From assembly GCA_964035545.1 (NCBI GenBank), contig OZ037773.1, forward strand, positions 7,429,251 through 7,493,250: a stretch of 64,000 nucleotides of DNA, given 5' to 3'. This stretch comes from Bugula neritina. Its lineage: Eukaryota; Bryozoa; Gymnolaemata; Cheilostomatida; Bugulidae. Within the stretch, counting starts at the first letter, position 1; each line of letters opens with the position of its first letter. The position numbers were made by a program, and so were the translations under genes. The notes under the pieces are model-generated. The model searched no databases. It was not told where the DNA came from and was given only the letters and a program-made list of their open reading frames with translations. Positions 1 to 64,000 of the stretch are shown piece after piece.

Positions 1-3406
<3,406 letters not shown>

Positions 3407-6400
3407 CAACAGAGCAATTGGCACCACCATAGCTAGTGTATCTACAATCACAATATGGTCCATTGTTGGTATTTAGACACCGGCCCCCATTTTCGCACGT
3501 GCTTTCATCAGTACACTGGTCATCTTCTGAAGTTCTTAATCCGTCATAAGACAAGAGCTCCGGGGCTGTGATGGTTGGTGTTGATGAGCAGTTTATATAG
3601 GATATGTTGACTATGGCACCAGAAAACCTGGTGAAATAGAATATACATAACTTTGTGTGTACTTAGTATGATGACATCATCATTTTTATGTGCAGAAGAT
3701 CACTAGAGACACGAATACGTCTGCAACATTCTAGCAAGACAAGTAGATAAACACATGACTTATAATAGTCATAGTTATATAACCAGACAGGGTAAGTATT
3801 AATGCTGTGGTAAAAACACCTCATGAACAGAAATTTTTAAAGTTTGTCTTTGCTTAGATGTTTTTGTGAAATAGGCTTCCGGCAGCCACCGCAAAGTTAG
3901 AATAATCAGTTACAAAATCTTTAGATCTACGATAAAAATTGGGTAATTTGATGTGTGAAGAAATGGAAGACGCGTGATTGTTTGTGTGAATATGGCTAGT
4001 TTCCAAAATGCCAAGCCAGTTGGGGTAAAAATTAACCATTAATAAGAATTTAGAACTTTTATGGACAAAGTTTATAATATATTTGTTTAGTAAAACTAAA
4101 TTTGTGCTAAACTAGTAAAGATAAAAAAATAATGTTCTTTTGTTGACGGAGCTTTTATAGACTTCTTATTCAGTACTGTTCATTATTTATCTTAACTTTT
4201 TATTTATTAAAATTATTAATCATATTTTTTTTTCGAAAACTGATAAACCTAAAGAAAAGATGTATTTTTAAAGAAAACAACTGCCTAAGTTTACCTGGGT
4301 TCATAATAGACTGTAGGTAGACTGAGCTCTTCCAATATGAGAACTTTTAGGTTGGGGAGGCCACCAATGTACAGCAGAGAGTTGCTTTAAAATAATTAGA
4401 ATAATCAATCATGCAATATTCTATTGACAATAGTACTATCTCAAAATTTCGGCACTGAAAACTAAAAAAGGAAATGAAATGAGCATGAAATTGCAGCAAT
4501 CATTATTTTATTACATCTGTAATGCATCTCACTTAATAGTATTAAAATAATTGAAGTTGTAAACACAGTAGTGACTCATCATTCATGTTTATAGAGTTTG
4601 TAGCTAAATTAAATTAACTGAAGCAGCCAAAATTATTCTAGTTTAAATGTGATTTAGCTAAAATAGTCTTCCTAGATTTAAATTTTGCTTTGATTTTATT
4701 GCATTTAATTTAAAACAAATGTTCACAGCTTGTGCAGTATTTATATAGATTATAATAATATGTTAACCAGTTAGCTTGGTCTGCTAAGGCAGACAACTCT
4801 GCAATAATTCAGCATAGAAATAATTTTTAATACAGCACAAAATGCTTAAGCGAGCAAGAAATTTTAAAAGCAGAATTAATTCTATAAATTTATAATAATA
4901 TGTAACAAAAAGTAGTTGATTTTTATTATACATTACCAATTATTGTAAAATATAATGTAATAATATAATACTCAGAATGTGCAGTAATTTAGGCATATCT
5001 TAGTATGGGATATTTAGCGTTGGAAAGACAGAATGTAAGATTTATCTGCTCATTGAGAATACATCTCACACATAACTATCCCACAAGATTTTCAGAGTTC
5101 AGCCCACAAACTCCTCCATCATCAACTGCTGCAGGTCAACGAAGAGTGGAATTCCAATGTTCGACGCTATGGAATAAATTGCCTAGTTCTATTCGTGCTG
5201 TGGGGAGGGAGGCTGGTTTCAAACTTGCCCTGAGAGACCATCTAATGGCAAATTTCCAGATAAAAAAATAATTTTTTAAGTTGCTAAAACTTCCAAAAAC
5301 CTAAACAAAAATCTTATATAACTGTCAACCATTCATGGCTCGGTGCCTCGACTAGCTACAGTGCTATTGCGCCATAGGCCCTGTCATTTTGTTTATTTTT
5401 TTTCTCAATTAATTTTTTCCCTTCTATGACAAAATAAAAACAAACAAACAAACAAACATCGTAGTTTGCAGCTACCATCTGCAATGTAACTTTGATGCTG
5501 CAGATAATTTGAAAGCTAAATCTTTAACTATATCTCACGCACTGCATCAAAAGCTATAAATACTTAAACAAGTTATTCCAGACAATGTGAAAAGCTCGTT
5601 ATAGATTTTAGAGTTGTCACATCTTTCGAAAATCTAATGGCCATATTTAAAAACAATACTGCAGATAGAAGTGGCTTGGAACATGCATCACCTTGGAACC
5701 ATAGCATCTGGTGTAGAGCCAAAGTCTAAGCTTCCTGTTTGGAATGAGTTACCAACCTTGAGCTGAGTCACCTTTTGTGACCAAGAAATGCTTACTTTAT
5801 GCCACCTCCTATAAGATAGTGTATCAGATTTATATAATACTATACCGCATATAGTAAAAAAGCACACGTTGCCATACTGTAAGAATACTGTAGAGTATAG
5901 TATAATGACATAATACAGATATATTACAAAACTATAAAAACTATCAATATGCATATATAAGGTATTATATTATTTGAAGTGTTTATATACTTCATTCTAG
6001 CTTGCTATTGTTAACAGTAAGGTACTAAAAAAATTATAGCATCTGTTTATGGTACCACATGCTGAAATAATTATACAACATAATTATGATTGCTTCACAA
6101 TACATGCAAACATTTGTAAATATATCCATAAACTTCCAGTTCTATTATGAAAAGTTAAGTAATATTTATTTTGTGAATAGATCTGTTTTTGCTACTACTA
6201 AGCATTTAGCTGCCTATCTGTGTTGCAGCACCTCTATTGCTAATTGGTGTAGATATCTTGCAACTGGTTACACACTTTGCAGTAGGATTGTTAGCATGTG
6301 TTAGCAAGTGTCAACAAGTGTTAGCAAGTGCTGCAAGGTGTGAAATATTAACCCATACAGCTGACAGCCATGTCATACTTGACACAGGCTTTAGAAAGTA

Positions 6401-9111
6401 AAATGTTTGATAGTAGAAAATCATGCAAGATACAAAGACTTAGGGAAAAGATATAAAGTGAAAAACAAAGTATATAGTCATGCACTTGGATAAAATGTTA
6501 TAATATTTAACAATCTTGCACATTTCTTAGCCTCCACTGTATATAAACTAAAAAGGCTTGTAATTCAACACTTTAAAAACTATCTATGGGATATCTAAAC
6601 TTACATTTTGTTGTGAAAGAGATATTTCAAAATTTACAAGTAAAAATACAAGGTTAGTGTGCAGGTAAAAATCTCTAAGCAATGAAATCAATCATTTCAC
6701 TCACCAGTCATGAAGATTTTCCCCAGTTGACAACTTGAGAGTGTTTCCATTACTCAGTCTCACTCTCAGTTTTACCGCACCTCCCTCTAACTTCAGTTGG
6801 ATGAATGAGTTGTTCTCGTAGTCCATATAAGCCAAGAGGCCATTGGGTATATGAGACTTAAAGTTCAGAGTCAGCTGACTGTTAGGACAGACACTGAGGG
6901 AGGAAAAGGCAGCGTAGGAGTTAGCTGTCCCTGAAAGAAAGGCAGAGCAGAGTGATGACCTCATTCTCAACTAAATCCTGTACATTGCTGGAATGTCTGT
7001 AACTTACAATTGAATTAACCAGAAATAATAGAATACAAGAGCACAACAACCAAATTGTCTATTTTATCAGATTATCAATTGTTTGTACAGTTTTTTCTAT
7101 AATATTCAATTGCTGTATCATAGCCATATTGAAAACATAATGCTCATAAATATAGTATTTTGGTGAAATTATATTAAAAACCAGTACATTATATGACTTG
7201 AATTGTACTATTATTAAGTGTGAGCATTATGTAATATATGTGATACTATGACAGCTTGCATTAAAAAAAGCACTATTGACATTTTAGCTTGTAGAAAGCC
7301 AGATAAAAGTTAGTGCTGTTTTGCATTTATTATTTTTATTGGGGAAAGGAGATTTCGCTTTTTACAGCTTTTTCTACTATTAACAAAATGAGCCATGCTT
7401 ACACTACAAAGCCTCGTAAAGTTCATGATATATTTAGTTGTTGAGTTTTGGTGTGATAATAAAATGAGCTGCATATACAGTCAAACTGCTGATACTAATT
7501 AATTACCAATTACTCTAACAAGACCCTTGTGCCCTGTATAATCCTCTACTTGATAAAACATTGTATATACTTAGTGTTGATATTTAATATGTTTATTTAG
7601 TTTCTAGAAATTACAGAATGTATAAGATTAGCACAAGAGTCTAGAGTGGAGTCTGAGTCATGTGTGAAAACACCTCCCCTGGGCTATAAGACAATTAAAT
7701 AAATCGACCAGTTGATTGGGCGTTGTGAAATGTTTAGGTGCATACATGGCAAATAACAAGAGCTCTAAGATGTAGGGTACTAAATTAATAAGAATTATAG
7801 ATGTCTGATTGGAGTATGAATCAAGTTCAAATTCCCTTTATTTAGTATGCCACTAAATCAAAGACTTGCAGCTTCTAAAATTTAATGAAACAATTTGAAG
7901 CTATGAAAAGTTAAGTAAATTTATTTAATTGGTTTTACCAACTCAAGGAATGTTGCCCACTCTAGTCTCATTGACTTGGGCCCATGAGCTCTGCTATATA
8001 TCATACAAAATAGCATACATGCATATAGAGAAAATGCAACGATTAACAAACATATACTGTGCAAATTGTCTATGCCATAGTGCATGAAGCAAGCATGCAG
8101 TATCTTTAATTCTACGATTAAAGATAATTTTAATTCATTTCAATTTGAACCATAAAGAAATTGCACTAAAAAGTGCATTGGCCTTGGAAATGATTAAAAC
8201 TAAAGATAATGTTTAGCTCACAATATATAAACTTTGGCAGCATTAAACAGCCTACTTGGCAGCATAGCTGCAATGCACTATGAACTCATTTTATTAGGAA
8301 ATAACGGATTCTTCTAATCAAATGAATATAGTATGATATAATCATTTTATAATAGTGTAATTAGTATCATTTATTATCAACCATGGTCAAGGGAATTAAT
8401 CAGATCAAAAGTATTTAATCAAGTATTAACAGAAAAGAAAGCTGCCCATAACTGTTCGTTGGCCCCAGTGTAGAAATTTCAGTAAAGAAATGTTATACAT
8501 TATATTGCTGGTGCACGCTGTTAGTTGCCTTTGCAAGCGACACTTGCCATTGCATGTCATATAAAAATGTACCTGTGATAGTAAGATGTCATGCATCCCA
8601 GGGTAACACAATGGTGGTGTGTATGCCTGCATACACCCTGGAAGTGCATTGAGTACATGGACCAGTTTAAAACATTTCTTTAACATAAACTGTATATGCT
8701 TATCTAACCATGAAGTCTTGGCATAGCTACATACAAACATAATAAAATTATGATTTCATGTACAAAAGTCATGTTTATAGTAATAAAACCTGTAGTTTTA
8801 AACCTTTTATTTTTTGAAATGCTTATATGTGTTACAAATTTTAGAGAAAACTAAAATATTACAGCTTTTAGCCTATCTAATCTATTGATATCCTAAAGTT
8901 ACACTCTTTACTATTCCTTTAAAGAATTTAGTATTCTTTAGTCCACTATGCAAAATAATAATTTATGGAGCAGTCTACTTTCTGAAACACAAGTTATTAT
9001 TGACCTTTGATATAATAAACAAGTACCTTGCAGAGAGAGTAGTGGAGTCTCTCCATTGATGCAGCTAATGCCACAAACAAGAAAAGTGCACAGTGCCCAG
9101 CAGGTGCCCAT
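3407..9111 (-). CDS. Neurexin-like protein, 5' portion (signal peptide, LNS1, EGF1)
   Basis: Five exons read right to left: 9027-9111, 6705-6930, 5692-5808, 4295-4384, 3407-3627. All junctions are GT-AG and in phase, giving about 246 residues before the reading frame leaves exon 5 in phase 1; the rest lies left of the window. Residues 1-20 form a signal peptide. Residues about 30-195 are a laminin-G/LNS domain, with NSYAAF near its start, RWHKV in the middle, LYIGGLP, and YEPRFSGAI at the end. Residues about 209-245 are an EGF domain with spacing C-x5-C-x5-C-x8-C-x1-C-x9-C. LNS followed by EGF after a signal peptide is the start of an alpha-neurexin, a presynaptic adhesion protein. The YEPRFSGAI segment resembles insect Nrx-1 more than vertebrate neurexins, as far as I remember them. 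Intron 3 holds a LINE fragment. CASPR-type proteins are a less likely alternative because no discoidin domain precedes the LNS. Confidence 0.85.
4990..5458 (+). mobile_element. 3' end of a LINE (non-LTR retrotransposon), truncated
   Basis: The frame ending at 5271 encodes a tail typical of the last segment of LINE reverse transcriptases, with FSEF and LWNKLPSSIR motifs and a lysine-rich stop. It is followed by about 180 bases of 3' UTR containing GCGCCATAGGCCC and ends in a (CAAA)n tail at about 5440-5458. It is 5'-truncated, as is usual for LINE copies, and sits in neurexin intron 3 opposite to that gene. A related 3' end lies at 60662-60805. Confidence 0.75.
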
Positions 9112-9758
9112 TCTACATGCTGTATCTTGTCAGAATGTCAGCTTGTCAAGATGTCGACCTGTCAAGATCAGCTGAATATTGTTGGGAAACTCTAGCTAAT
9201 TCAGGTACAGAAAGAAGACGAATCTACAACCACAATATATACCCATTAATTTTGGCTCTAATTAAAATCTTCACTGTGTTGTGTAAATCTAATTAAATTA
9301 AGTGAAGACAATCAATTAAAAAGGATTAAGATAATTGTGTATTTGCAGTGCATTGTAGTGCATACTTTGTCCAGCATGTAATTGAACTTGTTATTAAGAA
9401 ATCACAAGTTATATAGGCTTAAGAAAGATCATAAAATCAAAAGTACTAACTGATAATTTACAACAAGTCCATTCATAGTTTGTGCTTCGATACCAATTAT
9501 TACAAGTCATTATTTGATGGAAAAGCCATATATGAACTAAAATACCCATTGCTAGGTTTGTCAATGTACCTCATCTCAGTATATATAATAATTTAGTGAT
9601 CACTATCACACCTTCCAGCTTAATCCACTGCATGCTATGTTGAGTCATTATCAAAACATGGCTACCAGTTTGATCTGTGATAAAGTCATACTTACTTTAT
9701 TTAAATCAGATTATACTATTGAAAAGCTGGAACTGGTGTTCAGATTTTAGGCATCAGA

Positions 9759-9770
9759 GGGGGGGGGGGG
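9759..9770 (+). repeat. Poly-G run (12 G)
   Basis: Twelve consecutive G in an otherwise AT-rich region. A second G-rich run lies near 42156-42171. It could be a sequencing-length artefact. Confidence 0.8.
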
Positions 9771-10542
9771 TGGCAATAGTTGACATTTTCCATGTGTTCT
9801 CAGGTGTTAATAGTAAATATCAATTAAAATCCCTATATAAGGCACTACTCTTCTTAGTGTAGCTTAGACACAAACCTATAGCCTTAAAACCTGACATTCT
9901 AAACCACCCCCTCCTGGTTATGACATTAAAAGAGAATCTCAATTTGAAATTCTCACAAGCTCCCACTGTCAGGCCCAGCATACATTAAACTATACTTGAC
10001 TACTTAATGGGATCTTTAAATGTCACTATAGGGCTAATTGAGATCAAACAATAGCCAATAATTGTGGTTCATGGATTGTCTAACAGCTAACAGAAAGTCA
10101 CTAAATACTTAGACATATACTTGGCAACTTTCAATCAGTAAACTTTTAACCTGCATCCATATAATTTAAAAATTAATTATGGGGGATTTTTTAGAAACAT
10201 AATTTGCTATTTTTAAAAAAACGAAATAATTCCCTTTTCTTTTTAGGCACAAAACCGTGCTTTTACTTACAAGTTTTTTAGGTTTGCCAAGCTAAAAAGA
10301 GTTTACCGATACTTGCCTAGTTGATGTAAGTAAGTCGACGTGGAAGTTTCCCATGAAATTATTCAAAAGGAAAACAAATCCATTATAGTTTGTGCGCTTT
10401 TGCTTTTAATTAAATACCTGCTTTTTCTAGCTAATATACATGTAAATAGTTTTTCTTCTAAGGATATACAACTTGCAGACCTAACATACAAACAATAATG
10501 TGATGCATAAAATTGACCAAACTGTTCCTGCCATTACTATGG

Positions 10543-10629
10543 AGTGCCAAATGGTCAAAAATTCGCTTATTATAATTGTATCTCATATGCTTATAATAAA
10601 GTATCTAGCCATTTTTGACGATTTGGCAC
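10543..10629. repeat. Inverted repeat, MITE-like hairpin
   Basis: The left arm GTGCCAAATGGTCAAAAAT (from 10543) is nearly the reverse complement of ATTTTTGACGATTTGGCAC (10611-10629), with one mismatch. An inner pair, about 10564-10575 with 10591-10602, extends the palindrome. The loop is about 15 bases. The arms and small size suggest a tiny non-autonomous DNA element or its relic; no target duplication is obvious. Confidence 0.55.
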
Positions 10630-13005
10630 TTTATACCATTACTGGTTGATGTAGAATTCCTACATAATTTTTAATAACAACAGAATATACAAGTGGAAAA
10701 TATTTCCTTATTGTACTGATTTTTACACTCTACTAGATATTTTTAGAATAAAACATTGTACAGACCTGTATTAAATCAATCCAAACACTAATTCAGAAAT
10801 TAAAAATCAAAACTAAGTAAAATTCTCTTTTGTACATCTATTGAAGGAGTCTTTCTATTACCTTCTTTTATGATCAGCATTAATCAGGTGTATAACATAC
10901 TTTATATTACACAAAATATTATGACATGTTATGTATGTTAATCGTATTACATATTACAAAGTATACAGTAGTACCCTTATTTTACATTTTATATTACGCA
11001 TATACATATATTGTGTATCTATATTATGCTGCTTTCAAAGCATTCTTTGGCTATTTTACAACATAAATACAAATTCAATTAGAAGAAATTGAAGCTATTG
11101 TTTATGAAAAACTAAAACAAAAAATATTTAGCCTTCTAGAATTTTCTAAGGTACTAAAGTATGAACACACCGCAGAATTTAAATTACGCAAAAATATGTT
11201 CTACTTACAATTATAATAGTTGCAGCTTACCATAAATTTCTCAAGTATCCTCTATGCATAAGACTTCAAGCTCACAGTTGATCTGCTGAATCTAGCTTTG
11301 ATGTGAGAGAGTTTGCTTGAAGGAACAATAGCCAATTACACTCGACATCATATGTTCACAGATCACTTGTCTTTGTCAACGCTTAGCTTATTGTTAACTG
11401 AGTAAAACTGTCAGATTTGAAATAGATACCGCCTTAGTAGCAACTCTCACATTTCACTCGAAATCATTGTTCAATATTAGTGGATACAGCTGGCAAATTT
11501 ATTGATCAACTTATAATGTTAATAACAATTAATAGTTATAATGATAATCTGGCCTGAGGGTTTGGCTGTGTAGTGTGGGTTGTCAGGCACTGGGTGTATA
11601 ATCTAATCTATTCATGTCAGAAGATCTCATGTTCCACTAATTAGTGGCAAAGAATGAAACAGGATGTGAGATCAGTGACAGCTAACTGCTAGAGTTAGGA
11701 AATAGAGCTGCCATAATCAAAGCTTCTAATACATGAAAATATGCAATATTAGCTGGACTATCCGGCAATTGATATAGTTGATGTTTCTAGATAACATATA
11801 AGTTAGACATTATCTTTTCAAATGCTACGGAGCTTTCTATGAAATTTGATCTATGATCTTGTTTTTTGAAAAATTAGCAACTGAGAGTCAATATCACAAA
11901 GAAGGAAACACTGCTCTCTTTCACTGCAAGTTAACAGTCGATGTTTCAAAATTGCCTGAATAGAGTGGATTTGAGCTTGGACTGCATGGCAGTTGCTTTT
12001 TTCCTCTAAACTCTAAGGCAAAAAACTTTTTGTCATGATACTGATGCATGTGCTTTCATGTTATGAAGTTCTAAATTTATATGATTATAATTATATTAAT
12101 TATAGTAACAAAGAAAACAAATTTTGTTCAATCTAATGATATTTAACACATTATTTACCATCAATATATTGTATTAAAACTTTTATAAAGTCTTACAAAA
12201 TCTTGTAATATATTGTAATTTATTTGTCCTTATTAGAAGGCAATTAAAATACATTACTTTAGGAGGGGGCCTTGTAATATGCTCATCAACATTTCATTTA
12301 ATGCATTATGTGTGCAAATTTCATATCTATTGATTGCACACTCAAGTTTTGCACATATAAGCAGCGAAAATTCCACCTCTAAAACACAATCAGGAGTTAC
12401 ATGTTATGTAAAAGTTGACGACATACTGCAGAAAATACAACAGGGCCCCTTATATTAGCCCCTAATGATACACTCCTTATACTACCATTTTTATTAATAC
12501 AAGGCCAGCTTTCAGTGAAAATCTGTATTCTATTGCATGATTTATTAATTTGCCAATTTTTACGGTTTTTATTTGTAATTTTTTATCTAAAAATTCTGAT
12601 GAGTGTCTAATGTTGCAAAAATATTATTATGAGTTATGTACTTCTGGCGGCTAATACTATAATGTATATAAGGCGGTGTATACAACTCCACTTTTTCTTT
12701 TACTACGACGCACTGAGCTGGAATATTGTTGAGTTCGATGCTATGACGCGTATAATCTTTTTATTTAAAGGTTAAAAACCAGCAAAGTTCAAGGCCGTTT
12801 CTAAAGCTCTACTGATCAAAACTTCGCACTAATAGTAATTGCAATTCACTTATCTTTTAATTTCATAATTTATCAGTGTGATCTATTATCACTTTAACCC
12901 TTTGTTGTTTATTGATTATTATGCATTAATGGTAAACTTAATATTTAACTAAAACTAAAAGTAAATGACTATAATTATGTCTATCACTATGATCTATTAC
13001 AATGT

Positions 13006-13288
13006 TGTTTGGTACTTGTCATTATATAAACATTTATTTCAATTTAGTATTTCACTATTTGCAGTTGTTATTTGATTAATAATAATTTACTATTTTTCTG
13101 CTTAATAACAATAATCAACTGTTTCACTTATATTATCATAATTTTAGTATTAAATTGTATTATATATATTGTGGAAATAAAACACGACTTCGGCCCCTTC
13201 CATTAATAAACTAACTTGAACATGTTCACTCTCTTAATAGTTAATAGGCATAGCATTAGCTGAAAAATAACATGACCTACACAAAACA
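13006..13288 (+). repeat. Diverged solo LTR related to the 31-35 kb retrotransposon
   Basis: The stretch follows the 232-bp LTR at 31038 in order: TGTT start, AAACATTTATTTC near the 5' end, a T-rich centre, ATATATATTGTGGAAATAAA with an AATAAA signal, an ACTTCGGCC block matching GCTTCGGCC, a TAACT..GA.CATGTTC block, and the ACAAAACA end. It is about 50 bases longer and has many substitutions. No primer-binding site, internal region or second LTR follows, so it is a solo LTR. No clean target duplication was found. It lies about 350 bases upstream of TTC9. Confidence 0.7.
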
Positions 13289-13640
13289 TAGGTATTTCTG
13301 TACTAGCAGTATCATATTAATAATGATGAGAAATAGAAAATTATAATTATTATGATTATCATAATGATATTGATATCAATAATATCATAGTCATAGTGAT
13401 ATTGAATTTGAGAATCATAATCATTATCACAATGACAATGATCATCAGACTTTTGGTTAAATTGCCCATATTCATTCTATTTTATTTGATTTTAATCACA
13501 AAATGAAATTGGGAACTTAGAGTTAGTATGCGAGATTCTAGTTCGCTTCTAGTTCTAGTAGTTTTATTTTCTATAAGAATTGTAGCCCAAATTTTTGTTT
13601 CATGTTTGATTCATGAATTGCAATAAAGGATATAGGCAAT
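13289..13640. other. TTC9 upstream region with symmetric ATAATCATT-rich tract
   Basis: From 13317 to 13445 the sequence is a series of short direct and inverted ATAAT/CATTAT motifs, including a dyad around GATATTGATATCAATA. It is probably simple sequence. The TTC9 promoter must lie here or just left, but I see no clear TATA box. Confidence 0.4.
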
Positions 13641-15227
13641 GTGTCTCTACGTTCTGTTACTAGTTTTAGAAATATGGAATCGTTGGCTGTTGATGGCTTT
13701 TCACGTGGCAGTCTGGAAAAAGTAGAACATTTGCTCCGGGAAGCTAAAAAGTACAAGGAAGAAGGGAATGCTCGGTACTTGAGCAAAGAATATAGGAAGG
13801 CTATTCGGTGTTATCACCAGTCACTACTTTACATTAAATCAATCACTCAAGGTAAATAGAGTGGAATTAACTAAGGGTGATTACATGTGCATTGATTGTA
13901 AACATGTATAATATACATTGGTAGAATCTGGAAAGTCTAGTGTATAAAATTTAGCACATTTGAGAAGTTTTTAATTTTTTTCAAAGTGCAAAAAAATTAA
14001 AATATTTCAGCAGTTTAGCGTCATACAGAATAAGGCAGCCATTGCAAAAAGTGTTTTTACTTATAAGACAATATAATATAAGGTAATGTATTTAGCTTTG
14101 ATATATTATTTTATTGTTTTTATGTTACTTACCACCAATTTTGTAAAATATATGATGAAAGCTGTCTTTGAAAATCAAAGCATGTTGTTTTTATTGCCTG
14201 AGTTCTAATATCTGAGCTGCTAACTACTAGTGGCGTGTCAGCCTGCACCCTGAATGCTATTGTATGCTAACTGTAGGGCAAGACACAGTTGGAACACTAC
14301 TTGGTGTCAACCAGAAAGAGTCACTACCTGCAGACGTTCAGCAGACGATATCAAAACTCTCAAGGGATTGTCACAACAACCTGGCAGGTAAACTACCCTT
14401 TCTGTTTTGTTATTGGCAGGTACATTGTCTTTTCTTTTGTAATATACTATCTATGCTTAGCTGTGATATGCTGTATTGTTTATTTAGTTTAGTTGACAAT
14501 CACTGGTTGAGCTTATATGATTCCTCAAGTATTGTCTCTTTCAGACTGCAGGATTTCAACAGTAAACTTCGCTAATACATAGCTAGTCGTAATGAGGTTC
14601 AGCTGATCTCTCCACTTTGTCCTGTGCCAGTCTCTAGGTGCCCACTTGTGTTTATATTTCTGTCAAGTGTATAAGTCTAGTACTAAATTTTCATACTGAT
14701 ATGTTGACAGCCTGCATCATGAACAAAGATGACCCGGACTATACCAAGGTTATCTCATACTGTGATCTGGTTATTGATGATCAGCCAACCAATGCCAAGG
14801 CTCATTTTAGGAAAGGCGTGTCACTCTACAACCTTAAAGATTACGACACGGCCTTGACCAGCTTTCTCAAGGCCAAGGATAGTGCTGGAGCCTCAGGTTC
14901 GTTCTGTTTGTAGGACTTGGGAACTGTAAGCGAAAAATCAATAAAATAATTCACTTCCTTCGACTTGGTAGTTTCTATTTACAACTGTTATGTTGGATGA
15001 AAAAATGAGCAATAGAAATAATGTTGTTTTAGTGTTGCTACTAGTTGTATATATGTATATTATACATTTATGCCCACGTCATGTGTTGTCTGTAACACTT
15101 TTGTACTTGTATTCTTTTAGATTCTCAAATAAACAAATATATCAACATGTGTCATCAAGCAAACAAAGTAGAGAATCAGAAGATGAAGGCCACGTATCAG
15201 AATATGTTTAAGCAGATGGCTGTGTGA
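13641..15227 (+). CDS. Tetratricopeptide repeat protein 9 (TTC9 family)
   Basis: Four exons: 13641-13851, 14277-14387, 14711-14896, 15121-15227. All are GT-AG and in phase. From the first ATG the product is 204 residues; an ATG at 13674 gives 193 and has the stronger context (A at -3, G at +4), so the start is uncertain. Seen features: KEEGNARY and YRKAIRCYHQSLL of TPR 1, the conserved CHNNLA at the exon 2/3 junction, YTKVISYCDLVI of TPR 2, NAKAHFRKGVSLYNLKDYDTAL of TPR 3 (quoted in part), and a C-terminal YQNMFKQM. These match the TTC9 family, about 170-240 residues in mammals, small cytosolic TPR adaptors. The family's exact role is poorly known. The next gene is convergent: ARID4 ends about 960 bases to the right. 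Confidence 0.88.
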
Positions 15228-16187
15228 GTTTGTTAGCTCAGGTTCCTCCAGTCAGTATCATCAATAGCCATGGACCCAAGTCTGTGCTGCGCAATATAAT
15301 ATAATTACTCATGTTGATATACTATGGCGAAGGAGCGCCCGTATGGGCTAGGGTGCTACTATCAACAGTGCTTAAATGTTCTCTCACAGGGTTGGCATTC
15401 ACAGCTATGTGTTGATATTGAACTAGAAACACCAATATGGAGTTTGACTCATGTGTATTATACACACCTTCTGTATGCAGTGAATTGCTTTCGAGTGAAA
15501 TTACTCATTGCTAAACAATTACCTCATAAAGCATCTCAGCATTGCCTCAGTGACTTTATTTTTATAGCCTGTGTTCTGAGCCATGTACGACTTATTAGAT
15601 CTCTGGTTATTGTTGACATATCCTTGCTTTTAACTGGCATCTCAGCTTACTTATTCCACATGATGGTGGAATTATTTTTTTAAAATTTATTTTATGTTTA
15701 ATGAAATATATTTGTGTTTTAGCTTTATGAACTAATTTATTTAGTAATTTAATGAAATATGTAGAAAATTTGAACTACAAGAAACAGTGGGTACTGTACA
15801 GTGTGTCATATATGGCACTTATAAACAATACTATATACAAACTGTAGATAGAGGCATGCACTCAACAACTACCAATCCTCTCCAGGAAACACAATACGAG
15901 AATAAATCTGTGACACTATCCAAAAGTTAAAGATAAATCATTTAATAAAACATTAAAATATTACAGTTTTGCAAGCTAGAATCAGTTAGTGAGTAGATAG
16001 AATAGCTAGTGAGTAGATGGTAGAGTTAGTAGATAGTACAGTTGGTTATTGCTGTGTAATCAAGAAAAACTAAGCCAGTTATATCTATAGAATATTTGAC
16101 ATTACTGTGTAGTTTTACAAAGTACCATAACAATACAGAAACTCATATTATAATTAAACTATTAAACTGACAGTTGATAAATGAGCA
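15228..16187. other. Convergent 3' flanks of TTC9 and ARID4
   Basis: The two genes point towards each other and their 3' UTRs must lie here. An open frame at 15324-15683 has no recognisable features and is probably chance. A GAGTAGATAG-type short repeat lies near 15990-16035. No further gene is seen. Confidence 0.5.
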
Positions 16188-19100
16188 CTAATAATGATGA
16201 TGAGCTTGTTCACGACCTCTTTGTCTTATCCTCTTCCGTTTCCTTTCAATACTGACCAGGTTAGATTTGACATCAGTGTATAGATTTCTGATTTCTGAAA
16301 GCTTATTGCTGAGATATGCAATTCTCTCATCCTGATCCACAATCTGACCTAGTTCCTCTACAAAATGTACATAAGTAGAACATTGGTGGAAATCACTCGA
16401 CTCCATAGAAATAGATTTTGATAATTAAAATTGGACATGGTCTTCTCCTATAGTCCAGGGCCCAAGTTACTTTCAGAATCACTACAACCACATTTCCTGT
16501 CTTGGATGTTTGGTAAAAGAACAGGAAATAGCAGAAGCATTCGATGTCATAAAGGTATTCGGTCACTGATCAGACTGTCCTCTCATTGGACAGCTTGAGA
16601 TGTACGTTGACATCAGAACACTATGATATATTCTATATTAGGTATAGAAGGGCAAACATCATGTAAATATGTTATGTAAAGTGAGATGAAATTGTCTCCT
16701 CATGTCGTACAAATAGAATTTATACCACAAAATATTACGTGGAATAGAACCATGAAACTAAGCTGTCCAATACAAAAGACTTTTAAAATACTGATAATAG
16801 AAGCTTGTTATAAGCTCTGTTCAAGTTAAAATAATAAACAGCTTTACAACAGCCTCCTGCAGCTGTAAAGTCAGTAACCAATGAAATTGCCAGTCCTGAA
16901 TGCATTTATCACCTATTTACCAAGTTAAAGTTGTGAAATAGAAGCTACCTTCAATTTTGAAATTATATTTTGACTTCCTGGGAGGTGGTGGCGGCGCAGC
17001 AGTACGGAGCAGTTTGGCTGGGGAGACGCAGTCTTCAGACTGTTGAGTGATGTGAGAGAGTCCGTGGTTGGTGGAGACGGATGTTTGGTCGTAGGCTACA
17101 AGTAGATCACCACAATCACAGAATCAGAGTGATCACACTCAGGCCAGTATAGAAGGCCAACAGTGTTTGGAGAAGGGTTATTGATAAATGTCTATTAACT
17201 CTTTGCAAACTATTCCGTTTAGCTGTCAAGTTCAACCTCTAAAATGGTAACAACTCCCAACAGGAGTTGTGAGTAACAGAGTTTTAGGAGAACAGTTTTA
17301 GCTTTAATATATTTAAAATACAACTAAGTTATCTATTGATGAATACATAACTCCAGGATTATGCTGTTACTCGAGAGTTTGCTTAAGTATTACTTGAGCG
17401 TTTGCTCGAGTAATGCTTGAGAGTTAACTCAAGTATTAGTCGAGAGTTTGTTTAAGTATTACTCTAGAATTCGCTCAAGAATTACTCAAAAGCTAACTAA
17501 TGTACTAGATATCTCCATCACATGACTACCTGCATGCTTTGGTTTAGGAGATCTTTTAGCTTGCTGCCTCCGAGTAGCAGCACCACGTGGTTTTCTTTGT
17601 GTTCCGGTAGGTTCTATGTGACTAGCTTGTTCGGAGAGGAGAGACAGATTGCTTGTAACAGAGTTGGACATCTTGTACAAATCAACCTACAGGTGGAAAT
17701 ACAAATTAACCTATAAGTAAATAAATGCTTTAATTGCATCAAATGCAGATGGAAACTAAAAATATGTTGCTAGATACACTATTTGTACCAACTATAATAT
17801 TTCTACAACTTTTTCCGGAACTATAAAGAAATCAAGAGTATTGTGTAGTGTCTTACAAATGTTTAGCACAGTTGTTTATCACAGAACAAGAAATACCATT
17901 GTTGTAAAAGATGAAATATTCAGAGAATGTATCTTAAGCAATATCAATATTACTTCTTGTACTAATATTTACATAAATATAGGCAATAATTATACTAATC
18001 TAGACTGTAGCCCTACAAAATGATCAATCACTGTGTGACTCCACAATTTTACAACAACTAAACCAGCTGAATGGTAGCAAATAGCCACTGGTCTTACATT
18101 TGGAGGACCACTAGCCTCAGGTTCACACTTTATAGCTGCCTCTGAAACGAGGGGGGCAGCGGGAACGCCCTCGTTGTCGGAGCTGTTGTAGCTAAGCTCA
18201 GAGTCATCTACACCAGACGATGCTCGACTCGTCTTGCTACTCTCCGTCTCGGTCACGCTTCCCTTCCCAGCTCCACCAATCAGAGGAGGCAGACGCATAG
18301 CCTCAGTTTCCTCAGTCTCTGCATCATCACTCTTAGCTTCAGGTTCTGGGTCTACAGAGGTGAAGGCTTTTTTGTGCTTTAACGGTTCGATCTTGACATA
18401 AGGTTCATCATCACCACCAACAGGGACAGTAGAATCTTCCATATCCACCTGAGAGAGATAATGAGTGACAGTATGACATCATACACAATGAGTGACAGTA
18501 TGACATCACACACAATGAGTTACTGTATGACATCACACACAATGAGTTAATGTATGACATCACACACAATGAGTTACTGTATGACATCACACACAATGAG
18601 TTACTGTATGACATCACACACAATGAGTTACTGTATGACATCACACACAATGAGTTACTGTATGACATCACACACAATGAGTTACTGTATGACATCACAC
18701 ACAATGAGTTACTGTATGACATCACACACAATGAGTGACAGTATGACATCACACACAATGAGTTACTGTATGACATCACACACAGTGAGTTACTGTATGA
18801 CATCACACACAATGAGTTACTGTATGACATCACACATAATGAGTTACTGTATGACATCACACACAATGAGTTACTGTATGACATCACACACAATGAGTTA
18901 CTGTATGACATCACACATAATGAGTTACTGTATGACATCACACACAATGAGTTACTGTATGACATCACACACAATGAGTTACTGTATGACATCACACATA
19001 ATGAGTTACTGTATGACATCACACATAATGAGTTACTGTATGACATCACACACAATGAGTTACTGTATGACATCACACATAATGAGTTACTGTATGACAT

Positions 19101-22100
19101 CACACACTATGAGTTACTGTATGACATCACACATAATGAGTTACTGTATGACATCACACACAATGAGTTACTGTATGACATCACACACAATGAGTTTGTT
19201 GTATGACATAAAAAGAACTGTCTGCCAACTACCTTGCTACGCTTAGCCGGTGGTGCAGCTAACTCCGAATCAACTGTTTCTTCAGATATCACATCTGCTT
19301 CCTGGGAGTTACTTTCTCCTTCAGCTACTTTATCTATGACATCACACATCCTGCCCCGGATCTCGGTGTTCATTGGGGAGCTGCTCCTTGAAGATGTCTA
19401 CAGTATAAGATAATATCAAGTGATAAAAAATACAATAATAATATGATATCAGGTGGTAATAATGTGAGCAAGTGAAGAAATAACAGCTAGATCCATAGCT
19501 ACTCAATGGAGTAGTCTGTAGAGAACATGGTAACTGGTTCATATTCCTCAGGAACTAGATGTATGAATGTTTCTAATTTGAATCTAATCAATAAAAAAAA
19601 TCTCAATCACGGAGCCTGGTCTTCATGAAATGCCTTATTTCTAGGACACACCTCATCAAATAGTAACAGGAAACTCACCGCCTGCGCCTCAGTTTTCTTA
19701 ACAACTTTCTTACTCCCAGTATTGCTTATAGAGTCAGCACTTTGGCTTTGGGATTCATCAGTGATTACTGGCAGAATCTTATTGGTTGCTTTACGCTGGG
19801 TGCGCCTCGTTGTCTTTTCGGCTACAACGGCTACAATAGTGTACATAATGTCAATGACCGTGTATAAATATATCACAATTCTCGCGTGTTACTATATATA
19901 GAGCCTAGATTTAGTTGGAGAAACTTAAGTTTAACACGTAGCAGCAAATGACATTTATGACTTATAACCAAATGTAATAATGCGTGAATGTTACCTTGTT
20001 TACCAAATGTAATAGTGTGTGTATGTTACCTTGTTCACCAGATGTAATAGTGTGTGTATGTTACCTTGCTCACTAGACGGAACGGTTTCCTTGACTTTTT
20101 CATCCACTACTTCAACTGCAGTCTCCGAGACTTCGACCTTCACCTCTGCTACGGAATCTGCCTCTTTTTCACTTTTATCTACGTCAGTGTCCCCACACGC
20201 TGACTCTGCCTCCGTGGAATCACCATTATCTACAGAACGGCAGCGAAGAGCGGCATGAAATGTCTGCATATATGTGGATAGAAACATGTATATGAGAGAA
20301 ATAAATTCACGGAGCCTGAGATAAATTCAAGCACCTGCGTCTGCTGTCGTATCAGTTTTAGAATCATCATTCTGCAGGACTCTCCTTTGGCGAACTTTTC
20401 TACTCGCTGAAAAAGCAAATTTTTCCTGTCAAAGGTTTGTAAAAATGAAACACTACAACCACACAGCTGTATAATACAGATAGGAATATGTGCAAACTAG
20501 AGAGATTTCAGTGTACTACCAGGAGATATGTTGGTGGTAAAAAGCGAGTGTAATGCGAAGCCAGGAGGTTGTGTCTAAAGGAGTATTAAGTTGGAGTGGG
20601 ATAGTTACAGGTTGAAACTAAAATATACCATCTATTTAATGACTTCATCTACACAACAAGGTTTGCAAAGAAGATGGAAGGAAATAAATACTGTAATTAA
20701 AAATATCTTTGAATCCACAGATGCAATTTTGGTAAGACAATCATTTTTTTATAGAGAAACAGAGAAAGCAATTGGCGTGACTCACATGTCAGACCAGAGG
20801 AGAGTGTCGAGTCGGTACTTCTGGATCTGGTGGGCCGAGACAGAGTGACGTCAGTCGCAGAAGACCTGGTAGTCCGGTTACTGGGTTGAATAACAGATGG
20901 CAGAGCATTGGATGAGCTGCTAGTCTTGTTTGACTTACTGCATACAAGTTTAAAGTATCATTATATGCAACCAAAGGTTGAACCATCTAAGCTTTTATTT
21001 TTATTGAAAGTAACTATTTTGGGAAAAAAATACTCTCTTCAAGTTGACTGATATTATGATTTAGTGATGCAAGCATAAATATTTTGCTTTGTAATATCTC
21101 CATAAAATAGATAATACTGAGAGATTTAGTAATACTTTTATAACTACTGGTTAATTTATTAAAGAATCATTCTCAATGTGACTGTCACTATTTAGTAAAA
21201 CATTCTGTAGTGAGTGTAACTATGAGTATTCAGTGTGACTTTGAGTAGTCACCATGACTATGTGTAATTACCAGAGTGTTGACTTCTGCCCTGCAGCAGA
21301 TAACTTCCCGGCAGGAGTTGGTTCTGGTGTCCTTGACCCTGTGGATGATGACGAGTGAGCCAGAGGATTCTGGGACTTGGACTTCTTCCGGGAATTAAAA
21401 CTCTAAAATTGATTTAAAGGGAAGTGTGAGTTCAACATCTACATCATCGCCATAAGCTAACGTCTGTGCTAATTGCTAAACAGATAAATATTCTGTAAAG
21501 GTGAAACTTATTCAACCAGACACACACTATAAGAGTAAGCTCTACTCACTTCCTTGGACAGATCCATGCGTTTTTTCTCACATTTACCAACTGTACCCAC
21601 AATTCTCTCACTGCTGATGACCTCATCATATCTATATATAGTAACACCACAATATAACATCTCCTGGCTTGAACTTGGCAAAAGTGAATAAATTCCTACA
21701 ACTACCTATAGAGCGTTTTATTTTAGTGCTACTATATTGAAATACATTTCTGTTCAAAGTTGAACTATGAAGAGAGCAGTGGTGGTCTAGGGATTATATC
21801 GCTGGCCTAGTAAACACTAGTCAGTAGTTCGATCTCCAGTAAAGGCCATTAGTAATGTTAGGAAAATAATTCAGTCATAACTGCCCCTTTGCCACAATAA
21901 AAACAAATCCTCAGCCAGCTTAAATAACCTTTTCCACCAGGAGTTCTCAAAGGATAGCAACTGTAAAATCATGCGAGTTTGATTATAAATTATCAAAATT
22001 CCAGTATAACAATGAATGTTCGCATGAATGCTATCTACAAGAGGATGTGTATCCCTCAGAAGGATATATATCCCCAAGAAGACGTATAGGAGGATACATA

Positions 22101-25100
22101 TGTGCCCTGTTCAGTGATAGTCACCTGACATTCCAACCAGAGTAATGAACGCTGTACAAGACTTGTTTATCCTCTCCTAGCCTCACTTCCACCACTTTAG
22201 CATCGTACAGTTTGATGTTCCTCCCTCTACCGTACCTAACTCTGAGCTTAGTACCGGGAGGGTAGTCTACATCCACGCTAACCGTAGAGCTGTCTTCCGT
22301 ATCCTCTGATACAACCGAATCATTGTCTCTATAATAACAATACTTAGAGATCAAAGGAAATAGACCAACACAAAACATATACACTAGTTTAATGTGTGAG
22401 CACACAACTTATAGTAAGAATACAACACTGAGTAAAACTCAAACTGACCAAGAGGATAGTGAGTTGGAAACACAGTAATAGAAAAATAAATGAAAAATCT
22501 CCATGAGTATTAAAATCTATCAGCGATCTAAGCAATGGTATGTCAAAGAGACGAGGTATAACAACTCCTCAGAAACACAGCTGATCATATGAATCCGTTG
22601 ATAGCTTTTTCGACAAAATGTTTCCCAACTTCTGCATTTCTCGCTGAGCATATTTGAACAAGTAAATGTGGAGACTCCAGCATGTGATGATAGAGTGGAC
22701 AACTCACGCCTTGGTGTCTGTGGAATCCTCTTTTACTTTAGCCTGTGCACCTTTACTACTGGGTGTAGGGGGCGCTGGTGGAGTTAGAGCAGACACAAGT
22801 CCAACGAGAGTAGCAGCTGCAGCCTGACTGGTGTCGGACTGGTCTTCACTCAGGTCCAACTTGATGGCTTTCTCCATCTTGATGCTGGACTTAGGGGGAG
22901 GTGCTTTACCTTTAGCTGAAGTGTAAATAGCAGCACACTGTGATATAACCCGAAACATGCTACATGCAGCTCTTCATATAAAAAGAGAATGCAGATGAAC
23001 AGGTTATAGACTTTAGTATCAATACTTATCCATAAACTCAACACAATCTACTGCTGCACCTAGTATAGGAAATTATGATGTGAGACAGAAAAGTGTAGCT
23101 TCATATCTACCAATGCTACATTAATAAGATTGGGGAGTGGATAGATTACATGCAGTAGGCCTATGCCTTCAGATGAGCTGATATAACACATGAGCCACAG
23201 TCTAGTGACTAAATACACTATTACTACAAGCAGTTGACATTGTAAGCTGCTCCCACAAGATAATAATTACCAGATGACTCGGGTCTTTTGGGACTCTCCG
23301 CAGCTCTCAGCCTGTCTTCCTTCTTACTGCTAACCTGTCTTACGGGGGTTCTGCGGGGCGTCTCCTCAAAAGCTGGCCGCTCTTGTTTTACTTTAACCTC
23401 TTGGTCTGAAGGTGACGGCTTTCCTTCAACCGACTTACCAACAACTGGTGCGGTTTTGGAAACTGCCGGGGTGGTCTTGGAAACGACCTGAGTGGTCTTT
23501 GGCACTGGCGTGGTCTTCGGTGTTGATGCAGCAGCCAGTTTACTAGTCTCTCTCGTTGACTTGCTAGTGACACTCTGACAACAGAACTTGACATTGAGAG
23601 CTACGACGCAGACAAGAATGAACTCAACATTTCAGGTTTGTAACTCTAAAGCCAACTTGAACAACATATGCACACTTACGTGATGCATTTCCAAACTGCT
23701 ACATGCATACTATAAATTGAAGTGATACAAAAGTTGCCAAATGACTTGTGCTCATTTATATACACTTTAGCATGCTGTAGAGTATGGGCTAAAAATAGTG
23801 TAAAGAGTATACATACTTTAGTATGCTATAGACTATAGCTACTAGCTAGTACAGAGAGTATACATACTTTAGCATCAACGGCACCAGAATGGTGAGACTC
23901 TCTGTCTCGGGGAGGAAGCACGCTGCGACCGCCGGCAGCAGTAGTGCGCTGCGATGACCTTGACACTTCAAACATGTGAGTATCGCCCATCTTCCTGTAG
24001 AACTCCTCAAATGCTACCAAGTACCTGCAACAAAGAAGATAGTAGTTATGCTCCCCTTGACAAAACAGGCTAAGATCTGACACAGCTATCAAACATGGAT
24101 GCAAGTTGACTGTAGATATTAATCATAAGTCATTGCTATGTGGGAAATCTGTCTAATATAACGTCACACTTAGAGACTAAATAGAGTGAGATTAAACTGC
24201 ATCACCACATGACAATTAGAAGTATTGACTGGAGCATTATGTAATTTTACCTCCGATACAAAAGCTTCATCTCAGTTCCAGCGGATATGCCGGAAAAGCC
24301 TAGCTTGTTGGCAACATATTTCCACTTCCCTACAAACAGCAGCACCAATAACCAATCAGCAAGTGACAATAAACAACAACATTACTCAAGACAAACATTA
24401 TTTCAAAATAGCCTGTGGTTTAAGTAATGCATACATACCGCTAGCGGACACCTTGTTGAACCCCCCACACTTTCTCACTTTCTGGTAGAGTCTGGACAGA
24501 TTAATGTCTCTGTTATACAACTGGGCAGGTTTGTTTATTGGAGTACCTGCGAAGCAGTGTCAGTCAGGTTATCAAGTGTCACTGACAGCTGACCTGCAGC
24601 TAGTGCTTGTGCTAGCCAGAAATGCCAGCACCTTAACTACTGTACTAATAAGATTACGCTATGAATAACATCGTGATACAACTATTGTACGCAGTGACCT
24701 TCACCTTTATACTCAGGTGATAAATAATGCATAAGAATAAGTAAGTTAGATTAATACAATACTACAGGAGTATTATACTGCTAACTTAATAAAGACACAT
24801 TGCAGTTTATCAATGAATTAACCGTAAATTAAATATAATATACAGCCTGATATTGAAACAATAACCGATATACTACTTTAACTGATTCCTGAAAAGCGAT
24901 CTGGGTAAATGTGTTTAAACTTCAGAAGTTAAATTTTCACACAGGACTGCAAGAAGCTGCTGTAAGGTTCACATGGCAGTAACAACAGCACGTAACGAAC
25001 ACAGGTAAAACCTTGGCTCGCACCACTTGCGAACAACTAGGAAGATGGTTTACAGAAGGGAGACAGAGCAAAGAGAACAACTTACTTCTATCATCCATAA

Positions 25101-28100
25101 ACTTGTAGAGTTGTGCTATAAACATGTCACTCTTTTCTTCCTTTTCTTCGTCTTCATCACTAGACTGCAACACACCTCCTTATTATATATACGAGTACAT
25201 ATAACACACCTCAGCATAATATACATACAACACACCTCCATATCATATATACGAGTACATATAACACACCGCCATATCATATATACGAGTACATATAACA
25301 CACCTCCATGTCATATATACGAGTATATATAACACACCTCCATGTCATATATACGAGTACATATAACACACCTCCATGTCATATATACGAGTATATATAA
25401 CACACCTCAACATAACATACATACAACACACCTCCATATCATATATACGAGTACATATAACACACCTCAACATAACATACATATAACATACCTCAACATA
25501 ATATACATTCTATATATATGTAACACACATCAATATCATATACATTCTATATATATGTAACACACATCAATATCATATACATATAGCACATTCACTGGCA
25601 GACTTATTCTAGAAGTAATCCATCAAAATATTATACAAAATGCACATTATTCTGGTCTTCCGGCAAATGAGAAACGATATTATATACCAACCACCTTGTT
25701 TTACCGCTAACATGCATTATACTATAACATGGATTATACAGTATAACCAATACACATGATGAGATAGCAAGTATGTTGATGACAGCGTGTGCGTACAGGG
25801 CTTAATTCAAAAGTGGAGAACACAACTCTAGAAATATATGCTGTTCCTTTATTTAGAAGGGCAAAACATTTTTTGATGGCATTTTCCATCTCCGTTATCT
25901 CATTGAGTCACTCACTCACTCACTCATTGACTCACTCACTCACTCACTCACTCCAAGACTCACTCACTCCAAAACTCACTCACTCACTCACCCCAAAACT
26001 CACTCACTCCAAAACTCACTCACTCACTCACTCACTCACTCACTCACTCACTCACTCCAAAACTCACTCACTCCAAAACTCACACTATCAGACTCCTCAT
26101 CGCTGTCGGCAGCAGGCACAGAGCTGGCAGCGGTTTTGCTCTGTGAAAGTGAGGCTTGCTTGCTCAACTCAGTGACTCCTAGTAAGTCTTCCTTCTTCCA
26201 AGATGCAGGCAGTTCTTTTGTATTCATATATTTCAGAGCTTTATCTACAGCTGAAAGTAGAGGGAGCTTTTAGTAGGTCATAGTAAGAATGGAAACACAA
26301 CTTCATCGCACAAGAATAAAATTGAGAAAATAAGGGAAAACATGTATACATTTAGATCTGCTTAAAGCTTTTAACACAGTTTCTGAAGAATATTATAACA
26401 ACAAGCATTTAGACTTCATTTTTAAGAAAAAAGAACACATTTACAAAGTTGTTAGAACCGTTTAACGAAAAAGATTGTACATATTGCCTTCTTTAACTGA
26501 GAAGCAAAAATAAAAGAATTACAAAAGATTCTACATCAAAAAAGTGACAAAGGTAACATAATGCATTCAAAAAACATTTTCAATTTCACATAGCAAGAAA
26601 CCAACTTTATAGTAAGCATGTATTTACAACAAATAGACTCAAACTGTATCACCACACACAGAGCAGACTCAAACTGTATGACCACACACAGAGCAGACTC
26701 AAAGTGTATGACCACACACAGAGTAGACTCAAACTGTATGACCACACACAGAGCAGACTCAAAGTGTATGACCACACACAGAGTAGACTCCAACTGTATG
26801 ACCACACACTCAACTCCTACCTGCTTTGGTGAGTCTGTCATCAGAGTAAGTTTTCACAAGATCTCTTGAGAATTCTCTCACTTGACGTTCAGTCACACTG
26901 GTTCTGTAGATGCAAACACAATTAGAGAAACAGAACATTATACAATTATTTCATATGAATATACAGATGATAGAATACATAGTATCGGCTAACACACCAG
27001 CATCATGTTTCAATGTTGAGCCAACACAACTATAAACGAAGTGTCTAACAGATATTAACTTAAAAACATTAGCACACTCCATGCTTCATACAACACAGCG
27101 AATCTTCAATGCTGTTAACTACACACAACATTTAAAGCAAACATCAATTTATCGAAAAACGAGCATTAGATATCTAGAGTCCAGACATTAGTGTAATAAG
27201 CCTCCAGAAATCAGTACAACAAGAATACATACATTTTATTATCTCTAAAGGACTTGACTGTGAAGGAGCCTTTGCCCTTTGCATCAGACTCCGCAGATGA
27301 GGGTTTGACAACCAGGGCAGGTGCCCACTTCTTCTTATCCCCGATCTCTACAGACACAACTTTGCCAATGACATCTAATGCACTCTTGCTAGCAGCTCTA
27401 GGCGATATTCTACGAGAGATACTGGTCGCTTCATCGTCTACGTCGCTCTCATCTGATAGGACACTACAAACATGAGGTAGAGAAACATCAGCAGCTGTAC
27501 TGATGCATGTTTAAGGTTTGTCTTTGACTGAACAAGCAATATTAACTTGTATCTCATATTTCACAAACAAATACCAAAAACCAATAGGCATTACCAAAGG
27601 TTTGCCTTTATGTTTACAGACTCACTTCGTCACACTTCTTAATAAAACTAGTAGTTATCACACCACAACCCAGTAATGCCAATCAACGCCATCAAAAGTC
27701 TGCCCTGATTGGTGAAAATAAACGGATCAGAGACGATAACCTTGACTGGTTTAGAAGAGGTTCTCAAGAGCTTACCTAGACTGGTTGGAAGAGTATCCGG
27801 GACGTCTCCGCCGCTCCTTCTTCATAAGGTTAACTGGAGTACTGAAGTGCTCGGGGTTGGTGAGGGGCAACTTGTCCAGGGTGTCACCTTCCATGTAGTG
27901 CTTGTCTCCCTTCAGGCATATCTGGGTGCGTTTAAGGGTGGCCACATCCCCATCATCAAACACTGTGCAAGTAGAAACACAGTTCCAAGGCTAACATTTA
28001 TACAGTTTGACTTCATTACAGAACCAGGAATCTAGACACAAGACTGGTAAAGTTAGGTAGTGTGACATAGTCTATGGGAGTAAGAGTTCACCTACCAACA

Positions 28101-29689
28101 GTGTATATGCTGCTGTCTATGATACGAGAAATATTCCCATCAATAATCTGGCCAGAGTCAGGCTGTCTCACTTTTACTGGTCCACCGATCTGAATGAACA
28201 TATAGAATATACTATAAACATACATACCATCAATATACTATAAACATACTATAAATGTAATACAAACATGTAGAATATACTATAAACATAGTACAACATA
28301 CCACAACATGCTATAGATGTAATATAAACATACTATAATATAACACAACATACTATAACCTAACATACTATAGATGTAATAAAAATATGTATAGCATACT
28401 ATAAAAATACTATTTTAGTCAAAGATGATCACCGCTATTATAGAGAGTTTATAAAACATTTGTTTCAGACTCTAAATAGGTTGCCAGCTAAAAACTAGCA
28501 ACTCCAATAGAAATAGTACACCAAGACACTGCCTATACGATTTTGATACATTGTACAGGGTTAACTTAAAGGCAAAGAAAAAGTTCTCAGACAGCTATAA
28601 ATTTACCAGTTTACAAAATTTAACAAAGTTTAAAGAGGAATACAATTTTCACTACATATGCTTTCAGATCTGCTGCCACTGTATAAGAGTCTAGTAATAA
28701 TTAAAGAGAACATTTCCTGAACACAGTCCTCATGACTATTCAAAAGTAAGACTGCTTGATTTTTATAACTATTTGACTAACAAACCTTGCCACATCATAA
28801 CTAATAGTCCTTTTTTATTAACCCGTGCGTGTGTGTGTATTTATAAGCATCTGTGTGCACTTTAGAGAACTAGAATACCTGTCTTATAGCATAAAACCGA
28901 ATATATAAAACAAAAAAGACTGTTAAAACTTTCCGTTCTGTCAATTTTCACCACATACTGCTATATGTTCAACAGTTGATTGAAAAGTAGATCAATACTT
29001 TAAACTACAAGGATCTGCATTTTGTTAAAAGGAAATGCCAGAGTAATTATGGAATGGAATAAGCCTCTCACCTTCAGATCTCCCTGTACAGCGTCGTCAG
29101 TAACACTTATCTGGGGTCCACCATCTCTTGGAGCTACCTTGAAACATGAGTCATACGGTATATGAGTCATACGGCTTATGAGTCATATAGAATACAAGCT
29201 CTCATCCAATACTATCTTTTAAGTTTGTATCATAATTAGGTACATGAACTTAAAAAAACAATTTAATACAGAACTTATAATAAAAAAGTGTGCCAACAGC
29301 TGGTATCATTTTAGAAAACAAACCTCATCATCTGTAATGCATATTTACCCAAAACTTTAACTTTATAAACAACACCTCAGAATTGAAGCTAAAGGCTAGC
29401 AGACCAGTTTGAAAAGAAAACCAGTACTCGTTGAGTCTCGACTAACAAGACAAACCTTGCATTTGACAGATTTCTGGCAGCGCTTGATTTTAGCTTCACA
29501 GAATGCTCCTTTGTACTTTGCACTGACCTCGGTTCCTGGCGTGAGATACGGTGGCCCGCCGGACTGAGACTAAAAACATTGAAATTGTTACAGTCGCAAT
29601 TTACAAGGAAAACTCTAGTGCCACTACAAAGCAAATATATTGCATAGTCTCACTATAATAAAGTCAATAGAAATTACAGCACTCACCAT
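16188..29689 (-). CDS. ARID4: AT-rich interactive domain-containing protein 4 (ARID4/RBBP1)
   Basis: Twenty-six coding exons, right to left: 29687-29689 (ATG only), 29456-29569, 29072-29137, 28096-28189, 27776-27962, 27233-27463, 26821-26903, 26084-26244, 25086-25164, 24439-24546, 24251-24329, 23868-24024, 23271-23574, 22708-22915, 22125-22328, 21550-21631, 21272-21402, 20786-20937, 20335-20406, 20065-20229, 19679-19830, 19233-19397, 18098-18448, 17530-17686, 16949-17095, 16188-16357. Every phase closes: 3822 nt, about 1273 residues; mammalian ARID4A/B are about 1260-1310. Domains: N-terminal Tudor (1-120, [20 protein letters not shown]), a second Tudor-like/RBB1NT part (170-300), ARID (325-420, [25 protein letters not shown]), chromo barrel (645-720, [16 protein letters not shown]), and a basic C-terminal coil (1205-1273, [23 protein letters not shown]). 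The middle is Ser/Lys/Glu-rich with psi-K-x-E sites such as VKIEP. In mammals it links Rb and the Sin3-HDAC complex to methylated histones. Only the middle low-complexity exons are uncertain. Confidence 0.93.
17375..17505. repeat. Degenerate ~25-bp tandem repeat in ARID4 intron
   Basis: Five or so imperfect copies of a unit like CTCGAGAGTTTGCTTAAGTATTA, with alternating GCTCGAG, ACTCAAG and TAGTCGAG variants. Units contain internal symmetry (ACTCGAG/CTTAAG). It lies between ARID4 exons 24 and 25. Confidence 0.75.
18462..19198. repeat. 27-bp minisatellite in ARID4 intron, ~27 copies
   Basis: Highly regular tandem array with unit ATGAGTTACTGTATGACATC plus ACACACA (27 bases). Because 27 is divisible by three, open frames run through it on both strands; these are artefacts, not genes. 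Variants (GAGTGACAG, CACATAATG, CACAGTGAG) are scattered, so some homogenisation has occurred. It fills most of the intron between exons 22 and 23. Each unit has one TGACATCA, one base away from the CRE palindrome. Confidence 0.97.
21772..21960 (+). mobile_element. tRNA-derived SINE, family 1, old copy
   Basis: Shares with 36040, 36797 and 42270 a tRNA-like head (GTGGTCTAG..GATTATA as A box; AGTTCGATCTCC as B box), then AAAGGCCATT..TAATGTTAGGA..CAGTCATAA. It lies in an ARID4 intron, opposite to the gene, and is the most diverged of the four copies. Confidence 0.7.
25168..25590. repeat. 34-bp minisatellite in ARID4 intron
   Basis: Tandem copies of CACACCTCCATATCATATAT + ACGAGTACATATAA (34 bases), about nine clear copies to 25470, then degenerate ATATATAC/CAACATAA versions to about 25590. 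It begins within a few bases of the exon 9 acceptor at 25164. The ORFs in it are artefacts. Confidence 0.9.
25906..26078. repeat. (ACTC)n tract adjoining ARID4 exon 8 donor
   Basis: A run of ACTC tetranucleotides broken by CCAAAACTC interruptions. On the transcribed (minus) strand it reads GAGT repeats, so it supplies many GTGAGT motifs. The real exon 8 donor (26078-26083) is the tract's right edge. Confidence 0.93.
26633..26811. repeat. 30-bp minisatellite in ARID4 intron, ~6 copies
   Basis: Six copies of AGACTCAAACTGTATGACCA + CACACAGAGC, with AAAGTG and GAGTAG variants alternating in a higher-order pattern. It starts four bases beyond the exon 7 donor. It shares a GTATGAC..CACACA core with the 27-bp array. 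Confidence 0.92.
28195..28400. repeat. AACATACTATA-type simple repeat
   Basis: Irregular repetition of ATACTATAAACATAC and ATGTAATACAAACAT motifs in the ARID4 intron next to exon 4. It is low complexity with no coding potential. Confidence 0.8.
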
Positions 29690-29766
29690 TAATGTTTATA
29701 GCACAAATTGATTTCTTCAGATCATAAATTTTAGCCCCTGAACTACTGGTAGCCAGCTTTTATGAT
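29687..29766 (-). other. ARID4: ARID4 leader exon (5' UTR plus ATG)
   Basis: On the minus strand TTTTGTTTTAG gives an acceptor just above 29766. About 77 non-coding bases follow, then ATG and a GTGAGT donor. A further upstream non-coding exon with donor near 30430 is possible, but its start is not visible. Confidence 0.55.
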
Positions 29767-30429
29767 CTAAAACAAAAATGACCCTGTGAACAAGTTTAGC
29801 AAGACTGAAATCCTCGTCTTAATCACCCATTCAGAATACTGAAATAATGATAATAATGATAGCACAGCTCCATAAAATTTGAAAAAAAAGAACATCTTCG
29901 TGCTTTTATGCTGCCTTCATTTTTATTTATTAAATTTTTATGTCCACTTTTAATAGCCAGTAAACTGAAATATGAATTTTTCATTGGATTTTTTAGCATG
30001 CTTCAAGTTTAAAAATAATGAGCAAAATTCATGTCAAATAATTATAAATGTCATATTAATAATAATTAATATTATACTCGACACAATACTTTTAGAATAG
30101 AATAATAGAATAAAAATAGTAAAATACAAAACAATAGTAACTTTATTATAAAGTAAAAGTCTAGTAGTAGTAACTAGTAACTGTAAGTCTCATACTCTTC
30201 TTTGCAGTATCAGTCATACTCATACTGTTTGAGTTTCAGTTTGTTACACTTACAGTCAGTGTTACACTGTTGCAGTTACTCATTTAGTGATTTACTGGTA
30301 CTGTTAGACTTAAGCTTACTGTCAGAGTTTCAATTTTTTTAATATTAAACACTAATTTCAAAGAAAGCAGCAGTAACAAAAATACACATACATATAATTA
30401 CAATTAACCATCAAAGAATAAAAATACAC

Positions 30430-30749
30430 TTACAGTTACAGTCAATGCGATTTTCTCTTTCAACACTGTGACTATAGCTTGTATGCCTGAAGCGCTTTCT
30501 CTTTCTTATACGTAAATATAAAAAATAAATTCTGCAGCGAAACACCTTGTACAAATTGTAGTACGTTTTAGCTTCGTACACCACATAGATATACCGATGG
30601 TTGATTTTTGTGTTCAGTCTATAAATGTTCTGCTGATAGTTGTTTTCCAAAAGTAGGCGTGTATTTCCGCTATCCGATAGGGTTGAAAGAAGAACCACGG
30701 AATCACTGAATTTAGACTAGTGTTAATTTCTATAGTTACTAAACTGCAG
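30430..30749. promoter_or_regulatory. Probable shared (bidirectional) promoter region of ARID4 and GMF
   Basis: ARID4 reads left and GMF reads right from here. A plus-strand leader exon of GMF appears to end at 30749 with a GTGAGT donor. A minus-strand donor-like sequence for ARID4 lies near 30430. The block is less AT-rich than its flanks and has no TATA box. Positions of the start sites are inference. Confidence 0.4.
30690..30749 (+). other. GMF: Probable GMF non-coding first exon
   Basis: ACTAAACTGCAG followed by the donor GTGAGT at 30750. The matching acceptor TTTTTTCAG ends at 35939, just before the exon holding the GMF ATG. The 5' end is arbitrary. Confidence 0.45.
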
Positions 30750-31037
30750 GTGAGTATCAATTTTATAGATTCGTAGCATATTTATGAATATGTCACCATC
30801 AACCTCCACTATAATTTTTATTTTTGTTACTGGTGCAATACATAATTGAGTAATTCAAGCGTATATTGATATTCAATAAAATAAAGTAAATTAATAAATA
30901 ATAAATATAATAATAATTAGTTTATAATTTGAATTGAAATAAAAATTATAATATTGATAAAATATAGAATTAAATATTAATTGAGTAAGTATTTAATTTT
31001 GTATTTTATTATAATTTAAAATATATTTGTTATTAAT

Positions 31038-31269
31038 TGTTCGGTGTTCATGTAAACATTTATTTCTAATTTGTTATTTTATTATTTTACTATTTTTTGT
31101 CATAATCTTAATAATTAATTGTATCACTTATTGTAATAGTTTTAGTATTTTCGTGTATATATATTGTGGTAATAAATCACGGCTTCGGCCTCTTACGTTT
31201 ATCAACTAACTCGAGCACGTTCTGTCTTTTCACGATAGCTGAAATAATATCACAAATCAACATAAAACA
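31038..31269 (+). repeat. 5' LTR
   Basis: 232 bases, TG...CA ends. Contains AATAAA near 31171 followed by the GGCTTCGGCC block also present in the solo LTR at 13006. Confidence 0.95.
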
Positions 31270-31287
31270 TGGTGCCCCGAGTCTAAT
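31270..31287 (+). other. Primer-binding site of the retrotransposon
   Basis: TGGTGCCCCGAGTC directly abuts the 5' LTR. The TGG complements the CCA tail of a tRNA. I do not assign the tRNA. Confidence 0.8.
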
Positions 31288-31313
31288 TATTATTAATATT
31301 ACACTGAAATAAC

Positions 31314-34300
31314 ATGGAGCAATTACTAGCGCCAAAACCATTAGCAGATGGACCGAATTTACCTGAGGAATGGAAGATTTTTAAACGTGACTTCGGACTT
31401 TTTTTAACGGCCACATCGAAAGATACAGCCGAAGGCAAAGTGAAAACTGCATACCTACTTAGAACTATCGGTCGCCGAGGCAACCAAATATACGACTCTT
31501 TCAACTGGACTGACAACAATGACAAAACTGACTATGACAAAGTTGTGACGCAGTTTGATGACTACTGCAAACCAAGAATAAACTTAGTGGCTAAGACTCA
31601 CTCACTACTGACTTGTAAGCAAGGAAATAGAACTATTGACGAATTTTTGACTGAACTACATACCATTGCAGGACTATGTGACTTAAAAGACATGTACAAC
31701 CGACTGATACTACAGGCACTGATACTGGGAATTGAAAGTGACAAGATTAGAAAGAAACTGTTTGACTTGACTGACTTTGACAAAGCAATTGAACTCTGCA
31801 GACGAGAAGAAGCATCGGCTATTGACTACAAGACTATGACTAAGGATAACACATATGGACTCGAACAAGTGAACTTGGTAAAACATAGACCTCCGACTCA
31901 TCAATATCACTCTAATGACACTCGTAACACTGATAAACACAGAGGACAACTTTCACACACTCACTCTCAGCCCAACGTCAGAAAATCAGTTGGTGCTTCT
32001 AGGTGTGGAAACTGTGGAGGCAATCACCCACCTCGAGCATGCCCAGCATATGGGAAACAGTGCAATCATTGCAAGAAATTTAACCACTTTGCTGCATACT
32101 GCAGGTCACGCATGCATCATTATCGCGACTCAACCGAAACAGCCAATCAAGTCACCTGGAATTACTCTTCAGACAGTGACTCTCAACATGTAAGTACTAT
32201 CTCCACTACTGTACGAGATCGTAAATTATTAGCGATGCTCACTGCTAAGCAAGCAGATACTATTTATGACATTGAATTCCAACTTGACACTGGTGCATCA
32301 TGCAATACTTTGAATACGATCGACTACGACAAGCTAGGTAGACCGAAACTTACACCGACTGATACTGTACTAACTTTATATGACCAGAGCAAGTGTGCAC
32401 CACTAGGGTGGACACGGATACAGATACTAAACAAGCAAGGATGTTACACTACATTAAAATTCCTAGTTGTGGAAACCACCCAACATAGCTTGCTGTCATG
32501 GAAATCATGTTTGCACCTGGATTTATTACAAATGCCCAGCACCAAAAGCGAGAATGTAAACTTTGCCACTACTGACCCAGACCTTCAGACTTTACTGACT
32601 AACTTTGATGACATATTTACCGGACTTGGAAAGTTTGAACAGGAATATAGGATAGAGCTAAGACCTGAAGCTGTACCAGTGCAAGTCCGACCGCGGAAGG
32701 TGCCCTTGTCGATGAAATCAGATCTCATCAAGACTATTCTTGAACTAGAACAACGTCAAATTATCGCTAAGGTAGAAGCACCTACAGACTGGATAAGCCA
32801 TCTACAACCAGTGCGCAAGCCTAATGGAAAGATACGCATCTGCATAGATCCGCAAAATCTCAATCAAGCAATTAAACGAAACCACGCTGTCATGCCAACA
32901 TTGGAAGATGTTTTGCCACAACTCAACGGTGCCAAGTTTTTCTCCTTGTGTGACGCCAAAGAAGGTTTCTATCAAATTCCCCTAGCTGAGGAATCTACAG
33001 ACTTGACAACTTTCTGGACTCCCATAGGAAAGTACAAGTACCTAAGGCTACCCTTTGGAATTGCATCAGCGCCGGAGGAGTTTCAGAGAAGGCTCACGGA
33101 AAATCTTGCTGGTCTTGATGGCATCACCATAGTTGCAGATGACATCCTAATTTTTGGAAGCACAAGGAAAGAGCATGATAGAAACCTTGAAGCGCTCTTC
33201 AAACGTGCTCGACAGACAGGACTGAGACTGAACAAGGAAAAATCCCGCTTCCTTCAGGACGAACTACCTTACATTGGACACATACTGACAACTAATGGAC
33301 TTAAACCAGATCCTAACAAAGTAAAAGCCATTCTTAAGATGAAACCTCCCTCATCTCCACAGGGAGTAAAACGATTCCTTGGTCACATCACATACATGTC
33401 AAAATTTATTAGCAACCTAGCATCGGAATCTGAACCATTACGACGTTTACTGACACAAGACAATGCTCAAGACTTTCACTGGACTGACGACCAAATGAAC
33501 GCTTTTAATAGACTGAAGACCTTACTAACTGACTCAGAAACTCTACAATACTTTGACTGCAACAAGCCAGTAACTATACAAACTGACGCTTCAAATGCTG
33601 GTGTGGGTGCAACACTCATGCAAGGAGGCAAGCCTGTAGCATATGCATCTCGCAGTTTAACAAAATCGGAACAGAACTATGTGCCACTAGAGCTTGAGTG
33701 CCTTGCCATAGTGTTTGGCACTGAACGCTTTGACCAGTATATCTTTGGTCACCATGCTGTCACTATCCAAACTGACCACAAACCCCTTGTATCTATTTTC
33801 AGGAAATCCATTCATAAGGCATCTCGGAGGTTGCAGGCTATGCTTCTTCACTTACAAAGATACCCCAACATTAAGGTAACTTGGCAAAAGGGTGCTGAAC
33901 AGATCACGGCTGACTTACTCTCAAGAGACTCATACTTTGACTCCCCCAACTATCAACAACTACCAGAACACATTTTTCACATTGACTCTCAAAATAATGA
34001 TGCTCCTGTTTGTGACGACTTAATTGACAACATTAGGACTGCTACTGCACAGGACAATGAACTTATGACACTGACAAACCTTATTAAACATGACTGGAAC
34101 ATTGCCAACTGCACAACTCACGACAAGTACAAACACTTTCAGGACGAACTATCTATTGACAATGGCATTGTTTACAAAGGACTACGAGCCATTATTCCAA
34201 AGACACTCCAGAGAAAGTTTCTCCAACTACTTCACACCGGCCATAATGGGATTAACTCCACACTAAGACGTGCCCGCCACACAGTGTTTTGGCTTGGCAT

Positions 34301-35264
34301 CACCAATGACATCAAAAACAATATTGCTAACTGTCGACAATGTCAACTGGATGCTCCCCGGCAACAGAAGGAAACACTTTTACTCCACACAGTTCCCCAA
34401 CAACCCTGGACCAAAGTAGGAATTGACTTGTTTGAATACAATCACACTCACTACATTACTATTGTTGACTATACGACTGACTACCTTGAATATGACCGAC
34501 TGGACAACCAAACAGCAGAGGCTGTTATCAACTCCATAAAGCGCTGTTTTGGACGCCTGGGAATACCCAGACAGGTTCACACTGACAACGGACCACAGTT
34601 TACCTCGCACCAGTTTTCCACTTTCAGCCAATCATGGAATTTCACACACACCACCAGCTCTCCATATCATCCTCAGTCCAATGGGAAGGCAGAGTCTGCT
34701 GTGAAGATAGCCAAACGTATACTCCGCAGATGTGAAGAGCCCGAACTTGCGTTACTGGAACATCTCAACACCACCAAAGAAGGCCTGACGGCCAGCCCAA
34801 TTCAGCAACTTATCGGAAGACCCACCAGGTCAGTACTCCCACAAGTTCGGCCAGAAACAGAGAACAACCAAGGTTGGTGGGAAAAGCAGGGCCGCAATGA
34901 AAAACTGCAGCAGAGATGCAATGACGGTGCAAGAGATTTGGCAGTGCTGAAAGAAGGGCAACCAGTTTTGGTTCGAGACTGGAGTCAGCACCGGAGAAAA
35001 TGGCAGGAGGCGCAAATTAACAAACAATTGAGTAGCAGAGCCTATGCCATACAACTTAACAACAACCTCTTTCGGAGAAACCGGCGAGACATCAGACCAC
35101 TCGTCACGGAGCCAGCGAGTCCTGAGACACCAAAGGATCCTAAACAAAACGCTAGTAGTACCCAGGTTGACACCACCGAGAGCGCCAATCATAGCGACAA
35201 TCTAAGACGTTCAACCAGAGAACGGAAGCCACCTAGTTGGATGGCAGACTATGTGCCCTCTTAA
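31314..35264 (+). CDS. Gag-pol polyprotein of the LTR retrotransposon
   Basis: Single open frame of 1316 residues with no frameshift between gag and pol. In order: an N-terminal gag part; two zinc knuckles from residue 231 (C-x2-C-x3-H-x4-C, then C-x2-C-x4-H-x4-C); an aspartic protease with DTGAS at about 324; reverse transcriptase with LPFGIAS at about 579 and VADD at about 607 in place of the usual YxDD; RNase H with TDAS at about 756 and TDHKPL at about 820; integrase with an HHCC finger (HTGHNG at about 974 to CRQCQ at about 1006) and a D,D-35-E core (GIDLF about 1036, DNGPQF about 1091, SNGKAES about 1122). The order PR-RT-RH-IN defines Ty3/gypsy. The fused frame and low complexity suggest a Mag-like lineage, which is inference. 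No env-like frame follows. All catalytic motifs look intact. Confidence 0.97.
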   Translation: MEQLLAPKPLADGPNLPEEWKIFKRDFGLFLTATSKDTAEGKVKTAYLLRTIGRRGNQIYDSFNWTDNNDKTDYDKVVTQFDDYCKPRINLVAKTHSLLTCKQGNRTIDEFLTELHTIAGLCDLKDMYNRLILQALILGIESDKIRKKLFDLTDFDKAIELCRREEASAIDYKTMTKDNTYGLEQVNLVKHRPPTHQYHSNDTRNTDKHRGQLSHTHSQPNVRKSVGASRCGNCGGNHPPRACPAYGKQCNHCKKFNHFAAYCRSRMHHYRDSTETANQVTWNYSSDSDSQHVSTISTTVRDRKLLAMLTAKQADTIYDIEFQLDTGASCNTLNTIDYDKLGRPKLTPTDTVLTLYDQSKCAPLGWTRIQILNKQGCYTTLKFLVVETTQHSLLSWKSCLHLDLLQMPSTKSENVNFATTDPDLQTLLTNFDDIFTGLGKFEQEYRIELRPEAVPVQVRPRKVPLSMKSDLIKTILELEQRQIIAKVEAPTDWISHLQPVRKPNGKIRICIDPQNLNQAIKRNHAVMPTLEDVLPQLNGAKFFSLCDAKEGFYQIPLAEESTDLTTFWTPIGKYKYLRLPFGIASAPEEFQRRLTENLAGLDGITIVADDILIFGSTRKEHDRNLEALFKRARQTGLRLNKEKSRFLQDELPYIGHILTTNGLKPDPNKVKAILKMKPPSSPQGVKRFLGHITYMSKFISNLASESEPLRRLLTQDNAQDFHWTDDQMNAFNRLKTLLTDSETLQYFDCNKPVTIQTDASNAGVGATLMQGGKPVAYASRSLTKSEQNYVPLELECLAIVFGTERFDQYIFGHHAVTIQTDHKPLVSIFRKSIHKASRRLQAMLLHLQRYPNIKVTWQKGAEQITADLLSRDSYFDSPNYQQLPEHIFHIDSQNNDAPVCDDLIDNIRTATAQDNELMTLTNLIKHDWNIANCTTHDKYKHFQDELSIDNGIVYKGLRAIIPKTLQRKFLQLLHTGHNGINSTLRRARHTVFWLGITNDIKNNIANCRQCQLDAPRQQKETLLLHTVPQQPWTKVGIDLFEYNHTHYITIVDYTTDYLEYDRLDNQTAEAVINSIKRCFGRLGIPRQVHTDNGPQFTSHQFSTFSQSWNFTHTTSSPYHPQSNGKAESAVKIAKRILRRCEEPELALLEHLNTTKEGLTASPIQQLIGRPTRSVLPQVRPETENNQGWWEKQGRNEKLQQRCNDGARDLAVLKEGQPVLVRDWSQHRRKWQEAQINKQLSSRAYAIQLNNNLFRRNRRDIRPLVTEPASPETPKDPKQNASSTQVDTTESANHSDNLRRSTRERKPPSWMADYVPS

Positions 35265-35297
35265 AACAATCATATCTAAATAGCTTTTTTCTATTCT

Positions 35298-35305
35298 GTG
35301 GGAGA
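35298..35305 (+). other. Polypurine tract of the retrotransposon
   Basis: GTGGGAGA immediately before the 3' LTR. It is short and contains one T, so the assignment rests mainly on position. Confidence 0.55.
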
Positions 35306-35537
35306 TGTTCGGTGTTCATGTAAACATTTATTTCTAATTTGTTATTTTATTATTTTACTATTTTTTGTCATAATCTTAATAATTAATTGTATCACTTATT
35401 GTAATAGTTTTAGTATTTTCGTGTATATATATTGTGGTAATAAATCACGGCTTCGGCCTCTTACGTTTATCAACTAACTCGAGCACGTTCTGTCTTTTCA
35501 CGATAGCTGAAATAATATCACAAATCAACATAAAACA
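35306..35537 (+). repeat. 3' LTR
   Basis: 232 bases; I found no difference from the 5' LTR. Followed by the TTAAT target duplication. Confidence 0.95.
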
Positions 35538-35992
35538 TTAATAATTTAAATTATAATTATAATATAAATGTTTATATAAATAATATTTATAATAATTTTA
35601 CTATAAACTTATCATTTATATTATAATATTTATTATAATCATAATTTTGATAATATAAATATGTTTTATCCTCAAGCTCAGGATTTTCTACTTGAAATCC
35701 AATTTTGTACATTAATTTATTTAATAGCTTTTTGCTTTCTTATTTATTTATTATAAAATATAGAATAGCTATTGTTTTCCTTCATAATCCACTTTTAAAT
35801 TAAATTAAATGTTTATAGCTTTATGAGTTTATTTTTTCTAAATTTTTAAAAAAGTTCAAAATAGACTGTTGCAGTGGTATACAATATATAGATATTTGAA
35901 ATAATGTTATAAAACTAATATCTTTTATGTTTTTTTCAGGTCTACTTGTTTTTCTAAAAGAATTCTAGAGAATATACTTTGAACAAGACATT

Positions 35993-38669
35993 ATGGTAGG
36001 TTTTCTTTTATCTCTGCAAAAAAAAAAACTCATACAAGTCGCTATCCCTGTGAGAAACCCCTAATGGAAAGGGTATTTGTTAAAGCAGGCTAAGGACTTA
36101 TTTAAATGAGGCACAGGAGCAATTATGACCGGATGCTCTTCCTAACATCATCAATGGTCTTTGTCTGGGCTTGAACCCATGACCTCGTGTTTACTAGGCA
36201 AGCCCCTAGACCGGCTGCTCCCTACAGTTTTATTCATAATATATTAGAATGCAAGACTGTTGGAATTGCCTTTTAAGAGGCAATAATGGTTAGCTTATCT
36301 ACATTTGTTTTCCATTTTTTCAATTTATTGAGCATTTTAAATAATTACTCCATTTAATGATCGTCAACATTCAGGTAAATAGTTAATGTAGGTTAATGAT
36401 TTATGTATGTAGTCAAATCTGCGTTCTGTCGTATTGCAATAGATGTGGGGTTTGTTTTTTAAATTCAAATTCAGCTCCAATAGCTTCTCATACTTAATAA
36501 GAAATAAGAATAGTTATATTAGCCTGTTATAATGTTTTATACTGTTATATGATGGTGTGACACAGCGTGACATTCTGTGACAGTGCTTGCTTTATCTAAG
36601 CAAGATATTTTCTTTATTTACTTTTTCAGGAAATTTGTACTGTGGACCCAGAACTTAAGACGTTGTTGACAAAGTTTCGCTTTAGAAAATCCGAGACCAA
36701 CGCTGCAATAATTAGTGAGTATTTACGTGGAGCAACTGTCCAAGTCCACTAAAATCTAAATACTGAGTTTGAGCTGACAGTTCAAAACTCATGGAAGTTT
36801 ATAGTCACTATCCGTGTGAGAAAACCCTTGATGGAAAGGGTTTTTGTTAAAGTGGGCTAAGGACTTATTTAAATGAGGCACAGGAGCAATTATGACTGGA
36901 TGCTCTTCCTAACATCACCAATGGCCTTTGTCATGACCTTGTGTTTACTAGGCACAGGCTCTAACCCCTAGACCACGGCTGCTCAATTAGACATCAATCA
37001 CAGACCACTATTCCAATGAAGTTTGCTTGTATTTTGCTGCAAAATTACTTGTAATGGTGAATATTTAATAGATAAACCAGCAGTGAGCTGTTAGTGCAAT
37101 GAACTGGTGAGATATTTCCAGTGAAGCAAACAAACAAACAAAACCTGCACTACTGTATTGTCTAGTGATTAAACTAATGACATGAGTTATCCCCCTTGTA
37201 CAGATTTACCACCGGTAATGGCCTGAAGAGAATTTAATTTGTTTTGCCTTACAGTGCATTTGAACATTCGCACCAGCTTTTCTCAATGCACCATATGCAG
37301 CATAGCGGAATTGAACCAACATTAATAGTTTGACCACCTCAGCCAGGGCAGCATTTAAACACAAGGCCACTCTTAATAAATATGTGTTACATGTGAGAGT
37401 GTTGGCTATATTTACTATTGTTAGATTGGGTGTATTTCATGAGAAGACAACTCATAAAATTTATGGCATATTGTATTTTTTATTTAATTTGAACATGTTC
37501 TTTTAATATTCACTTTTTTGCTACAGCTAATGTGCTGTTATTATTTTTGCAGTGAAAATAAACAAGGATGATCTTACTGTGGTTTTAGAAGAAGAGCTAG
37601 AGGTATATAATATGTACTTACAATACATACTTACTTACTGTGATCTTGATATACTAGTCTTTGACCTATTTCTAAGTATTTATGTTTGCATTATACACTA
37701 ACAAAATTTCTACTGTAAGTGTTACTTGATGAGTTCACCTCAAGTTTCTAACCTGCAACAGTGCAAATATTAGTAACTCATATATAGACTGGTTTAGTTT
37801 ATGGTTGTAAACTGAGCTTATATCACTGCATTTCCAAGCTTCATATTATGCCATTATGGAAATAGATTTTTATTCGATGTTTGAAAGCAGTTGCATCGAA
37901 TAAAACCACAACCATAAGTTCATCGGTACTGGCATCCATTTACATAACCCGAAGCAACGGAAACGAAGCGTACATGTCTGAAAACCTGCAAGCAGGTGTA
38001 GTTAGTATAGAATACAAAAAGTAACAGACATACATATTGTACGATATTCTAGGACTGTGACTTGGACGAGGTCAAGGATAATCTCTCCGAGCATCAGCCG
38101 AGGTATCTTGTCTACAGTTTCAAACAGACTCATTCGGATGGCAGAATCTCCTTTCCTCTTTGCTTTGTGTACATTAGTCCAGAAGGTATAGTATAAGTAC
38201 ATTACTGGAGAAAATGGTCTTTACAGTGCTGTAACAGCAGTAAACAATTATATGTAGTGGTGTGACACACACATATTTCATTTCAGGTTGCAAACCAGAG
38301 CAACACATGATGTATGCTGGTAGTAAAACAGAACTGGTTAAAGAAACTGGAATGACTAAGGTATGTTTCCAAAGCATTATACAAAATGCTGCACATTTTT
38401 CATTTATAAGTTGTGTCGGCCAGCCTTTTCGATACAAATCATTTCTATCATGGGTTCTCACAAGGATAGGGACTATAAACTTGTGTGAGCAAGTTGCATG
38501 AGAATATATCAGAAATAACAGGTATTGCTATTGATACTATGATGATATGTTATAGTTGTCTCCCCTATTTAATGTGCTCAAATTGATGTGGTCTCAGGTG
38601 TTTGAACTGAGGAGCCTAGAAGAGCTGACTGAGGAGTGGCTGGTTGCAAGCATAAAAAGGTTGTACTAA
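35993..38669 (+). CDS. GMF: Glia maturation factor (ADF-homology protein)
   Basis: Coding exons: 35993-35995 (ATG only, in the leader exon 35940-35995), 36630-36714, 37553-37602, 38053-38185, 38287-38360, 38598-38669. All are GT-AG and in phase: 417 nt, 138 residues, against 142 in mammalian GMFB. Motifs: KFRFRKSETNAAIIMKI near the start, VVLEEELE, QPRYLVYSFK, FPLCFVYISPEGCKPEQ, MMYAGSKTELV, and LTEEWLVASIKRLY at the end. It is one ADF-H domain. GMF proteins bind Arp2/3 and cause debranching of actin networks in the cytosol; they are not growth factors despite the name. Head-to-head with ARID4. The first intron holds the LTR retrotransposon and introns 2 and 3 each hold a SINE. No missing key segment. 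Confidence 0.94.
36040..36225 (-). mobile_element. tRNA-derived SINE, family 1
   Basis: On the minus strand: tRNA-like head with A box (CCGGTCTAGGGGCTTG) and B box (GGGTTCAAGCC), then ACAAAGACCATTGATGATGT, the CCGGTCATAATTGCTCCTGT core and a GGGTTTCTCA tail. Lies in the GMF intron after the ATG exon, antisense to the gene. Confidence 0.85.
36797..36985 (-). mobile_element. tRNA-derived SINE, family 1
   Basis: Close relative of the copy at 36040 in the same orientation, about 570 bases away in the next GMF intron. Has a short internal deletion in the B-box region (CCTTTGTCATGACC on the plus strand). Confidence 0.85.
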
Positions 38670-40100
38670 ATCTTCAAAATATACTCTCCTGCTGCTCGTA
38701 TCCCGTCAAGATGACTGAAGCAATTTTCCTACCCACATATTCATGGGGAGATAATATATGCAGGATTGTTTATCTTGATATTTTAGCAAACATAATACTC
38801 TTCAGTTCCACAGCTATTTAATGATTGATGTATGATGGATGGTTTGGATACCATCTAGTTGCTCACACTCGATATTGGTGCACAGTGTTTGTTTTAGCCT
38901 CAAGAGGAAGTAATGTTAGCCTTAGATGTATAATCATCTACATTCAATGATGTCTAAGGTTCTTAAATTTCTTAACGAATTACTGTTGGTAACTTTCAGT
39001 ATATTTCGAGCTCATTTCCATTTGCTGCATTCTAACTGCACCATTCCTTAGAGAAGGTCTTGCCATGCTATATCATCATCTCACTGATCGTTTATCAGTT
39101 TTTATATTTATACTATTATTTCCGTTTTGTGAGAATAGCCCTTTATTCTAAAATGTTATATCATTTAAAAATATTTTATCATTTTAAATATCAAGAAAAA
39201 ATACATGTTCCCAAGCTTCTGGGCAAAAATGTACTTGAGTTTTTTTTAATACAAAAAGGAGTAATTATTTCCAAGTATAGCATGCTTTTAATTTTGATTT
39301 TTTGCTTGTCCATCATAGATTAAAACATAAAAATGGTTTTGTAAAACCTTTCTTCAGCCGCTTGGCATACAGTAAGTTGTAATTGTATATGTCATCAATG
39401 TTGCGAATTGCGATGCATTTAGTGCATGTATAGAGATTAGGTCTGCATACGACATTTTTTGGCATGTTGCGTTACGGGATCAACAGCGAAAAGCAAAACC
39501 TCAACAAATGTCTATATATTATTAGTATAGCTTGTATCAAACTTGGTGAACTTTTCGAAAAGTAATGCTGTGCCAAATGAATCATGCATATTTCTAACCA
39601 TCAAGGTCAAAGTTGAAACTTTCAAGTCAGCTCAGTGATTGGGTGATTCGTTGCAGTAGCTAAGAATAACATACAGTGAAAGTCAGCATTAATTACTATT
39701 AATTAGTTTTATAATACAACTGACTTCACGGCTGACTGGAAACATCATCAGTATATGAGCACAGAATTTATCACAATCCAAGATTGTTTGAGCTTACAAC
39801 CCACAGACAGCATGTAGATCATAGCCATGGTATATACATATGGACATTTCAACACTGCATAAATAAAATGTGTCAGTTAAGAGCCATAACTATTAATTGT
39901 GGTTTCCTATTGCATTACCATTTGAACTATGCTTTATAAAATGCTTTTATACTTGCTGTAGAGTTTGCTGTAAAATTAGGTCTGAGTTTTCGAAAATATT
40001 TTACTCCATTATGTACAGTCTTTAAAAATTTTGAAAGGTGTTTTATCGCTAGTTTAGTTATTGCTTCCAGTTTCATAATTCTAAATAAAATAACTATTCT
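38670..40100. other. GMF 3' flank, no further gene seen
   Basis: AT-rich. Small open frames at 38636-38821 and 39060-39323 lack features of coding sequence; the first overlaps the GMF stop. Confidence 0.5.
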
Positions 40101-41760
40101 ATTTCATCAAATTACTAAAATGCATTTTATTTAATATAAAATATCTGACCTATTACTACACTACAAATCATCAGTTTAAAATTGTTTAAAAGCATAAAGT
40201 TACACTAAAGTAATTGATTTGTTTTAAAATTTCTAAACAACCAGGTAACCCCATACAGGTAGCAACAACCATGGGTGTCCCCATATAGGTTATAGCATGT
40301 ACACAGTACTGAATAAAATGCAGTCATTCTTGTTCTATAAGATCAAGATGATCACGTATCCTCTCTAACACTCCCCATAGCGCTAACAGCCAGTGCATTA
40401 GAAACAGTAGTGTCATATTATGATATAACAGTTCATCTTCAAACCTAGGACAGCGTTCCCAGGCTATTATTCCATGTTCTTCAATCAAGGTTGAGTTGAG
40501 AACACCCGCAGTCCTCTGCCAGATGAATGAAAAGTTGGGCTACAAAAAGATGCTACCGTTAGCTATAAGTCTATATGCATTACATTGAGCTCAGTCTATT
40601 TTATGCATCTTAAAGTGCTTAGGCTAATGGCATCATAAGAAACTTAGGCTATGCTCATTATATAACATATATGACCAGAATAAACTTGATAAGTTTGAGT
40701 TATATGAGCAGAACTTTAAATAAGTTAGCACATGTAATCAAGTCTCCAAGGGAGGATAATCTTATCATGCGTATTTGTATCATTTGTATATATTGTAATA
40801 TAGCATAAAATAGTAATACATTATATATGATGAAATAATATATTTGGAACAATGTACTATAATATAATATTTATATTATATTGTATTGTATTGTGTTAAG
40901 CAATCAAAGTCTAGAAAAAATTGCTGGAATGCATTAAGAAGCTGCTGCAAAATTTAGTGCCTATAATTAAGATGCCTTAGTTACCTTTGCAATCCTATAT
41001 GAATTGTAAAACACCAGAGAAAAACTGAGTACAAGCAACTTTTAAAAAAACTTTGTCATATGTTAGTCAGCATTTCAATGATTTTTGTTGCAAATGAAAT
41101 TAAAAAAAAAACATTATTGTCAGTTTTAAAAGTGAAAAATATAATCAATTTTGTGTTTTATCTGTATACGAGCATAAATCAGGTTATACAAAAACCATTT
41201 ATAACACTGATACTAGTTTGTTGAAAATAATTTTCACCAAAATTTACATTTCCGCCCATAAAACATGCATGTAAATTACATACTTATATAGGAATCTAGA
41301 AACAGTAAAATTACAAGCTTTTATCAAACTTTTATTCTTTTATGTGTACCAATTTCACAATTGAATTTGAAAAAAATGCTTAAATTTGTTCAAATGTAGA
41401 GATATAACTTACCAACATAATAGTACAACGAAGTACTAAAGCTTATACTCTTTGGACTAGAAGAAATTGATGGTCGAGAATAAAAATTGACAAAATGATC
41501 AAAAAGATTAGCAACACTGTAGTTACTTTTAACGTATCTTAGCAAATATATACTATAGTAAAGCTATAATCCAAAGCTATTTTCTGCTATTTCTTTTGCT
41601 ATATTATAGAGTCTACAATGTCTAGCTTATAGCTATTATTGTAAAAATAGCTTCACAAATGATGATATATATTATACAGATGATATAACTAGGCCATAGA
41701 TAATATTATCATGCTTTTACTGATATAAAAAGAAAAAATATGTCACAAAGATATTTTACA
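40100..41760. repeat. Segmental duplication, copy A
   Basis: Collinear with 42560-43460. Shared blocks include TACACTAAAGT near 40200, the GTTCCCAGGC coding block near 40458, CAAATATATACTA..AAAGCTATAA near 41545, and GTCTACAATG.CTAGCTTATAG with GTAAAAATAGCTTCACAAAT near 41608-41660. Divergence is substantial, with indels. Each copy holds one small two-exon gene. Confidence 0.8.
40324..41418 (-). CDS. Unrecognised small hydrophobic protein, copy A
   Basis: I do not recognise this gene. Two exons: 41413-41418 (ATG TTG, then a GTAAGT donor) and 40324-40539 (acceptor TTTTTGTAG, 71 codons and TGA). Product about 73 residues. Seen: a polar first half with NSTLIEEHGIIAWERCPRF, then a hydrophobic stretch (MTLLFLMHWLLALWGVL) long enough for one membrane span, and an acidic tail ending LIEQE. 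Support comes from the tandem paralog at 42728-43174, which keeps the same ATG-TTG exon end, the intron and the motif NxTxIE..x-AWE. The second exon has no internal upstream stop for 72 codons. A non-coding 5' exon may exist further right. It could be a decayed pair rather than expressed genes. Confidence 0.5.
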
Positions 41761-42269
41761 TTTCAATTAGTCACTTGAGGTGTTCGCTGTGACACATTGG
41801 CCAATGAAACTTGCACCCCTACCTTATCTGCAGTTTCCATTCTGTCCTGCTCATGTAGTGGGGCTATGGAACTTGTATAATATGTTGAGATGTTTCAACT
41901 GCCATAAATTTGTACTTTACAATTATTTTAGTTTATTATTACATTTAAAATGTAAAACTTTCAAAGACTTAGTATTTTTTATTCTAATTTTTCAACCCTC
42001 TTACTGAAATGCATTACTTGTCTGACCACTAAACCATAGATAGCCAACTAACACAGGTCTCTTTTCACTTTATGCCAGTGTGATGACTTCTGCCTTTACA
42101 CAGAATAGAACTGCAGAACTCCAACATGCAAGCCATTACAAATCATTACACTACAGGGGGAGGGGGGGGGGCTACTGGGAAACTATTGCATCGCAATCAA
42201 CATCTATGCATACCAAACCTTTCTGATTGAATTTTATAGTGTGCTGTTATAATTTATATGCATATTGGA

Positions 42270-42455
42270 GAGCAGCTGTAACCAAGGAGTTAGAGCATTG
42301 GCTCAATAAACACGAAATCATGGCTGGTTCGAACTCAGACAAAGGCCATTGGTGATGTTAGAAAGAGCATCTAGTCATAATTGCTCCTGTGCCTCATTAG
42401 AATATTAATGTCTTTAGTCTGCTTTAACAAAAACCTCTTCCTATAAACTTCTGTA
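42270..42455 (+). mobile_element. tRNA-derived SINE, family 1
   Basis: Head AGAGCAGCTGTAACC..GTTAGAGC (A-box region), B box GGTTCGAACTC at about 42327, then ACAAAGGCCATTGGTGATGT and the TAGTCATAATTGCTCCTGTG core. Lies between the two segmental-duplication copies. Confidence 0.85.
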
Positions 42456-42559
42456 GGCTTTTTTTAAATTTATATGCATAGGTATATTGAGCATAAATTT
42501 GAGCCTTGGGTTATCCATTCGTATTGCAATCCATATAATTTGTGTTTATTAACCATTCA

Positions 42560-43460
42560 TATTTTTTAAATTACAATTCTAAACTTTATTGATTCAATAT
42601 AAAATATCAACAAATTACACTAAAGTGATTTCTAAATAACCAAGTGTTACCATAACGAAAGCATGCATTGTATAAAATGCAGTTAGTAGTGAGTTGAAAT
42701 GTGATAGATCCACTTAAATAATCTCAGCTATAATAATCCCCATTGGATGAACCAGGTGATAAATTGCAGTCTTATAAGCCATATGGCAATCGAGTTAAGT
42801 CTTTGCTGGGGTTCCCAGGCCAGTGCAGCTTTTTCAATATGGGTGGTGTTGGGGTCACCCGAAGTCATCATCAAAATAGACTGCAAAATTTCAAATACCA
42901 AGCTGCATTCCAAAATGCATAAAGATTTGATAAGCTTCATAATTTTACGAACATAAACTAAAAATTGCCTTGTTTAATATTATTTTAGCTGAAGAAAAAT
43001 ATTGTGGTAGCACATGTTTAGTTAGGTATATTATAAGATAAAAGGGGAATCTGGGAAAACTGAGGTAAAAACCTGTCATCAAATTTGTCTCTCAATTATT
43101 CTTGAATAATAATTTACTAACCTTCTGTAAAATTCTGGAATTTATGTAAATGTAGAGCTAAAGCTCACCAACATATTCACGTGGGATGCTATAGCTTGTC
43201 TTTTATTCTACCAAAAATAATTTAATGGATTTTTAAAATTAAAAAATACTAGCAGCACTGTTGCTACCTTTAACAGCTTAATAAATATATACTGGTAAAG
43301 CTATAACGTAGTGCTTTTTCTATGTTAGTGTCTACAATGACTAGCTTATAGTATGCTATTGTAAAAATAGCTTCACAAATCTTGCTGCAGTTAATATAGA
43401 TACGGTTATCATGCTTTCAAGGCTATGAAAATTATAGATATGTCTCACCCTTTTATATGC
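42560..43460. repeat. Segmental duplication, copy B
   Basis: Counterpart of 40100-41760, about 700 bases shorter. Best match is its right part, 43200-43400 (AGCAGCACTGTTGCTACCTTTAAC, CTAGCTTATAG, AAATAGCTTCACAAAT). Confidence 0.8.
42728..43174 (-). CDS. Unrecognised small hydrophobic protein, copy B
   Basis: Paralog of the gene at 40324-41418, not otherwise recognised. Exons 43169-43174 (ATG TTG, GTGAGC donor) and 42728-42880 (TTTTGCAG acceptor, 50 codons and stop), 52 residues. It keeps the N-x-T-x-I-E..AWE core and a hydrophobic C-terminal half rich in I, L, W and F, but ends about 20 residues earlier than copy A. The spliced form is inferred from the shared exon edges. An unspliced frame from 42940 is also open, so the start is not certain. 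Confidence 0.45.
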
Positions 43461-43727
43461 TGACCTGATTAAGCTGTTTTAGACTTGTATATTAACTTAC
43501 ATTTCTAGTTTATTATTATATACATCCATTGCTTTATTCTCTAACACGTACCTAAAATTTACTTTAGTGAATTAACTATAAATTTGTATCTCTCAGCTAG
43601 GTAAGCAAATATACTCCAGTTGTATTCAAATACATAAATTGCTTTATTTTCCAAGAAACACGTATTTCTGTAAATACAGACTTTGTAACTCCCAGAAATA
43701 TATGATACATAAACTGGCAGTCATTTC

Positions 43728-44143
43728 TTAATAATCTTCTTCAGTTTTAAAGCATGTACAGACTGAGAGAGTAAAGAGAGGCATTGAGTATCCTTTCCTC
43801 TTACAGTGTCTCCTGCACACACTTTTCTTTGTTGTGAATAGTAAAGCCTCCGCAGTCGAAGCTATATATTGAAAATAAATACTAGATATTTATCTGCAGC
43901 ATGAAAGCAAAATAGCATAATATCATATCATTCATGTGACTTTTTCGAAAAAGATAATGCAAAAATGGCAGCAATGTTAATAAAAATGCTTCAAAATGCA
44001 TTTTTTATAGTTTAATTTTATGATGTGGTACTGTGTAAACATAAACTGTATATTTTATTGTTGACATGAGAAAAACAAACTTTCTATTTACCCAATGAAA
44101 TGATGACAATGATTACAGTTACTAGTAAAGCAAGAAACTTCAT
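43728..44143 (-). CDS. Secreted cysteine-rich peptide P1 (four-Cys CS-alpha-beta-like)
   Basis: Coding exons 44092-44143 and 43728-43861; 61 residues. Exon 1 encodes a 17-residue signal peptide start (MKFLALLVTV..) and ends in phase 1 at GTAAAT. Exon 2 encodes the mature part with C-x3-C-x14-C-x1-C and the tail FKTEEDY. The mature peptide is basic. A leader exon ends at 44430 with donor GTAAGAAAC and a TATA-like TATATATAA lies at 44491-44500. CxxxC plus CxC is the half-pattern of defensin-like CS-alpha-beta folds; the first and fourth cysteines of that fold are absent, leaving two possible disulfides. Closest relatives: the genes at 59092 and (decayed) 51785. Role unknown; antimicrobial or venom-like function is inference. 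Confidence 0.75.
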
Positions 44144-44298
44144 AATGTATCTTCGGTCTACAAATATTCAAGAAAACATATTATATTTAGTCAGTTTATT
44201 GAAATGTTGCATACATGTGAATGAATTTTTATCATGTTTTGTCGACTATATTTATATATGTTTAAAAATAAGTTAACAAACAAAAATAACAAGTTAAT

Positions 44299-44317
44299 TT
44301 ATATATATATATATATA

Positions 44318-44383
<66 letters not shown>
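44299..44383. repeat. (TA)n microsatellite in P1 leader intron
   Basis: About 80 bases of TA repeats interrupted once by CAC, between the P1 leader exon and its signal-peptide exon. Confidence 0.93.
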
Positions 44384-44385
<2 letters not shown>

Positions 44386-44429
44386 TTTTTACATACTGAT
44401 TGACATTGAAAACGCATTTAGTTTCTTAC

Positions 44430-44500
44430 CTGGCGTTAAACAGTGTTGAAGATACACGGTCTGAATAATATTAAAACACTTCCACTTATGTTATATATAT
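44430..44500 (-). promoter_or_regulatory. P1 promoter and leader exon
   Basis: TATATATAA at 44491-44500, then about 60 bases to the leader donor at 44430. The donor GTAAGAAAC is shared with the leaders at 52350 and 59878. Confidence 0.5.
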
Positions 44501-44509
44501 CTTTTGATT

Positions 44510-46370
44510 TTGATTATTTTATGCAGCTTTTAGTTGATTGGTCAATAGCTAGACTAACAAAGAGATGAAAAACAAGCATAAAAACTTATAGTGATGAGGC
44601 ATATTATGTAGATAGATACAGGACACTATTCTCTTGATTTTGTATGTAAATATATTACTTTCTACGTATGAACTGACCAAAACGTATCAATTCTTTGGAA
44701 ATTGTTATGGCAATATAATCACTTTTATTTTAAAATAATATTTAGGAAGGAATCAGTTAAATGTTGCTATTAGTCACAATGCAATAATGTTTTGTTTGTA
44801 GAGTATCTATTGTTTAGAAAAAAAGTTGTGCATGTCTTGTCACTCACATATCACAATTGATTTGAGGGTAATTATTATAAATATCAGCTAGAACAGTAAT
44901 GATTTTTACGTGCCTACAAAACTCTAGCCTGTATAAAAAGTAAAATTATCTACACATCTACGACAAAGTATGATGAAACACTCTGAATGCAGTTTTATTT
45001 CAACAATGCAACGATGCAATGCTCTGAATATCAAAGTTAAATTATTAAAGTAATAATATGATTTTCATTTGTATTGCATGATTTTAAATAGAAGTAGTAG
45101 AATAAATGATATTCATTTGTTATTGATTTAGTTTGTTTCGAAATATGTAATAGATTGATGATATCCTACCCTAGCAAAACGACAACAAAAATACAAAAGC
45201 AAGCACATGTACTTTATTTCAATTATGGTTGGAAATTTTTATTCTAAGCATAATTATGAAAGAAATAAAAAATATACAGTAAATTTTTTAGCACCTAAAA
45301 TTTTAGTGTTTAAATAAATTTTCCTTCAATCATTCTTCATATTTCATACCTAAATAAGTTAGCCAAGGCAGCTTCTTAAAGACCTCTCAAAGTGATTGCT
45401 GTTTCAGCTAATATTTATAATAACTAAACTAAAATTAGTTGTTATCAATTGACTAAATATACAAAGCTGTTTCTAAACAATACATACTTAACTAATAAAA
45501 CAATAATGACTTGTGATTAATAGTAAGAGTTAACTTCCATTTATCAATAGCTTTGTGAAGTTAGAAATGATTATATTTCCGTAATAATTGACTTTGAATG
45601 TCGTCAGTTTATACGTAATAAGTCAAAATATTTTATCAAACTTAAAATACTGCTGCCCTGTAGCTATATAGTACACCTTAACTGATTTAGATGCATGATT
45701 TTTCAGTATTCTTTAACGTCAGTCGACCTATTAACCAATCAACAGAATGCTCTGTGTAATAATTCAAAACAAAAAATACACAAAGTAGAAAATTTTCTGC
45801 TATTTATAAGTGTGTGTTTATAGTTTACAAGTTTACAGGTTTACAAGTTTTGTCTTTAATATAAAAGTCAAAACATTATAAGCATCATATCTTAAAATTC
45901 AATTAAATTTATACAAAATACAGTTTTACACATGTTCATTAATTTTTCTGCTTGTTCTACTGGTATTGTTTCATTAAAATAGTATGATCATATGGTTTTT
46001 CGAAATAGGTTCATATGTTCATAACAAATTTTAACAGCTACAATGGCAAAGGCTTAGAGATTCACATCAAAAGAAAGTGTGTGCAAGAGGCATTGTGATA
46101 AGACTGGGCATTCAAAACATAGCTTGTTTCTTGAATTCTAAAAATGTTTTCACACTGAAGAAGATTGTTTGACTTAAAAATTGATTGCTGTAGCTTCTTG
46201 GAGATTACAAAGTTTGTATTCACTAAAATATTTTTCGACGTTATAAATGCTTCCTAAAAATAAAGCAACTAACTTATTTGAAAAACTTTTCACCTGAGTG
46301 ACATGATCACATTATACACACGCACACGCTCTTGCAATGCAATTTTTAAATGAGCTTTTGGATGTGCTTC
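44510..46370. other. AT-rich spacer in the peptide cluster
   Basis: No exon of the peptide type, no other gene and no clear mobile element was found. Short TTTACAAGTTTACAGG repeats lie near 45825-45848. Confidence 0.45.
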
Positions 46371-46926
46371 AGTGCTTATAATCAAGTGAAAACTTAATTT
46401 CTTATTATCAGTAACATTGATGTTCAAGAATGCTGTTTATATATTATGTATATCAGTTTTTTTAATGAACCAGTTATAGTGACTCTAGTATTATTATATT
46501 ATATTTTTAGTTAATTGGAATTTACGTGCATCTTACAAAGTGCAGGGTGGGCGTTGTTTTACAACCAAGTTTAAATTTAGAGAAGATCAATAACACAATT
46601 GAGCTAAAGTTTCCAAACAATATAACAATATAAACTATTTGCATAGTGTATAGTGTAATATAGTGCACAAAATTCTTTGAAATACTTACTAATCAAACAC
46701 ATATATTGCAATCAGTTATTCCGTTTTATACCCTAAAACTCTAAATTGTCGCTATAATATATAGTATTGAATGATGATGCTAAAAATTGTTAAATGAATA
46801 ATTACTCATTTTATTACAGAAAACCTACAAGCATTACAAAATATTTTTGAAAATGTTCTAGAGGCAAAAACTTTTGAAGAAACTAGGATATTATACATTC
46901 GAAACTATCAAAAATGAATTTCAGTT

Positions 46927-47488
46927 TTAAGAAAGATATCTTATGTCTTGGTTGATACAGCGGCAACGTCCATCTGAGTATCTGTACTGAGTGTAACGCT
47001 TCTTGGTACAGTCAGAAGCGCATTTCCTTAATCCAGACCATCTGGGACAATGAGCTTTCACCACTGTAACTTTGAAAGTAATATTACTGATAATATATAA
47101 ATGCCAAACATTAGAATAAAATAATATTGTTGCTTCTGTGTTTGAGTAAATCAGCTTGATGGATATGAAGCATGTGGAATTAGTATCAAAACCCATAGAT
47201 ACTATTTTTATATGTTATCTAAGAGTTAAGCTTAAAATTTCAAGCTAATATTTATATCAGCGTAAAGTTCTATTTTATTATGATATAATATTATGTTATA
47301 TATAAAAATATATATAAGTATATAATTGCATGCAATGAGTATATTTAATAATAGCTAAAACTATCACTATTTTAATAAATATATGTAAACACAATAAATT
47401 ACTTTATGCCATTTGTATTTTTGAATGATTTTAACTCACTCAATGTGCTGGTGACCATCAAACAGATAAGGACAGGCAGGAATTTCAT
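46927..47488 (-). CDS. Secreted cysteine-rich peptide P2 (five-Cys)
   Basis: Coding exons 47440-47488 (16-codon signal peptide start, MKFLPVLICLMVTS.., phase 1, GTGAGT) and 46927-47063; 61 residues. Mature pattern C-x8-C-x3-C-x14-C-x1-C, so the cysteine equivalent to C4 of a six-Cys defensin fold is replaced (a Tyr sits nine residues after C3). An odd number of cysteines leaves one unpaired or available for a dimer. Strongly basic, with KKRYTQYRYSDGRCRC near the end. Leader exon ends at 47867. Tandem paralog: P3 at 49984. Confidence 0.8.
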
Positions 47489-47866
47489 ATTAATTTCTTT
47501 ATCTACAAACTTATATATAGTCAAAGATTATTTTAATGCTGCAGATTAAATCATGCTTTATGCACATAGCGAGAGTTGGTTATAATTTAAAAGAAAGTTA
47601 ATAGCAAATTTATAATCACCTCGAAATTTATTTTCTCGATGTTTATTTTATAGTCAACTTAATGAAGAAGAAAAGCTTTTATTATGCATATATGGCTACA
47701 CTAGATTCCATGTTTTACCAAGTTTTAACTAAGCCATTATTTTAAAAAACACATCCAATAGGCATTCGATCTATTTTGAATCTTCAAACTAGATACTATA
47801 ACTTCGTAAAGATACAAAATAATAAAATAAACTGAATAAAAAACATGATTCTATAACCGGACTTAC

Positions 47867-47947
47867 CTGTATGTATTTTTTACAGTTGCTAGTAATGAGG
47901 GTATAAATGCTAGTGCAGTGGAGTAGACACAATTGAAGCTTTATATA
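47867..47947 (-). promoter_or_regulatory. P2 TATA box and leader exon
   Basis: TATATAAA at 47940-47947 on the minus strand; leader donor GTAAGTCCGG at 47866. The distance of 73 bases is almost the same as in P3, P5 and P6. Confidence 0.7.
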
Positions 47948-47994
47948 GTCTTTTCAAAGATATATGTTGTCAGTTGGCTAATTCCTTTCAGGTG

Positions 47995-49405
47995 TGTCAT
48001 GAGGTGTAGACATTCAATGTCCTAATAAAACCTTATATTAAATTAGAACAGCTGTGTGCTTTAATATAATGCTTTTTTCATTGTTTTAATACTGCATGTA
48101 TATTGAATATGTATAAAAATGCAATATTGAATCACTTTAAAATTTCGGCTCATTTTGTGTCAACAGTATTTATTTAAAAATAATCAAAATTTGTGTACAC
48201 ACTCAAAACGAATACCAATAGAAATGTCATAATTTTAACAAATAAGTTTGCCTGTTTTTGAATCATGTAGCTACAGTAATTTAAAGAAGCCTTTTTTATA
48301 CTATGCCCATAAAAAAACATTAGCCTACTTCCCAGTTTATAATCGTTTTGGAGATGTGTTTTATAAGGGCATTGTCGACCAAATCTCATATATATAGGGA
48401 TTAGTCACACAACACAATATTTTATATAGATCTCTTGCAATACCTTTGCCTATCAACTTATAGGTGATATGGATAATCTAGAAAAATAAACATGAATCTT
48501 GGATTATATGACTAGAGTAGACTAAATTTACTTTAATCACAATTTTCTGTATAGCTAGGCTACTATAAAAACATTACCCGGCCTACAACAAAATTTTATC
48601 ATAAAACAGATAATGTATTATTACATTGATATAGAAATTCAGTTAACTTGAGTTGAAATAACGGACTATATTGCAAGTATTGTTTACGTCGTTGTGCAAT
48701 AAATAAGCGATAACCATGACCTATAGTTGGGTTTTTTAAATATAAATTAACAAACAAGCTGCAAAATTATTCCCATGTTTTTAGAAGTTTTAATGTTGTA
48801 AAAGCACTTGGTAGTCTGTTTAGAAGAGAGAATGCCGATAAGAGGGAAAGCGACAAATTTTTACCAACTATTCTATATCGCAAACTGAATTATATGTGTA
48901 TTTGAAAACAAAAACCAATGCAAAAATAATTCTCTTAGAATCAAACAGCTGAAAGGGTTAAAAATACTCCATTATGTTCTTTTATAATAAATGACAAAAG
49001 CATTTCAGTCAACATTCTATAACATCCAAATTAATAACTCAAACAAAATAAATGTTTTATACAACATTTTCTTTAATTTTTCAAAATAATATATTATCGT
49101 CACATGTGTCAAATGAAGATCGGTTACAAAAATATCTTACAATTTGAATGCTTTATCATATTATAGCTTATATTATAAACTATATAATGTAATAGTTTTT
49201 CTAGGGCCAACATCTTCACAATCACAACAACTGTGCAGTATATATAGTTTGCAAATTATTCTATTGAATATACAAGCTTTTCAGGTTTTTCAGACATAGC
49301 AGTTTATCAAAAAAAAAATAATTCAATGCATGATAAATATTACTTAGCTACATGTTTTGTGGAGTTTATGATTGAGTCAACAATTAAAATTAAATGTGTT
49401 TTTAG
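47995..49405. other. Spacer between duplicated blocks
   Basis: No gene recognised. TTATAAGGGCATTGTCGACC..ATCTC near 48361 resembles a segment near 61880, so it may be a low-copy interspersed repeat. The frame at 48174-48389 lacks coding features. Confidence 0.4.
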
Positions 49406-49983
49406 ATGTGTACTAATTCAGGGCTTATAATAAGTGAAAACTTAATTTTTATTATCAGCAACATTGATGTTCAAGAATGCTGTTTATATATTAGATTAGT
49501 TTTTTAAGGAACCAGTTATAGTGAATCTAGTATTAATTATTATATATTTTTAGTTGACTAGAATTTGTATGCATTTTACCAAGTGCAGGGTGGGCATTGT
49601 TTTACAATCAAGTTTAAATTTAGAAAAGATCTTAATAACACAATTTAGCTAAAATTTCCAAACTATCAAACAAACGATTTGAACATTTTGTTTGATAGAG
49701 ACATTTGCGAGTGTATATAGTGCACAAAATTCTTTGAAATATTAATTTTAAAAATAAAGCGGATAATTATATATCAATTAGGCATTTGGTTTACCCTAAC
49801 TCAAAATTGTCACTATATAGTATTGAATAAGGATGCTGAAAATTGGTAAATGAATAATTACTCATTTTATTTTAGAAAACATACAAGCATTACAAAATAG
49901 TTTTGAAAATTTTCTAGAGGCGAAAAACTTTTGAAGACACTATAATGTTATACATTCAAAACTATGAAGAATAGATTCCAGTT

Positions 49984-50642
49984 TTAAGAATTAAGATGTG
50001 CTACGTCAAGGCTCCTGCAGCGGCATCGCCCGTCTAAGTATCTGTACTGAGCATGGCGTTTTGTAATGGCGCATTTAGCAGCGCATTTCTTTAATCTAGA
50101 CCAGCTGAAACAAGGAGCTTTCACCACTGTAGCTTTGAAAGTATAAATATTACTGATCATAATTGACAAACATTAAAAATTAGAGAGATGTTGTTGCTTC
50201 TGTGTTTGAGTAAATCAGTTAGATGGATATGAAGTATGAGCAATTAGTATCAAAACACAGAAACTATTTTTTGTATATTATCTATGTAACAGTTAAGCTT
50301 AAAGTTTCAAGCTAATATTTATATCACCGTGAAATTCTATTATGTTAAAATACAATATTATGTTATATATAATATATATATATAAATAATTGCATGCAAT
50401 GAGTAAATTAATATAATTATAGTTGAAAAAAGATCACTATATTTTCATATATTTTCATAATTTCATAAAAGTTATTTCCTGCCATCTGTAGTAGGAAAGA
50501 ATAAGGCAGTTGTGCAAGAGGGTTGGGTTGTCCTGCATGTGATGGTGGCATTGCATACATATAATTGTAAATGTAGTTTTTATAGCTCACCCAATGTACT
50601 GCATGTGACCATCAAACAGATAAAGACAGCCAGAAATTTCAT
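49984..50642 (-). CDS. Secreted cysteine-rich peptide P3 (five-Cys)
   Basis: Coding exons 50591-50642 (17 codons plus one base, MKFLAVFICLMVT.., GTGAGC donor) and 49984-50126; 64 residues. Mature pattern C-x8-C-x3-C-x15-C-x1-C, the same odd five-cysteine set as its duplicate P2 but with one residue inserted after C3. Basic (KRHAQYR, GRCRCR). C-terminal tails of the two copies differ completely after the last cysteine, which suggests relaxed constraint or positive selection there. Confidence 0.78.
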
Positions 50643-50992
50643 AACAACTTCCATTATCTACAAACTTACAGTTAAAGATTATTTTAATGCAGATTCATGC
50701 TGACACATAGAAAGAGTTAGTTTCAAAAATTATTATCGTCATTTAAAATGAAGTCATTTGCAAATTAATTTATCTTCTTGATGTATGATTTATAGTTAAC
50801 TTATTGACTAAAAAATCTTTTATACTGCATATGACTGCTACTCATTGCTATGATTTACAAAGTTTCAACTAACCCATTCTATTTAAACCACAAATGATAG
50901 GCATACTATGTTGAATTTTAAAGGTAATTTTTTAACTTCATAACGGTATAAAACAAATGAAAGTAAAAACATGTTTCCAGAACCGGACTTAC

Positions 50993-51071
50993 CTGTAGAT
51001 ATCTTTTACAGTTGCCGGTAGTGAGGGTATAAATGCTAGTGCAGTGAAATTAACACTGAGACCTTTATATA
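50993..51071 (-). promoter_or_regulatory. P3 TATA box and leader exon
   Basis: TATATAAA at 51064-51071; leader donor GTAAGTCCGG at 50992. Near-copy of the P2 promoter. Confidence 0.7.
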
Positions 51072-51184
51072 TAGATGTATGTTATCAGTTGGCTAATTAT
51101 TTAAAGGTGTGTCACGAGTTATGAGCATACAATGTTCTAATAAAAAATCATTAAATAAGAGCAGCTGTGCCATTTAATATAATG

Positions 51185-51320
51185 CTACTTCCATTGTGGT
51201 GTAATGGCTAGTGCACCTGCTTGCAAGCCGGAGGTCTTTGGTTTGAAAATTGGTGGGAGAAGAAGTTTTATATAGTGTTCTTCCCTGGTTACAAAATTTA
51301 GCACTATGCAAAGTTGATCG
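51185..51320 (+). mobile_element. tRNA-derived SINE-like sequence, family 2
   Basis: A tRNA-like head GTGGTGTAATGGCTAGTGC (A box) with GGTTTGAAAATTGG (degenerate B box) and TTGCAAG in the anticodon position. A related piece lies on the other strand at 61455-61565. Too diverged to be a functional tRNA. Confidence 0.6.
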
Positions 51321-51784
51321 TAGACTACAAGTAGCTAAACTTGTAATATAAATCACACAACCTAAAGCTACTTTTACTCCATATGTGAGGTCTGAAAATG
51401 CAGTTGCTTCAAAAAAGTTGTACGTGGGTAGCCAATCAGATCTAATGTTCCAAGTTGTTGTTAATCATTGCATGAATGATTTATAAATTTTACCATTCAT
51501 ACATAAACCTTCAATTTGGTTAAATTGTTAAAATTATAGAATGATACTTATTCTCAATGTAAATAAACTAGGGAATGAAAAGATTGAGAGAAATCATGTC
51601 GTAGTAAAGTATTTTTATTTTCAGCTATGACAATTGATCTTATATAGAGCTCATAGAAATTTAATCTTGCCATTTAATAAGTTTAAGTATGTATTGTTTG
51701 GGGAACTAAATTATATAGTGGCTTAGTCAGTAACTACTTACCCTTTATTCATGCTTACCGTGTTGTACGCCGTAACAGCAAAGA

Positions 51785-52142
51785 TCAGCCATTTTTACAA
51801 ATTTTACAAATTTTACAAATTAAAAAACTCCACGCCGCCTTCACTGAAGCTATTAAACAATGACTAGCTAAAAACTTTATATAACTTATTGTGAACAAAA
51901 GGATATTGCAATAGATGCTGTTAATAATTATCATACTAAGAAATTAACTTCTTAACGATACAGTTAGAACTTGGATTTGATGCTTATATTTTATTGAAAT
52001 TAAATTAAATGTGTAAATATAAAGTATATTTTATAATTAAAATGATATATAATATTTTCTACTTACCTAATGAAGTTATGGAAACAATAGCTGTTACCAA
52101 CAAAGCAAGAAACTTCCTATTGACTTTGTGGTCTACAGGCAT
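51785..52142 (-). pseudogene. Decayed cysteine-rich peptide gene P4 (P1/P7 subfamily)
   Basis: The signal-peptide exon (52067-52118) matches P1, but the codon in the ATG position (52116-52118) reads AGG. An in-frame ATG at 52142 exists upstream, but in the paralogs that position lies on the intron side of a GTAG acceptor. The second exon (51785-51849) starts like the paralogs (acceptor TTAATAG, phase 1) but ends after 20 residues. It has lost the normal C-x3-C and C-x-C; it contains three tandem TTTTGTAAAA-type decamers giving CKICKIC. The leader donor GTAAGAAAC is still present (52341-52349). Probably dead; a short product from the upstream ATG cannot be excluded. Confidence 0.65.
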
Positions 52143-52364
52143 TTAGTGGAGTAAATTATTTGCTGAAAGCTTGCTGAAATATTGTACAGAAATAAGTTCA
52201 TTACTAATTTTTTGAAGCAAATTAAAAAAATATACCGTATATATGCAAAACAATTACAGCTGAATCCATGGTATACTCAAAAACATTTTTTTAGTAGTTC
52301 AAACTGTAGTGACTTAAGCAAAGGTGCAAAAAGAAATTTAGTTTCTTACTCACACTACAGCTAT

Positions 52365-52420
52365 TATATATATACAGTATATATATACAGTATATATATA
52401 TATATATATATATATTATAT
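52365..52420. repeat. (TA)n / TATACAG microsatellite
   Basis: TATATATACAG repeated, then pure TA, upstream of the P4 leader exon and in the position where a TATA box would be expected. Confidence 0.85.
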
Positions 52421-52429
52421 GGTTCATAT

Positions 52430-53310
52430 TACTTAATTTAGTACACAATGTACATCTCTAGTTTTTTGATTGTTTTTTCACAGTTTGGCTGCTAATGTAT
52501 ATAGTTTTTTAATTAAACTGATAAAATATCAACAAATACAACCGAACTAGCAAGTTTTTTTTCTCATTATTTTTGATTGTCTGTGTTTTATTCTAATTGT
52601 TTAGTAACATTGGGTGGGTAGTGAGATAAACAAGCGTAATATGATATTACTGAACTAAATTATATGCCTTTGAACAGTCAGAGTAAATGCTGAAAAATGC
52701 ACAATAGGAATAAAAGCTTTTGAGACTTGTTTGATGACTTTAACTTTTTTATGACATTTTAGAAAGCATAAAACTAATTTAACAAAAAAAATAAAAATCT
52801 TTTCCCAAAACGAGATACAACAAGAAAAGACTTTTTTATCAAAATGTATTGTTTTTTGCTACTCTCTCAACAAATTTTTTATTTAGTAATACTTTAATGC
52901 CTGTTGATGAATTTTAGATGCATTCCTTTTTATTTACTCTATTATTATTGGCAGCTTGAAATTATCTCACAATTATAATTTCTTCAAATCATGAGGGCCA
53001 GAATTGCATGATAATAAAACTTAGCATAATCACAAAACGGTGAATATATTTCAAAACTAAATTTAGCTATAATTTATGAAAAAACATACTAAAGCCATCA
53101 TTAAATAGCTTTATTTATAAGCATAAAGATAGACTAAAGAATAAGGCGCTTGTGTTCATATTGCATTGAATTTTATTGTGGAAAGCATGAAAACTACACA
53201 GAAAATAATCAACATCATAACTAATAATTTAAATTTACTTAAATGACTAAAAATTTTGTTAATTATAGCAGTGAGAAAGTCATGTTTAGGACAAGGTTAG
53301 ACAGTTTAGA
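52430..53310. other. AT-rich spacer
   Basis: I see no gene, repeat array or element here beyond low-complexity A/T. Confidence 0.4.
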
Positions 53311-53313
53311 ACT

Positions 53314-53687
53314 TTAGTGGTGCTTCTTGTAACCCTTCTTGTGGCATTTGCATACTTTACAGTTCTGCTTGTTGGAATTCTTGTCTCTGCAAAACTTTTT
53401 GCAGCCGTCCTTCTTATCAGGACATTTATCATGAGCAGCTAGAAAATACAATTCAGCCTCATAACTTTGACAGCGTATTATTAATAAGAATCGCAGGATG
53501 ATTAATTGTGTAACCAGTTTATATATATAAGCTCTAAGTTTGAGGCTATAAATAAGAACTATGGATCACACATTTCCTTATAATTTGAATAAAAAAGTCT
53601 TTTAATCATGTATTTCAGAAGAATTTTCAACTTACCCAATGCGCTGATGATCAACATGGCAAAGATAAGTATAGCAAGAACCTTCAT
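53314..53687 (-). CDS. Secreted six-Cys defensin-like peptide P5
   Basis: Coding exons 53636-53687 (MKVLAILIFAML.., phase 1, GTAAGT) and 53314-53438 (acceptor TTTTCTAG); 58 residues. Mature pattern C-x6-C-x3-C-x9-C-x2-C-x1-C, which fits the CS-alpha-beta defensin consensus in number and order. Very rich in lysine, with a His/Lys tail (CHKKGYKKHH) that could bind metal ions or be pH-sensitive. Leader exon ends at 53949 and TATATAAA is at 54023-54030. The C5 loop (x2) is shorter than in most defensins. Antimicrobial function is inference. Confidence 0.82.
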
Positions 53688-53948
53688 ACTGAACTTGTTT
53701 CTAAAAAGTAACAGTTGAATATTATAAATATGTGTCACTTCTAAATATGACATTTATATTTACTTAAAAATATTTTTCTAGTTAATTTTAAAAATCACAC
53801 CTGTTTTAAAATTATTCTTACGCAGTTTGTTTTCTCTGTACAATTGCATGCCATTACATAGTTATTTGCTGCTACTATTATACAAAATATCATATATATA
53901 TTTGTAAGAAAAAGAATTAAATTAGCTTCAATGTTATAAGTAGCTTAC

Positions 53949-54030
53949 CTATTGTTTTGTTCACTGTGGCAATCAGTTGTCAGAAAATGAACACAATTGC
54001 TGTAAGAGTGTAAGCTGGTGCATTTATATA
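53949..54030 (-). promoter_or_regulatory. P5 TATA box and leader exon
   Basis: TATATAAA at 54023-54030, leader donor GTAAGC at 53948; 74 bases apart. Confidence 0.7.
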
Positions 54031-54039
54031 CAATTTTCA

Positions 54040-56240
54040 ATCCAATTCTGTGCCAATGCAAACTATTGAGCAGCGACAATTTGATTGGCTAACAACTGCC
54101 AACCACAAAACACAATTGCTTCAAGTTCTATTTATAACTTTAGTATATTCTATTTATAAACAGTTTTACTCTTTAATTTAGTGCTTTGATTGTGACTGAG
54201 TAGACTAATTGTCACCAAATAATTATTATTGTCAGATTTTCTCAGTTCTGCAAATAAAAGCTGACTCTAAAAAAACGTAGCACAAGAAATGTGCATATGA
54301 AAGCTGTATTATGCGTATAGTTGCATTGTGACTGGCTGAAACATGCATGTAACGATGCAAATTAGTTTTCAGTGGTGCATTCGGTATAATTATGATATAT
54401 TTCAGGCTTTACTGAGCATGTTCTCTGAATGCGATAAAGAAAGTTTTATTACATAATTTTTGTATTAATATAAAAAGTTGGCAAACAAATCACATTTATA
54501 TAAATCGATTTTTGATATTTGTACATCTCTGCAAATTATTTCTATACTTTGCAGTATAAATTGTGATTAAAATCCAAAATAAATAAATTTAAAAAATATA
54601 AATTATAGTGGTTCTGACATTCAACATTACAATTTTTTTCAGATCCAGTCTGTAATTAGTTCACTTGTCAAAATATGTTTAGTATTAGATTTTTGCAATA
54701 ATTTCAGATGCTGATTATCACAAAACTTTAAGTTCTTTTGAAATTCGCCAAACAAATATATAGACATTGCTATATTAACAATTTGCTAACTTAGTTGGAA
54801 ATATTAATTGATAGTTTATCTTTAGTTACAAAATAATAAACCCATATGTGTCGTTTTGAAAAAAAGATTAGAACACTTTTTTACCAATCACAATATAATG
54901 GATTATAAACTTATGATTAGGCACTAAACCCATTATTTTTCAATACAGATTAACTAAATATTTATTTTAGTAAATGATGTTGTAGTAAAACTCCATGATA
55001 TGCTAGATAAACAGTATAGTCTAGAAAAAGCAGCCTCATTTACAAAGAGTTACTGATGAGTGCAACAGCATGCAGTATGCAGTTAAGGTAAGTAAAAAAG
55101 ACAGCTTTCAAATTTGGTTCTTATGCTTGCAGGTGCATCTACGGGTAACAAAGCACCCTATGACAGGTGTCGCAAGTCTTCTATAAAGGTAGATATGATC
55201 ATCAACAGATGCATATTTTTGTGGATTAGGATTAAAAACAGGTGACTTAATGTCATGTTTATCTTCCCATGAATGATATTTTCAGCTTCGTAGAAATTTT
55301 GTTAAGTTGTTTTAATGTAGTTATAGCTATAAATATGCAAAATATCAATTCTTGTTCAAAAACCAAAAAAAGGCAAACTTGTGAAGTCAAGAAACCATGG
55401 CTAAATTAAATATGAAAATATATATTTTATTGTACTACTTCTTTTTATAATCAGTATACATGGAGAAACAGTCTCATTAATTTGCAATGAATAAAGGACT
55501 TAGATACGCCACCCTATTGTTAAATGTTGATATAAATCACAAAATGGCCATCAACAAATGCTTGCATGATAATTCTGCACCAATTAATTTACCATTGCAA
55601 TCATTTTGATTCGGTTGGTTATAACATCCACTTATTATATATTGCGGAACAATATTTTTTATACTACTACTTTATTTAAAACCAGTATATATATATATAT
55701 AATATGAGGACAACCCCATTTCCTTGCAATTATAAAGGAACTTAGATTTACATTTTCATTGTTTAAATTTGGTATACAATACAAACTGATGATCGATAAA
55801 ATGTATATGCTTATAACTTGTAATCAGTAATTTATTTAGATAAATTTTGAGCCATATTATAATAATGAGGAAATGAAGATTGTATATCCGTGTCATTTCC
55901 ACACATTTTATAGAGGTTAGTATTTAACCATATCAGCTGCGACTATGCATATGGCTGATCTACCCTCAACTGACTTAAAACATTTACCTGGATATTTAAA
56001 AAATGACAAGAGCCTTGTAACAATTACTTTAAACACTGCAGCAAAAACTGAAAATCCACCTTCAGTAGGTCTAATATACCATCAGCTTTTATTAAAGTAC
56101 TAATGAAAACAAGTATAACGCAATTTTTTTATGACAGGAAAACTTTTTAAGGACAATAGAATTATAACTTCTTACTTTTGGCATTTATTAGCCAATTAAC
56201 AGGACACTTCAAAATACTAAAGTCTATAAAATTTGAGTAA
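54040..56240. other. Spacer between P5 and P6
   Basis: Divergent intergenic region of P5 (-) and P6 (+). No convincing gene. A donor/acceptor-like pair around 55087 and 55131 brackets an open stretch, but no family fits. AT-rich. Confidence 0.4.
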
Positions 56241-56246
56241 GAATAG

Positions 56247-56324
56247 TATATAAAGGTTCTAGTTTCTTTTCTACTTCATGGCAATATAACTCCAGCTTCT
56301 AATAACTTCAATAAACACTCGCAG
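56247..56324 (+). promoter_or_regulatory. P6 TATA box and leader exon
   Basis: TATATAAA at 56247-56254 and leader donor GCAG|GTAAGA at 56324; 70 bases between them, as in P2, P3 and P5 on the other strand. Confidence 0.7.
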
Positions 56325-56871
56325 GTAAGAACTGTTAGGTAAATGTGTTATTTCAATTCAATACATATTATATACATGTAGGTAATCACGCAATTGAAGA
56401 TTTAATTAAACATTTAACATATTATTTTGACACTTGATAACTGGTTTTCAATAATAATTAGACCACAAACTTTATAGATTTAGAAAAAAAAACTATTGTG
56501 TATTGGAAGGGGTTTTCATCAACAAAATTATCATGTCTAAGAAACAAACCTAACTTTTCTCAAATTTAATTAATTTCATATATTAGAAAGCTGGCGCTTA
56601 AAATTAAATTTAAAAGCTGTGTAATAAACTAAGAGACTTTTTTATCAAAAATATTCATGCATATTGAAATTACCAGCTGTAAAGCTACTAATATTTAAAG
56701 TAATATTAGCCTAAGCAGTTTTGTTGAAATATTTAGGAATGCATGTAATTATATGTTTTCATAAGCATATATTATTATTATCTAATATATATTATTATAT
56801 AATATATATTATTATATAATATAAAAATATTATTATGTTCTGTTATAACTGACAACTCTTATGTGTGCGTG

Positions 56872-56944
56872 AGTATAAATTTGTGTATCTAAAATATTTA
56901 AGTATAAATTTGTGTATCTAAAATATTTAAGTATAAATTTGTAG
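56872..56944 (+). repeat. 29-bp tandem repeat ending at P6 acceptor
   Basis: Two full copies of AGTATAAATTTGTGTATCTA + AAATATTTA and a third partial copy whose AGTATAAATTTGTAG supplies the splice acceptor of the signal-peptide exon. Confidence 0.9.
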
Positions 56945-56957
56945 AAACAAATCCAGT

Positions 56958-57416
56958 ATGAAGGTTGTTGTGGCGCTTATGTTTGTTATGATGGTCACCA
57001 GCACAATGGGTAAGTTGGAAATAATTCAGAAACACATATTATTTTAATAATAAAATCAAATTTTGTATTCATTATGCATCTTTTTAAATATTATAGAAAC
57101 AATACAATTATATTAGCAATGAATATTAAGTTTTAAATGTAATAATTTACAAAAATAATTTTGTATATAAGACTCTATCTTACTTGCATGTGTACACTAT
57201 TATGCCATTGTAACACAATTTAGCTGCATAGAAATTTATTTATTAAGTATATTATCATATACTATATTTTTAGCTTTAGCATTTAGGTATAATTCTGGAT
57301 GCCCTCAGACAGTCTCGAAGTGCAAGCAGTTTTGTATAAACAGAAACTTTCCTGAGTACAAATGTCAAAACAGATGGTGCAAATGTGACAAAAATCGGAA
57401 TATAATAGCAACATAA
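56958..57416 (+). CDS. Secreted six-Cys defensin-like peptide P6
   Basis: Coding exons 56958-57009 (MKVVVALMFVMMVTS.., phase 1, GTAAG) and 57274-57416 (acceptor TATTTTTAG); 64 residues. Mature pattern C-x6-C-x3-C-x9-C-x4-C-x1-C, the full CS-alpha-beta consensus; in known members disulfides join C1-C4, C2-C5 and C3-C6. The C3-C5 distance is 14, the same as in the four-Cys members. Moderately basic. AATAAA at about 57564. First plus-strand gene of the cluster. Alternatives with this scaffold are defensin, ion-channel blocker or another secreted effector; sequence alone cannot tell. Confidence 0.84.
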
Positions 57417-58011
57417 GTTCTTAAATGTTGACATTTAACCTGAGAATAAGTCTGCTCCCCATTCCACATCATTTCAATAATTTCATCGAATTTATACAGT
57501 TGAGATACTTATGAGATTACTTATGCTGTAATTTTTTATCATGCAATTCTTTTGTTTGTCCACAATAAAAGCAGGAAACTATATAGTTGTCATTGCGCTA
57601 ATTTATTTGTTTGAACTTTTTTGCAAAAAAATACTGTCTGATTGTGCCTAAAAGCTTTTTGGTCTAAAAGTGGCTGTATTAATATATGAGACTGAGAAGT
57701 GCACCTCACAGTAAATGTTATTCACTTCCATTTGATAGAAAGTGAGAGCAATTTACTATTTTGTGAATAACATGTTTGTCATTGCATTAAGAATTTCTGT
57801 GAATAAACTATAAAGTAGCATAACTCCAATATTATTTTCAGTACACCAGAATAAGAAATATGACTAAAGTTATCAAATCAAAATTGAATACTAGTGAATA
57901 AAACAACCAACAAGAAATATATAATATATATAGACCCAAGGACTAAACTATATTCGAAATGTTTTTGAACATAAAAATGGTTATACCCTAAATATGTATA
58001 ATAGAGAAAAC

Positions 58012-58536
58012 TATTAACAATATTGGTGACGGACTACTCAGTGAAAAAGACAACAGGAAACACATTTTACTTCAACTGCCTTATAAAGGAGTAACAGGAG
58101 AAAACCTAATCTGCTCCCTCAATAAATTAATTACAGACTCTTTTCCAAATGAACTCAATGCCCGGATTATATTTAAAAGAACCCCCTTAAGTTCACATTT
58201 TAATCTCAAAGATAAAACCAATAAAGAACACATACACAACCTAGTCTACAAAATAACCTGCCCTGAAGCTATACCTGTCAACAAACATATGTAGGCGAAA
58301 CTGGACGTCGCCTATCACACAGGATACATGAACATTGCCATGACATCAATTCCAAAATTTATCAACACATCTCCACCACTAAACACGGAAACGTATCAAT
58401 AGACAATGTAACAGTTCTAAATCATTCATTTAAAGGAATCCACCATCGAAAAGTAGCCGAAGCTCTCTACATTAAACAAATAAAACCGCAACTTAATAAA
58501 CAAAATTACTCCATACCACTAAAACTATACCAATAA
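58012..58536 (+). mobile_element. Penelope-like element, 3' part with GIY-YIG domain, frameshifted
   Basis: The first frame (58012 to about 58275) reads LLQLPYKG..LSSHFNLKDKT..LVYKITCPE, typical of the link between the Penelope reverse transcriptase and its endonuclease. The frame then shifts by one and continues as TYVGETGRRLSHRIHEH to a KPQLNKQNYS end and stop at 58534-58536, a GIY-YIG nuclease domain. The 5' RT region is absent and the frame is broken, so it is a dead truncated copy. Confidence 0.85.
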
Positions 58537-58788
58537 GCTCCACACTACACAACTCTTACATAGTTTCACTAATCCTTGCTATTTTTTTATATTTGGATAT
58601 CTATTTTTTGTCAATTCTAATTTTTTTTATGCAAAAATCAGTATAATTTTTGACATGCGTAATATATAAATTCAGATTATCTCCCTCAGTTTCAATAATT
58701 TATAATAACTGCCACTCTCTATTCTTTGTGTCAAGCTGCATAGTGTCTAAAGTAACGTAATAATTTTTGAATTTCATTCATTGCTACT

Positions 58789-58826
58789 CTGAAGATGGGT
58801 ACAACGTGGTACCCGAAATATCAGTA
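58789..58826 (+). ncRNA. Hammerhead-like ribozyme core downstream of the Penelope copy
   Basis: CTGAAGA (58789-58795) fits the hammerhead CUGANGA. It is followed by a perfect 6-bp stem GGGTAC/GTACCC (58797-58802, 58809-58814) and GAAA (58815-58818). One extra T precedes the stem, and I cannot build a convincing stem I, so activity is doubtful. Penelope-like elements are known to carry hammerhead motifs, which supports the identity. Confidence 0.45.
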
Positions 58827-58874
58827 TAATTACTTTGCCTAATAAAGTAATAATCAACAATGTTTCTCGTATAC

Positions 58875-58879
<5 letters not shown>

Positions 58880-58920
<41 letters not shown>

Positions 58921-58932
58921 ATATATATAATA
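58880..58932. repeat. (TA)n(TG)n microsatellite
   Basis: TA repeats switching to TGTGTG and back to TATATA. Follows the 3' region of the Penelope copy, a common site for its termini. Confidence 0.9.
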
Positions 58933-59091
58933 TATGCTGCTCTATAGTAATGGCACACTCTAGTTTTTTAAAACTCATGAATAAATTTATTGTCTAAGAA
59001 ACAGGTAATACATATATATTATATAATATTATTTAGGATAAACTTTGTAATGCGCAAAAATATAATTCAGCAGCATTTTTACATCAATGAG

Positions 59092-59560
59092 TCAACAATT
59101 TGTATAATAATCTTCTTCTGTTTTGAAGCATTTGCACACAGTGAGAAACAAGCTATGCTTTGAGCGCCCCATACTATCACAATGTTTCCGGCATACACTC
59201 CCAGATGTGGTGAAACGGAAGGCTTCTGCCATAGAAGCTATTAACAAAATAATGTACTGAATATATACCAACAAGATATTTCATGTCTATCCATATTGTT
59301 TCTTTGTGACAAAGAAATATTGCAAGAAATAGAAGTAGTAATAATAAACATATCTAGAAATTTATTTGATATAGGCAAAATTAAATTTTGGATTAGATTC
59401 TTATGGTTTCATTAAACAATTTATTGTCAAAATGGGACCTAGTAACATATGGGAATGTAAAAAATATTTTATTATTATTGACATAATATAAAATAGTTAT
59501 CTACTTACTCAATGATGTTATTGTGATAATGGCAGTTACAAATAAAGAAAGTAATTTCAT
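59092..59560 (-). CDS. Secreted cysteine-rich peptide P7 (four-Cys core plus C-terminal Cys)
   Basis: Coding exons 59509-59560 (MKLLSLFVTAII.., phase 1, GTAAGT) and 59092-59237 (acceptor GTTAATAG); 65 residues. Core C-x3-C-x14-C-x1-C, then FKTEEDYYTN and a final Cys just before the stop, absent from P1. An upstream ATG in frame lies before the usual acceptor and is probably intronic. The leader exon ends at 59878 with the shared GTAAGAAAC donor; TATATAA at about 59921-59928. Sister of P1 (same F-K-T-E-E-D-Y tail). The terminal Cys suggests dimer formation; this is inference. Confidence 0.75.
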
Positions 59561-59934
59561 CTTGAATCTGTGATCTACAAGCATTCAACTAAATAGATTA
59601 ATTTTTGAAAACGTGTTGAAATTTTGTGAACATGTGCAGAAGAAAGTTGGAACTTTGATCATTGAATATTTATATAGTCATTGCAAAATAAAGAAATAAA
59701 ACAGTATATGTATTACTATATGTAATAATTTTTTTGCTTTGTTTAATGGCCAAACAAAATTTCTATAATCATGTTAAACTTATCAAAAACCATAATTGAG
59801 CCTGCATGTAATATTAAACATTAATCATTTAAATTAACAATGTAGCCCAAGGAAAAATTATACGTTTAGTTTCTTACCTAGTTTATGTTCAGTAGTGCAT
59901 ACGAGTTGTTGTAGTAAAGATTATATACACATTG

Positions 59935-60570
59935 GGTATTGATAAAATAACTTCTGCGTTTAAATAGTTTTTGGTCTGAATTATTACATATGTAGCTTTC
60001 AATTGCTTGGTTAACCACTCTATAAGAATGGTAATAAAAATAATGATTATCTATATAATAAAATTTATTTAACTAACTTTTTTGCTGGTCTTCAAAATTT
60101 TATTGCCATAAAGCATTTAGTTCTCTAAACTTCAGAATTATATAATTTTATATAATGCAACAGTCACATGTCTTTGCGGAAGAAGGTTTGCACAATCCAC
60201 CAGGTGATTTACATTGTACAATAATTTTTGAATTATTCAAAGTAATATATGACCACATGTCCTAAATAAAGGTCAACTGAAAAATAAAAAATAATCTCAT
60301 AAAAATAATGCTTTATTATATGTATATAATATATTATATATTATAATATAATCATACCAGGATTAACACTATTACAATTCTTATAATGCTTATAATAATA
60401 GTGTTGCATGGAAAACACATGTTATTGCATTTTAACGTTCAGTCTCTTTTTAGAGCTGTAATACTATATGCTAACAATTAAACCTTCAAACTCTGCAATC
60501 ATTTGAAATAAATGCACATATAGCAAATCAAGATGCAAATTTTAAATTGATTATCATTATATTACTTACT
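59935..60570. other. AT-rich spacer right of P7
   Basis: Nothing recognised. TATATAATATATTATATAT-type low complexity near 60320. Confidence 0.4.
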
Positions 60571-60655
60571 TTACCGACTTACTTAAACTGACTTACTTAA
60601 CTGACTTACTTAACCGACTTAACTTAATTAACATAACTTGATAACTTAACTGACT
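60570..60655. repeat. ACTTACTTAACTG tandem repeat
   Basis: About six imperfect copies of a 12-14 base unit (ACTTACTTAACTG, ACTTACTTAAACTG, ACTTACTTAACCG). It directly adjoins a LINE 3' end. Confidence 0.85.
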
Positions 60656-60661
60656 AATTGT

Positions 60662-60805
60662 TAATCATTTTAGGCCCTGCGCTTTCACTAGCCTCTGCTA
60701 TGGCGCACCATTGGGCCTCATCATTACCTCCTTTGGGTGATCCCTTGTATTTTTTTTTAATTTTATGTATATATGTATATATACATTAATGAAAATAAAC
60801 AAACA
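60662..60805 (+). mobile_element. LINE 3' UTR fragment
   Basis: GCTATGGCGCACCATTGGGCC resembles GCTATTGCGCCATAGGCCC in the LINE end at 5350, and both finish with AAAATAAACAAACAAA. Only the 3' UTR remains. Confidence 0.65.
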
Positions 60806-60809
60806 AATA

Positions 60810-62470
60810 TTGCTTTAATAAACTTTAAGCAATATATTTTACGATGTTCTGTTATATGTACTCTAAAAACATTTTTTACTTTAAACATCATATATGGTAT
60901 GTTTTTGATCTTAATCTGCAAAAGCATACAGCTGTTGATGATAATTATTATATCTACTTTCACAAAATATTTTTGACACATGTTGTAGGGTAGGTAGTTG
61001 TTACCTGTGGCACCTGCAAGCATTAGAACTCACTTTCAACACTGTATTTTTGCACCTATAACATTAGCTCTGTATTCCTGAGCCCGTACTTCTATTTGGT
61101 ATCACTCATTGCTCCAACGAAACACTTTCCTCAGCAAGTTGCACCGAAGTTATATATTTCTCCCTAACATCTCAATACTAATCCAAATTTGAAACAATAT
61201 TTTAATTTTATTTAACTGAATTTTGAATTCATGCTGATTTATTGCAAATATCTCGATTATTTTTATATTTTACTTGATTGCATTTTGAGATCATGCAAAA
61301 ACTTTGTTCAAAGATTATATTTTTAAGATGATGCTTTTATAGACAATGCAGAGAGGTGAAACTTAACTTCTCACTTAAACAAAATGGAAATTCTGAATAA
61401 AACAAACCAAATTTATCAACAAAGCCTAATTTATGGTAAAAAAATTAGCTGAAGGGAGATTTGGGGTTCAATATAAGAACTGGGATTCAAACCGAGACCT
61501 CTGGCTAATTGCAAGCATGCAAAGGTGCGCTTATGGCCATAACACGACAGGGACTACTGCATGGCTAAACGCAACGTACTATAACTAAGCAAAAAATATG
61601 CATATCAATCACTGTTTAACTCGAGTATTTTTACTCTGATCACATAAAACAAAGTTTTTTAGAAGCTAAAGTTTTCAAAAAGTGACAAATTCAGACGCTC
61701 ACCAAAGTATTACTTACATAAATATAGCATAGGTCAAACGCTATTTCTAAATTTATTCAACACGTTTACAATATATTGAAATGATTTCTATTGCAAGTTC
61801 ATTTACTGGTTTGACTTGAATATATAGCAATAAACACTCTTTTTTCTTACACAGTTGCATTGTCTTCATCATGCTTTATTTAAGGGCATTGTCCACCACA
61901 TGTCTCCAATGTGAAGATTAGAAATCAATAGTTTAAAGGCAATATATCATAGGTTATCTAGCAACATACTGAAATCAAACCTAGGTATGCATCATATAAT
62001 CACAAGTTAGGTTCCCTGGCTATGTAATATCTTGCATTATTTATAGCTTTATAAGTTTTTTAAACTTTAGGAAACTGATAAAAGCACTATTTGATAGGTC
62101 GATTACCATTGGGATTAGTCATTCATCTCTATTATTAAAAACCATAGAGGTGATGTACCTTTATTCTTGCTATATGTCACTATAATATCTGTAAATTGCT
62201 AACATTTAATGAAATATGACATCTAATAAATTTTTATATGTATGCAATGCAACATAATGGAATCCAATATTTTGGTTGAAAAGCATTTGACATGACGTAT
62301 TTACGCATTATCATTTGATTTAAGTTTATCGTAGCTTCCATCAATATATTGTTGGATATTCAGTTAAATGGAACAAACTGAATAAAAATCATGAGGAGTT
62401 GGTGTTAGGTTAATATAACAATTTCCTGATGTATAGGTAGCTGTTAGTCAATAAACTTAAAGTCACTAGT
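60810..62470. other. Spacer between P7 and P8
   Basis: Apart from the SINE-like piece at 61455-61565 and a short segment near 61880 shared with 48361, I see no genes or elements. Confidence 0.4.
61455..61565 (-). mobile_element. tRNA-derived SINE-like sequence, family 2
   Basis: On the minus strand TGTTATGGCCATAAGCGCAC (A-box region) and GAGGTCTCGGTTTGAATCCC (B box) give a tRNA-like head; the same head is at 51185. The intervening anticodon arm is enlarged, so it is not a functional tRNA. Confidence 0.6.
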
Positions 62471-62478
62471 TATAGGCC

Positions 62479-62486
62479 TATATAAG
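62479..62486 (+). promoter_or_regulatory. P8 TATA-like box
   Basis: TATATAAG about 340 bases upstream of the P8 coding start. A leader donor (GTAAAA near 62523) is only plausible. The coding exon's acceptor TTTAACAG ends at 62769. Confidence 0.5.
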
Positions 62487-62825
62487 TGATGGATGTGTAT
62501 CAATTGACCAAAACCACAAAGCAAGTAAAAATTTACAAGTATTTCTACTTATTTATACATAAAATACTAATACTAATTACACAAATACTGATTAGGTTAT
62601 ATAGTTTAATAGGTTTAGCAATGCTGAATAGCTTTTATAACAATTTATGTTACATATAAAGCATATAAATGTATATTAAATGAGTGTAAAATCATTTAAA
62701 ATAACAATTAGTCAGTGCTCAGGAATGTGACTAATTTATATACTATTTGTTGTCTTTCAAATTTAACAGCCTACCGTCACGAGAGAATCTACAATCTGTG
62801 TGCAATATAAAGAAACAAATTGAAG

Positions 62826-63313
62826 ATGAACATTGTGGCGTTACTGTTAATTGCCCTGGCTTCTTTCTGTACATTGGGTAAGTTAAATGCCTTATTTATA
62901 TGTTTCGCTGATCATTAAATGTTTTTTATATTCAGGTTTTTAACAAGTTTTGTATTTAATAGTATTAAAATATCTAAGAAAAATAGCATAGCAGAAAACT
63001 TACACTTTTTTAGCTGAGTTATGCATAAAAAAAAGTTATTATAGAAGTAATATTATCAATTGAACACTTGTATTTGCAATATTGTATGTTTACTAACTAT
63101 TAAATATTTGAATAAATTTAAACATGCAATAGTATATGTATGTATATATTGCATTGATGTTGCTGAAATAATTTCACTGTTTTGTACAATTTTCAAACAG
63201 CATCGGCTGCAACTGGCTTCCAACTAAAATGCATAGCAAAGTGCGCAAAGAAAAAGCGTTATGGCTATTCTATGTATGAAAGTATCTGTGTATGTGTTCC
63301 ACTTCCAGGATGA
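62826..63313 (+). CDS. Secreted cysteine-rich peptide P8 (four-Cys)
   Basis: Coding exons 62826-62877 (MNIVALLLIALASF.., phase 1, GTAAGT) and 63201-63313 (acceptor TTCAAACAG); 54 residues, the shortest intact member. Mature pattern C-x3-C-x14-C-x1-C with AKKKRYGYS after C3 and the tail VPLPG. It lacks the TEEDY tail of P1/P7, so it is a separate four-Cys lineage. Basic. Same phase-1 intron between signal and mature parts as all other members. Confidence 0.75.
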
Positions 63314-64000
63314 TGTCTCCACTCTCCACCTATATACTCACTGAATGGGTATCAAATATGTTGTAATTTTATCATCATTATGTTTCCATGCATGAAAAGT
63401 TATTTATATATTATATCAAAGAAATTCTGCATGCAAAGTTTAAGTTTTAAAAAATATAACAAATATTGAATTTAAAAATAGCTATTTGGTCGTTTTTCTG
63501 AACAACATTTATTAATTGTGATTTTTCTTTCAAGGTGATTTAAATATAAAATATGCATGTAAATCACTTTTTTTGAAAAAAAATATTAGTCTTTCAATTT
63601 ATTTTCATAAGTGAATTTGATTGCTACTGATTCAGTTGACAAATTATATATTATTAATTCAGTAAATCAACTTTATTTAAATTATGCTGTGAAAAAATAA
63701 TGAAATATCTAGGAACACTATATTGCAAATTTCAGTAAGCAAATAATAACAGTACAAAACAAATTGATAAAAATGATGTGATTTCTTTGATATATTAACT
63801 TATTCAATGCTTTATGAGCTGTGCATATATACAAACTATTACTCGGCAAAACCTATAATATTTATATTGTTTTCAAATACTGCATCCTAGCACAAGTCTG
63901 AGAAAAAACTGATACTCATATCATACAGGTAAGACTAACTTGACGTGATAACAGAAAGAGAGCACAACTTTTAGAAAAAAAGAATTAGGCCTAATAATCT
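63314..64000. other. P8 3' flank
   Basis: AT-rich, nothing recognised to the window end. Confidence 0.4.

Follow-up and report, generated by a model that had tools for sequence, protein, structure and literature searches.

Bugula neritina possesses a large family of peptides that are predicted to be secreted and are likely defensin-like and of the CS-alpha-beta type; from several of them the cysteine pair C1-C4, the presumed first disulfide, is missing, probably through more than one loss; we regard this reading as fairly probable. The window, the 64,000-nucleotide stretch of B. neritina chromosome 9 that was analyzed, contains eight genes of one build (signal exon, phase-1 intron and mature exon), of which seven are intact and one has decayed, as an earlier note on this DNA had described. 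A phase-1 donor follows the signal exon in P1, P2, P3, P5, P6, P7 and P8, with the mature exon next in each. Some details of that description required amendment. The signal exon, given as 17 residues, has this length in the other genes but encodes 16 residues in P2, and the decayed gene P4 is not the only one, since a second decayed mature exon had been overlooked. The features are as follows:

43728..43861, minus strand: P1 mature exon, 4 Cys, STAEALLFTTKKSVCRRHC...VCTCFKTEEDY
44092..44143, minus strand: P1 signal exon MKFLALLVTVIIVIISL, phase 1, donor GTAAAT
after 44430, minus strand: P1 leader-exon donor, read from sequence
46037..46174, plus strand: decayed P7-like mature exon with two stops
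46927..47069, minus strand: P2 mature exon, 5 Cys, Y at the C4 position (codon TAC)
47440..47488, minus strand: P2 signal exon, 16 residues
after 47867, minus strand: P2 leader donor, read from sequence
49984..50132, minus strand: P3 mature exon, 5 Cys, Y at the C4 position (codon TAC)
50591..50642, minus strand: P3 signal exon
after 50993, minus strand: P3 leader donor, read from sequence
51785..51849, minus strand: decayed P4 mature exon, 20 codons and then a stop, CxC end absent
52061..52129, minus strand: decayed P4 signal exon with flanks, start codon gone
53314..53438, minus strand: P5 mature exon, 6 Cys, spacing 6-3-9-2-1
53636..53687, minus strand: P5 signal exon
after 53949, minus strand: P5 leader donor, read from sequence
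after 56324, plus strand: P6 leader donor, read from sequence
56958..57009, plus strand: P6 signal exon
57274..57416, plus strand: P6 mature exon, 6 Cys, spacing 6-3-9-4-1, KCQN at C4
59092..59237, minus strand: P7 mature exon, 4 core Cys and a C-terminal Cys
59509..59560, minus strand: P7 signal exon
59878..59914, minus strand: P7 leader exon (3' part), donor after 59878, translation LQQLVCTTEHKL
62826..62877, plus strand: P8 signal exon
63201..63313, plus strand: P8 mature exon, 4 Cys, M at the C4 position

The P7 leader translation is identical at 11 of 12 residues to an independently annotated B. neritina protein, EB796_007746. P2 and P3 represent a tandem duplication of about 3 kb, and the P5 signal exon lies within a 123-nt stretch that is 76% alike to its P6 counterpart. 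In most members, the signal exon is shorter than the whole signal peptide, with an AxA-type cleavage site (AS.AEA^, assigned by eye) about six residues inside the mature exon. A profile search of the window found no signal exon near the decayed mature exon at 46037-46174, and ARAGORN and Rfam gave no match in the window.

The window genes belong to a more extensive B. neritina family. Complete gene models found genome-wide comprised 28 six-Cys, 2 five-Cys and 8 four-Cys genes, and an array 2.9 Mb from the window cluster accounted for 18 of the 28 six-Cys models. Two loci, L037 and L038, have a single signal exon in common, and decayed copies were detected beyond the window (L041, L068, L072, L076 and L077). 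A profile search of a protein database retained 2 of 369 candidates, both from Bugula neritina, and a search with an array precursor alone returned no candidates. The proposal that the family is lineage-specific is consistent with both matches of this profile search being from B. neritina.

Homology of the four-, five- and six-Cys members, which the earlier note had taken from their architecture, was borne out by their signal exons. A DNA profile built from nine signal exons, all of six-Cys genes and with those of P5 and P6 included, retrieved every four- and five-Cys signal exon of the window as well as the decayed one: P1 (E 3e-9), P2 (1.5e-8), P3 (2e-7), decayed P4 (1.8e-5), P8 (1.4e-4) and P7 (0.027), with the next window site at E 3.2 and the best site in the reversed window at 6.7. 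The decayed P4 exon scored higher with a four-Cys than with a six-Cys profile. When the seven window signal exons were included in the profile, they and decayed P4 (52129-52061) were the only window matches at E<1. Since the six-Cys profile ranks the four- and five-Cys exons first, the members are homologous despite their diverged mature parts. With cysteines masked, 9 of 11 four- and five-Cys mature parts were not distinct from their own shuffles in comparison with the six-Cys set, and L015 and L047 alone exceeded more than 95% of theirs. The signal exon and gene structure therefore carry the case for homology. In the typed rows used for the alignments, this test and the protein trees, residue 18 of P2 and P7 is Ala, where the DNA encodes Ile and Thr, respectively.

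The differences in cysteine content are concentrated in one pair. A recount of the mature exons agreed with six cysteines in P5 and P6, five in P2 and P3, four in P1 and P8, and four plus a terminal one in P7. It also agreed with a distance of 14 residues from C3 to the CxC motif in P1, P2, P6, P7 and P8 (15 in P3, 12 in P5), and with F, Y, L and M at the C4 position of P1, P2, P7 and P8, respectively; P3 likewise has Y. In the known CS-alpha-beta fold C1 is bonded to C4, and exactly this pair is the one missing, as had been proposed. The full framework, C1..C2xxxC3..C4..C5xC6, was present in P5, P6 and 11 other six-Cys rows, with spacing 6-3-9-4-1 in 10 of the 13; it is incomplete in P1, P2, P3, P7 and P8, which we class only as homologues of CS-alpha-beta members. 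P1 and P8 have CxxxC and CxC without C1/C4, the pattern of the two-disulfide CSH (AdDLP) type, and P7 has this core plus a terminal Cys. All 18 aligned rows have C2, C3, C5 and C6 without exception, an invariance due in part to row selection, because the rows, gathered by similarity, were read with a pattern that requires CxxxC and CxC.

Among 20 tabulated members (a table that omits the remaining array copies, decayed copies, L043, L045, L046, L084, P0001, P0002 and L063, a doubtful five-Cys locus), C1 and C4 were both kept in 10, C4 alone was gone in 2, both were gone in 8, and C1 alone was gone in none. Fisher's test on this table gave p 0.0007, which we do not take as proof because related genes were counted as independent. 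Four-Cys rows share two further features, a C3-C5 spacing of 14 (9/9) and, where C4 would stand, a residue that is bulky and apolar (8/9). Net charge was +3 to +10 in all 21 rows, with the mature start guessed by rule.

Assignment of the six-Cys members to a CS-alpha-beta-type scaffold was supported by both the framework and profile matches to solved peptides. A combined profile matched the CS-alpha-beta peptides coprisin (1.3e-6) and cobatoxin (3.7e-6), and a six-Cys-only profile matched alpha-KTx 19.1 (1.3e-4); with a four-Cys-only profile nothing significant was found among solved structures (best E 0.12). In family databases, PF00451 was matched by 2 of 18 members (best 5.3e-5) and PF01097 by 3 of 18 (best E 8.9e-4), E-values not set against curated cut-offs. 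No genome match to PF14866 (scorpion toxin alpha-beta) exceeded its curated cut-off, and an array peptide, at 19.8 bits against a cut-off of 27, is not classed as a member. NCBIfam matches were weak, the best to actinodefensin (E 0.011). Four-Cys rows matched four Pfam families weakly, one member each (e.g., Defensin_2, 0.015; WSC, 5.5e-4); the WSC match, from one row, was taken as chance.

Structure prediction suggests, with moderate confidence, that four-Cys P7 retains the CS-alpha-beta shape. An AlphaFold model built from four-Cys rows only showed a strand-helix-strand-strand order (pLDDT 83.1, pTM 0.60), as the proposal of one scaffold would predict, and 3 of the 5 models in the set had mean pLDDT <54. 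The model superposed on BmBKTtx1 (rmsd 1.3 A, 30 columns, TMt 0.76), kaliotoxin (rmsd 1.8 over 36 columns) and the plant defensin PhD1 (rmsd 2.3 over 40 columns). A Foldseek search with it gave no match at E<=0.001 (best E 0.8), and its best VIA-align Z, 5.2, was to a Sarcocystis lectin fragment, not a defensin. The model of six-Cys P6 was poor (pLDDT 59.7).

The six-Cys genes bear a mark of constraint: in the mature exon of the 18-copy array, pS was 0.0925 vs a pN of 0.0104, and divergence in introns and flanks was 0.116-0.133. The four- and five-Cys genes could in principle be functionless copies decaying under relaxed selection. Decayed copies do occur next to them (P4; 46037-46174) and in other parts of the genome, and dN/dS of the P2/P3 pair is about 0.64. 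However, start, splice sites and stop are intact in P1, P2, P3, P7 and P8, as well as in L012, L015, L074, L091 and L047; dN is below dS in all four four-Cys pairs, with dS close to saturation; and another B. neritina assembly also carries annotated four-Cys genes (P0001, P0002). We therefore consider such decay unlikely. In the codon analysis, the L037 row duplicates the L038 mature exon.

The earlier note had further proposed stepwise disulfide loss. Its central element, C1/C4 as the missing pair, holds, but the single ladder from six through five (P2/P3) to four cysteines is weakened by DNA affinities and by the signal-exon tree. Six four-Cys genes form one clade. Besides each other, P2 and P3 have a single DNA match at E<=1e-4 among the compared loci, six-Cys P6, and placing all C4-less genes in one clade was borderline on the signal-exon DNA tree (AU p 0.054). 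P2/P3 probably lost C4 separately from the four-Cys clade, and losses in parallel therefore explain the data better than one ladder does. Both the protein and signal-exon DNA trees are unrooted; one loop residue each of L082 and L083 was omitted from the protein trees to align C4, the L041 row of the alignment comes from a decayed gene, translated in the frame that holds the cysteines, and the L037 and L038 rows of the DNA tree are the same signal exon.

A single series of losses, in which a six-Cys ancestor lost C4 at a P2/P3-like stage and later C1 once, with all four-Cys genes as its descendants, is possible though rather doubtful. The four-Cys genes as one clade were not rejected (AU p 0.36 for protein, 0.19 for DNA), nor, with protein data, was a clade of every C4-less gene (p 0.25 and 0.28), and once L082 and P8 are removed, the protein tree unites the other eight four-Cys rows (76/88). 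Against it stand the borderline DNA result, the match of P2 to P6 with no four-Cys gene at the same threshold, and L047, which as a lone query weakly matched the six-Cys array (E 0.09-0.3) and gave no P1/P7-clade match at E<=1. Four-Cys L074 also has a DNA match to six-Cys L037 (E 1e-13); grouping is therefore not fixed by DNA matches alone.

We infer that the direction was loss rather than gain. The reverse course, in which C1 and C4 were added to a two-disulfide, CSH-like bryozoan ancestor to yield the six-Cys forms, appears improbable. Six-Cys genes are in the majority (18 of the 28 in one array), a six-Cys-only and not a four-Cys profile reaches solved animal CS-alpha-beta peptides, and the TAC codon at the C4 position of P2 and P3 is one step away from a Cys codon. 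The spacing 6-3-9-4-1, near that of six-Cys relatives elsewhere, also counts against gain. In favor of gain, the trees are unrooted, and the superfamily as a whole has been suggested to descend from a four-Cys ancestor (PMC5116183, PMC11561630), the proposed source being myxobacterial AdDLP-type peptides. AdDLP, proposed as ancestral, has four Cys in CxxxC...CxC and two expected bonds (PMC5116183), a cysteine pattern like that of the four-Cys members. Six-Cys paralogues lie side by side with the B. neritina four-Cys form, which is thus probably secondary.

Among the closest counterparts, invertebrate CS-alpha-beta defensins of the insect/ancient invertebrate type (e.g., coprisin, sapecin, micasin) have the same C..CxxxC..C..CxC pattern as P5, P6 and the array, resemble the family in their short, cationic precursors, for which a signal peptide is predicted, and are matched by sequence in profile searches; unlike in them, C4 alone or together with C1 is absent from the four- and five-Cys B. 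neritina members, and in most members no propeptide is seen to separate the signal from the mature part. Zymoseptoria lambda-Zytrisins (PMC5234102) and Drosophila DvirARP (PMC11116330) are described as defensin paralogues with altered cystine frameworks recognized, as here, via conserved gene structure. The former are reported to keep six Cys with changed CxxxC/CxC spacing (PMC5234102), and DvirARP to have C2 and C3 deleted with C1-C4 kept (PMC11116330), the opposite of B. neritina, where C1/C4 is gone and the core kept. In bryozoans, big defensins have been reported from Flustra (PMC7203481), and no CS-alpha-beta peptides were present among the literature matches listed.

Under the preferred reading, the signal peptide would be removed at the AxA-type site and the cationic mature peptide would fold via C2-C5 and C3-C6 bonds. 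In four-Cys members, the N-terminal strand (FRFTT in P7) and the bulky apolar residue at the former C4 may replace the disulfide, holding the N-terminus non-covalently. The odd Cys of P2/P3 and the terminal one of P7 could serve in dimers or partner binding. Microbial envelopes would be the most likely target, and we infer an antimicrobial function; six-Cys genes would have been conserved and amplified while four- and five-Cys copies diverged.

Activity on ion channels of the animal itself or of other animals, as for alpha-KTx rather than as general antimicrobials, seems unlikely. Among solved structures the six-Cys profile comes closest to an alpha-KTx peptide, the n-loop is short and the c-loop has four residues, and six-Cys loop spacing is near that of short-chain scorpion toxins. 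Short n- and c-loops are, however, common to many defensins, and we know of no venom gland in B. neritina. P6 shares with alpha-KTx the KCQN at C4, a motif linked to channel activity (PMC5116183), but KCxN at C4 is absent from the other 12 of 13 six-Cys rows (the L036 match sits at C2), and four-Cys genes have no C4.

A likeness that implies no common descent is to legume NCR and aphid BCR peptides, secreted Cys-rich families described as having 4 or 6 Cys (NCR) and 6 or 8 (BCR), in hosts that carry bacterial symbionts (PMC6594739). B. neritina likewise houses a bacterial symbiont, the one that makes bryostatin. That this animal has an equivalent of the NCR system is a very remote prospect; in it a six-Cys defensin, conserved and amplified, and rapidly diverging four- and five-Cys derivatives that lost the C1-C4 bond two or three times independently and rely on an N-terminal strand and an apolar plug at C4 would together restrain the symbiont.

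CS-alpha-beta peptides have been suggested to descend from a two-disulfide form (PMC5116183, PMC11561630). With six-, five- and four-Cys homologues in one living animal family, the reverse step and the substitute for the missing bond become directly testable by synthesis and refolding, and the family offers a natural test of how far the defensin fold tolerates stripping.

The window covers positions 7429251-7493250 of chromosome 9 of the ruby bryozoan Bugula neritina (listed as 10.88 Mb; PMC11480708) and contains seven intact genes of a single peptide family. P6 and P8 are read from the plus strand, and P1, P2, P3, P5 and P7 from the minus strand. In all seven a signal exon ending in phase 1 is followed by a mature exon. 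With a profile that included these exons, the seven signal exons and that of P4 were the sole matches at E<1 in the window. P4 is decayed; its start codon is gone and its mature exon ends in a stop after 20 codons. P2 and P3 form a tandem duplication of ~3 kb, whose pieces are 81-90% identical. One further exon was found:

46037-46174: decayed P7-like mature exon with two stops; no signal exon found

The P7 leader exon translates as LQQLVCTTEHKL; 11 of 12 residues are alike in the start of EB796_007746, a protein annotated in another B. neritina assembly. Gene prediction in that assembly used a published transcriptome as hints (PMC7576161). The match supports the predicted three-exon model of P7 but falls short of transcript proof for P1-P8. 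Leader donors of P1, P2, P3, P5 and P6 were placed by sequence reading alone, and no P8 leader exon was confidently located. P7 (59092-59560) and P0001, a four-Cys relative annotated in the other assembly (genotype S), are 85% identical over the aligned mature part, which is low within a species; they may differ as paralogues, as alleles or as cryptic species.

To assess homology across cysteine classes, nine six-Cys signal exons, P5 and P6 included, were combined into a DNA profile and scanned over both strands of the 64-kb window. The top eight sites were, in order, P5, P6, P1, P2, P3, P4, P8 and P7. The six exons outside the profile (P1, P2, P3, P4, P8 and P7) had E values from 3e-9 to 0.027, compared with 3.2 for the next site and 6.7 for the best site in the reversed window. 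Reciprocally, a four-Cys-only profile matched six-Cys exons P5 (1.2e-9) and P6 (1.4e-4). When cysteines were masked, little similarity to the six-Cys set was left in the mature exons; among 11 rows subjected to a shuffle test, only the four-Cys genes L015 and L047 were low (2/200 and 9/200 shuffles scoring as high). Across the family, the signal part is kept and the mature part has diverged.

We surveyed 215.8 Mb of genome by single-protein searches and one family search, so member counts are lower bounds. An array of at least 18 six-Cys copies (L018-L035) occupies C9:4.43-4.57 Mb (C9, chromosome 9), with outliers close by, and other copies were dispersed:

Other members, chromosome 9: C9:3.14-3.26, 4.33-4.35, 4.59-4.61 and 7.15 Mb
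Other members, elsewhere: C4:17.4, C2:31.3-31.4, C3:2.85 and C6:3.11
Decayed copies: on chromosomes/contigs C1, C3, C6 and C9

Gene models at fetched loci were required to show a start, donor and acceptor sites both in phase 1, and an uninterrupted mature exon. At least 28 were six-Cys (the 18 array copies, L036, L038, L039, L042, L045, L082, L083, L084, P5 and P6), at least two five-Cys (P2 and P3) and at least eight four-Cys (P1, P7, P8, L012, L015, L074, L091 and L047). At least three more six-Cys mature exons (L037, L043 and L046) lack their own signal exon. L063 (C9:3.195 Mb) is a possible third five-Cys gene with a doubtful donor, and L041, L068, L072, L076 and L077 appear decayed. Distinct six-Cys mature exons of L037 and L038 (C9:4.421-4.422 Mb) lie ~0.7 kb apart behind one signal exon, and therefore a single gene might splice to either.

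Cysteines C2, C3, C5 and C6 were unchanged in 18/18 aligned rows, partly by selection, since the pattern used to read loci required CxxxC and CxC. Among 20 tabulated members, C1 and C4 were both present in 10 and both absent in eight; only C4 was absent in two, and only C1 in none. Six-Cys spacing was 6-3-9-4-1 in 10/13 rows, and the C3-C5 spacer was 14 in all nine four-Cys rows. The C4 site in these nine holds F, L, M, L, V, L, L and L, with R in P0002, the other relative from the second assembly; L091 likewise has R, and a TAC codon gives Y in P2 and P3. The missing C4 is best explained by substitution at a fixed position rather than by deletion.

Thirteen of the 18 array copies share one identical mature peptide. 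Array mature exons had a mean pS of 0.0925 and pN of 0.0104; introns and flanks differed by 0.116-0.133 (introns by ~12% on average). For four pairs of four-Cys genes, dN was 0.29-0.54 and dS 0.75-2.06, near saturation. P2-P3 gave dN 0.27, dS 0.42 and an intron distance of 0.26; P5-P6 gave dN 0.66 with dS too high to measure. These values indicate that the six-Cys array is strongly constrained and that P2/P3 evolve fast, with four-Cys genes showing no evident decay. Identity of array peptides despite intron divergence could reflect strong purifying selection or exon-limited conversion.

In the signal-exon DNA tree, six four-Cys genes formed a clade (support 99/98). Protein trees placed seven four-Cys rows together (bootstrap 85-92), and the eight remaining four-Cys rows formed one group (76/88) when L082 and P8 were removed. 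P2/P3 stood outside the four-Cys clade. P2 matched six-Cys P6 in DNA (E 5e-8), but a DNA match also links four-Cys L074 to six-Cys L037 (E 1e-13). We read this as probable independent loss of C4 in P2/P3, beside a P1/P7 clade that lacks both C1 and C4. A single clade of all C4-less genes gave AU p values of 0.054 (DNA) and 0.25 and 0.28 (protein); four-Cys genes as one clade were not rejected (0.19 DNA, 0.36 protein). P8/L047 may be a third case; the two match at E 7e-9 in a segment 5′ of the signal exon, but part of this segment recurs within the L047 locus, so that it may be a repeat. Loss is favored over gain by the majority pattern and by six-Cys relatives outside, on a tree that is not rooted.

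Other features of the window were as follows:

18411-19246: minisatellite of coding length, several frames open on both strands
31308-35264, plus strand: intact ORF of a Ty3/Gypsy-like retroelement, with domains for reverse transcriptase, RNase H and integrase
57992-58533, plus strand: coding-like remnant in the P6-P7 interval
~51198-51260 and ~61480-61545 (opposite strand): tRNA-like segments by eye, possibly SINE-derived

The remnant is perhaps a mobile-element endonuclease, by resemblance; its first 100 residues had no Pfam match. ARAGORN and Rfam reported nothing over the window, including the tRNA-like segments.

Architecture, homology, cysteine pattern and constraint are the observed parts of the proposed mechanism. 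The peptides are predicted to be secreted, with an AxA-type cleavage site within the mature exon, and to be cationic when mature (net +3 to +10), with core bonds C2-C5 and C3-C6. Non-covalent contacts would replace the lost bond, an odd cysteine could yield dimers, and the action may be antimicrobial. Alternatively, the peptides might bind channels, for which P6 offers KCQN at C4, a type of motif taken up in PMC5116183, or might control symbionts, by analogy with legumes and aphids (PMC6594739).

Defensin paralogues of Zymoseptoria (PMC5234102) and Drosophila (PMC11116330) also have altered cystine frameworks, but different cysteines are involved. A two-disulfide form is known from myxobacteria, and it is proposed to be ancestral (PMC5116183, PMC11561630). 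What appears to be new is an animal family in which natural paralogues occur without the C1-C4 pair.
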